Notes under the pieces: generated by a model
What the model was told of the DNA's origin: nothing
The model's database searches: none
What the model saw: only the letters and a program-made list of their open reading frames with translations
Part shown: positions 1 through 57,347 of the stretch, piece by piece
Layout: the number at the start of each line of letters is the position of its first letter
Numbering within the stretch: position 1 is the first letter of the stretch
Program-made: the position numbers and the translations under genes
Source of the DNA: Astrocystis sublimbata
Taxonomy: Eukaryota > Ascomycota > Sordariomycetes > Xylariales > Xylariaceae
NCBI GenBank assembly: GCA_022453515.1
Contig: JAJNNY010000112.1
Coordinates: 1 to 57,347 of the forward strand
DNA: 57,347 bases
Reading direction: 5' to 3'

Positions 1-1108
1 ACAAACAATATCTAAACGTAACACCGTTGTTCATTCTGGGACTTCCTGCGAAACTTGAAGTCAATGGGTCTTCTAAGACCCCTCCCTACCTGTAACCAAT
101 CGTTGCTACCTAGGTACGTACGGCTTGAACTCTGTGTCTCGGGGCTCCGGATGGATGAAACGGACCATCGGGGCTAGACTCCTTTTCGTTCGGCAGCGAA
201 AAGGACAAAACACGAAAGATATCAACTTGTTAAGTATAGTGTCTAGAGATAATTACACGGCTTGGAAACTCCAGAGGGGATATGCTGCTCCAGGTTGCAA
301 TCCAAACTAGCGGCAAACGTCAATGAAGGGATCACCAGACGAGGAGTCTGGGAGACGTTGAGATTGGGGCTTCGGAAGAATCAGATTGACGCTGCCGGTC
401 AGGATGAAAAATATAGTACAACATGGGTCACGGCAGGCAATATGCAGGTTGTTGCTAAACGTGCTCGGTAGAAAGTGAGGGTAAAATGTGTCGCAGATCT
501 GATGGAAGTCTCCCACAGCCTTCGAGCATTATATGCTACGACAAACCAGAGTTGGGGAATTGATAATCACTGCCGTTAGCTGCCGTTAGCTGGGAGACAC
601 AAGACGCCATCGGCACTTAAGGATTATTCTGTGAAGTTGTACCAGAATAAAGTTTCAAATAGCAAGATCAGCAAGCTCATTGGGCAAGACATATACATCC
701 TAGCCTGTAGAAAGATAGACTTGGTTATTAGATGTAATAATTTCCTTTCGTAGTGTGATACAAAAAATCCGTTTCGTGCCGTCTGCACCTATCTTGCTTT
801 CCTTCTATCGTCCAACATCATCTACATTAACTGCGCGTATAGGGGTATACTTCAACTCAACAATCATGACCTTGCTCCCACCCTGTCCCGCAATACATCG
901 CCCCGAGACATCGTTTTGCGCTCGAGCTGTCCTTCTCCTCCACCCTCCGCTTTAACACCAACCAAAATCCATTGTCTGGTTAATAATGATCCAACGTAGA
1001 TTTTGTGTGCTTTCGTGGAGGTTCATTGTAACCTGAAAAGAGAAAGCAAACGGGTATGCCACCGAACCTGAACTCCTGCGCCGTGTAAATCCGAGTGAAA
1101 ACGAGTCA
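1..1108. other. intergenic, no gene seen
   Basis: No open frame here resembles a known protein. A short tandem duplication of a 10-bp unit (CTGCCGTTAG) lies near 571-590. The right end is the 3' flank of the minus-strand Chs7-like gene. I see no tRNA or other RNA gene. Confidence 0.5.
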
Positions 1109-2326
1109 TCAAGGGTAACCCGTCGGGGTTGCTGACGTGGGCCAGTCGTCCTCGGTGATGCTAGACCAGAATATCCAGACGAGGACGACGGACAATAGGG
1201 TGAAGAGAGTCTCGAACAGCGCGCCATCGATCTTGCCGGACGTGCCATTGCAAATGTACGGGCTGATGGTGTAGTTGAAAACTTGGCCGAGCGCAAACAG
1301 GATCGCTGCGCCTGTCAAGTAGATCATTGGTCGAAACTCACCCAAAACGCGCAGGACCAAGACAGCCTCGAGGACGTAGAAAGCGACCAAGAAGATAAGA
1401 GGCACCAACTGATACAGAACATAGAGAGCAATGTTCCGGTTCGGTGCATCATAACTTGCGTCAAACTCGCCAGTCCAGCTGAAACCCGTGTCCAAGGTGA
1501 TGTACCCAGTACCGACGAAGAGGACGGCAGCAGAGATGAGCACAAGTCCGAGCGATAGCGGGGTTCCATCATCCAGGATTTGGAACCCAACTACAGCATT
1601 CATCAGAAGAATCCAGGTAGTCGCGATAATCGCCCCGATATGTATCCCGCTGAAGACCTGCCGTGCCTATTAGTTTCCGATCCCAAAGCATGCAATCGCC
1701 GGGAAACACATACGATCCGAACCTTGGAAGGCAAGGGAAACTCGCCGACACTGAAAATCTCGGCCAGCTCAATGACAATGAAGCCAATTAAGAAAAGCTG
1801 CATTTCCCTGGAGGAGAGAAAGGTCAGTATGATGCCGGCTGGGTGTAGAATAAACGCGCGTACCTGCGCCCGACGGCTGCCCTTTTCTTTTCCGACTGCA
1901 AAACGAGAAATGCCGAGATTAGAATAGCTATACCGCATAGCAAGATGGAGCCTGTTGTTCTGTTAGACAGGTGTACCTAATTCTCACACAAGCCGCCGAT
2001 ACGAACCAAGATTGCCCAGGTGATGCCCAGAAGACAAGGTGATACCCCTCAGCTCGCAGCCGCCCCATGGCCCATTTTGATTGTGGGATCGAGTCAAGAC
2101 CTGCGATTGGTATGTTAACGGCGAGAATCCAGCTGCGCAGGTTAAGAAGGCGCGCCTACATTGCAAACGGGAAGTGTCGAGTCTCTGCAAAAGTCCTGTT
2201 TTGTGCCCAACGCCGTTCGTTAGCCATGTCCTGCGCTGTTGTTTCTTCGACCAAGGCGCCGTAGACGTATCGCCAGCACCCAGGCCCAGTTCATACCTCG
2301 AAGTTCCCAAAGTTGGTGCTCCCCAT
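1109..2326 (-). CDS. Chs7-family chitin synthase export chaperone-like membrane protein
   Basis: Chs7-family proteins are multi-pass ER membrane chaperones; the founding member lets class IV chitin synthase (yeast Chs3) leave the ER. I read six exons on the minus strand: 2297-2326, 2160-2195, 2007-2100, 1864-1951, 1714-1807 and 1109-1657, giving 296 residues with phases consistent throughout. Family landmarks in order are the N-terminal FCRDSTLPVCN block, GGCELRGITL then GNLGSILL, a basic loop ending AAVGRR, EMQLFLIGF with AEIFSVGEFPL, VGFQILDDGTPLSLGL, and the closing FWSSITEDDWP. About seven hydrophobic segments are visible. The start at 2326 gives MGSTNFGNFE, typical of the family. The first two exons are only 30 and 36 nt. 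It looks like one of the divergent Chs7-like paralogues common in filamentous fungi, so a direct role in chitin synthase export is inferred. The donor of intron 3 (GTTCGT at about 2006) is the least certain splice site. Confidence 0.85.
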
Positions 2327-5300
2327 CGGAGAATAGGAGCGGTCGGTGGTCCCGCTACGACTGTGATGGGCTTGTCGAAAATTGCGGGTTATGTCGACCG
2401 CTCTGCAATCGAGTCGGTCGCACCGAGTCGATCTCGATCTCTCTCGCGCGGACAAGACTGGCAGGTGGTGGTAGTGCGACACACGCCTCGGGAGGCTTCG
2501 TGCTCCGTGTCAGTTGAGTACCGGCGTCAGGCGGCACAATGTCGCCAGTGCAATACGGGCGTGTAGCTTGCGAATTGTGTGCAAGGCTGACGGCACCAAG
2601 TAGGGCTTTCCGTCTCGTCTCGTCTCGTCGGTTGAGCTGGCTCGAGGTACAACGAAAAATGAGCCGTCGTGGCTGCAAGCTGCAGGTCACACGTCGCGTT
2701 TGTACAGATGTCGGTTGGTCGGTCGCTCGGTCGGTCGCTGATCAATGCCAATGCGGATGCGTGCGCTAACCTTGAAGAGGCTCTTTTATCCAACGTTCCC
2801 TTTCAGATTCAGATTCCAGTCTTTCGATTCGGCCAACAAACACGCGTCGAGCCCAGAGCCAGACCTCAGCCGTGTTCAACTTTCGCATTCGCAGCCCAGC
2901 AGCGATAGGGGGCGGGATTGAGGCGGCGCTGGTGTAGAGGTTTTTTCTTGCACGACGACAAGGTGTAACGGGTGCGGAAGAAGAGAGCTTCGGGGGGGTT
3001 GGGGCGCCGCGGGTGGGTTTCTATGGTGATTGCATATGGTACCTGATTAAGTCGAGATTAGGCCCGCCTTCAGTGCAACGGTTGCCGGCGGTAGGCTTGG
3101 GGTGGGCCAGTCGTTGGCCAGTTCTCGGGTCTTGAGTGGTTGCTCTTGAAATGAAACGACCCGCTTTCGTCCTCAAGAGGACTAAGGACATGAACGTGGG
3201 AAGGGGGTACCGATCCTAGCCTGGATTTAAGTCGCGTTACCTAGGTACCTATAGGTACCTACTCACAGCACGCTCTTCTTGCTATGGGGAAAAAAAAAAG
3301 AACGACCAACTCGCGACACTGGCGCCACCCCCATCGATCGAGTTGGAGAGATTCGCGAAGTTAATTTTATATGTCTCAGTACAACCGCCGTAGCACACCC
3401 GAGAGATGGGCGCGGGGTCTTGATTCGATTAGGTAGTACCGTGGCGTGTTAATATGCCCGAGGTGCGGGACATACGGTACCTCCTTTGTCACCACCTCCA
3501 ACTCATCGACCTAACATAAGGTAGTGGTGCTAGCGCATGAACTTCAATACTCCGTAAGGTATGCTAAATACTCCCTACAGGCTACATGTACGGAGTACAC
3601 AGCGACACCACATGTAAGAGGGAGGATTTGGATTGCATTTCCTCCACGGGAATTGCATCTGTTCCTTATGCCGGCAAAGTGTATTACTTTCAGGTAGCAA
3701 GTAGGCATGTCCATTAACACGATATTGTTATGACCATAATACTATATATTTCGTAAAGCGTTGAAAATCGTCTCAGATGAAACATCAAACAAGGTGTTTT
3801 TCCTTTAGTTAGTAGGTAGGTGAGTAACCTTTGGAAGTGAGTGTGCTCCATTGCCCCTGCCCGTCTCTTCTTTCTGCTCAAGATCGGTCGGATTCTACCA
3901 TTCGTAGCCCCCATCAGCTGACTCGCTGCCGTCTGCTCCTCCACCAGGTACCTACCTGGGCATGCTGGGTAAACCTACCTGGGTGAACCCATTGGAGGCG
4001 AGAGGTAGCACATGAAGAAACGGCGCCCTAGATGGTGAGGTCCGTGAAACATGAATCCTGCCAAAGCTCCGAACCCAAGAGTCGAGATCTAACAATGCCT
4101 AGCTTCCACTACTCCGGCTTGCGACACTCCGAGCGACACGCAACGAGCGCAAATTCAACTGTATTGCAAAAGCATCATTTTTATCCCTCCAGCCTCCGAT
4201 AACTGCTTTTGGGGATTCAAGTGTTCGACTTCATGCTTTTGGGACGTGAGACTCGTGTAAGTGAAACCGCAGAAGAACAACGACTAACAGAAATTGTTCG
4301 ACCAAACCCAGCCTCGAAACTCGATGTCACGTAGCGCGTGAGTCTCTGTGGCATGCGGTGCCTCGCTGTCTCTTGTGGAATTTCCCCCTCTCCGTACACA
4401 TGCAGGTATTTATAGGTCGAAACTGAGGGCCGAGGCGACAGCGTCCACGTTCCAAACCACGCAGGATTGGCGGCTTAGAAGGGGGCTGGCTAGCTAACGG
4501 GAGTTTCAGCCACCAGTTGCTATTCCGCGACCATTATGGCTTCAATTGGCGGAACGTCTCTTGAGCAACACACGTGAACGTAAGTGATATCGTAGATCTT
4601 TCGTCGTGGGCGAATAGGCGATGAGGGTAAAAGCTCCAGTAGCTCGGGCCTACACGCCTGAACCAGTCACTTGCGACAACATCGAGACCACAGAACTCAA
4701 ACATTTTACACTCCGTACCTACCTAGGTAGGGAGGTACTATGTAGATAGATAGGAAGGATAGGCGAGGGATAGGTAAACATTCTCTTGACTCACATGGCT
4801 CTGTCTGTCCTATACCTTTTGACTTACATGATTCACATGCCTTGGCCAGAGAAGCTCCGATCCTATTCGAGTCATTGGATGGCCATGGATGGCTGCAGGG
4901 GCAGGGCGAGCAAGCCTCGCATGCCAGGTTGTGGCACTGCCACGAGACCTGTATTGTGAAAGAGGGTGGGCTTGAGAGTATTGACTCAGATGTCAGCTAC
5001 CTTATGTGGACAACCGAGGCAACGGGCAGGCAGGCAGGTAGAGCCAGCTCGCCAGCCACGATAAACAGAGCCCAAAACAGGTAGGTCATGTGCCTATGCG
5101 ATCAGGGTTGGTTGAGTCGCAACGTGACTATCTCGACTATATACCTATGGTAGCTAGCTAGCCACCAACAGAAGCCCGAACGCAATGAAGAGTAAAGGAC
5201 ATGAACGATCTGCATGTGGTTGGATATAAAAGAACATGGCATGCATGGGTGCGAGTCGACCGCCCAGAACTTCAGATCGCCTATGACGTATCAGTCGAGC

Positions 5301-6513
5301 CAGTGTGGCAGATTTAGTGCATTTCAGAATCGGAATGGGAAGCCAACCTGAGCCACGCCGCTTTTACCTAGCCTGAACCCTATCCTGAGCCAGACCCGCT
5401 CCGTTTGAAAGCCCGATACCCATGAATAAAAAGACTTGCATAATACTAGGTAGTATCTGATACACCGTGACATTTCACCGTGATTGCATAAATAAGAGCA
5501 AAGACCGTTTTATTATAAAACGGATCTGACCTCGGAGTATGTATTACGGGGTCTGTTTAGGTCATCTGTTCAAGCGACTTCCTAGGAAGTCACTTGAACA
5601 TAATAAACGCAACCGCCTACAGGGAACATGATCAGGGGTGTGCCGCGAATGATCCCAACATCATCGCCAGTATTGGCTTCTTTCGTGCCTGGTGCGAAGG
5701 TTACAGTGTTGTCGTTGGAAGAATCTACTTGCTCTGTAGCCTTCTCGACGTCTATGCTATCAGGGCTGCTAGGATTCGAGCGTCGAGACGGGTCGCTTGA
5801 TGCGGAGGTCATCTCGAGAGCTTCGGTGGTGGCTTGACCAAGAAATTTGGAAGGTAATAGTAGGGAAAAAAGGTAAAAGGCAGCAATGCCTTTGTTGGAT
5901 AATTATCGGTCTACTGCTGAGCGGCGAGTACCCAGTCGAGGGGACGACATCTCATATTCATAAACTATACCTACATGTGTGATGCGTTGAAAGCGACCGT
6001 GCCCCTTCTGTGCAAACCCCAATCGGCCGTTGGTACTTGCACGTAGACAATGAGTAAATGGGGTTCGAAGTCGTAGGTATATGCCTGGGTAAGGTAACCC
6101 CTTAGGAACGTATGAGAATTGGTTGCTCAACACGGAAAGCTATGGGTTACATAAGCAGATATGAATTTCACTCCCGCAGTACTATGTATATCTGACGCTC
6201 CATTTTGGATCCTCTTGAGTTCTTCTGAGTCCCTCGTTTCTCTCCTCTCCAACTTAAGTTCTCAAGCCCGAAATGGCGAGCTCTACTCCAACGAAGACAC
6301 GATGGGAGGAAGCTACTATACCCCAGCTTGTCACCCAGGGCAGATTATGGCATATATCGGACCAAACGACGTACGCTTCGTGGCGCTGATACCGGCCACA
6401 GTCATTCATCATAGGGAACGGGGCAAGTATCTTGCTTTGTTGACACAAACACATTGCAGTCTTCGAAGCTGACCAATGATGTCTTTCGCGTCTAGCTCTT
6501 CCTCACTTCACCC
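2327..6513. other. long gene-poor intergenic region with CCTAGGTA-type motifs
   Basis: About 4.2 kb with no convincing coding sequence; every open frame is short and lacks recognisable motifs. It holds clusters of CCTAGGTA/AGGTACCT motifs (about 3,237-3,267, 3,948-3,982, 4,711-4,740) and TACGGAGTA-like words (about 3,551 and 3,590). The right end may contain further decayed sequence of the NRPS-like relic that becomes legible at 6,514. Confidence 0.5.
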
Positions 6514-7250
6514 CGCCGCAGCTGGCGCTATATTCGCTTTCACTCGTGCGCGGAGGCGATTTTCGAAGAGATCACCAGTGGCATCTATGAGCTTGTGACA
6601 CGTCGCCTATCGGACACGAAAGCGCAACCAGGTTTCAGCATCCGGGGATTCGAAAACCTAGCCGAATACCGTACTTGGAATCTCTTTGGGCCATATCCGA
6701 CATTATCGGATACGTGGCGCTGATAGAGCACGTTTGGCCCAGTGTCCTTGAAGCCAATAAAAGTGTCCCCGCTCACGCAGGAGTCGAAAAATCTCTCATT
6801 CTCGTAACGGACCGGAAGGGACTTATACAGGCTGGTAAGGGCACGATACAGCGTACTGCGAGTATTAAAGCCACTATTGACGAATATGAGGACCTGGATA
6901 GTGCCGTCCTGAGAATGAGATCTGTCGACCTAGTGGACACCGACTCAATCTCGCGACTGATATGGAAGACCGTGCGTGGCCTAACTGGGCGGACAGACAT
7001 AGATGAATCGGTGAACTTTTTTGAGTTGGGAATGGACTCATTGCAAGCTCTGCAACTCATCAGTGCATTGCGCAAGAACCATCAGGTTGGCAGCCTCGCG
7101 TTATCAGCCATTTACCATAACCCGAGCGCTCTCCAGCTTGCCCAATCACTCTCCCGAGCTGCAACGGAGACCAGCGCGGAGGAAACCGATGCAGCCGATG
7201 AACTCTTATCGCGTTATCGTAATCAGATACTACAGATCCCGAAAGCAGTA
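6514..7250 (+). pseudogene. decayed NRPS-like adenylation/carrier enzyme fragment
   Basis: Two reading frames together resemble the end of an adenylation domain plus a peptidyl-carrier domain of a fungal NRPS-like (A-T-reductase type) enzyme. At 6,514-6,723 one frame reads an FEEITSGIYELV strand and an EYRTWNLFGPYP block ending DTWR and a stop. At about 6,717 a different frame resumes with EHVWPSVLEAN, then SLILVTDRKGLIQAGKGTIQ, and finally the phosphopantetheine site FFELGMDSLQAL near 7,017-7,055. The stretch that should join them (roughly 60 residues of the A-domain hinge and C-subdomain) is missing and the frame is shifted. The start, the main A-domain core and any reductase domain are also absent. 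I read it as a non-functional relic, cut off at its 3' side by a GA/C simple repeat and LINE sequence. The family call is good; the exact enzyme and substrate cannot be told. Confidence 0.75.
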
Positions 7251-8060
7251 ACCCACCTTGAGAGAGAGAGAGAGAGAGAAGAGTTGATACCTTTTCTCAA
7301 TCCACTTTCTTATCCCCCCCCCCCCTTCTGTCCCGTACCTTTTGCAGGTAAGAATCAAGTGCGCTGTTGTCTCTTTGACCTCGCATGTTTGACATGTATC
7401 GTCTTCCTGGGCGTTACTGATCTTGAGAAAGGGCTTCAAGTATCCTATTCCTGTTTTCAGCTGTATGTAAGTTGACTGTGTTTTTCGTGTTCTAGACATA
7501 AACCTGGGCTTGTGGCTGAATGGTAGAAGGTATTGAGCAATCTTCTGGTATTCTGTTCCAAAACATGTGATAGGCAGTCCCTTTTCGCTGACTTCATGGT
7601 CCTTGGACCATCTTGTCTTCTAATGGTCTATTGCCTGGCCTTTGATCCGTCTTTCCATGTGGCTGTGTGTTATATATGTCTTGAGCTCTTTGTCGACTTC
7701 TAACCTGAGGCCATCCTGGCTAATCTGTCTACTATCTCGTTCCCTGGTATACTGACACAACTGGGACACCAATAAAGATAAATCCGCTTATCCTTGGCCA
7801 TCTGCCAGATCATCTGTGAAAACTTGCCGGTTCCCTTCTCGATCCTTCGCAGTGCTGCTTGACTATGCACGAAGACATAGGTGGCCTTATGGTCCGTCGC
7901 CTTCCTGTCCTGTTCCAAGGCTTTGTATATCGCGATTACTTCGGCGTCTGCAATCTCTACATACGTGCACAAGTTCATGTTGAAGCCTCTTTCGGTCCCG
8001 AGGCGGGTGAGCTTGCAGAAGGCCGTAATTATTACAGGTCTTCTCAAAACGGACCTCCGG
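7250..8060 (-). mobile_element. 5'-truncated Tad-like LINE retrotransposon relic (RNase H and C-terminal zinc motif)
   Basis: On the minus strand, 7,700-8,047 encodes a piece of an RNase H domain as found at the end of ORF2 in ascomycete Tad-like non-LTR elements. Landmarks are the acidic DAEVIAIYKALEQ helix, FVHSQAAL, the YLYWCPSCVSIPGN block (the WVPGH..IPGN motif of the family) and EIVDRLAR. Downstream (toward lower coordinates, 7,230-7,499) follow GIGYLKPFL and a Cys-rich CQTCEVKETTAHLILTC segment, the usual C-terminal zinc-like motif. Reverse transcriptase and endonuclease domains are absent and stops interrupt the frame, so this is dead. It abuts, and may have truncated, the NRPS-like relic. 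Similar low-level decay may extend to about 8,130. Confidence 0.75.
7261..7325. repeat. (AG)9 microsatellite and C12 homopolymer
   Basis: An AG dinucleotide run at 7,261-7,278 and twelve C at 7,314-7,325 lie at the junction between the NRPS-like relic and the LINE relic. The C run is a likely spot for sequencing length error. Confidence 0.85.
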
Positions 8061-10262
8061 AGGCAGCACTGCAGCGCGAACCGTTTGAAGCGGGCTGAGG
8101 CTTATTTCTCCCTGCATAAAGCAATGCATAGATCGTAATAACCGTTTCCCAGTCACCTGACCAGTGATAGCTGGCTGAAAGAGCGGCAGGTGCGCTAAGT
8201 CTAGTTCGCTGTAGTACATTTGACGACCAGCCTGCCGGCCGGAAATCGGCTCTGTGGAATGGAGGTTAGGTTCATGAGCGCAGGTCGAATACATGACGGA
8301 AGGGCGGAAGCGGAAGCGGACCCTGCCATGCCTACATGCCTGCATTGAGAATACTTGCTTCTGACATGCCAAGACTTACGGGACTTCAAAAGATGTTCTC
8401 CTACGTAACCAACCTCCAGGCTACTAGGTATCTCGTAGGATGAACTGCGACAGGGCCTGCTCGCCTGCACAGGGCTTATAGTGTGGGTATGGGGATGCAT
8501 GAAGTGCCCAGTGAACTTACGAGTAGCCCGTCAATCCTCGCTATTATGTACGACAGGCATTGATAGTAGCGTTTCTCTTCGCCGAATCTGTTCGCTCGGT
8601 CTGATGTTTATCTGTCATGACAGGTACAGTACTGTAGTCTATCATGGATACCTTCCACTTACCTACCTACTTAATTAAGTAAGCATAATGCCAATTTAAA
8701 TTAAGACCATACTTCAATGGTACGCCTCCGAACTCTTCAAGTTATATATGACCTGCGCTACATGTAGATCTGTGCAAATGGCTGGCTGATGCATGCGGCT
8801 GGCTCCACACAGTTTATGACGGTTCATGCCACCAGTTCTTAATGTTCCATTCCCAGGGCACCCAGTGGGCCAGTTCCCCAGTACATATACCTAGCGTATA
8901 CCTATTGCATCCATGGGGATACTATCTATTGATGGATGTCACGTCTCTTCAAGGTAAGTTAGGTATCCGTGGGAGGAGGGCAATACTGCCTAGTAGCTAG
9001 CGCTGTGAGCCTTTAGCTGGCTCGGCTGGAGGGCTGGCTCTATTTATGTGTATTACCTACAGGCGAGCAGGTGCCCGTGGTGAGCTTACCCGCCGAGCCC
9101 GCTCCCCGGGTAACTTTGCAGGCAACCTTGTCAGGTCATGTTGAAGGGGAATTCGTGGCCAGGATGCCAGGTCAGGTAGCAGGCTGTATGTAGGGAATAG
9201 GAGTCGCGTACTAAGTAATCCTCACCATTACCTAAGGTAGGTAAGCCTTGCCAACCTTACAGTACAGCTCTGAGGAAGCTGAATCTTGAGCCCTGAGCTG
9301 TGCAGGCCGCCAACTTTTTCTCTTCCTTCACTCATCATCATCCTCCACGCTACTCACGCCAGCTCCGTATCGTCTTTCCCATGACCCTCCCGATCGATCA
9401 CGTTCGTCGCACCCATGTGAAAGTGGCACTTCTTCTGTTCTGTCCGAGTGTCTGAGTGTCTGTCTCAGTATCGCATCCGCTCTTTCGGTTCGCAACGTAG
9501 AATACCTAAGTGCCCTTTTCCGTTTCCGCGCCTGTCCGGACCCGGAAAGCAACTGGGCATTGTGGCTCCCCTATTTACGCTGAGGTTTCCACTGAGGTTT
9601 CCACCGAGGGCTGCACAGTTACGTACATCCCGCCATTGCAGACGTATGTGCCCGCGCACCTGCATACCTCCCACTTAGGTACTTCCGACTACTCGTAGGT
9701 ATTTGCCGCTATTGCCTCTCATTCATCATCGCCGCATCCAATACTCAATACCCGATACCCAGTACCCAATTCTTCTTTTACCTTTTCTCTCCGTTGGGTT
9801 GGGGGTGTGTTCTGTCATTGTTGTATTGTATAGTAGTATTGTAACGGTACCTACATCGTACGTGCTACCTACTGAGTACCAAAGTACATACCTACCGACT
9901 GCCTGCCTGGCTGCACTGTACTGCGGACGCCTTCCCCAAGTCCCCTTCTTGGTCGCCGTCGTCCCACCCGAGCCACCCTCGCTGCTGCACGGTCGTGGTC
10001 ACCGGGCCTGCTCGACAACAGCTGATTGCTTCTTCTAGCCTAGGCGCCTTACCGCCGCCAGAGAGCCCTCTCTCTCTCTCCCCCCCCCACAGTCCCTTAT
10101 CGACCTCTTGCTTCAACATCTGTAGTATTATACTGCGGGCGGGCGCTGCTGCTCAACAGCGCCATCGTTTTCAAAATTTCTCCCTCAACTCCCAACCGTC
10201 TCCCCTCCAACATCCCCCTCCGCACCCTCGCCTCGCGCTCAGACCACGGCCAGTCCACCTCC
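8061..10262. other. intergenic and probable 5' leader of the sugar porter gene
   Basis: No recognisable gene. There are scattered CCTAGGTA-like motifs (8,660, 9,230-9,245, 9,845-9,895). From about 9,300 the DNA becomes pyrimidine-rich with CTCTCTCTCCCCCC tracts (10,065-10,090), typical of fungal promoters and 5' leaders. The reading frame of the downstream transporter is open back to 10,044 but has no ATG there, so its first exon probably lies in this stretch. Confidence 0.5.
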
Positions 10263-12526
10263 TTGCTTGACGACCACCGGCATCGCTTCTCCCCCGAGCG
10301 CCGCTCCGGCGACTCTGCCGACTCGGACTCCTGGACCGACACGGGCGACCTCGCCGAGCAGTTGGCCGATGAGGAGGACCCGCTTCGCAAGAGCCTCGCC
10401 GACACCTCTCTCAGGGACGACCTCGTCTCGGGCGCCTTGAAGCGCCATCCCCGACACAGCAAACGGGTCCAGTTCAAGCGCTCCGTCGACGAGCACAGCT
10501 ACCGCTCGAGGTCAGACGCCGGCCTCATCGACAAGGAGGCCATCAAGATCCCCGACATCCCACCACGTCGTATTTCCCGGGGAGAGCGTTGTATAGCCGC
10601 CATCATGCCGGGCACGGGCGTCAACGGCTTCACGGGCAAGGCCCTTGTGTAAGCCCCTACCAGCCGGGACATCTTACAGCACAGCGGTAGCAACTAACCA
10701 TTGCCAGCTACTTTACGACCATTCTCGTCTCATTAGGCGTGTTTCTTTTCGGTTACGATCAGGGTGTCATGTCGGGCATCATCACGTAGGTCATCTCACA
10801 CACAGCTAGACTGGCGAGAGCCTGTTAGCTAACCAACCTCTTTAGTGGCCCATACTTTAGAGACTACTTCCACAATCCCTCGAAAGCTGAAATAGGTACT
10901 ATGGTTGCCATCCTGGAAATTGGTGCCTTCATTTCTTCTCTTGCCGTTGGCAGAGTTGGCGACATTATCGGCCGCCGAAAGACCATTCTCTATGGCTCTA
11001 TGATATTCTTTGTTGGCGGAGCTTTGCAGTCTTTCGCAACTAACATGCCGATGATGATGTTGGGTAGGATTATTGCTGGTCTGGGCGTCGGCGCCCTATC
11101 GACCATCGTCCCCGTCTACCAATCCGAAATCTCACCACCTCATAACAGAGGACTGCTTGCGTGTATGGAGTTCTCGGGGAACATCGTAGGATACACTACG
11201 TCGATATGGGTAGACTATGGCTGCGGTTACATTAAGAGCAACTGGTCGTGGCGCTTCCCCCTTCTGTTGCAATGTGTAATGGGTGCTCTCCTGGGCTTGG
11301 GTAGCCTAATTATCGTCGAGTCGCCGAGGCAAGTTCACTCCCTCTGCCCACTTCTGAACCCTTCCGTCATGCTGACTCGCTGCAAAGGTGGCTGCTCGAC
11401 AACGATCATGACGAGGAAGGCATTGTTGTCATAGCCAACCTGTACGGCGGAGGGGATATACACGATGCCAAAGCGAGGGACGAGTATCGTGAGATCAAGA
11501 TGAACGTTCTACTCCAGCGCATGGAGGGCGAACGATCCTACAGTGAGATGTTCCGTCGTTACAAGACTCGAGTCTTCATCGCCATGTCAGCGCAAGCTCT
11601 CGCTCAGCTCAACGGTATTAACGTCATATCTTATTATGCTCCGTACGTTTTCGAATCAGCCGGTTGGATTGGACATGATGCGATCAAGATGACGGGATTT
11701 AATGGAATTACTTACCTACTTTCTACGATTCCTCCGTGGTGGATCGTGGATCGGTGGGGTCGTCGCTTCATCCTGCTCAGCGGCGCCATCGCCATGGCTA
11801 TTTCGCTTTCGTTGGTCTCTTACTTCATCTACCTGGACGTGAAAGCCACGCCTACGTTGGTGGTTGTTTTCGTTATGATATACAATGCTGCTTTTGGATA
11901 TTCTTGGGGTCCAATCCCGTGGCTTTACCCGCCGGAGATCCTACCGCTCAGCATTCGATCCAAGGGAGCCAGTTTGTCCACCGCCTCGAATTGGGCGTTC
12001 AATTGGCTTGTGGGTGAAATGACCCCTATCCTTCAGGAGTGGATCAAATGGCGACTCTACCTGCTCCATGCCTTCTTTTGCGTGATCAGTTTCGTCGTTG
12101 GTTAGTCATCCAGTTGTTCCCAGCCCACGTTGAATGTCACTGCTAATATGGATAATAGTATATTTCATATACCCCGAAACATGCGGCGTAAGATTAGAAG
12201 ATATGGATTCAATTTTCGGAGATGCTAGTACGGCCATTGGCACTCCTGGCGTGCGATCCGAAGTTGGGGTTGGGTCTCCTGTACCCTCCCTCGATATTCG
12301 GGGAAGGACAGTTGGATCTGAAGCGAACATCCCGCCGTTAGACATTGATCCGCCGGCCGTCAATGTGGTAGATGGAAAGCCCGCGCCGCGACAGCGATCC
12401 GAAAGTCGTAGCTCCCGAGGCCGTGTGGGTGAATGGTTGAGCAGGATGGTCGGACAGCCCCGCGGCTCGAGCAGCAGCCCGGCGGGCGGCGCTAGATACC
12501 AAGCACTCGATCAGCGCGACGACTAG
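10263..12526 (+). CDS. MFS sugar porter with long cytosolic N-terminal extension (5' end unresolved)
   Basis: This is a proton/sugar symporter-type major facilitator with 12 membrane helices, expected in the plasma membrane. Exons read: up to 10,648, then 10,708-10,785, 10,846-11,328, 11,388-12,100 and 12,159-12,526, about 675 codons from 10,263. Sugar-porter signatures seen are FLFGYDQGVMSG in helix 1, GRVGDIIGRRKT after helix 2, VESPRWLL at the end of the first half, AQLNGINVISYYAP in helix 7, DRWGRR, WGPIPWLYPPEILP and PETCGVRLEDMD after helix 12. A Ser/Arg-rich tail of about 110 residues follows. Before helix 1 lie about 130 hydrophilic residues with a HPRHSKRVQFKRS basic patch. The codon at 10,263 is TTG; the frame is open upstream to 10,044 without an ATG, so the true start is in an unresolved upstream exon or at ATG 10,605. 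Intron 3 (11,329-11,387) uses a GC donor. Substrate unknown. Confidence 0.88.
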
Positions 12527-13771
12527 GCTGCATATATGCGTATTTAATATCACACACAACGATAAAGATGATAGAGCTTCGTTTCCTTATCTTAGCGATA
12601 GACAGTGGTTGGGATATCAGAGCCGTTCAGACTACGATCTAGTTTTGGCCCAGCGAGCCTTTCCTTTCGTTCGTTTTTGGTTTTGAGCACGACTCAGGGA
12701 TGTTAGGTGAGCGAAGTAACCCCAGTCTGCGATTTGATTCGCCAGCGAATGTGACGATGGGCGGGTCTGGTCTGGAGCGGACATGAGCTGAGTGGCTACA
12801 TAAGGCTGGCTAGAAACCGCGGCGGCTTACATTGTATCTCGGCCACAACACTGTATGCATGGCGATGGCGGATACCCTCCACATTTTGGAGTGTGCGCGG
12901 TGGGCAAACGGGATACTACCGATTTCGACGATAGAGTTTTGGATTATCTACCTAAACTACATGTACTTACATTACATAGACGGGTGCCGCGCACTCTACG
13001 ATGTGCATATTGCTGTCTTCTCAGGAGTGCAGCGAGCATCAACCACGAAGGTGTTGCGTACGCGTGCAAGCCTACAACTTTAGGTGTGCGTCTGAATCAA
13101 ACCCCCATCCTGGGTCAACTTTGAAGTAACATCCCAAACGTCTCGTACGCATTTTGTGAGGTCTACGTGGCCTTAAACCCCTCTAGGTACGTGTAGGTAA
13201 CTCGACGTGTCCTGGCCAGGAATCCAAGGTCGGGTTATGGGTTACGAAGTACCTGAGATGGGGCCAGGCTGGCCGGGCTCGCTAGGGGGCCCACCCAACC
13301 ATTGATTCGGGGTCCCTCCACTGGAGCAGAACTGGAACTTTCAGAGGGTCAGGTCCCGTCGAGAGCTAGGTACCTAAGCAGGGCTAAGGTAGCTGCTAAA
13401 AGCGCCCTCCACGGTTCCACCTAGATTTACGGCCACTTCGGACACGAATAATCTCAGCTTCTCCTGTCCTGCTGAACCTCGTCCATCCCCTCGGCGACTC
13501 TGTCGACAGCCTCTACCTAACCTCCCGTCTCGTTTGTTCCCTTTCCGGAACGAGGAGCCATGGTCTGCGTGTGATCAGCCGACCGTCCCTATTCTTCAAT
13601 TCGTATAACTCTCGTTATCTTATAAGCTTTACCTTACCCTTCATCCTCCACCCTTCACCCTTACCTGCCACTGCCACCATCACGCCTTGCCACGGTCTAC
13701 CGGTTCACATTGTTCGCACATCTGCTACCTGCCTACCTGCCTAGTCCCTCGCGCGTCCGACCACGAACCAA
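12527..13771. other. intergenic between sugar porter and Pmt2
   Basis: About 1.2 kb with no convincing gene. It holds the 3' flank of the transporter and the promoter of the mannosyltransferase. CCTAGGTA-like motifs occur near 13,185 and 13,368, and a C/T-rich stretch with CCTTCACCCTTACC runs to the Pmt2 start. Confidence 0.5.
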
Positions 13772-16376
13772 ATGGCGAAGAACAACGCCACGGTCGCCTC
13801 CGGCGCCGATCCGGCTGGTGATGTCGCTCGTCGGCGAAACGTGCCGGGATCAGCAGTGCCCGGCATCGCCATACCTGCACCCCAACCCGAGGAGAAGAAG
13901 ATCCACGGTGCAAAGAAGGTATGTGGTGGGAACCACACATGCTGACGCGACCTGTATGCTGACGCATGCTATTCCAGAGCCCTTCCATACTCCAGATTCT
14001 CGACGAATGGGAATTCATCATTGCTCCTTTGATCTTCACGGCCTTCGCCGTCTTCACGCGTCTGTGGAAGATTGGCCTAAGCCCCATCGTCACCTGGGAT
14101 GTAAGTTCCACGCCCTTGTCTCCCTTATCGTCAACGATGTAATGCAGGGCGAAGGGACTATAGCTAACAGTGCCGTACAGGAAGCACAGTATGCCCTCTC
14201 ACGAATATTGACGAGTTCCCATGAACTACAAGGCTAACGAGCAAATCCTTCGCATAGCTTTGGTAAATTTGGATCGCACTACATCAAGCGCGAGCTGTTC
14301 TTCGACGTGTTAGTACCGTGTCCTCATCTTCCGAACCGAGCAGCAACTAAATATTGAGCTAGCCACCCCCCCCTGGGCAAGATTCTCGTCGGTCTATCTG
14401 GTGTACTAGCAGGATACAATGGATCCTTCGAATTCAAATCCGGCGAGACCTACCCTGCGGAACTCGACTACACTTTCATGCGAGCTTTCAACGCCTTCTG
14501 GGGCATACTCTGTGTACCCCTGGCCTACTACACTGCTGCCGAACTACGGCTCAGACGTCCCGCTGTGTGGCTGGTCACGCTCATGGTTCTTTGCGAAAAC
14601 TCGTACACGACTATCAGCCGGTTCATCCTTCTTGACTCCATGCTGCTGTTCGGCACTGTTGCCACGGTCTTCTGCTGGTCGAAGTTCCACGGTCAACAGA
14701 AATACAGCTTCGAGCCGGAGTGGTTCTTCTGGCTATTCATGACCGGACTCAGCTTGGGCTTTGTCTGCAGTATCAAGCTTGTCGGGCTTTTCGTCACTGC
14801 GATGGTTGGCCTGTACACGATTGAGGATCTTTGGAACAAGTTTGGAAACACTAGAAACTCTTACCCAGTTCTGGCTGCCCATCTCAGCGCCCGGGTGGTT
14901 GGTCTCATCGTCATCCCTTTCCTGGTCTACCTTTTCTCTTTCGCTCTCCATTTCGCCATTTTAACCAGAAGCGGGCCAGGCGATGCCCAAATGAGTTCTC
15001 TATTCCAAGCGAACCTCCAGGGTAGCGAAATCGGTCGCAACTCGCCTCTTGAGGTGGCCTGGGGCTCCAAGGTGACTTTGAAGAACATGGGCTACGGTGG
15101 CGGTTTACTTCACAGTCACGTTCAAAGTAAGCATCCCCGGCGCGATCTTCCGGAAAATCCACTGACCCCTATCAGCTTTCCCTGAGGGCTCCAACCAGCA
15201 GCAGGTCACTTGCTACCACCATAAGGATGCCAACAATGAATGGTGGTTCTACCCTAACCGCTCAGTCGCTGATTGGACCCTGGAGTCTGACCCTCAGGTC
15301 ATCAACAACGGCGACGTCATCCGCTTGATTCATGCACAGACTGGACGTAACCTTCATACCCATGATATCTCGGCCCCCGTCACCAAGAGCCAGAAGGAGG
15401 TTTCATGCTACGGCAACCTAACGATTGGCGATGACAAAGATCACTGGAAGGTTGAGATTGTGAAGGACGTGTCGTCGCGTGACAAGAGCAAGCTTCGAAC
15501 CCTGACTTCCGCATTCCGGTTGAAGAACGCTGTCATGGGATGTTACCTTCGAGCCGCAAATGTCAATCTTCCCCAGTGGGGTTTCAAGCAGATCGAAGTG
15601 ACCTGTGACAAGAAGAACAACCCAAAGGACGCCTTCACTCATTGGAATGTTGAAGCCCACACAAACGAAAAACGTAAGTAGCTGCAGCATGCCCCCTCCT
15701 CCCTAGCCTTCTCTTAACTAACCATTTTGTAGTCCCCCCTGGAGATCCCGGCAAGTATAAGTCGCCGTTCTTCCACGATTTCATTCACTTAAACGTGGCT
15801 ATGATGACATCCAACAATGCACTGGTGCCTGATCCTGATAAGCAAGATGATCTCGCGTCTCAATGGTGGCAGTGGCCGATTCTCAATGTCGGTCTACGCA
15901 TGTGCGGTTGGGATGACAAGATCGTCAAGTACTTTTTGCTGGGCAACCCCTTTATCTACTGGGTCTCGACTGCTTCTCTCGGTCTCGTCGGCCTAGTTGC
16001 TGTCTGGTACATCCTCAGATGGCAGAGGGGCTTCAGAGATCTCTCCCAGCACGAGATTGACCAGATTCACTACGCCGGCATCTATCCCGTGATCGGATGG
16101 TTCCTTCATTACCTCCCCTTTGTTGTTATGGCTCGTGTGACATACGTCCACCATTACTACCCCGCGCTGTATTTCGCTATCTTCGCCTTGGGTTTCCTCA
16201 TCGACTTTTCGCTGAGGAAGACGCAAAAGACGATACAGTACGCCATTTACAGTGTCCTGTATACCATCATCATCGGCCTCTATGTCTACTTCATCCCAGT
16301 CTGCTGGGGTATGACCGGAAGCAACCAGCAGTATAGCTACATGAAGTGGTTTGACACCTGGAGAATCTCGGACTAA
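13772..16376 (+). CDS. pmt2: protein O-mannosyltransferase, PMT2 subfamily
   Basis: The enzyme transfers mannose from dolichyl-phosphate mannose to Ser/Thr of secretory proteins in the ER membrane, normally as a Pmt1-Pmt2 type heterodimer. Exons read: 13,772-13,918, 13,978-14,100, 14,181-14,188, 14,258-14,308, 14,363-15,126, 15,176-15,673 and 15,733-16,376, giving 744 residues, the normal family length. The catalytic Asp-Glu pair is at residues 90-91 (TWDEAHFGKFGSHY), followed by FFDVHPPLGK. Further landmarks are ENSYTTISRFILLDSMLL, a central lumenal MIR region (roughly residues 335-515, with GLLHSH and LHTHDISAPVTKS), and C-terminal helices with TYVHHYYPALYF. The Asp and Glu of the catalytic pair fall on either side of an intron, and Glu sits on an 8-nt micro-exon. 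Subfamily assignment rests on overall similarity remembered for fungal Pmt2 proteins. An essential or near-essential gene is expected. Confidence 0.92.
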
Positions 16377-17497
16377 GATGTTTCTTCATGTATGTATTGT
16401 TACGGAATAATGGGCGGGGGTTATCCAGCATCTCTTAGCACAGATTCCGCCACATATTGCGGTCTCTGTGCGTGTATCACATACTAGGGAGTTGTAGACA
16501 GGCATGTTGAAGCAACATATAATGGTCTGTTAGAAATGAAGCAAAATTACTGGGTTCTCAGTATGAACAGTTGAGGAACCCGTTTCTGAAATGTATGATT
16601 AGGCCGTCTCCACCTCGTCTCGTCCAAGATCCTCGGTTTTTGGCATGATCTCTACTGCCACATACTAATGATGCTTGAACGAAATCAATATCGGAAGCTG
16701 CGTCTTGGGCGTGGGACTGGGAGCTTGGGAAGGAAGTGGACAGGAAAAGATGCATCGAACTGCAAGGGGGAGGCAGGAGTCGGGAATACATGTGTTATGT
16801 CTACAAGCCCAGAAAACTACCTAGGTACTGGTAACATGGAATAATTATCTAGCTAATATTGTTGACGTATTCTCTGACTGTCGTTTAGTGACAAGGAGGA
16901 CCTTGAATGAGACTTGGTGAGCAGGGTTGTGTTTACTGGCAGAACAAAATTCTTCCTGTTGTTAGCCTAATGTATGCGCTGCTAAGCCAACTTGTTTGTA
17001 TAACACCGCTTTGTATTATCGATCATCCTAGTTACTATTCAAGATGGCAAAACCACTCATCTCACCAGTCCAGACAAGTCGTCTGCTTCGATCCAAGGTT
17101 GAGGTTAAGGTGTTGGTGTTAATGCTGATATTACCTAAGCATCTTGGATCTTGGTCGTGCTATGCTTGAACTCTTCCGAGTTTCCTTCCTCTGCTCTGTC
17201 TCTCCTGCCTTTCTTCGTCGTAGCTAGGTGCTATCGTTGCTTTCAGGGTATCATGACCAAAAGAACAAATAACAAGAAAAGTTCGTGTGTGCCGTAAGCC
17301 TGCCGGCTCTCCAAGTGTCCTCCCGTGTTATTTATGTTCGATATATGTACAGTGCCGGTTGGTGTTATGGCAAGTTGAAGGTTACTTCAACTCAGGTTTT
17401 GTCATTTCTTTTTCCTTCCCCCAAACAAGCTTCTTTTCGTTCTCCTTGTATTACATTAGATATCCTTCTCTCCTGCCATTCTTTCCAAAATCGTCTA
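16377..17497. other. intergenic, convergent 3' flanks of Pmt2 and Rab genes
   Basis: The plus-strand Pmt2 gene and the minus-strand Rab gene converge here. No other coding sequence is recognisable. A CCTAGGTA motif lies near 16,820. Confidence 0.5.
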
Positions 17498-18476
17498 TTA
17501 GCAGCAGCCCCCAGCGGCAGCCTTTCCGTTGTTCGCGGATAGCTGTACGCCTCGCGCTGCGGCCGTGCCGGGCCCTGGCCCCTTCACGCCCGACCGCCGG
17601 TCGTTGAGATCGTATTTACCGGCGTTGATGTTCTCGAAAATGCGCTCGGCGACGCGCATGAAGGCGGCCTCGACGTTCTCGCCGCTCTTGGCGCTCGTCT
17701 CGACATACTGCAGCACACCGTTCTTCTGCGCCCACTCTTGTGCCTCGGCCCGCGTGACCTCGCGCTTGTCGCTGGCGTCGCTGGCATTGTCGTCGGCGCC
17801 AACCGTGTCGGCCTGCGTGCAGTCGAGCTTGTTTCCGACGAGGATCACGACAATGTCGGGCTCGGCGATGGCGCGCAGGTCGTTCAGCCAGTCGGTCGCG
17901 TGGACGAAGGTGGCACGCCGGGTGATGTCGAAGACGAGTAGGGCGCCGGATGCGCCGCGGAAATAACTCCTGGTGACAGACTTGCTTCAAGAGTTAGGGT
18001 AACGTTAGCTGGTGTTTCTTCAGCTGGCTGGTTGGTCTAGGGCGTCAGGATCGGATCGTGTGGTTTGTGCCATTTCGCGCAACATCAAGGAGCGGTGAAA
18101 TCCCAAGGCGACCGAAGCGCGGATCGAAGGGTACTTGTCACAAAACTCACTATATCTCTTGTCCCGCCGTGTCCCAGAGACTGAGCTTCATATGCTTTTG
18201 TTCTTCGTCGTCCGCGTCATTCCGGCTATCGCCCGGCGGGGATGGCAACCCCGACGGCGGTTCGTCGAGCGAGGATGATGCAAGAGCAATGGTTCTTTGT
18301 TTTGAATGAGGCGGACCGACGGGCACGATTCGCGAACCGAACTCGACGCCTATGGTCACGTCATGCTGGGGGCTGAAGCGGCCCTCACACAGACGGATGG
18401 TCAGAGAAGACTTGCCGCAGCCCGAGTCTCCGATGCAAACGAGCTTGGCTATATAATTCCACGGCGGAGAAGACAT
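17498..18476 (-). CDS. Rab-type small GTPase (Rab2/4/14-like, Ypt4-like) with internal insertion
   Basis: Rab GTPases switch between GDP and GTP forms to direct vesicle traffic on endomembranes. Two exons, 18,151-18,476 and 17,498-17,984, give 270 residues; a plain Rab is about 200-220. The P-loop GDSGCGKS is at residues 16-23, the switch I Thr at 41 (TIGVEFGSR), WDTAGQE at 101-107, the base-specificity NKLD at 160-163 and TSAKSGENVEAAF further on. The C-terminus ends GGCC, a dual-cysteine geranylgeranylation signal. The extra length comes from a hydrophilic Ser/Pro/Asp-rich insertion of about 45 residues between switch I and the DTAGQE motif (residues about 50-95), plus a small Asp/Ala-rich insert after NKLD. 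The frame stays open through both and no good GT..AG pair would remove them. Rab4/Rab14 membership is judged from the SVTRSYFRGASGALLVFD block and is tentative. Confidence 0.87.
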
Positions 18477-20664
18477 GGCGACGGGGAGAGGATATGAGAT
18501 GGGACTGGTGGCTGGTCCCGGGGATGATTATCGAATTCCAGAGCGAGGGGGAGGGGTCAGGAATCAGGATAGGCGAGAGGAAAGGGGGCGAAGGTCGATG
18601 GTCATGGGGCGCCGTGGTTGGAGCCAGTCGGTAGCCCGTTGTGAGGGCGAAGTCGGTCTCGTGGCTCGTTCTGCTCGTTGTGTACCACAGTAGTGTGGTG
18701 TAGAGTAGTATGATTCCAGACAAGTCGATAGGCAGTCTGCGGCAAAGCTCCCGTGGAGAATGAAGCGCCTCTGTCACGTACGTAGCACGACAGCTCAGTG
18801 ATTGCAGGGATGTTGATTGAAGCACGTGTGGTGATGGGGATTTCATGCACAGTGGACAAAGACAACGTTGCCAGACAACCTGCCAGAGAGGGGTCGAATT
18901 ACTATTAATCTCATCAGAAACCCAATCGCTGGTTGATATGTGGATGGTTGTGCAGAGAGAATGAACAACGAGCAACGAGTGTCGAACGTGGGATTTGGGG
19001 GCTTGGAAGGTCGGATGCAGGTGACAACTACACGTAGGGACGAGGTTCCATCCGCAGGCCGGCTGTCTGTGGTTTAACGGTCGAGTCCCATGAACCATGA
19101 ACCATGAAGCTTATCGCCGGCGGAAACCTTCCACTCACAACGCCTCTAACCTCTTGGAAGCTAGCGCCGGCGCTGTCCAGCTGCAGGGGCTTTGATGGGA
19201 TCCACTGCCCACTGGCCCCAGACGCACTAAGTACCTGATAAGAGTATCTACAGTACTGTACCTAGGTACACCTATAGGTATCAGATAAGCCCCATCTGAG
19301 GACCTGAGCGGCCCAGTGCAAGTGGTGGCAGCCCCAATGCCTGGCCCCCTGGCTTGATGTGGTGGAATGACCTCACTGCCACTTGTGACACTCCCTCCTG
19401 CCCATCGCGACCTCAGGTTGTGAACTTCCCCCACATTATCAGGCCAAAGATCTTACATATATCTCTCTCGTGATGCCGCAATAACATAGCTCGAGACCCT
19501 GGAGTCATCTGCTGTATTGTTATCAGCGTGGCTTATTGTCTGGCTCAACCTTTGATGAGAGGTGCCCAGGTACATTTACCTTGGGTAGGTATGTACATGT
19601 ACCTAGGCAGTACTTACTATTTCTTATCTCTCTGAGCCAACTGCAGGTGGTGATCTAGTACTGCCTCACCTATCTACAGGTACCTAGAGTACACATGTAC
19701 TTACCTGTAGGGTCTGGATTTGCGGTGCTTGATCGTGCCTATCGAGCCTATTACCTTGGGATGAACTTACTGTTATAGGTACTGCACAGCAGGTCATTCA
19801 GGCGGATGCCTCGCAGCACTGATTCGCCCTAAGTCGCCCAGTACCTTATCACGCTATCTCCGCACTGCTTGGCGGCTTCCGTAGCTGCGCTGGGTTCAAG
19901 CTGCGCGTGAGCACCCACTCGTGAGACCCACTTGTACCAGGGACTTCCCGTAGAGGGCTGGAATTGCCATTACCTAGAGGCTAGGCACCCGAGCACCTTG
20001 AACTTGCATCATTCAGTCATACCGTCGTCGTACCCTGGTGCCTGGGAACATTGAATCATCCGCACGGTCTGTACCATCAACTCGAGAGGTACTATAGGTA
20101 CCTACTACCTGCCTGTAAGCCTACCTAATGCCGTGTTGGTCGGACAAGAACCAGCCGACTTCCAAACACTACCTACCTTAGGCTACCTACCTCCATCAAT
20201 CTTACGTCGTCTCCCAAAGCTGAGGTGCAACTCATCTCACAACACCTCAACGCCGGCTTTCTATCGCCTTCTATCCAACTTGTTTGCTTCTTCTTTACAA
20301 GAATTAATCAGGTAATTTTCAGCACAGTAAACACACAGCTCCTCAATACAGTCGGCCCCTCCGTTGTTCATATCGACGTATCAGCAAGACAGCAGCGGAA
20401 GGGAACATCCAAATAGCCTTCGCCGTCCTCGGTGCCTGCTCATCTGCATCCCACCAGCCCCAGCCTGTCATCTCGCCTTGCCTGGCTGGGCATCACCAAC
20501 CGCCCCATGCGAACCAAACCGGCTGGCTGACCGACTAACGGGGTGCACGTACGACTCGAATCTTAATCTCTACCTCCCACTCTCAACCTCAGCCCTGACA
20601 AGTTCCCTGACGAGTTCCCTGTTTCTGCTGGCGTCGTCCTCCTCCGGCATTCATATCGTGAAAC
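18477..20664. other. intergenic crossing the outer edge of the palindrome
   Basis: The Rab promoter lies at the left end. The visible palindrome begins at about 19,374, with nothing special at that point because it is simply the mirror of the window's right edge. The stretch 19,240-20,130 is crowded with CCTAGGTA/AGGTACCT motifs (about 19,258-19,280, 19,568-19,615, 19,676-19,700, 20,090-20,125). No gene seen. Confidence 0.55.
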
Positions 20665-23049
20665 ATGTTCTCGGAATGTAAGTCGTCACTGCGAGCCGCT
20701 TCCGTCATGCTGAATCAAGTATTGGCCCAAGTCTCCTTGCCACCTCAACGCTCACAAGTCTAACCGCTAACCGGTCTAGATGCCTCGCGCTTTCTTTCAC
20801 AGTCGCAGTCTCGCATCTCCAGCTTTGGAGCGCCGGCCGACACCAACGAGCCTTCCGGTCGACAGCCTTCTGATGCACCTTCGAGAGCTGCGAGACAGCC
20901 AGCTCGCTTCTCCTACCAGTCACAGTCACGCCTCGGAAATCCATACCAGCCATCCCAGTCCAGGTTCGGAGGGTTCGCCTCCCGCTACCATACGGCCCCC
21001 GATGCACCGCTATTTCATAGCGCCGTGAACGAGTATCGAGACGACGATGAGGAGGACGTCAGGGAGGCTGCTGATTTCCATGCCCTGCAACAGTCACGTC
21101 GTGTGTTTGTCTCGAGCCGCTTGGAGGACAGCTCTGCTTCCGAGAATGACGCAAGTCGGGCATCCCTAGACCAGAGTGGAGAACGCGACAGCAGGCTGTA
21201 CGAAGACCGGGATCGTCCGATGGGTATAAAGAGTAGCTGGAACGGGGACTCGAGCTTCAAAGGTCGACAATCCACACGTAGGTCGAGGGAAGAGCCGCCG
21301 ACGGCCGCAGTGCAGATACGCACACGACAAAGCTCGGACAGCGACGAGGGCGGCAGGATGGTGGACGTCGGGCTGGAGTCGACGGTCATGGACAACTCGG
21401 TACCGGAGGACCTCCTCATGGAGGCCCCGATAGATTCGTCACCACCCGCTTTTCAACAGTTCAAATCCGTAAAAGGCAGCTCCAAGGGCGTGGCAAGCAA
21501 AGCGCACTCGAATTTTCAGCGTGACAGCCGTCTCATGCGTCAAGCTATTGCCGAGGAAGATGAGGACGATGACGAGCAGGAAACCGAGCAACCTGGAAAC
21601 ATCCCGGCTCCTCCACAGCCGCAGATGTACGGTGAGATTTTTGTACACGACCAGTTCTTCGCTTGGCTGTACCTGATTGCTATTGCGTCGCTCATTGCAA
21701 CATTCATACTGGTATGGCTGCATACTTCGCCACCCGCCGGAAAGATAGGCGACACCATCTACACAACACTCAACTCGTCGTTCTACCTGTTGGCCGTCGA
21801 TACACTCGTCTCGGTCGTGGTTGCGCTGCTCTGGATGGCAGCACTTAGATCGTTCATGCAACCCCTGGTCTTGCTGATACTCTTTGGTGTCCCAATAGTC
21901 CTGTTCTCGTTTTCACTGTACCCCATGATCTCTAGTTTCCAAGGACCGGATCATGGATCACGTCTACAGGATATCGTTATGAGGTATACTGCTATCATAC
22001 CTGGAGTCTTCTCAATAGTATGGGTATGGCTCTTGTACAAAGGGCGGCACGAGGTTCACAGGGCCGTCGATATGTTAGAATTCTCCAGCCGTATCCTGGC
22101 CGCGAATCCCGCGCTCGTGTTGCTCGGCTTCGGCGCGCTCGGTTTCGTCGTGGGCTGGACCTGGATATGGCTATGGATGTTCACTCGCGTCTTCCTAGGA
22201 GGCTATTTCTCGACAAAGTTGTCGGCGTTTGTGATTGGTACAGCAACATGGTGGCTTGCCATCTTCTTCTTCCTCATGTACGTCTGGACGCTCTCCGTCT
22301 TGAGTGGGGTTGTCCGTGCCACAACCGGAGGAACAGTGTCCAACTGGTACTTCCACCGCAACCTTCAGACGCCTACGTCGTCGAACGACATTGTCAAGGC
22401 CGCCTTGGGTCACTCTACAACGACGGTCTTTGGCACTATTTGCGCCTCGACTCTGCTCTCACTAGCCGTCCGGCTCCCCATCTTGATCCTCCCTCGTCGT
22501 ATTTCTGGTATCTTTGAATTCATAGGGTGGAAGCTTGCACCGAGGCCAGTCACAGTCTTAACCAACCCCTTGGCCGTGACTTTTGCCTCGGTTCATTCCC
22601 TGCCACTGATGGAATCAGCGTCGCAACTCGGCAGGATCCAGTTCTTGGCGACGGGTCCCACCACTACGCTCACGCCGAGCGCCTTCTCACGACGAAACCA
22701 GTCTGCCTCTTTGGTTCCATACCGCATGGCCAAACTACTACTGCACGCCGCACGTTTCGTGATGGCGATTGCCTTGGGATTCGCGGCTTGGGTGATGACA
22801 GCCCGCCAATTGCGAATTCAAGAGCCAGACAACACGAGCATAAGGGGCAGCGCGTACGCGTACGTCGTGGGCATCATTGCCTGTGCCATAGGATGGGCGG
22901 TGCTGGGAGCCATGGAGGGCATCATTTCGGGGATTCTCGATGCTGTTCTCATCTGCTACGCAAGTGAGAGGAGGCTTGAGCGTGCCACTTACTGCATCGA
23001 GGCTGCCAAGTTATTCGAGGATAGAAACCACGAAAGGGATATGGTCTGA
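20665..23049 (+). CDS. CTL/Pns1-family choline transporter-like protein (left copy)
   Basis: The family (Choline_transpo) comprises polytopic membrane proteins; yeast Pns1 is a member of unclear function and animal CTLs transport choline. Exons 20,665-20,677 and 20,780-23,049 give 760 residues. I chose the start because ATG at 20,665 opens a 13-nt first exon (MFSE) followed by a clean GTAAGT donor, and joins to YASRFLSQSQSRISSFG, a typical beginning in fungi. The first 290 residues are hydrophilic, rich in Ser, Arg and Gln, and contain an acidic EEDEDDDEQE run. About ten hydrophobic helices follow. Conserved-looking features in the second half are WTWIWLWMFTRVF, VVRATTGGTVSNWYF, and the LGHSTTTVFGTICASTLL segment typical of the CTL core. 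The last 50 residues include AVLICYASERRLE and a charged tail. A second identical copy lies in the right arm. Confidence 0.88.
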
Positions 23050-24973
23050 GATGCACGGTATTTTGGTCTTTCTGTTTAGATGTCGTCTGTGGTTACCAAG
23101 CATGTCACGGAGCCAGTCCTGGTCCAAGGTGTACGGCGCTTTCCCCCTTGAGCTTGCTGACCAAATGGGTGGTATGAGCTAGTGTTCTTTATTGAGTTTT
23201 GGAAATGAAATGATTTCTATTGTAGACCAGTTTGTTACCGTTTCTCACTACGTAGGGGATATCTCTGTACAATCATCGAAGCGCAAAGTCAGGGGCTTTT
23301 ATGAACTCCATGTAGCAGGTGCACACACACCCCGTTACTTGGAGATATAAATATAACTCTATAGCGACACGAGCGGGCCGGATCGATGGGGTTCCTACCC
23401 CTCGACCAGCGTAAGAGGCGACATACAAGTCCGAGTTTTCGGCTTCTTGCCTAGAGCCCCATTACCAGGGATGTTCAAGCTGAAGGTGGGTGCAGCAAGG
23501 GTGATATAACATCTTTACATGTCAGTGGGAAGTTTGATTGATAGGTATGTTGGCATTCCCTAGTTGGGGATTTGGTGTTCGCTTTGGCCAGGTGTAGGGC
23601 ATTAAATTCAAATTCATGATAATCGTCTGGTCAAGTCACAATGACGGGGGCTCACTATTTGCCGCAGCGGAAAGGAGTCGTTCCGATTCTGCAACACAGT
23701 AGAAACAGTTGGTGAAAGTGGCGAAAAATCCAAATTGCAGCCTACTTCCATTAACCAAAAAGCAGCCAAGCGAGGTCATGGTTGTTGTCCGGCGAGACCC
23801 CGAACCCCGAGCAGGAAGGAGCCCGGGTCTCAGCCACGGCAGCGTTGACAATGACCACGTGGCGGCACCGGCTGTCTTGAGGTCCCGGGGGGCTCGGTCT
23901 CATAACTCATGTGGCAATTCCCATCTCGCGAGCCGGGCCAGAGCCTGAACCTTTTAATGACATACTGGATAGTAGTGGTTTTTGTTCTTCTTTTTTGCGT
24001 GGCCTAGCCATACCGATGTGTGAGGATGTTGTTGTACATCTTGAAGCTGAATAGGTATATACGGTTGGTAGGCATCAATCATGCATCTCGGTAATTTGTA
24101 TTTGTGTTTGTATAGTGCCAACTCAAGGGGCCGCGGAACAGGACATAGGAGGCCTCACATGCGCCATAACACCCCAAATGGCAGGTTCGGTGGACCTGGG
24201 GCAATGGTAGCTCGGCGGGCCGCGAAACCAATGCGTTGCGAACTGCTGCCAGCAGTTTCCGATTGAGGGGATTGGGGGGCAAAGCACTGCCTCGACTGCC
24301 CCAGCCTTCAACATTTGATGATTGAGCGAGCACCTGGTCTGCCAGTCAATTAGGTACCTAGGTACGTACTGGGCACAGAGGCTGTGCTGGTCGGCTGGTG
24401 TGTACTTACGTGGTGCCTGTTTCCCCCCCGCAATGGCTTCGAACGTCAGCTGGCACTTACAACAACTCCCTTCCTTTATCTTCCATATCCCTCCCTCTCT
24501 CCGTGGGGTCTTTAGTCTAAACACCTCGATTCCTATATCCGTTCATCGTCTTCACCTAGAATCGCCATTCTCACCTCTGTCTTATCCCGAGGTGTATACT
24601 TGACTGTCGAGTGAGAAAAGGATTCTGCACTTACACGCCCCAAGGATCCGTTCATTGGCTTGGTATTTGTAGCGCAGCCTCGGCAGCGTGCTAGTACCTA
24701 CAGCTCGTCCCCGAACGCCCCCCGACGACCCCTCCTCCTCCCCCCTGCCTGCGCTACCGTACATCTGGAGCGATCGGGACAGTACTCGGGACCCCAAACG
24801 TCACCAACTTGGTCGGCTTGGTCCATTCCACACATAAACACCCCACTGCTTGACTTACACGCATCGTTGCTTGCTCTCGTCCTACGGTCTATCTACCTAC
24901 TAAAAGAGCAAAGAGCACACGGCAGCAAGGCCTACCAACAACGTCAACGCCAACACACATCAACAACACACGC
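23050..24973. other. intergenic between CTL-like and WW-domain genes
   Basis: No gene recognised. A CCTAGGTA cluster lies near 24,352-24,366. The last 500 bp is C-rich and poor in ATG, and reads as the promoter and 5' leader of the WW-domain gene. Confidence 0.5.
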
Positions 24974-26015
24974 ATGGCAGATCACGGCCCGCCCCCTCAA
25001 GTCCCAGAGGGCTGGGTGGCACGGTGGAACGCCGAGTACAAAGAATGGTAAGCTTGCCAGCGCCGCACTCTCGCATCGACAGACCAGGGAAAACACAGTC
25101 GTATAGCCAGGGCAGCAGTCTAACCTATGCAATCGCTCCTATAGGTTCTACGTCAACACATTCACAAAGGTGTCGCAGTGGGACAAGCCCACCGCCCCAG
25201 CCGAGGATCCCTACGCCTCACCCGCCCCAGCCGGCCCACCGCCTGGCTACACCCCGGGCTCGGGATCGCATAAATCTAGCGACAGCAAGAACCCCTTCGA
25301 TCGAGACAGGGGCTCTTCCGGAGGCGCTGCAGCTTCTTATCACAACCAGAGCAATGCCGAAGATGCCGATGCCCGTCTGGCCCGCCAGCTCCAGGAGGAG
25401 GAGAATGCGCGCGCTCGCAGCGCCGCCGGTTCGTCGGACCCCGTGAACCGCGGCTCCGGCTCCTCGCCCTTCCCTGACCAACTGCCACCGCGCGGCTCCA
25501 GCGGCGCTGGCGACAAGTCAAGAGGCCTGATAGGAAAGTTGTTCAGCAGCGGCAAGAACAAGTTGGACTCACAAGGCAACCACGGCGGAGGATATCCCGG
25601 TCAGGGATACGGCGGCCAAGGCGGCTATAACCAGCAACCCCCGCAGCAGGGATACTACGGCGGCGGTGGTCCACCAGGGCAATACGGAGGTGGCTACGGA
25701 CAACCTGGTTATGGACCACCACCCGGACAGTACGGCGGCGGCGGATACGGCGGCGGATACGGACAACCTGGTTATGGACCACCACCCGGACAGTACGGTG
25801 GCGGCTATGGAGGTGGCTACCAGCAACAACCCCAGGGAAGGTCCGGCGGCGGTGGTCTGGGTATGGCCGGTGGCGCAGCTCTCGGTCTCGGTGCCGGTGT
25901 CCTCGGTGGCGCCTTGATTGCCGATTCCATTAACGATCACGAGCAAGAGGCCTACGCAGATGGCTACAACGATGGCCAGGATGGTGGTGACTTTGATGGC
26001 GGCGGCGATTTTTAA
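24974..26015 (+). CDS. WW-domain, Gly/Tyr/Gln-rich low-complexity protein (left copy)
   Basis: Exons 24,974-25,047 and 25,145-26,015 encode 314 residues. The intron splits the Trp-25 codon inside the WW domain. The WW domain spans residues 11-41 with both signature tryptophans (W14, W37), the aromatic pair F26-Y27 and P40, so binding of proline-rich ligands is expected. Then come a Pro/Ala-rich linker, a charged helix (ADARLARQLQEEENARAR), a basic GLIGKLFSSGKNK patch, and about 80 residues of Gly/Tyr/Gln/Pro low complexity with a 21-residue repeat. A short hydrophobic Gly/Ala stretch (GGAALGLGAGVLGGALIADS) and an acidic tail ending in DGGGDF close the protein. Proteins of this layout recur in filamentous fungi, but I know of no established function. 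The Gly-rich part looks prone to phase separation, which is inference. Confidence 0.88.
25695..25798 (+). repeat. 63-bp-period internal repeat in the WW-domain gene
   Basis: A 41-nt run is repeated exactly at 25,695-25,735 and 25,758-25,798 (period 63 nt, 21 codons). It encodes two YGQPGYGPPPGQYGG units. The same repeat is mirrored in the right arm near 50,925-51,028. Confidence 0.85.
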
Positions 26016-27157
26016 TAAGACACACAATGAGATCTCTCCGAGACTACCATGGAAAGAACTTACTACTGATGAGCTTTACGGAATACTTTCGCGTCACGAT
26101 TGCTGCTTCTTTTTTCACGCAGATCCGTTCAAAACGCGGCCAGGTCCAGTGCTAAAATCCGACGACGATGCTAGCGTTACCTATACCTAAAAGTCCTACA
26201 AGGAATCCATGTTTGGACTGTGCGACCTGACAGCTGCTTGCGCCTGTGTTTTTGAAGAACGTGAGAGGCGATGGGCTACAAATAATGGATTGTTGGATTG
26301 TTGATTTATGTATCCATTCAGAAACATTGGGAAGGGTCTACGCGTACTTAGGCACCATCGTACCTACATCCTAGGTAGGCTGTTGCTGGTACTTGTAGTT
26401 GCCAGCAGGTCAAATGCTCCTTAAAACGAATCAAAAACATGCACAATATACCGTATATGAAAGGTAATTTATTTTGTACACAAGTGAATATGGCCAACTG
26501 TGTTTGTTCAAGGAGTGTTTTCTCCTTCCATTTTGGCATGTGATTATTGCAATGAGGATGATGCTCTGGTTGCATGAGTTGCTTAATCACAACGTTTAGT
26601 TTGCATTGGCTGCATCCTTTTACACTGCGAAGTAAGATTCTCTGGTTTGAGATTCCGCTAAACTTCACAATTGCTTCGTGGAGCACTAGATAGGCATTTC
26701 TATTGACCTGGGCATGGCATCTTAAGCCTAAAGGGCGAAATGCCAGAGAAGCCCGCATGGGATGTATTTTACCGTCCCTGGTTGCGTTTGCTCCAGAGTG
26801 ATTCTTAGTTGCGTGATGACAGGCAAGGATGGCTGAATGAAAACTGCCATGCGAATCTTGGCTATAGATGTCAATATATATATATAACCTTACCGGAGTA
26901 TATACGACTGCGTTGCACATTTCACATCACCAACAATCGCCTCGTCAGGTTGGAAGAGCAAACGGTCGATCAGCAATTTAATGGCCACTCCCATTTCACT
27001 CATGGATAGAGGGTAGAATAGGTCAAGAACAAGAAAAGAAGGTTTCGCCGGCGGGTACGCTTGTGCTTTCAGGGGTACAATAACGATACAGCATTGCTTC
27101 CTATGACTTAGTAATTATAGTATACGCGACGTCGTAACCAACTGCATGTGCGCGTGC
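26016..27157. other. intergenic, convergent 3' flanks of WW and EMC7 genes
   Basis: The only sizeable open frame is on the minus strand at 26,348-26,920 (190 codons, ATG start). Its product is rich in His, Cys and Ile, with no recognisable domain. It lies in the converging 3' flanks of two good genes, so it is more likely chance or an antisense transcript than a protein gene. AT content is higher than in neighbouring coding DNA. Confidence 0.45.
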
Positions 27158-28229
27158 CTAGTTCTTCTTACCACCCTTCTTGCCGCCATTCCGGGGACCT
27201 GACTCTGCCGACTCCTCCTTGGCGCCGCTCCCCTGTCCGGCCAGGAAGCCGGCCATGTCGAAGTTGCCCATCGGATTGGCGCCCGGCTGCGGTCCGCCCA
27301 TGAGGCTGTTCATCGGGTTCTTCTTGGACTGCTCCTCGAACTCGGCGCGGGTTTCGGGGTCCACTGTTGAAAAAAAAGAGGGGAGGTGTCAGTTAGTGAT
27401 GTAATTAATACATAGTCCGGATTGATACTCATATCAGGCGGGAGGGGGCGGAGGGGGAAAGAGAGAGGGGGAAACGCACTGTTCTCCATTAGCTTGGGCA
27501 TGCCGACGAAGAGGGCCAAGCTGACAAGGCCCATGAGGATCATGGGGTTCTTGAGGATGCTCAGGATATTGACTGCGAGGTAGAACATGGGCATATATTA
27601 GCTAGCGTCGTTTACTTATCATCTTCTCATTCGCGATCAACGAGCAAGTGCTCAAGCGTATGAGCCGAGTTGGGCGCCCAGCCCCGAGGCAGGCAGGCAG
27701 GCAGGCTACGAATTAACTCACAGGCACCGCGTTCCGTGTAGAAGACCTTGTGGCCGAGAGCTTTGACAGGGAAAGCCCCGCCTTCGGCGACCGGCCGCAA
27801 CTCCTCGCCCTTGTTGTCCCAATCATTTCCGCGGTACGTCTCCCAGACCCGCAGGCTGACGTCTTCTGTATGGGCATGAAGGGTCTTGGCCTCGCCGGCA
27901 GCAGCGCCGGCTGTCACGGGGATCACGTCGAGGCGCAGCGGCGCAAAGCCGTGGGTGGCGCAGAACACGTCGGCGAGGTAGGACCCGGGGGTGACGTTGC
28001 GGAAGACGAAGGTGTTGTCGACGGTCAGGGGCGCCGCGTACGAGGCGCCGAGGGCGGTCAGGGTGGCGTGGGTGGAAGGCGGCAGGACGGCCGGGTTCGG
28101 GATCTGCGGCGACGGCGGGATGGTAAAGGTCACCGTTGTTGTTGTTGTTGTTGCGGCGACTGGTGAGAGGAGGAGAGACAAGGCCTGGAGGCCGAGGGCC
28201 AGGGGTATCGTCGGGATTGGGAAAAGCAT
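27158..28229 (-). CDS. emc7: ER membrane protein complex subunit 7, EMC7 (left copy)
   Basis: EMC7 is a single-pass subunit of the ER membrane protein complex, an insertase for tail-anchored and multi-pass proteins; its lumenal beta-sandwich is the family mark. Exons 27,722-28,229, 27,480-27,572 and 27,158-27,363 give 268 residues. A signal peptide is clear (residues 1-26, hydrophobic, ending PVAA). The beta-sandwich follows, with an FRNVTPGSYLADV block and FAPLRLDV. A membrane helix runs through NPMILMGLVSLALFVGMPKL around residues 178-197. The cytosolic tail carries NPMNSLMGG, a Gly-rich segment and a Lys/Gly-rich end (GGKKGGKKN). The asparagine in FRNVT is a possible N-glycosylation site. 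The ATG at 28,229 is the only one giving a signal peptide. The last intron is near the minimum confident length but has good donor and acceptor sites. Confidence 0.9.
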
Positions 28230-28912
28230 CTTGCACCAACCACTTCTTCTGGTGTCCGAAGCGCACGGCGGAGAAGTGTCGAGGGGGGAGATCCAAGATC
28301 AGGGGGTATCTCGAACTGGTGATGCTCGATGCTGTTCACACAAATGGTGAGGCGGTGTTGGTGTAAGGTTGTCTGCGCATATATGTAGCTACCTGCTTAG
28401 CAGCTCTAGCCAATGGCTCCCGGTCTCACATCATACAGTGCATCTTCCCTCTTATCGCACTCAGTAAATAGGTAATATTGTGGTCCTGGAGGGGCACGCA
28501 TCAGCAGGAGCATAGGTAGGTAGGTACCTAAGTAGGCACCTCTTTCCAACTCGGAACCTGGACGATATAGTAGGAACTCTTTTAAACACAGGACCTCTGC
28601 TTTCAATTTCATTATTTTGTTATTATTGCCTTTGCGCTGACTGCACTGGTCGAATGACCCAGTTCGTAAAAGCCCTCATACATGGAACTTGCCAGCGTCG
28701 GTGATGGGCAGCAGGCCTCCAAATGTACTAGTATCTATCTACCCAAGTACTCGGTAGGGTAGGGAGCGGTTGAGTTGAACTGAACAATGTGCTGCTGATA
28801 TTGCAGACTTCCATACCTTATCTTCCTTCCCTGACGAGCATATCTCAAAATACCTGCATCGATTCATCCATCTCTAGCTTAGTCCGACAACTCCACCCAC
28901 AAAACTTCACTT
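28230..28912. other. intergenic between EMC7 and O-acetylhomoserine sulfhydrylase
   Basis: This holds the EMC7 promoter and the 3' flank of the tandem upstream gene. A GTAGGTAGGTACCT cluster lies at about 28,515-28,531. No gene seen. Confidence 0.5.
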
Positions 28913-30501
<1,589 letters not shown>

Positions 30502-31549
30502 TGTGTTCAAGGTCTATATAAAGCACAAGTGGATGGAATATCAAATTGAGTATATTCAACGGAGGACGAACACGCGGGGAATTGCGCAACGCAGGACAGA
30601 TGCATCTACATTGAAGGTCACGTCCCAATTACCTTAGTACAGCTGCTTGGGCGAGTCAGGTCTTGCCCTTTTTCCTCTTCCCGCCTCCCCAGGAGCAGAA
30701 CACTTCGCAGCGCGTGCAGCTCTCCTTTGTTAGACAGAAGGGTCTACCTTACCTGATTGCTTCCGACACCGCGCCCTGATTTGGCGTCATCGTGGGGTAG
30801 ACACCCCGATAGGTCGACACCTTTACCTTATTCGCGGCGCGGAGGTTCAGCTTGGCGGGGTCGCGAGCACGCCATCGACGCCATGTCTTCGGTCTGGGAA
30901 TACGATCTCAATCGGTGGGGTCATGTCTCAGGAGATCTCACCCAGCCATGCGTAGGATTGCACATGGCGCGCGGGGTAAACGAAAGCAACGCATACTAAT
31001 CAATGACACCCGGCATGGCGCCATCCCCTTTACAAAACCACTAGGTTGGACGGGTCTGACGGATCTCTGCGACGGGTCTCTGCCGGCCGGCTGGCCGGGG
31101 CCTCACACCCATCCAGTTAGTCTGAGGATTGAGGATATATCCAGGTTCATCTATTTTTTTCTTTATTAGAATGTAAATGAATCTCTTTGTAATGCTCGCA
31201 TTCGAAGAGTAGATGAGCAAGTTACATTCCATATGATATCAATCCTTTCCGGCCCATAATGTCCCTCCTCAAACCAAAGGTATAAATCCTGAACTCCCGT
31301 CATATCTTCATCACTAGTCGAATTGTTATTATGTCCATATGTCGTCTAGACAAAGCTGCCATACTCGTGGTCATCACTTGTCTTAGTATATAGTCTTTTT
31401 ATGGCGCCAGCGTGATACACCACTAGACTTATAATCAGTGGTCACGCCCATATCATCCCCATTCGTCGTCCCCTGAGGCGGTAGCGCTCGGTATGGTGAC
31501 AGTGGAATGTCCGTGTAACAAGGAGTGACAGCAGCGAGTTTGGAAGCAC
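30502..31549. other. promoter region of the sulfhydrylase and 3' flank of the MARVEL-like gene
   Basis: This contains the CYS3-type site and a second near-match (ATGGCGCCAG at about 31,400). At 31,140-31,260, minus strand, a faint HLLFECEHY reading recalls the C-terminal motif of LINE ORF2. It may be a tiny relic or chance. No gene seen. Confidence 0.45.
31015..31024. promoter_or_regulatory. CYS3/MetR-type sulfur regulator site (left copy)
   Basis: The 10-bp perfect palindrome ATGGCGCCAT fits the consensus ATGRYRYCAT known for Neurospora CYS3 and Aspergillus MetR bZIP regulators. It stands 514 bp upstream of the O-acetylhomoserine sulfhydrylase start, a classical target of sulfur-limitation control. 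Chance occurrence of one site in a few kb is possible. Confidence 0.5.
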
Positions 31550-32390
31550 CTAAGGGGCTGGAGCCTCCTTCATCGGCGACACCCCTAAAGGGGTCTTCGT
31601 CTTGTCTTGACGGCGGAAGGCTCCTTTCTGGAAGAGGTCTTTGACCGCCAAGGCAGCCGAGGCAATCCAAAGGATGAATTGGATGATTCCGAACTGCGTG
31701 CATTAAAACATGTCAGTCGTGATTCTCAACCTCCATATGGCAGAAAATGCTAGATCAAGCGGCACAATGGGACCAAAGTATCTGGCACTGCAGATCTTGA
31801 TACATACCGCCACGTCTGCCCGAGCGGCACCGCAAACGCTTCCGCGGCAGAACAGCAGCCCGCTCATGTAGGTCGCTAGGGAAACGAAGCCCGCGAGATA
31901 GAATAAGGCGTTTCCGAACTCGAGAGAAAGCGCCGCATAGGGGTGGAAGACTGGATAGGGGGTTAGCCTCTCTAGTTGGATCACGTGTTCGGCATCACGC
32001 CAGTGAGGACACATACATCGAGGAGCGAATCTTGGGAAACCTTCAAGAACTCCGATGGAAAGAATGGTGAATAAGGAGACGAAGAGGAGCCAACCGATTG
32101 GAGGCGGCGGGATGCTCATAGTATCAACATTATACCATTTGGTCACTTTTGTGAGAATTATCATGTCAGCTTCGCGAACTGGTCATCTGCTGTTGCTTTC
32201 GGATATCAGATATTCTTTTGCCCATCTACATACCATAGGCTGTAAGTCCAAGCACTACGAATGCTGCAGTAGCTTGGGCGACCCTGAGTGCCAAGGTTGC
32301 GGTTTTGGAGGTTTGCATGTTGTCGTGAGACTGTGGAAGTCGAGGCATGCGGTGTGGAAAGCGAGTGTCTTTGTGAGTGTTGGTAGTCAT
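31550..32390 (-). CDS. MARVEL-like four-helix membrane protein (left copy)
   Basis: Exons 32,234-32,390, 32,017-32,145, 31,808-31,950 and 31,550-31,693 give 190 residues, the usual size of small fungal MARVEL-domain proteins. Four hydrophobic segments lie at about residues 33-52, 67-86, 103-126 and 144-164. The first two are joined by a short Pro-rich loop (NVDTMSIPPPPIGW). The third carries LEFGNALFYLAGF with a following CRG..CGAARADVAFG motif, a pattern typical of this family; the two cysteines suggest a lumenal or extracellular disulfide. The C-terminus is short, basic and Pro-containing. MARVEL proteins act at membrane domains and in vesicle trafficking, but the particular job here is unknown. 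The introns all use GTATGT-like donors. The gene is tandem with and downstream-facing toward the sulfhydrylase gene. Confidence 0.82.
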
Positions 32391-35300
32391 TTTCGATAAT
32401 GATTGCAGCCAGTGCACCGAATAATTGAAAAAAGAGAAAATGGGGTTTAATGTGGTATATACAGTTGACAGCTTGGGAAAACAGGACAGGATATGCCTTG
32501 CTGAGAATAGGAGGGGGCAAATAGACTTATGAAAATCCGGGGCCACCCCTCGGGAGGCATTGCTGGTAAATGAAGGCAGTCACCCTATATTAATGCAACC
32601 TGAAGCAAGATTTACATTGTGTGATTGATTATCGTGCCCAACGGGGATATACTCGCGGTGTGGGCTCGAATCATCTGGCCACAGAGAGGCCACATGGAGA
32701 TGGGTTCTGGATGGGGATGTCGCGCTCGCTAGCTGGTAACCCCCCTGCCCCCTTGATCGTCCCGATCTGTTGGTGCGAATCGCGGTGCATCTCGAGATGG
32801 GATAAATGGGCTAAAAATCAACCTGAAACAGGCACAACAGGGTGGTGGCTATGCGTCCACTTCAATGCTACCCCTTCCAGAACCCCAACGGCGAATGATA
32901 GCGAGGTGATCGCGACACCTACCCGTAAAAAACCAGGGTGCTGCAGACGCGGAACTTTTTCTCATGCGGGTGCCTTTGCAGGTGACGATGCGCTTTGTGA
33001 TGGGCTTGGATAGGAGTCGGGATCTAGAACGTCGAAAATGAAGCTTGTTTAGTGTATGCATCCCGCTCTCCTGCAACGTGGATCAATACGATTAGCCGGT
33101 AGTAGTTCCAAGTCGTTGACTATCATCTATCTTTGTATAGCTTTTCCGATAACAGATGCTCGGACATACAAAACCAATCTGATTGTACGTTGTGAATGAT
33201 GAAGAATATGAAGAACATGAAGAGCATGCTTCCCAGACGCTGATGGTTTCTCGGATCGTCAACGTTTGTCATACTTGAAAACCTGTATTCTAGATTTTGC
33301 TACCATGTTGCCAAGTTTCTGATAATTACAAGCAATCAGAAGTCTGTATATCAGGATGAGCAACAGCATTGAAATCACTGACTCGATCAACAATAAGACG
33401 CCTGGGTTTTGGCGTCTCGAGAGTCTCGAGATCTGCGAGACTCAGGTGATTTTATGTATCACAAGACGATTGTCACTGCTAGCACCAACTAGAGAAGTTA
33501 TGGGAGGACTTGTCATGAAAAATATAGATAAGGGGTCCATCACAAGGGCAGTTGAGCATCACTTTACATTCTTACTCGAAGGATACCTGGGTAATATGAT
33601 GTCTGTGAGTGCACCTGCTGTTCATGTACGAGGAGGAGAGGAAACAAAGTTTCATGGCAGGACATCCCGTCCTACTATAGCTTTGAGCTACAATTTGGGA
33701 CTCGTTATAGGATGACTGGCTTATCACTCCTCTTCCAACTCATATCGCACCAAAGTCAAACCTGCGACAATTCGGCAATGCTATCAATGAGAGTGGAATA
33801 TCGGTTAGGCAGTCACATACATAGTGGGTACCGATGCTCATACGGCTTAAGAGACAGTGAGAGACCCCGATGATTATATAGGTAACTTGTTACTCAAACA
33901 TCATGGGGCAAGATGCGTGTATGTCTGCAGTGTTTGGTTTATACTATATAATCAGACATTGCTAGTAGAATGCCATAATCAATTCGGTTCAGGTATTCAT
34001 TCTGTACAGGTTACTAGTAGGTACATACCGGCGAGGTGGAGCGAAAAATAGACGAGACAAGCTTCAGTGCCTCCCAATACCACTAACTTCGAAATAAAGT
34101 ATCGTTAATTCTTCCTAAAATTATTACTATTTGTTACTTGATTGGATAGAACTTACTCTAAAGCAGTTCATTAGTTATATGATAGTTATTATATAATTAA
34201 ATAAAGCACTAGTTATTAATAGGATATTGTTTTGATTTATTATTTATACTATTATGAGATACTCAGATAGAGTCTTATCTATTTTTCATACCACCTTGAC
34301 CTGTATGTATTCGAGGCATGAGTCGGGCCCCTACTAGAATTAATCCACATTAGCTCTTCGTATATGTGACTGACTCTATATATTTCAGGAGAAGAAAATA
34401 ATTCAATCAGAAATTAAGTTCTTAGAGTCTATATGTACTGGTCCATTCTTCTTTTTATTTTCTTCTTCTTTCTTTGTCTCTTCCTGTTTCTCTCCCGAAT
34501 ATCACAATGTATTCCAAACCATTTTTAACAAGTCTCGCAGTGGTTACTGCATTTCCATGGGCGAGATGCATGTGATACCGTGCAGATTGGTTTACTTACG
34601 GTGCTACTAGCACAGGCCAACTTGGGAACCATGCAACAACGGGCCCCATGTACTAAAATGCATGGGTAGTACTACTAGGTAGTACGTACTTAGGTCTTTA
34701 ATAACATGTGAATATGCGCACCTCGCGTACTGGACATGTAGTCGGTTTTCCTAGCTCTTCACATGCCGCCATGAGTTGTGTTGTTGAAGTAAATACTAGG
34801 TATTGGTTCTGGCTGGTTTCTGGATGGACAGTAACTGGAATACACATGGCATCCCATGGGGGGCCATGCATCATGCCCCGGCACAGTCGGCCAATCAAGA
34901 CCTACCTAGGTAGGTAGGTTAGGTAGTTGCTAGGTAGCATCCCGAGGATATGGAGAATGCAAGTTGCAGCAGAAGTCGCGATGTTCCACGGCTGCCCCAT
35001 GCACCCCATACGGCCCTGCCTGACTTAAGCTACTCGAGCTATTCTAGGTCGGATTCAGAAACAAACCTCGGCTTCGAGCTCTTAGCGGCAATGGTGGGCC
35101 CCTGCTTCGGCCCTCGCGAGCCCATGCTCTGCAAGTGTCTGCACCCTCAATGCGCCATGAACCGAGCGAGCCATGAGCCACTGACCTGTTCTGGTGCATA
35201 CTTACCTACCTACCTAAGGTAAGCATCATCATCATCATCATCAATCAATGCGTCCGTCGACTTCCACGAGCGACTTGAAGCCAATTCCCATCATCGTCAG

Positions 35301-35613
35301 CATCGCCACATCCTGTCTAGCCTAGCTTGTTGACCACATTGTCGACGCCTAACTCGCCTGACCTGTACGTCCAAGCTGTGCTGTCTGATCGCGAATCTGT
35401 GATCGCTTCTGTTCCCTCATTCGCCACGGGTCGGAGGATTGACATATACGCAATCCCGCTACGTCTTGTCGACTTGGTCTCTGGGCCCTCGCTGATATTC
35501 GAGAACAACCAGGCCCGTGCCAAGTCGAAGAGAAACGTCTTGTCGCGCCTCACCTCACCCTAGCCCCGTCTACCTGGAAGCTGTCCGCGTCGACGGCACA
35601 CTCTCTGGCCACC
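32391..35613. other. large divergent intergenic region with AT-rich island
   Basis: A 3.2-kb spacer separates the divergent MARVEL-like and acyl-CoA synthetase genes. The part 34,080-34,500 is markedly AT-rich, the sort of base composition left by old repeat decay. CCTAGGTA motifs cluster at about 34,905-34,922 and 35,205-35,222, and a (CAT)n-like run (ATCATCATCATCATC) lies at about 35,225-35,243. A small inverted repeat with CTCGAG cores is at 33,413-33,447. No gene is recognisable on either strand. Confidence 0.5.
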
Positions 35614-37875
35614 ATGACCACATTGGCACAGACCGAGGCCTATGTCCAGGAGATATCCACACCGCCGCCTCCCGGCTCTCCTTACTCGCTTCCCATCTCC
35701 GGCACCGAGAGGGAAGGTCGCACCCCCATCTACCGCCACTGGCGCTTCCAAGACAAGCCTCTGCTAGCAACCTTCGACCCCAATGCCCGCACTTTCTACG
35801 ACCTGTTTGAACAGAGCGTAAAGCATTTCCCCAACAACAGGTGCTTGGGTACTCGAGCCTGGAACTCCACCACCAAGGGCTGGGAGAACAAGTTTGCCTG
35901 GAAGACGTACGCCGAGGTAGCTGCTCGCGCCAAGAATTTCGGATCCGGCATCTTCGAGCTTCATCGCCGCATCGGCATCCCGCCAGGCAACCATGGCGTT
36001 GGTCTCTGGAGCCAGAACCGCACCGAGTGGCAGATTGCAGGTATTTCGCCCATGCTATCCCCTCGTCCCAACCCACCACTGGCCCCTGCATACTAACTCG
36101 CCAAACCTATGCAGATCTCGGTCTCGTCACCCAGTCCCTCTTCTCTGTTTCCCTCTACGAGACCCTCGGCCCCGACACATCCGAATTCATCATCAACCAC
36201 GCCGAACTGTCCTGCGTTGTGACGTCTCTGCCTCACGTCCCGCTGCTCCTCGCCATCGCGCCACGGATACCCCACCTGAAGCTGATCGTGTGCATGGACC
36301 CCTTGGACGCTGGTGAACAAGCCGGATACTCTAAGAGGGCGATCTTGAATGCCATTGCCGAGAAGCATGGAGTCCAAATCTGGTCCATGGACCAAGTAGA
36401 GGAGTTGGGAGCCAAGGCCGCACACCCTGCGCGCCCCCCTCGCCCCGAGGATGTCATCACCATCAACTACACCTCTGGCACGACTGGCGACCCCAAAGGT
36501 GTGGTGCTCACGCATGCCAACTGTGTCGCAGGCGTTGCTGCTGGCCGAGCCACCGGCAATTACACGCGCAAGGACACAAATATCTCATACCTACCGTCAG
36601 CACATATCTATGGACGGCTCGTTGACCAGAGCGCGCTTGCCGTAGGCGCCTCGATAGGCTACTTCCATGGAGATATGCTGGAACTCGTCGATGATTTGAA
36701 GATTCTCAAACCCACCGGCTTTCCTTCGGTCCCACGTCTGTACAATCGTTTCAACATGGGTCTCCGGGCTCAAACTGTGGAGGCCGATGGGATCCGAGGT
36801 GCACTTTCCCGCAGGGTGATTGACACTAAGATGGCCAACATGAAGCTTGCGCCTGGCAAAGCTCATAACACGCACTTCCTCTACGACCGCATCTGGACAC
36901 CCAAGGTCCGTGCTGCTGTCGGCATGGACAGGTGCCGCTCTATGGTGAGCGGAAGTGCGCAACTAGACCCCAGTGTCCAGGAGTTTCTTCGAGCTGCTTT
37001 TGGCAATAGCATCGTTTCGGGCTATGGCCTGACCGAGTCTTACGCATCTACCTCTTGCCAAGCCGAAGGAGACTTTTCACTGGGCAACAACGGCGGCCCC
37101 CTACCTACTACCGAGATTTGTCTAGAGTCCCAGCCGGACCTGGAGTATCTTGTAACGGACAAGCCGCGGCCCCGTGGCGAACTTCTCCTCCGGGGCACGT
37201 CCATGTTCCAAGGATACTACAAGAATGAAGAAGAGACGAGGAAGGCCCTCGATCCTGACGGATGGTTCCATACCGGCGACATCGCGGAGATTGATGAACT
37301 GGGACGGATCAAGATCATTGACCGCAAGAAGAATGTCCTGAAGCTGTCTCAAGGAGAGTACATCTCACCTGAACGCATCGAGAACGTATACATGGGCAGC
37401 TCCAACCTGATCGCTCTGGCTTACGTCCATGGCGAGGGTACCCAGTCCGCTCTCGTTGGCGTCTTTGGCGTGGATCCCGTCAACTTTGCACCCTTTGCGA
37501 GTCAAATCCTCAAGCGACCCATTGTTCCGGAAGACATCCCGGCCGTCAAGGATGCTGCCAAGGATGCCCGGGTGGTCAAGGCTGTCTTGAAGCACCTGGA
37601 CGCCATCGGAAAGGACCACAAGTTCAACGGTTACGAGCGTGTGAAGAACTGCGTGTTGGACGTGGAGCCTTTCAGCATTGAGAACGAGTTGCTGACCCCT
37701 ACGTAAGTGCCGCAGGCCACCCCAATCACGTCGTGTGTCATGGGTATCATCCGCTAACATCTTTGGCAGCCTGAAACTGAAGAGACCCCAGACTGCGAGA
37801 AGGTTCAAGGCTGAGATTGATAGGATGTACAATGAGATCAATGAGGAGGCCTCCAAGATCAAGCCCAAACTGTAG
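35614..37875 (+). CDS. long-chain acyl-CoA synthetase (left copy)
   Basis: The enzyme activates fatty acids to acyl-CoA through an acyl-adenylate, feeding beta-oxidation or lipid synthesis. Exons 35,614-36,040, 36,115-37,702 and 37,770-37,875 give 706 residues, right for eukaryotic long-chain synthetases. The ATP loop YTSGTTGDPKG is at 261-271, GYGLTES at 445-451, the GWFHTGDI adenylate-binding block at about 526-532, and the fatty-acyl signature region IIDRKKNVLKLSQGEYISPE at about 543-562. The N-terminus has no signal peptide. The protein ends PKL, close to but not a strict PTS1 (S/A/C-K/R/H-L). Many fungal members of this FAA2/FaaB-like group are peroxisomal, so this is plausible but unproven. 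The ATG at 35,614 is preceded by CACC-like context (GCCACC). The gene points at the palindrome centre, with its stop codon 488 bp away from it, and faces its own mirror copy. Confidence 0.93.
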
Positions 37876-38850
37876 AATAGTAGCAGGCCGAGGCTATGAG
37901 GCTAGCCTCGAGTTATAGCATGTATAGAGGTAATGTAGTGCAGCAGCAGCATATGTAAATATTCCTAATCCTTGTTTTACTATTGGCGGTGGTTGCCCAG
38001 AAACCACTTTCACATGGGAATTTGATGCTTGTAGTTCAACTAGCTGCATTGTGCGGGGATCAGCACGCTTTCTGATTCGTGGGCATGTTCTTGGCTTGTT
38101 GGTCGGTCACGCATGCATGCTTAGGTACGTCGAAACAACTGCAAGCTACACAACCTACTTACCTAATAGGCTGGAGGTCACTTAACCTGTGATAAAAGAT
38201 CTTAATCTTGTACATACGAATGTAGCTAATAATGACTTGAAAAAGGAGATGATTCTTTAAAACTTAATGATTTATTATAAAACAAAACAAATGATACAAT
38301 GTTTACTTAAAATTAAATAAATATAAGTAAAAATGATAATAATAATTTAAAATTCAATTATATATATATATATTTATTTTAATTATTATTATCATTTTAC
38401 TTATATTTATTTAATTTAAGTAAACATTGTATCATTTGTTTTGTTTTATAATAAATCATTAAGTTTTAAAGAATCATCTCCTTTTTCAAGTCATTATTAG
38501 CTACATTCGTATGTACAAGATTAAGATCTTTTATCACAGGTTAAGTGACCTCCAGCCTATTAGGTAATTAGGTTGTGTAGCTTGCAGTTGTTTCGACGTA
38601 CCTAAGCATGCATGCGTGACCGACCAACAAGCCAAGAACATGCCCACGAATCAGAAAGCGTGCTGATCCCCGCACAATGCAGCTAGTTGAACTACAAGCA
38701 TCAAATTCCCATGTGAAAGTGGTTTCTGGGCAACCACCGCCAATAGTAAAACAAGGATTAGGAATATTTACATATGCTGCTGCTGCACTACATTACCTCT
38801 ATACATGCTATAACTCGAGGCTAGCCTCATAGCCTCGGCCTGCTACTATT
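37876..38850. other. AT-rich region between the two convergent synthetase genes, spanning the fold
   Basis: This holds the 3' flanks of both copies of the synthetase gene and the palindrome centre. From about 38,180 to 38,550 the DNA is AT-rich with homopurine and (TA)n runs. There are no telomere-like repeats and no transposon ends. Any transcript running past either stop codon for more than about 500 nt would fold on itself. Confidence 0.8.
38348..38380. other. palindrome centre: 33-bp AT-rich asymmetric spacer
   Basis: The perfectly mirrored flanks (GATAATAATAATT on the left, its complement on the right) end at 38,347 and begin at 38,381. Between them lie 33 bp, all A/T except one C, with a (TA)n run, that do not pair symmetrically. 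It would be the loop of a hairpin. The surrounding 38,200-38,470 is itself very AT-rich. Confidence 0.9.
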
Positions 38851-41112
38851 CTACAGTTTGGGCTTGATCTTGGAGGCCTCCTCATTGATCTCATTGTACA
38901 TCCTATCAATCTCAGCCTTGAACCTTCTCGCAGTCTGGGGTCTCTTCAGTTTCAGGCTGCCAAAGATGTTAGCGGATGATACCCATGACACACGACGTGA
39001 TTGGGGTGGCCTGCGGCACTTACGTAGGGGTCAGCAACTCGTTCTCAATGCTGAAAGGCTCCACGTCCAACACGCAGTTCTTCACACGCTCGTAACCGTT
39101 GAACTTGTGGTCCTTTCCGATGGCGTCCAGGTGCTTCAAGACAGCCTTGACCACCCGGGCATCCTTGGCAGCATCCTTGACGGCCGGGATGTCTTCCGGA
39201 ACAATGGGTCGCTTGAGGATTTGACTCGCAAAGGGTGCAAAGTTGACGGGATCCACGCCAAAGACGCCAACGAGAGCGGACTGGGTACCCTCGCCATGGA
39301 CGTAAGCCAGAGCGATCAGGTTGGAGCTGCCCATGTATACGTTCTCGATGCGTTCAGGTGAGATGTACTCTCCTTGAGACAGCTTCAGGACATTCTTCTT
39401 GCGGTCAATGATCTTGATCCGTCCCAGTTCATCAATCTCCGCGATGTCGCCGGTATGGAACCATCCGTCAGGATCGAGGGCCTTCCTCGTCTCTTCTTCA
39501 TTCTTGTAGTATCCTTGGAACATGGACGTGCCCCGGAGGAGAAGTTCGCCACGGGGCCGCGGCTTGTCCGTTACAAGATACTCCAGGTCCGGCTGGGACT
39601 CTAGACAAATCTCGGTAGTAGGTAGGGGGCCGCCGTTGTTGCCCAGTGAAAAGTCTCCTTCGGCTTGGCAAGAGGTAGATGCGTAAGACTCGGTCAGGCC
39701 ATAGCCCGAAACGATGCTATTGCCAAAAGCAGCTCGAAGAAACTCCTGGACACTGGGGTCTAGTTGCGCACTTCCGCTCACCATAGAGCGGCACCTGTCC
39801 ATGCCGACAGCAGCACGGACCTTGGGTGTCCAGATGCGGTCGTAGAGGAAGTGCGTGTTATGAGCTTTGCCAGGCGCAAGCTTCATGTTGGCCATCTTAG
39901 TGTCAATCACCCTGCGGGAAAGTGCACCTCGGATCCCATCGGCCTCCACAGTTTGAGCCCGGAGACCCATGTTGAAACGATTGTACAGACGTGGGACCGA
40001 AGGAAAGCCGGTGGGTTTGAGAATCTTCAAATCATCGACGAGTTCCAGCATATCTCCATGGAAGTAGCCTATCGAGGCGCCTACGGCAAGCGCGCTCTGG
40101 TCAACGAGCCGTCCATAGATATGTGCTGACGGTAGGTATGAGATATTTGTGTCCTTGCGCGTGTAATTGCCGGTGGCTCGGCCAGCAGCAACGCCTGCGA
40201 CACAGTTGGCATGCGTGAGCACCACACCTTTGGGGTCGCCAGTCGTGCCAGAGGTGTAGTTGATGGTGATGACATCCTCGGGGCGAGGGGGGCGCGCAGG
40301 GTGTGCGGCCTTGGCTCCCAACTCCTCTACTTGGTCCATGGACCAGATTTGGACTCCATGCTTCTCGGCAATGGCATTCAAGATCGCCCTCTTAGAGTAT
40401 CCGGCTTGTTCACCAGCGTCCAAGGGGTCCATGCACACGATCAGCTTCAGGTGGGGTATCCGTGGCGCGATGGCGAGGAGCAGCGGGACGTGAGGCAGAG
40501 ACGTCACAACGCAGGACAGTTCGGCGTGGTTGATGATGAATTCGGATGTGTCGGGGCCGAGGGTCTCGTAGAGGGAAACAGAGAAGAGGGACTGGGTGAC
40601 GAGACCGAGATCTGCATAGGTTTGGCGAGTTAGTATGCAGGGGCCAGTGGTGGGTTGGGACGAGGGGATAGCATGGGCGAAATACCTGCAATCTGCCACT
40701 CGGTGCGGTTCTGGCTCCAGAGACCAACGCCATGGTTGCCTGGCGGGATGCCGATGCGGCGATGAAGCTCGAAGATGCCGGATCCGAAATTCTTGGCGCG
40801 AGCAGCTACCTCGGCGTACGTCTTCCAGGCAAACTTGTTCTCCCAGCCCTTGGTGGTGGAGTTCCAGGCTCGAGTACCCAAGCACCTGTTGTTGGGGAAA
40901 TGCTTTACGCTCTGTTCAAACAGGTCGTAGAAAGTGCGGGCATTGGGGTCGAAGGTTGCTAGCAGAGGCTTGTCTTGGAAGCGCCAGTGGCGGTAGATGG
41001 GGGTGCGACCTTCCCTCTCGGTGCCGGAGATGGGAAGCGAGTAAGGAGAGCCGGGAGGCGGCGGTGTGGATATCTCCTGGACATAGGCCTCGGTCTGTGC
41101 CAATGTGGTCAT
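38851..41112 (-). CDS. long-chain acyl-CoA synthetase (right copy)
   Basis: Mirror copy of the gene at 35,614-37,875: exons 40,686-41,112, 39,024-40,611 and 38,851-38,956, 706 residues, with the same sequence including the ATP loop and the PKL end. No frameshift, stop or splice-site change is present, so if this arm is real both copies should work. It runs toward its twin, with 975 bp between the two stop codons. Confidence 0.93.
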
Positions 41113-44100
41113 GGTGGCCAGAGAGTGTGCCGTCGACGCGGACAGCTTCCAGGTAGACGGGGCTAGGGTGAGGTGAGGCGCGACAAGACGTTTCTCTTCG
41201 ACTTGGCACGGGCCTGGTTGTTCTCGAATATCAGCGAGGGCCCAGAGACCAAGTCGACAAGACGTAGCGGGATTGCGTATATGTCAATCCTCCGACCCGT
41301 GGCGAATGAGGGAACAGAAGCGATCACAGATTCGCGATCAGACAGCACAGCTTGGACGTACAGGTCAGGCGAGTTAGGCGTCGACAATGTGGTCAACAAG
41401 CTAGGCTAGACAGGATGTGGCGATGCTGACGATGATGGGAATTGGCTTCAAGTCGCTCGTGGAAGTCGACGGACGCATTGATTGATGATGATGATGATGA
41501 TGCTTACCTTAGGTAGGTAGGTAAGTATGCACCAGAACAGGTCAGTGGCTCATGGCTCGCTCGGTTCATGGCGCATTGAGGGTGCAGACACTTGCAGAGC
41601 ATGGGCTCGCGAGGGCCGAAGCAGGGGCCCACCATTGCCGCTAAGAGCTCGAAGCCGAGGTTTGTTTCTGAATCCGACCTAGAATAGCTCGAGTAGCTTA
41701 AGTCAGGCAGGGCCGTATGGGGTGCATGGGGCAGCCGTGGAACATCGCGACTTCTGCTGCAACTTGCATTCTCCATATCCTCGGGATGCTACCTAGCAAC
41801 TACCTAACCTACCTACCTAGGTAGGTCTTGATTGGCCGACTGTGCCGGGGCATGATGCATGGCCCCCCATGGGATGCCATGTGTATTCCAGTTACTGTCC
41901 ATCCAGAAACCAGCCAGAACCAATACCTAGTATTTACTTCAACAACACAACTCATGGCGGCATGTGAAGAGCTAGGAAAACCGACTACATGTCCAGTACG
42001 CGAGGTGCGCATATTCACATGTTATTAAAGACCTAAGTACGTACTACCTAGTAGTACTACCCATGCATTTTAGTACATGGGGCCCGTTGTTGCATGGTTC
42101 CCAAGTTGGCCTGTGCTAGTAGCACCGTAAGTAAACCAATCTGCACGGTATCACATGCATCTCGCCCATGGAAATGCAGTAACCACTGCGAGACTTGTTA
42201 AAAATGGTTTGGAATACATTGTGATATTCGGGAGAGAAACAGGAAGAGACAAAGAAAGAAGAAGAAAATAAAAAGAAGAATGGACCAGTACATATAGACT
42301 CTAAGAACTTAATTTCTGATTGAATTATTTTCTTCTCCTGAAATATATAGAGTCAGTCACATATACGAAGAGCTAATGTGGATTAATTCTAGTAGGGGCC
42401 CGACTCATGCCTCGAATACATACAGGTCAAGGTGGTATGAAAAATAGATAAGACTCTATCTGAGTATCTCATAATAGTATAAATAATAAATCAAAACAAT
42501 ATCCTATTAATAACTAGTGCTTTATTTAATTATATAATAACTATCATATAACTAATGAACTGCTTTAGAGTAAGTTCTATCCAATCAAGTAACAAATAGT
42601 AATAATTTTAGGAAGAATTAACGATACTTTATTTCGAAGTTAGTGGTATTGGGAGGCACTGAAGCTTGTCTCGTCTATTTTTCGCTCCACCTCGCCGGTA
42701 TGTACCTACTAGTAACCTGTACAGAATGAATACCTGAACCGAATTGATTATGGCATTCTACTAGCAATGTCTGATTATATAGTATAAACCAAACACTGCA
42801 GACATACACGCATCTTGCCCCATGATGTTTGAGTAACAAGTTACCTATATAATCATCGGGGTCTCTCACTGTCTCTTAAGCCGTATGAGCATCGGTACCC
42901 ACTATGTATGTGACTGCCTAACCGATATTCCACTCTCATTGATAGCATTGCCGAATTGTCGCAGGTTTGACTTTGGTGCGATATGAGTTGGAAGAGGAGT
43001 GATAAGCCAGTCATCCTATAACGAGTCCCAAATTGTAGCTCAAAGCTATAGTAGGACGGGATGTCCTGCCATGAAACTTTGTTTCCTCTCCTCCTCGTAC
43101 ATGAACAGCAGGTGCACTCACAGACATCATATTACCCAGGTATCCTTCGAGTAAGAATGTAAAGTGATGCTCAACTGCCCTTGTGATGGACCCCTTATCT
43201 ATATTTTTCATGACAAGTCCTCCCATAACTTCTCTAGTTGGTGCTAGCAGTGACAATCGTCTTGTGATACATAAAATCACCTGAGTCTCGCAGATCTCGA
43301 GACTCTCGAGACGCCAAAACCCAGGCGTCTTATTGTTGATCGAGTCAGTGATTTCAATGCTGTTGCTCATCCTGATATACAGACTTCTGATTGCTTGTAA
43401 TTATCAGAAACTTGGCAACATGGTAGCAAATCTAGAATACAGGTTTTCAAGTATGACAAACGTTGACGATCCGAGAAACCATCAGCGTCTGGGAAGCATG
43501 CTCTTCATGTTCTTCATATTCTTCATCATTCACAACGTACAATCAGATTGGTTTTGTATGTCCGAGCATCTGTTATCGGAAAAGCTATACAAAGATAGAT
43601 GATAGTCAACGACTTGGAACTACTACCGGCTAATCGTATTGATCCACGTTGCAGGAGAGCGGGATGCATACACTAAACAAGCTTCATTTTCGACGTTCTA
43701 GATCCCGACTCCTATCCAAGCCCATCACAAAGCGCATCGTCACCTGCAAAGGCACCCGCATGAGAAAAAGTTCCGCGTCTGCAGCACCCTGGTTTTTTAC
43801 GGGTAGGTGTCGCGATCACCTCGCTATCATTCGCCGTTGGGGTTCTGGAAGGGGTAGCATTGAAGTGGACGCATAGCCACCACCCTGTTGTGCCTGTTTC
43901 AGGTTGATTTTAGCCCATTTATCCCATCTCGAGATGCACCGCGATTCGCACCAACAGATCGGGACGATCAAGGGGGCAGGGGGGTTACCAGCTAGCGAGC
44001 GCGACATCCCCATCCAGAACCCATCTCCATGTGGCCTCTCTGTGGCCAGATGATTCGAGCCCACACCGCGAGTATATCCCCGTTGGGCACGATAATCAAT

Positions 44101-44333
44101 CACACAATGTAAATCTTGCTTCAGGTTGCATTAATATAGGGTGACTGCCTTCATTTACCAGCAATGCCTCCCGAGGGGTGGCCCCGGATTTTCATAAGTC
44201 TATTTGCCCCCTCCTATTCTCAGCAAGGCATATCCTGTCCTGTTTTCCCAAGCTGTCAACTGTATATACCACATTAAACCCCATTTTCTCTTTTTTCAAT
44301 TATTCGGTGCACTGGCTGCAATCATTATCGAAA
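41113..44333. other. divergent intergenic region, right copy
   Basis: Mirror of 32,391-35,613, with the AT-rich island now at about 42,226-42,646. It differs from the left copy by one T fewer at 43,428-43,430 (as AAA on this strand) and one base fewer in the T run at 43,908-43,911. No gene seen. Confidence 0.5.
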
Positions 44334-45174
44334 ATGACTACCAACACTCACAAAGACACTCGCTTTCCACACCGCATGCCTCGACTTCCACAGTCTCACG
44401 ACAACATGCAAACCTCCAAAACCGCAACCTTGGCACTCAGGGTCGCCCAAGCTACTGCAGCATTCGTAGTGCTTGGACTTACAGCCTATGGTATGTAGAT
44501 GGGCAAAAGAATATCTGATATCCGAAAGCAACAGCAGATGACCAGTTCGCGAAGCTGACATGATAATTCTCACAAAAGTGACCAAATGGTATAATGTTGA
44601 TACTATGAGCATCCCGCCGCCTCCAATCGGTTGGCTCCTCTTCGTCTCCTTATTCACCATTCTTTCCATCGGAGTTCTTGAAGGTTTCCCAAGATTCGCT
44701 CCTCGATGTATGTGTCCTCACTGGCGTGATGCCGAACACGTGATCCAACTAGAGAGGCTAACCCCCTATCCAGTCTTCCACCCCTATGCGGCGCTTTCTC
44801 TCGAGTTCGGAAACGCCTTATTCTATCTCGCGGGCTTCGTTTCCCTAGCGACCTACATGAGCGGGCTGCTGTTCTGCCGCGGAAGCGTTTGCGGTGCCGC
44901 TCGGGCAGACGTGGCGGTATGTATCAAGATCTGCAGTGCCAGATACTTTGGTCCCATTGTGCCGCTTGATCTAGCATTTTCTGCCATATGGAGGTTGAGA
45001 ATCACGACTGACATGTTTTAATGCACGCAGTTCGGAATCATCCAATTCATCCTTTGGATTGCCTCGGCTGCCTTGGCGGTCAAAGACCTCTTCCAGAAAG
45101 GAGCCTTCCGCCGTCAAGACAAGACGAAGACCCCTTTAGGGGTGTCGCCGATGAAGGAGGCTCCAGCCCCTTAG
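44334..45174 (+). CDS. MARVEL-like four-helix membrane protein (right copy)
   Basis: Mirror copy of the gene at 31,550-32,390: exons 44,334-44,490, 44,579-44,707, 44,774-44,916 and 45,031-45,174, 190 residues. Coding sequence and splice signals are unchanged. On this strand the splice sites are easiest to read: each exon junction restores one of the four hydrophobic segments. Confidence 0.82.
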
Positions 45175-46221
45175 GTGCTTCCAAACTCGCTGCTGTCACT
45201 CCTTGTTACACGGACATTCCACTGTCACCATACCGAGCGCTACCGCCTCAGGGGACGACGAATGGGGATGATATGGGCGTGACCACTGATTATAAGTCTA
45301 GTGGTGTATCACGCTGGCGCCATAAAAAGACTATATACTAAGACAAGTGATGACCACGAGTATGGCAGCTTTGTCTAGACGACATATGGACATAATAACA
45401 ATTCGACTAGTGATGAAGATATGACGGGAGTTCAGGATTTATACCTTGGTTTGAGGAGGGACATTATGGGCCGGAAAGGATTGATATCATATGGAATGTA
45501 ACTTGCTCATCTACTCTTCGAATGCGAGCATTACAAAGAGATTCATTTACATTCTAATAAAGAAAAAAATAGATGAACCTGGATATATCCTCAATCCTCA
45601 GACTAACTGGATGGGTGTGAGGCCCCGGCCAGCCGGCCGGCAGAGACCCGTCGCAGAGATCCGTCAGACCCGTCCAACCTAGTGGTTTTGTAAAGGGGAT
45701 GGCGCCATGCCGGGTGTCATTGATTAGTATGCGTTGCTTTCGTTTACCCCGCGCGCCATGTGCAATCCTACGCATGGCTGGGTGAGATCTCCTGAGACAT
45801 GACCCCACCGATTGAGATCGTATTCCCAGACCGAAGACATGGCGTCGATGGCGTGCTCGCGACCCCGCCAAGCTGAACCTCCGCGCCGCGAATAAGGTAA
45901 AGGTGTCGACCTATCGGGGTGTCTACCCCACGATGACGCCAAATCAGGGCGCGGTGTCGGAAGCAATCAGGTAAGGTAGACCCTTCTGTCTAACAAAGGA
46001 GAGCTGCACGCGCTGCGAAGTGTTCTGCTCCTGGGGAGGCGGGAAGAGGAAAAAGGGCAAGACCTGACTCGCCCAAGCAGCTGTACTAAGGTAATTGGGA
46101 CGTGACCTTCAATGTAGATGCATCTGTCCTGCGTTGCGCAATTCCCCGCGTGTTCGTCCTCCGTTGAATATACTCAATTTGATATTCCATCCACTTGTGC
46201 TTTATATAGACCTTGAACACA
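45175..46221. other. promoter region of sulfhydrylase, right copy
   Basis: Mirror of 30,502-31,549, with one base fewer in a short T run at 45,446-45,447. A TTTATATA stretch lies at 46,201-46,208, only 14 bp before the sulfhydrylase ATG, so it is probably leader sequence and not a TATA box. Confidence 0.45.
45699..45708. promoter_or_regulatory. CYS3/MetR-type sulfur regulator site (right copy)
   Basis: Mirror copy of the ATGGCGCCAT site, 514 bp upstream of the right-hand O-acetylhomoserine sulfhydrylase start. It matches the ATGRYRYCAT consensus exactly. Confidence 0.5.
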
Positions 46222-47810
<1,589 letters not shown>

Positions 47811-48493
47811 AAGTGAAGTTTTGTGGGTGGAGTTGTCGGACTAAGCTAGAGATGGATGAATCGATGCAGGTATTTTGAGATATGCTCGTCAGGGAAGGAA
47901 GATAAGGTATGGAAGTCTGCAATATCAGCAGCACATTGTTCAGTTCAACTCAACCGCTCCCTACCCTACCGAGTACTTGGGTAGATAGATACTAGTACAT
48001 TTGGAGGCCTGCTGCCCATCACCGACGCTGGCAAGTTCCATGTATGAGGGCTTTTACGAACTGGGTCATTCGACCAGTGCAGTCAGCGCAAAGGCAATAA
48101 TAACAAAATAATGAAATTGAAAGCAGAGGTCCTGTGTTTAAAAGAGTTCCTACTATATCGTCCAGGTTCCGAGTTGGAAAGAGGTGCCTACTTAGGTACC
48201 TACCTACCTATGCTCCTGCTGATGCGTGCCCCTCCAGGACCACAATATTACCTATTTACTGAGTGCGATAAGAGGGAAGATGCACTGTATGATGTGAGAC
48301 CGGGAGCCATTGGCTAGAGCTGCTAAGCAGGTAGCTACATATATGCGCAGACAACCTTACACCAACACCGCCTCACCATTTGTGTGAACAGCATCGAGCA
48401 TCACCAGTTCGAGATACCCCCTGATCTTGGATCTCCCCCCTCGACACTTCTCCGCCGTGCGCTTCGGACACCAGAAGAAGTGGTTGGTGCAAG
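47811..48493. other. intergenic between sulfhydrylase and EMC7, right copy
   Basis: Mirror of 28,230-28,912; no differences noticed and no gene seen. Confidence 0.5.
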
Positions 48494-49565
48494 ATGCTTT
48501 TCCCAATCCCGACGATACCCCTGGCCCTCGGCCTCCAGGCCTTGTCTCTCCTCCTCTCACCAGTCGCCGCAACAACAACAACAACAACGGTGACCTTTAC
48601 CATCCCGCCGTCGCCGCAGATCCCGAACCCGGCCGTCCTGCCGCCTTCCACCCACGCCACCCTGACCGCCCTCGGCGCCTCGTACGCGGCGCCCCTGACC
48701 GTCGACAACACCTTCGTCTTCCGCAACGTCACCCCCGGGTCCTACCTCGCCGACGTGTTCTGCGCCACCCACGGCTTTGCGCCGCTGCGCCTCGACGTGA
48801 TCCCCGTGACAGCCGGCGCTGCTGCCGGCGAGGCCAAGACCCTTCATGCCCATACAGAAGACGTCAGCCTGCGGGTCTGGGAGACGTACCGCGGAAATGA
48901 TTGGGACAACAAGGGCGAGGAGTTGCGGCCGGTCGCCGAAGGCGGGGCTTTCCCTGTCAAAGCTCTCGGCCACAAGGTCTTCTACACGGAACGCGGTGCC
49001 TGTGAGTTAATTCGTAGCCTGCCTGCCTGCCTGCCTCGGGGCTGGGCGCCCAACTCGGCTCATACGCTTGAGCACTTGCTCGTTGATCGCGAATGAGAAG
49101 ATGATAAGTAAACGACGCTAGCTAATATATGCCCATGTTCTACCTCGCAGTCAATATCCTGAGCATCCTCAAGAACCCCATGATCCTCATGGGCCTTGTC
49201 AGCTTGGCCCTCTTCGTCGGCATGCCCAAGCTAATGGAGAACAGTGCGTTTCCCCCTCTCTCTTTCCCCCTCCGCCCCCTCCCGCCTGATATGAGTATCA
49301 ATCCGGACTATGTATTAATTACATCACTAACTGACACCTCCCCTCTTTTTTTTCAACAGTGGACCCCGAAACCCGCGCCGAGTTCGAGGAGCAGTCCAAG
49401 AAGAACCCGATGAACAGCCTCATGGGCGGACCGCAGCCGGGCGCCAATCCGATGGGCAACTTCGACATGGCCGGCTTCCTGGCCGGACAGGGGAGCGGCG
49501 CCAAGGAGGAGTCGGCAGAGTCAGGTCCCCGGAATGGCGGCAAGAAGGGTGGTAAGAAGAACTAG
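48494..49565 (+). CDS. emc7: ER membrane protein complex subunit 7, EMC7 (right copy)
   Basis: Mirror copy of the gene at 27,158-28,229: exons 48,494-49,001, 49,151-49,243 and 49,360-49,565, 268 residues with signal peptide, lumenal beta-sandwich, one membrane helix and Lys/Gly-rich tail. EMC works as a fixed-stoichiometry complex, so an extra dose of one subunit alone would be expected to be degraded or neutral. Confidence 0.9.
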
Positions 49566-50707
49566 GCACGCGCACATGCAGTTGGTTACGACGTCGCGTA
49601 TACTATAATTACTAAGTCATAGGAAGCAATGCTGTATCGTTATTGTACCCCTGAAAGCACAAGCGTACCCGCCGGCGAAACCTTCTTTTCTTGTTCTTGA
49701 CCTATTCTACCCTCTATCCATGAGTGAAATGGGAGTGGCCATTAAATTGCTGATCGACCGTTTGCTCTTCCAACCTGACGAGGCGATTGTTGGTGATGTG
49801 AAATGTGCAACGCAGTCGTATATACTCCGGTAAGGTTATATATATATATTGACATCTATAGCCAAGATTCGCATGGCAGTTTTCATTCAGCCATCCTTGC
49901 CTGTCATCACGCAACTAAGAATCACTCTGGAGCAAACGCAACCAGGGACGGTAAAATACATCCCATGCGGGCTTCTCTGGCATTTCGCCCTTTAGGCTTA
50001 AGATGCCATGCCCAGGTCAATAGAAATGCCTATCTAGTGCTCCACGAAGCAATTGTGAAGTTTAGCGGAATCTCAAACCAGAGAATCTTACTTCGCAGTG
50101 TAAAAGGATGCAGCCAATGCAAACTAAACGTTGTGATTAAGCAACTCATGCAACCAGAGCATCATCCTCATTGCAATAATCACATGCCAAAATGGAAGGA
50201 GAAAACACTCCTTGAACAAACACAGTTGGCCATATTCACTTGTGTACAAAATAAATTACCTTTCATATACGGTATATTGTGCATGTTTTTGATTCGTTTT
50301 AAGGAGCATTTGACCTGCTGGCAACTACAAGTACCAGCAACAGCCTACCTAGGATGTAGGTACGATGGTGCCTAAGTACGCGTAGACCCTTCCCAATGTT
50401 TCTGAATGGATACATAAATCAACAATCCAACAATCCATTATTTGTAGCCCATCGCCTCTCACGTTCTTCAAAAACACAGGCGCAAGCAGCTGTCAGGTCG
50501 CACAGTCCAAACATGGATTCCTTGTAGGACTTTTAGGTATAGGTAACGCTAGCATCGTCGTCGGATTTTAGCACTGGACCTGGCCGCGTTTTGAACGGAT
50601 CTGCGTGAAAAAAGAAGCAGCAATCGTGACGCGAAAGTATTCCGTAAAGCTCATCAGTAGTAAGTTCTTTCCATGGTAGTCTCGGAGAGATCTCATTGTG
50701 TGTCTTA
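49566..50707. other. intergenic, convergent 3' flanks, right copy
   Basis: Mirror of 26,016-27,157. The same 190-codon open frame of doubtful meaning appears on the plus strand at 49,803-50,375. Confidence 0.45.
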
Positions 50708-51749
50708 TTAAAAATCGCCGCCGCCATCAAAGTCACCACCATCCTGGCCATCGTTGTAGCCATCTGCGTAGGCCTCTTGCTCGTGATCGTTAATGGAATC
50801 GGCAATCAAGGCGCCACCGAGGACACCGGCACCGAGACCGAGAGCTGCGCCACCGGCCATACCCAGACCACCGCCGCCGGACCTTCCCTGGGGTTGTTGC
50901 TGGTAGCCACCTCCATAGCCGCCACCGTACTGTCCGGGTGGTGGTCCATAACCAGGTTGTCCGTATCCGCCGCCGTATCCGCCGCCGCCGTACTGTCCGG
51001 GTGGTGGTCCATAACCAGGTTGTCCGTAGCCACCTCCGTATTGCCCTGGTGGACCACCGCCGCCGTAGTATCCCTGCTGCGGGGGTTGCTGGTTATAGCC
51101 GCCTTGGCCGCCGTATCCCTGACCGGGATATCCTCCGCCGTGGTTGCCTTGTGAGTCCAACTTGTTCTTGCCGCTGCTGAACAACTTTCCTATCAGGCCT
51201 CTTGACTTGTCGCCAGCGCCGCTGGAGCCGCGCGGTGGCAGTTGGTCAGGGAAGGGCGAGGAGCCGGAGCCGCGGTTCACGGGGTCCGACGAACCGGCGG
51301 CGCTGCGAGCGCGCGCATTCTCCTCCTCCTGGAGCTGGCGGGCCAGACGGGCATCGGCATCTTCGGCATTGCTCTGGTTGTGATAAGAAGCTGCAGCGCC
51401 TCCGGAAGAGCCCCTGTCTCGATCGAAGGGGTTCTTGCTGTCGCTAGATTTATGCGATCCCGAGCCCGGGGTGTAGCCAGGCGGTGGGCCGGCTGGGGCG
51501 GGTGAGGCGTAGGGATCCTCGGCTGGGGCGGTGGGCTTGTCCCACTGCGACACCTTTGTGAATGTGTTGACGTAGAACCTATAGGAGCGATTGCATAGGT
51601 TAGACTGCTGCCCTGGCTATACGACTGTGTTTTCCCTGGTCTGTCGATGCGAGAGTGCGGCGCTGGCAAGCTTACCATTCTTTGTACTCGGCGTTCCACC
51701 GTGCCACCCAGCCCTCTGGGACTTGAGGGGGCGGGCCGTGATCTGCCAT
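50708..51749 (-). CDS. WW-domain, Gly/Tyr/Gln-rich low-complexity protein (right copy)
   Basis: Mirror copy of the gene at 24,974-26,015: exons 51,676-51,749 and 50,708-51,578, 314 residues. The internal 63-nt repeat is the same length in both arms. This is notable because such a tract is prone to slip, so little time or few replications separate the copies (or they are one molecule read twice). Confidence 0.88.
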
Positions 51750-53673
51750 GCGTGTGTTGTTGATGTGTGTTGGCGTTGACGTTGTTGGTAGGCCTTGCTG
51801 CCGTGTGCTCTTTGCTCTTTTAGTAGGTAGATAGACCGTAGGACGAGAGCAAGCAACGATGCGTGTAAGTCAAGCAGTGGGGTGTTTATGTGTGGAATGG
51901 ACCAAGCCGACCAAGTTGGTGACGTTTGGGGTCCCGAGTACTGTCCCGATCGCTCCAGATGTACGGTAGCGCAGGCAGGGGGGAGGAGGAGGGGTCGTCG
52001 GGGGGCGTTCGGGGACGAGCTGTAGGTACTAGCACGCTGCCGAGGCTGCGCTACAAATACCAAGCCAATGAACGGATCCTTGGGGCGTGTAAGTGCAGAA
52101 TCCTTTTCTCACTCGACAGTCAAGTATACACCTCGGGATAAGACAGAGGTGAGAATGGCGATTCTAGGTGAAGACGATGAACGGATATAGGAATCGAGGT
52201 GTTTAGACTAAAGACCCCACGGAGAGAGGGAGGGATATGGAAGATAAAGGAAGGGAGTTGTTGTAAGTGCCAGCTGACGTTCGAAGCCATTGCGGGGGGG
52301 AAACAGGCACCACGTAAGTACACACCAGCCGACCAGCACAGCCTCTGTGCCCAGTACGTACCTAGGTACCTAATTGACTGGCAGACCAGGTGCTCGCTCA
52401 ATCATCAAATGTTGAAGGCTGGGGCAGTCGAGGCAGTGCTTTGCCCCCCAATCCCCTCAATCGGAAACTGCTGGCAGCAGTTCGCAACGCATTGGTTTCG
52501 CGGCCCGCCGAGCTACCATTGCCCCAGGTCCACCGAACCTGCCATTTGGGGTGTTATGGCGCATGTGAGGCCTCCTATGTCCTGTTCCGCGGCCCCTTGA
52601 GTTGGCACTATACAAACACAAATACAAATTACCGAGATGCATGATTGATGCCTACCAACCGTATATACCTATTCAGCTTCAAGATGTACAACAACATCCT
52701 CACACATCGGTATGGCTAGGCCACGCAAAAAAGAAGAACAAAAACCACTACTATCCAGTATGTCATTAAAAGGTTCAGGCTCTGGCCCGGCTCGCGAGAT
52801 GGGAATTGCCACATGAGTTATGAGACCGAGCCCCCCGGGACCTCAAGACAGCCGGTGCCGCCACGTGGTCATTGTCAACGCTGCCGTGGCTGAGACCCGG
52901 GCTCCTTCCTGCTCGGGGTTCGGGGTCTCGCCGGACAACAACCATGACCTCGCTTGGCTGCTTTTTGGTTAATGGAAGTAGGCTGCAATTTGGATTTTTC
53001 GCCACTTTCACCAACTGTTTCTACTGTGTTGCAGAATCGGAACGACTCCTTTCCGCTGCGGCAAATAGTGAGCCCCCGTCATTGTGACTTGACCAGACGA
53101 TTATCATGAATTTGAATTTAATGCCCTACACCTGGCCAAAGCGAACACCAAATCCCCAACTAGGGAATGCCAACATACCTATCAATCAAACTTCCCACTG
53201 ACATGTAAAGATGTTATATCACCCTTGCTGCACCCACCTTCAGCTTGAACATCCCTGGTAATGGGGCTCTAGGCAAGAAGCCGAAAACTCGGACTTGTAT
53301 GTCGCCTCTTACGCTGGTCGAGGGGTAGGAACCCCATCGATCCGGCCCGCTCGTGTCGCTATAGAGTTATATTTATATCTCCAAGTAACGGGGTGTGTGT
53401 GCACCTGCTACATGGAGTTCATAAAAGCCCCTGACTTTGCGCTTCGATGATTGTACAGAGATATCCCCTACGTAGTGAGAAACGGTAACAAACTGGTCTA
53501 CAATAGAAATCATTTCATTTCCAAAACTCAATAAAGAACACTAGCTCATACCACCCATTTGGTCAGCAAGCTCAAGGGGGAAAGCGCCGTACACCTTGGA
53601 CCAGGACTGGCTCCGTGACATGCTTGGTAACCACAGACGACATCTAAACAGAAAGACCAAAATACCGTGCATC
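51750..53673. other. intergenic between WW-domain and CTL-like genes, right copy
   Basis: Mirror of 23,050-24,973; no gene seen. Confidence 0.5.
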
Positions 53674-56058
53674 TCAGACCATATCCCTTTCGTGGTTTCT
53701 ATCCTCGAATAACTTGGCAGCCTCGATGCAGTAAGTGGCACGCTCAAGCCTCCTCTCACTTGCGTAGCAGATGAGAACAGCATCGAGAATCCCCGAAATG
53801 ATGCCCTCCATGGCTCCCAGCACCGCCCATCCTATGGCACAGGCAATGATGCCCACGACGTACGCGTACGCGCTGCCCCTTATGCTCGTGTTGTCTGGCT
53901 CTTGAATTCGCAATTGGCGGGCTGTCATCACCCAAGCCGCGAATCCCAAGGCAATCGCCATCACGAAACGTGCGGCGTGCAGTAGTAGTTTGGCCATGCG
54001 GTATGGAACCAAAGAGGCAGACTGGTTTCGTCGTGAGAAGGCGCTCGGCGTGAGCGTAGTGGTGGGACCCGTCGCCAAGAACTGGATCCTGCCGAGTTGC
54101 GACGCTGATTCCATCAGTGGCAGGGAATGAACCGAGGCAAAAGTCACGGCCAAGGGGTTGGTTAAGACTGTGACTGGCCTCGGTGCAAGCTTCCACCCTA
54201 TGAATTCAAAGATACCAGAAATACGACGAGGGAGGATCAAGATGGGGAGCCGGACGGCTAGTGAGAGCAGAGTCGAGGCGCAAATAGTGCCAAAGACCGT
54301 CGTTGTAGAGTGACCCAAGGCGGCCTTGACAATGTCGTTCGACGACGTAGGCGTCTGAAGGTTGCGGTGGAAGTACCAGTTGGACACTGTTCCTCCGGTT
54401 GTGGCACGGACAACCCCACTCAAGACGGAGAGCGTCCAGACGTACATGAGGAAGAAGAAGATGGCAAGCCACCATGTTGCTGTACCAATCACAAACGCCG
54501 ACAACTTTGTCGAGAAATAGCCTCCTAGGAAGACGCGAGTGAACATCCATAGCCATATCCAGGTCCAGCCCACGACGAAACCGAGCGCGCCGAAGCCGAG
54601 CAACACGAGCGCGGGATTCGCGGCCAGGATACGGCTGGAGAATTCTAACATATCGACGGCCCTGTGAACCTCGTGCCGCCCTTTGTACAAGAGCCATACC
54701 CATACTATTGAGAAGACTCCAGGTATGATAGCAGTATACCTCATAACGATATCCTGTAGACGTGATCCATGATCCGGTCCTTGGAAACTAGAGATCATGG
54801 GGTACAGTGAAAACGAGAACAGGACTATTGGGACACCAAAGAGTATCAGCAAGACCAGGGGTTGCATGAACGATCTAAGTGCTGCCATCCAGAGCAGCGC
54901 AACCACGACCGAGACGAGTGTATCGACGGCCAACAGGTAGAACGACGAGTTGAGTGTTGTGTAGATGGTGTCGCCTATCTTTCCGGCGGGTGGCGAAGTA
55001 TGCAGCCATACCAGTATGAATGTTGCAATGAGCGACGCAATAGCAATCAGGTACAGCCAAGCGAAGAACTGGTCGTGTACAAAAATCTCACCGTACATCT
55101 GCGGCTGTGGAGGAGCCGGGATGTTTCCAGGTTGCTCGGTTTCCTGCTCGTCATCGTCCTCATCTTCCTCGGCAATAGCTTGACGCATGAGACGGCTGTC
55201 ACGCTGAAAATTCGAGTGCGCTTTGCTTGCCACGCCCTTGGAGCTGCCTTTTACGGATTTGAACTGTTGAAAAGCGGGTGGTGACGAATCTATCGGGGCC
55301 TCCATGAGGAGGTCCTCCGGTACCGAGTTGTCCATGACCGTCGACTCCAGCCCGACGTCCACCATCCTGCCGCCCTCGTCGCTGTCCGAGCTTTGTCGTG
55401 TGCGTATCTGCACTGCGGCCGTCGGCGGCTCTTCCCTCGACCTACGTGTGGATTGTCGACCTTTGAAGCTCGAGTCCCCGTTCCAGCTACTCTTTATACC
55501 CATCGGACGATCCCGGTCTTCGTACAGCCTGCTGTCGCGTTCTCCACTCTGGTCTAGGGATGCCCGACTTGCGTCATTCTCGGAAGCAGAGCTGTCCTCC
55601 AAGCGGCTCGAGACAAACACACGACGTGACTGTTGCAGGGCATGGAAATCAGCAGCCTCCCTGACGTCCTCCTCATCGTCGTCTCGATACTCGTTCACGG
55701 CGCTATGAAATAGCGGTGCATCGGGGGCCGTATGGTAGCGGGAGGCGAACCCTCCGAACCTGGACTGGGATGGCTGGTATGGATTTCCGAGGCGTGACTG
55801 TGACTGGTAGGAGAAGCGAGCTGGCTGTCTCGCAGCTCTCGAAGGTGCATCAGAAGGCTGTCGACCGGAAGGCTCGTTGGTGTCGGCCGGCGCTCCAAAG
55901 CTGGAGATGCGAGACTGCGACTGTGAAAGAAAGCGCGAGGCATCTAGACCGGTTAGCGGTTAGACTTGTGAGCGTTGAGGTGGCAAGGAGACTTGGGCCA
56001 ATACTTGATTCAGCATGACGGAAGCGGCTCGCAGTGACGACTTACATTCCGAGAACAT
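53674..56058 (-). CDS. CTL/Pns1-family choline transporter-like protein (right copy)
   Basis: Mirror copy of the gene at 20,665-23,049: exons 56,046-56,058 (13 nt) and 53,674-55,943, 760 residues, identical product. It is the outermost gene visible in the right arm; the next gene outward on the left (Rab) has no mirror inside the window. Confidence 0.88.
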
Positions 56059-57347
56059 GTTTCACGATATGAATGCCGGAGGAGGACGACGCCAGCAGAA
56101 ACAGGGAACTCGTCAGGGAACTTGTCAGGGCTGAGGTTGAGAGTGGGAGGTAGAGATTAAGATTCGAGTCGTACGTGCACCCCGTTAGTCGGTCAGCCAG
56201 CCGGTTTGGTTCGCATGGGGCGGTTGGTGATGCCCAGCCAGGCAAGGCGAGATGACAGGCTGGGGCTGGTGGGATGCAGATGAGCAGGCACCGAGGACGG
56301 CGAAGGCTATTTGGATGTTCCCTTCCGCTGCTGTCTTGCTGATACGTCGATATGAACAACGGAGGGGCCGACTGTATTGAGGAGCTGTGTGTTTACTGTG
56401 CTGAAAATTACCTGATTAATTCTTGTAAAGAAGAAGCAAACAAGTTGGATAGAAGGCGATAGAAAGCCGGCGTTGAGGTGTTGTGAGATGAGTTGCACCT
56501 CAGCTTTGGGAGACGACGTAAGATTGATGGAGGTAGGTAGCCTAAGGTAGGTAGTGTTTGGAAGTCGGCTGGTTCTTGTCCGACCAACACGGCATTAGGT
56601 AGGCTTACAGGCAGGTAGTAGGTACCTATAGTACCTCTCGAGTTGATGGTACAGACCGTGCGGATGATTCAATGTTCCCAGGCACCAGGGTACGACGACG
56701 GTATGACTGAATGATGCAAGTTCAAGGTGCTCGGGTGCCTAGCCTCTAGGTAATGGCAATTCCAGCCCTCTACGGGAAGTCCCTGGTACAAGTGGGTCTC
56801 ACGAGTGGGTGCTCACGCGCAGCTTGAACCCAGCGCAGCTACGGAAGCCGCCAAGCAGTGCGGAGATAGCGTGATAAGGTACTGGGCGACTTAGGGCGAA
56901 TCAGTGCTGCGAGGCATCCGCCTGAATGACCTGCTGTGCAGTACCTATAACAGTAAGTTCATCCCAAGGTAATAGGCTCGATAGGCACGATCAAGCACCG
57001 CAAATCCAGACCCTACAGGTAAGTACATGTGTACTCTAGGTACCTGTAGATAGGTGAGGCAGTACTAGATCACCACCTGCAGTTGGCTCAGAGAGATAAG
57101 AAATAGTAAGTACTGCCTAGGTACATGTACATACCTACCCAAGGTAAATGTACCTGGGCACCTCTCATCAAAGGTTGAGCCAGACAATAAGCCACGCTGA
57201 TAACAATACAGCAGATGACTCCAGGGTCTCGAGCTATGTTATTGCGGCATCACGAGAGAGATATATGTAAGATCTTTGGCCTGATAATGTGGGGGAAGTT
57301 CACAACCTGAGGTCGCGATGGGCAGGGGAGTGTCACAAGTGGCAGTG
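56059..57347. other. intergenic, outer end of right arm, cut by window edge
   Basis: Mirror of 19,374-20,664, with the same CCTAGGTA-rich DNA. It differs only by two bases within the last 40 bp. There are no telomere repeats at the edge and no gene. Confidence 0.55.

What the first reader, a model, noticed from the sequence alone, without database searches (positions are those of the whole stretch)
19374..57347. Giant gene-bearing palindrome, arms of about 19 kb, above 99.9 percent identical
Reading the right 19 kb as reverse complement reproduces the left 19 kb base for base with only a handful of small differences. Six intact multi-exon genes are present twice in mirror order. Palindromes of this size and perfection are rare in haploid fungal nuclear genomes because they are unstable and, where RIP exists, mutated. 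Either this is a recent fold-back amplification (hairpin-capped break, breakage-fusion-bridge or template switching) or a fold-back assembly/read artefact. Both outcomes matter for any gene-copy statement.
Basis: seen in the sequence. Interest (0 to 1): 0.95.

Follow-up and report, generated by a model that had tools for sequence, protein, structure and literature searches.

The report
Fold-back assembly artefact, not a palindrome
The huge mirror-image stretch at the end of this fungal contig is almost certainly a sequencing and assembly fold-back at an AT-rich hairpin-prone spot, so the mirrored genes are not a real second copy.

Summary
The mirror is in the sequence as reported: 19374-57347 pairs with its own reverse complement at 99.94%. 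It is very probably not in the chromosome. The window is a whole contig (C16), and the mirror runs to its last base. C69 starts with the arm's inner ~50 bp, passes the fold point and continues into different sequence. C87 and C126 hold that sequence folded back from the opposite side, at other points within ~100 bp. In related fungi the first large C69 gene shares a contig length with the arm genes in 42 of 49 taxa (choline transporter) and 21 of 25 (sulfhydrylase); within-arm control 22 of 28. Mirrors occur at 4 of 18 unselected contig starts. Seven of 8 turns seen are extremely AT-rich, the eighth moderately. Best explanation: strands snapped back at AT-rich imperfect inverted repeats during DNA handling, library preparation or amplification, and fold-back reads extended contigs where others failed. 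The genome is Astrocystis sublimbata. The wet-lab step is not shown; no raw reads were available.

The parts
1..19373 (+). Flank of contig C16 outside the mirror
   Evidence: Outside the self-alignment; the two pieces tried, 1-1500 and 17300-19373, each match only themselves in the assembly
19374..38365 (+). Left arm, contiguous with the flank; taken as the real chromosomal copy
38366..57347 (-). Right arm: fold-back duplicate, ending at the last base of the contig; all 10 indel columns are bases missing here
38344..38430 (-). Turn of the fold: reverse complement matches C69:1-89 (87 of 89 columns, 2 gaps), ~50 bp of arm-side sequence plus the native imperfect inverted repeat
38344..38384 (.). 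Approximate place of the AT-rich imperfect inverted repeat at which C16 turns (C69:48-89); 160 bp around the centre are 10% GC
21025..23049 (+). Choline transporter-like gene (PF04515); mirrored ORF at 53674-55698
25170..26015 (+). Gly/Gln-rich ORF, no Pfam match; mirrored at 50708-51553
27627..28229 (-). EMC7-like coding stretch (PF09430); mirrored at 48494-49096
28913..30151 (-). O-acetylhomoserine sulfhydrylase-like gene (PF01053); mirrored at 46572-47810
35841..37706 (+). AMP-binding (acyl-CoA synthetase-like) gene, the last Pfam-supported stretch before the fold; mirrored at 39020-40885

Best explanation
The palindrome is a fold-back artefact. The chromosome runs straight from the left arm through an AT-rich stretch into the DNA of contigs C69/C126. 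At that stretch a DNA strand snapped back through an imperfect inverted repeat and was copied or capped, giving molecules or reads of the form arm - turn - reverse arm, and the assembler used such reads to extend contigs, which therefore end in their own mirror. Shown at contig level: the straight continuation, fold-backs from both sides at several points of one ~100-bp site, the same pattern on other contigs, mostly very AT-rich turns, and the conserved straight gene order. Inferred: that few straight reads crossed the spot, and that the snap-back happened in vitro (breakage and repair of melted AT-rich DNA, amplification, or a library hairpin) and not in the living fungus.
For: (1) The mirror ends on the last base of the contig; in 6 of 6 contigs whose mirror I followed to its outer end (C16, C87, C126, C2, C20, C120) it reaches the contig's end; C189 and C48 were not followed. 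(2) C69 begins with arm sequence, crosses the fold and continues into non-mirrored DNA. Its first 39 bases occur, at up to 3 mismatches, only at C69:1 and in the left arm of C16. (3) C87:1412-14594 is C69:7-13202 at 99.6%, preceded by its own mirror; C126 (332 kb; first 2800 bases read) is C69:102-1581, preceded by its mirror. So one site folds at three points and from both sides. (4) Gene order: the C69 gene and the arm genes share a contig length in 42 of 49 (choline transporter) and 21 of 25 (sulfhydrylase) taxa (lists); within-arm control 22 of 28. Tags run in order in Anthostomella pinea (071440, 071470, 071510), Hypoxylon CI-4A (320940, 320943, 320946) and Apiospora phragmitis (001940, 001938, 001934). 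(5) 4 of 18 unselected contig starts hold a mirror. (6) C48 runs through the fold point of C2 into the start of C106. (7) 7 of 8 turns lie in the lowest 1.2% of 160-bp windows for GC, while six outer ends of mirrors have 45-57% GC. (8) Palindromic reads are a published long-read artefact (PMC6218980, PMC12870357).
Against: No contig found spans arm and C69 with more than ~50 bp of arm, and no raw reads were available. The right arm is almost error-free. Fold-back reads are rare in unamplified libraries (0.5% in the PacBio control of PMC6218980; virtually none in PacBio HiFi gDNA in PMC12870357), and neither platform nor amplification is known here. Synteny rests on equal contig lengths, a proxy, and fails in 7 of 49 and 4 of 25 taxa. 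Turning at native inverted repeats is also what in vivo hairpin models predict. The predicted fold of the site is no more stable than shuffles (z 0.04). The turn of C48 is only moderately AT-rich (36% GC, lowest 4.3% of windows) and has a 223-bp unmirrored spacer. The region folded in C2 has an 87% alike relative on C129, so a repeat could confuse the C2/C48/C106 case.
Confidence: 0.93

Rival explanations
1. A real, recent inverted duplication in the sequenced strain: a break or stalled fork near 38.36 kb folded back through the inverted repeat and was copied (hairpin-capped break, ODIRA-like, or breakage-fusion-bridge), leaving two copies of the arm genes.
For: Near-perfect arms and a turn at a pre-existing inverted repeat, as in yeast inverted amplicons (PMC10766183, passages). 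No contig found spans the straight junction with long flanks on both sides.
Against: C69, C87 and C126 show the other side of the same site present and, in C87 and C126, itself folded back. Mirrors occur at 4 of 18 unselected contig starts. The mirror has no outer junction; it stops at the contig end. Conserved gene order runs straight through.
Confidence: 0.04
2. Hairpin-capped DNA ends exist in the living fungus at AT-rich inverted repeats, in some nuclei or cells, and were sequenced faithfully as fold-backs on both sides of each site.
For: Both sides of one site fold, at different inverted repeats; 7 of 8 turns lie in extremely AT-rich DNA.
Against: It would need several capped ends without telomeres across the genome. 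In vitro melting, breakage, repair or self-priming would give the same reads, and fold-back reads are a known long-read artefact.
Confidence: 0.03
3. A variant inside the artefact reading (its share is counted within the 0.93 of the best explanation): missed or missing SMRTbell adaptors, or unsplit nanopore template-complement reads, folded at random fragment ends, with no role for the sequence at the turn.
For: Known source of palindromic reads: 0.5% of reads in an unamplified PacBio control, a mixture with false positives, in PMC6218980. The C48 turn is not extremely AT-rich.
Against: Random ends would not put 7 of 8 turns in the lowest 1.2% of GC windows, although selection of contig ends at AT-rich gaps could do part of this. 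At the C16 turn the unmirrored bases are those of the native imperfect repeat.
Confidence: 0.15

Closest known systems
[quoted passage not shown] first part and passages seen)
   Same: Sequence followed by its own reverse complement; inverted duplications pass into assemblies
   Different: Seen here in finished contigs, at contig ends, with turns mostly in extremely AT-rich DNA; whether this DNA was amplified is not known
Fold-back artefacts in long reads flagged by Breakinator (PMC12870357; first part and passages seen)
   Same: Half of the read on one strand, half on the other
   Different: That paper profiles reads (about 0.55-0.6% in ONT gDNA, virtually none in PacBio HiFi gDNA); here only contigs were available
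ODIRA / hairpin-capped inverted amplicons of yeast (PMC10766183; passages seen)
   Same: Turn at a pre-existing short interrupted inverted repeat
   Different: No second junction seen, origin and copy number not tested, and the straight junction is present in the assembly
Gene-bearing palindromes of chromosomes, as on the human Y and in Folsomia candida (PMC5490193; passages seen)
   Same: Genes in mirror order
   Different: Those are reported as parts of chromosomes or scaffolds; this one runs off the contig end and is contradicted by C69

Membership tests
Fold-back (palindromic) read/assembly artefact | Mirror contradicted by other sequence of the same sample that runs straight through the fold | tested here: met
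   C69 runs through the C16 fold into different DNA, with only ~50 bp of arm; C48 runs through the C2 fold into C106
Fold-back (palindromic) read/assembly artefact | Mirror has no outer junction; it ends with the read or contig | tested here: met
   6 of 6 contigs whose mirror was followed to its outer end
Fold-back (palindromic) read/assembly artefact | Occurs at many unrelated places of one assembly | tested here: met
   4 of 18 unselected 10-kb contig starts; arms over 5 kb would be missed there and contig ends were not sampled
Fold-back (palindromic) read/assembly artefact | Single-copy read depth over the arms | not testable with these tools
   No raw reads held
In vivo inverted amplification (ODIRA, hairpin-capped break) | Turn at a pre-existing interrupted inverted repeat | tested here: met
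   The minimum-energy fold of C69:1-110 has hairpins at 7-36 and 48-89, and C87 and C16 turn there; stability not above shuffles
In vivo inverted amplification (ODIRA, hairpin-capped break) | Raised copy number and a second junction in the genome | tested here: inconclusive
   No second junction in the contig; copy number not testable without reads
Stable gene-bearing chromosomal palindrome | Both outer boundaries joined to different flanks | tested here: inconclusive
   Only the left boundary is seen; the right arm ends with the contig, so its outer boundary cannot be read

The most novel reading that the evidence does not exclude
AT-rich inverted-repeat clusters of this fungus are sites where chromosomes in living cells break and both ends are closed by hairpins, so that fold-back DNA from both sides of each site is real and recurrent.
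Probability: 0.03. Interest if true: 0.8.

Novelty: not a real feature. Interest (0 to 1): 0.1.

Why it matters
The arm genes should be counted once. In the protein collection the cluster of the fused EMC7/sulfhydrylase protein holds two member sequences on a single contig (P0001), as expected if both mirror copies were annotated; the transporter cluster holds one member (P0241), so this sign is mixed. The same flaw is at other contig ends here, so gene copy numbers, synteny breaks and palindrome counts from this assembly need the fold-backs trimmed first. It also suggests a cheap screen: a mirror that ends with the contig should be treated as an artefact until reads show otherwise.

Tried and rejected
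Structural RNA or tRNA in the window: none reported (ARAGORN; Rfam at gathering scores). Telomere repeats in the window: the motif scan printed none. A dispersed repeat as cause of the C16 fold: the arm and flank pieces tested (30000-31000, 17300-19373, 1-1500) have no copies outside C16, and the inner 39 bases only the C69 copy. At C20, however, the centre region contains a ~214-bp element with copies on many contigs, and the C2 region has relatives on C48 and C129. C120's centre region had only weak matches on one other contig, so no straight continuation was found for it, nor for C20. Using right-arm deletions as frame-breaking errors: those at 19396-19397, 31278, 32817 and 33298 lie outside the Pfam-supported stretches, so they do not decide. 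C69 as arbiter of two further A-run differences: it agrees with the left arm at 38312 and with the right arm at 38333, so not all differences are right-arm errors. Thermodynamic stability of the hairpins: not above shuffles. Finding the paper for this genome and its library method: not found (listings only). Other paper searches were used as listings to pick the papers named.

Full report
WHAT IS THERE. The window (57,347 bases) is the whole of contig C16 of a 42.6-Mb, 189-contig assembly. Proteins of the window sit in public data on a 57347-base contig of Astrocystis sublimbata (P0001; P0241); that it belongs to the Xylariaceae is recalled. Bases 19374-57347 align to their own reverse complement at 99.937%; the centre lies between 38365 and 38366. 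One arm differs from the other by 2 substitutions and 10 indel columns, of which 1 and 5 lie more than 60 bp from the centre. In all 10 indel columns the base is missing from the right arm: 5 are single bases of A or T runs, 2 are one TC step and 3 belong to the imperfect turn. The mirror ends at base 57347, the last base of the contig, so no outer junction is seen.

THE FOLD POINT. Read on the minus strand, the turn (38430 to 38344) matches the first 89 bases of contig C69 (87 of 89 columns). About 50 of these bases are arm-side sequence; the rest is an AT-rich imperfect inverted repeat. Its first 39 bases occur in the assembly, at up to 3 mismatches, only there and in the left arm of C16. 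The unmirrored bases at the turn of C16 are those of the native repeat, as expected when one strand folds on itself and is copied. The minimum-energy fold of C69:1-110 as DNA has two hairpins, at 7-36 and 48-89; the centroid keeps only the first. C16 turns at the second and C87 at the first. Their stability is not above that of shuffled sequence (z 0.04), so this is a match of place, not of unusual strength.

THE OTHER SIDE FOLDS TOO. C87 holds C69:7-13202 at 99.6% and in front of it the mirror of C69:26-1439. C126, a 332-kb contig of which I read the first 2800 bases, holds C69:102-1581 and in front of it the mirror of C69:99-1439. One site of about 100 bp thus gave fold-backs at three points and from both sides, which a single chromosomal inverted duplication does not predict.

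OTHER CONTIGS. Of 20 contig starts read (10 kb each), two (C69, C87) were chosen because they matched the fold; of the 18 others, 4 (C2, C20, C120, C189) hold a mirror. In C2 (1-7062), C20 (1-10570) and C120 (1-10314), as in C87 (1-2837) and C126 (1-2658), it starts at contig base 1; C189 could not be followed to its end. Arms longer than 5 kb would have been missed, and contig ends other than that of C16 were not sampled. At C2, contig C48 runs through the fold point into sequence of the first 187 bases of C106 and then folds in its turn; this region has an 87% alike relative on C129, so repeats may play a part. For C20 and C120 no straight continuation was found. Seven turns have 7-26% GC over 160 bp, in the lowest 1.2% of 2,835 windows of the sampled DNA, which include five of these turns; the turn of C48 has a 223-bp unmirrored spacer of 36% GC, in the lowest 4.3%. 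Six outer ends of mirrors have 45-57% GC. Of 15 unfolded contig starts, C60, C69, C30 and C100 are AT-rich too (4-34%), so contigs break at such places with or without a fold.

GENE ORDER IN RELATIVES. I took three genes: the choline transporter-like gene and the sulfhydrylase-like gene of the arm, and the WD40 gene at C69:1005 onward, the first large one beyond the fold. Across the fold: 42 of 49 taxa (transporter and WD40) and 21 of 25 (sulfhydrylase and WD40). Control inside the arm: 21 of 26, 22 of 28 with two named taxa that I had left out. In the three genomes where serial tags of all three genes were seen, the order is transporter, sulfhydrylase, WD40 (Anthostomella pinea, Hypoxylon CI-4A, Apiospora phragmitis). 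The straight continuation is thus the conserved order, kept about as often across the fold as within the arm.

MECHANISM. The pattern fits fold-back molecules or reads used by an assembler at gaps. Palindromic reads reach 44-48% of reads in amplified Arabidopsis DNA and 0.5% in the unamplified control (PMC6218980; first part of the text and passages read); ONT genomic DNA shows about 0.55-0.6% fold-backs and PacBio HiFi virtually none (PMC12870357; first part and passages). Which platform or step made them here is not known. The AT-rich turns at native inverted repeats suggest that melted AT-rich DNA snapped back and was capped or extended in vitro; a hairpin-capped molecule would act as a natural SMRTbell end (my inference). 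Yeast inverted amplicons also turn at native interrupted repeats (PMC10766183; passages read), so the turn alone does not exclude an in vivo origin. The contig evidence and the gene order make it unlikely.

RIP. Two sampled AT-rich stretches (of C18 and C189) show RIP-like dinucleotide bias (TpA/ApT 1.4 and 1.9); the arm of C16 does not (0.80) (the use of these ratios is recalled). This fits an arm that was never truly duplicated, but a very recent duplication would look the same.

VERDICT. Observation confirmed; not a real chromosomal feature (0.93). Interest low, except as a warning for copy-number statements from this assembly.

Noticed in passing
C69, C87, C126 (L012/L035, L013/L034, L045): The same locus is held by three contigs, so small contigs are partly redundant and the assembly length is inflated there.
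   Followed up: partly
window 27627-30151: EMC7-like and sulfhydrylase-like stretches, neighbours on one strand, are found together in one protein model in public annotation of this and several other fungi (e.g. P0001, P0002); possibly a gene-model fusion.
   Followed up: no
window 25682-25805 (mirror 50918-51041): 63-bp tandem repeat, 2 copies, inside the Gly/Gln-rich ORF.
   Followed up: no
L020 (C20) around 4975-5596: The centre region of the C20 fold-back contains a ~214-bp dispersed element with copies on many contigs (only the best candidates were scored).
   Followed up: no
   Followed up: no
L019 (C18) 1-10000: Start of C18 is AT-rich (36.5% GC) with RIP-like dinucleotide bias.
   Followed up: no
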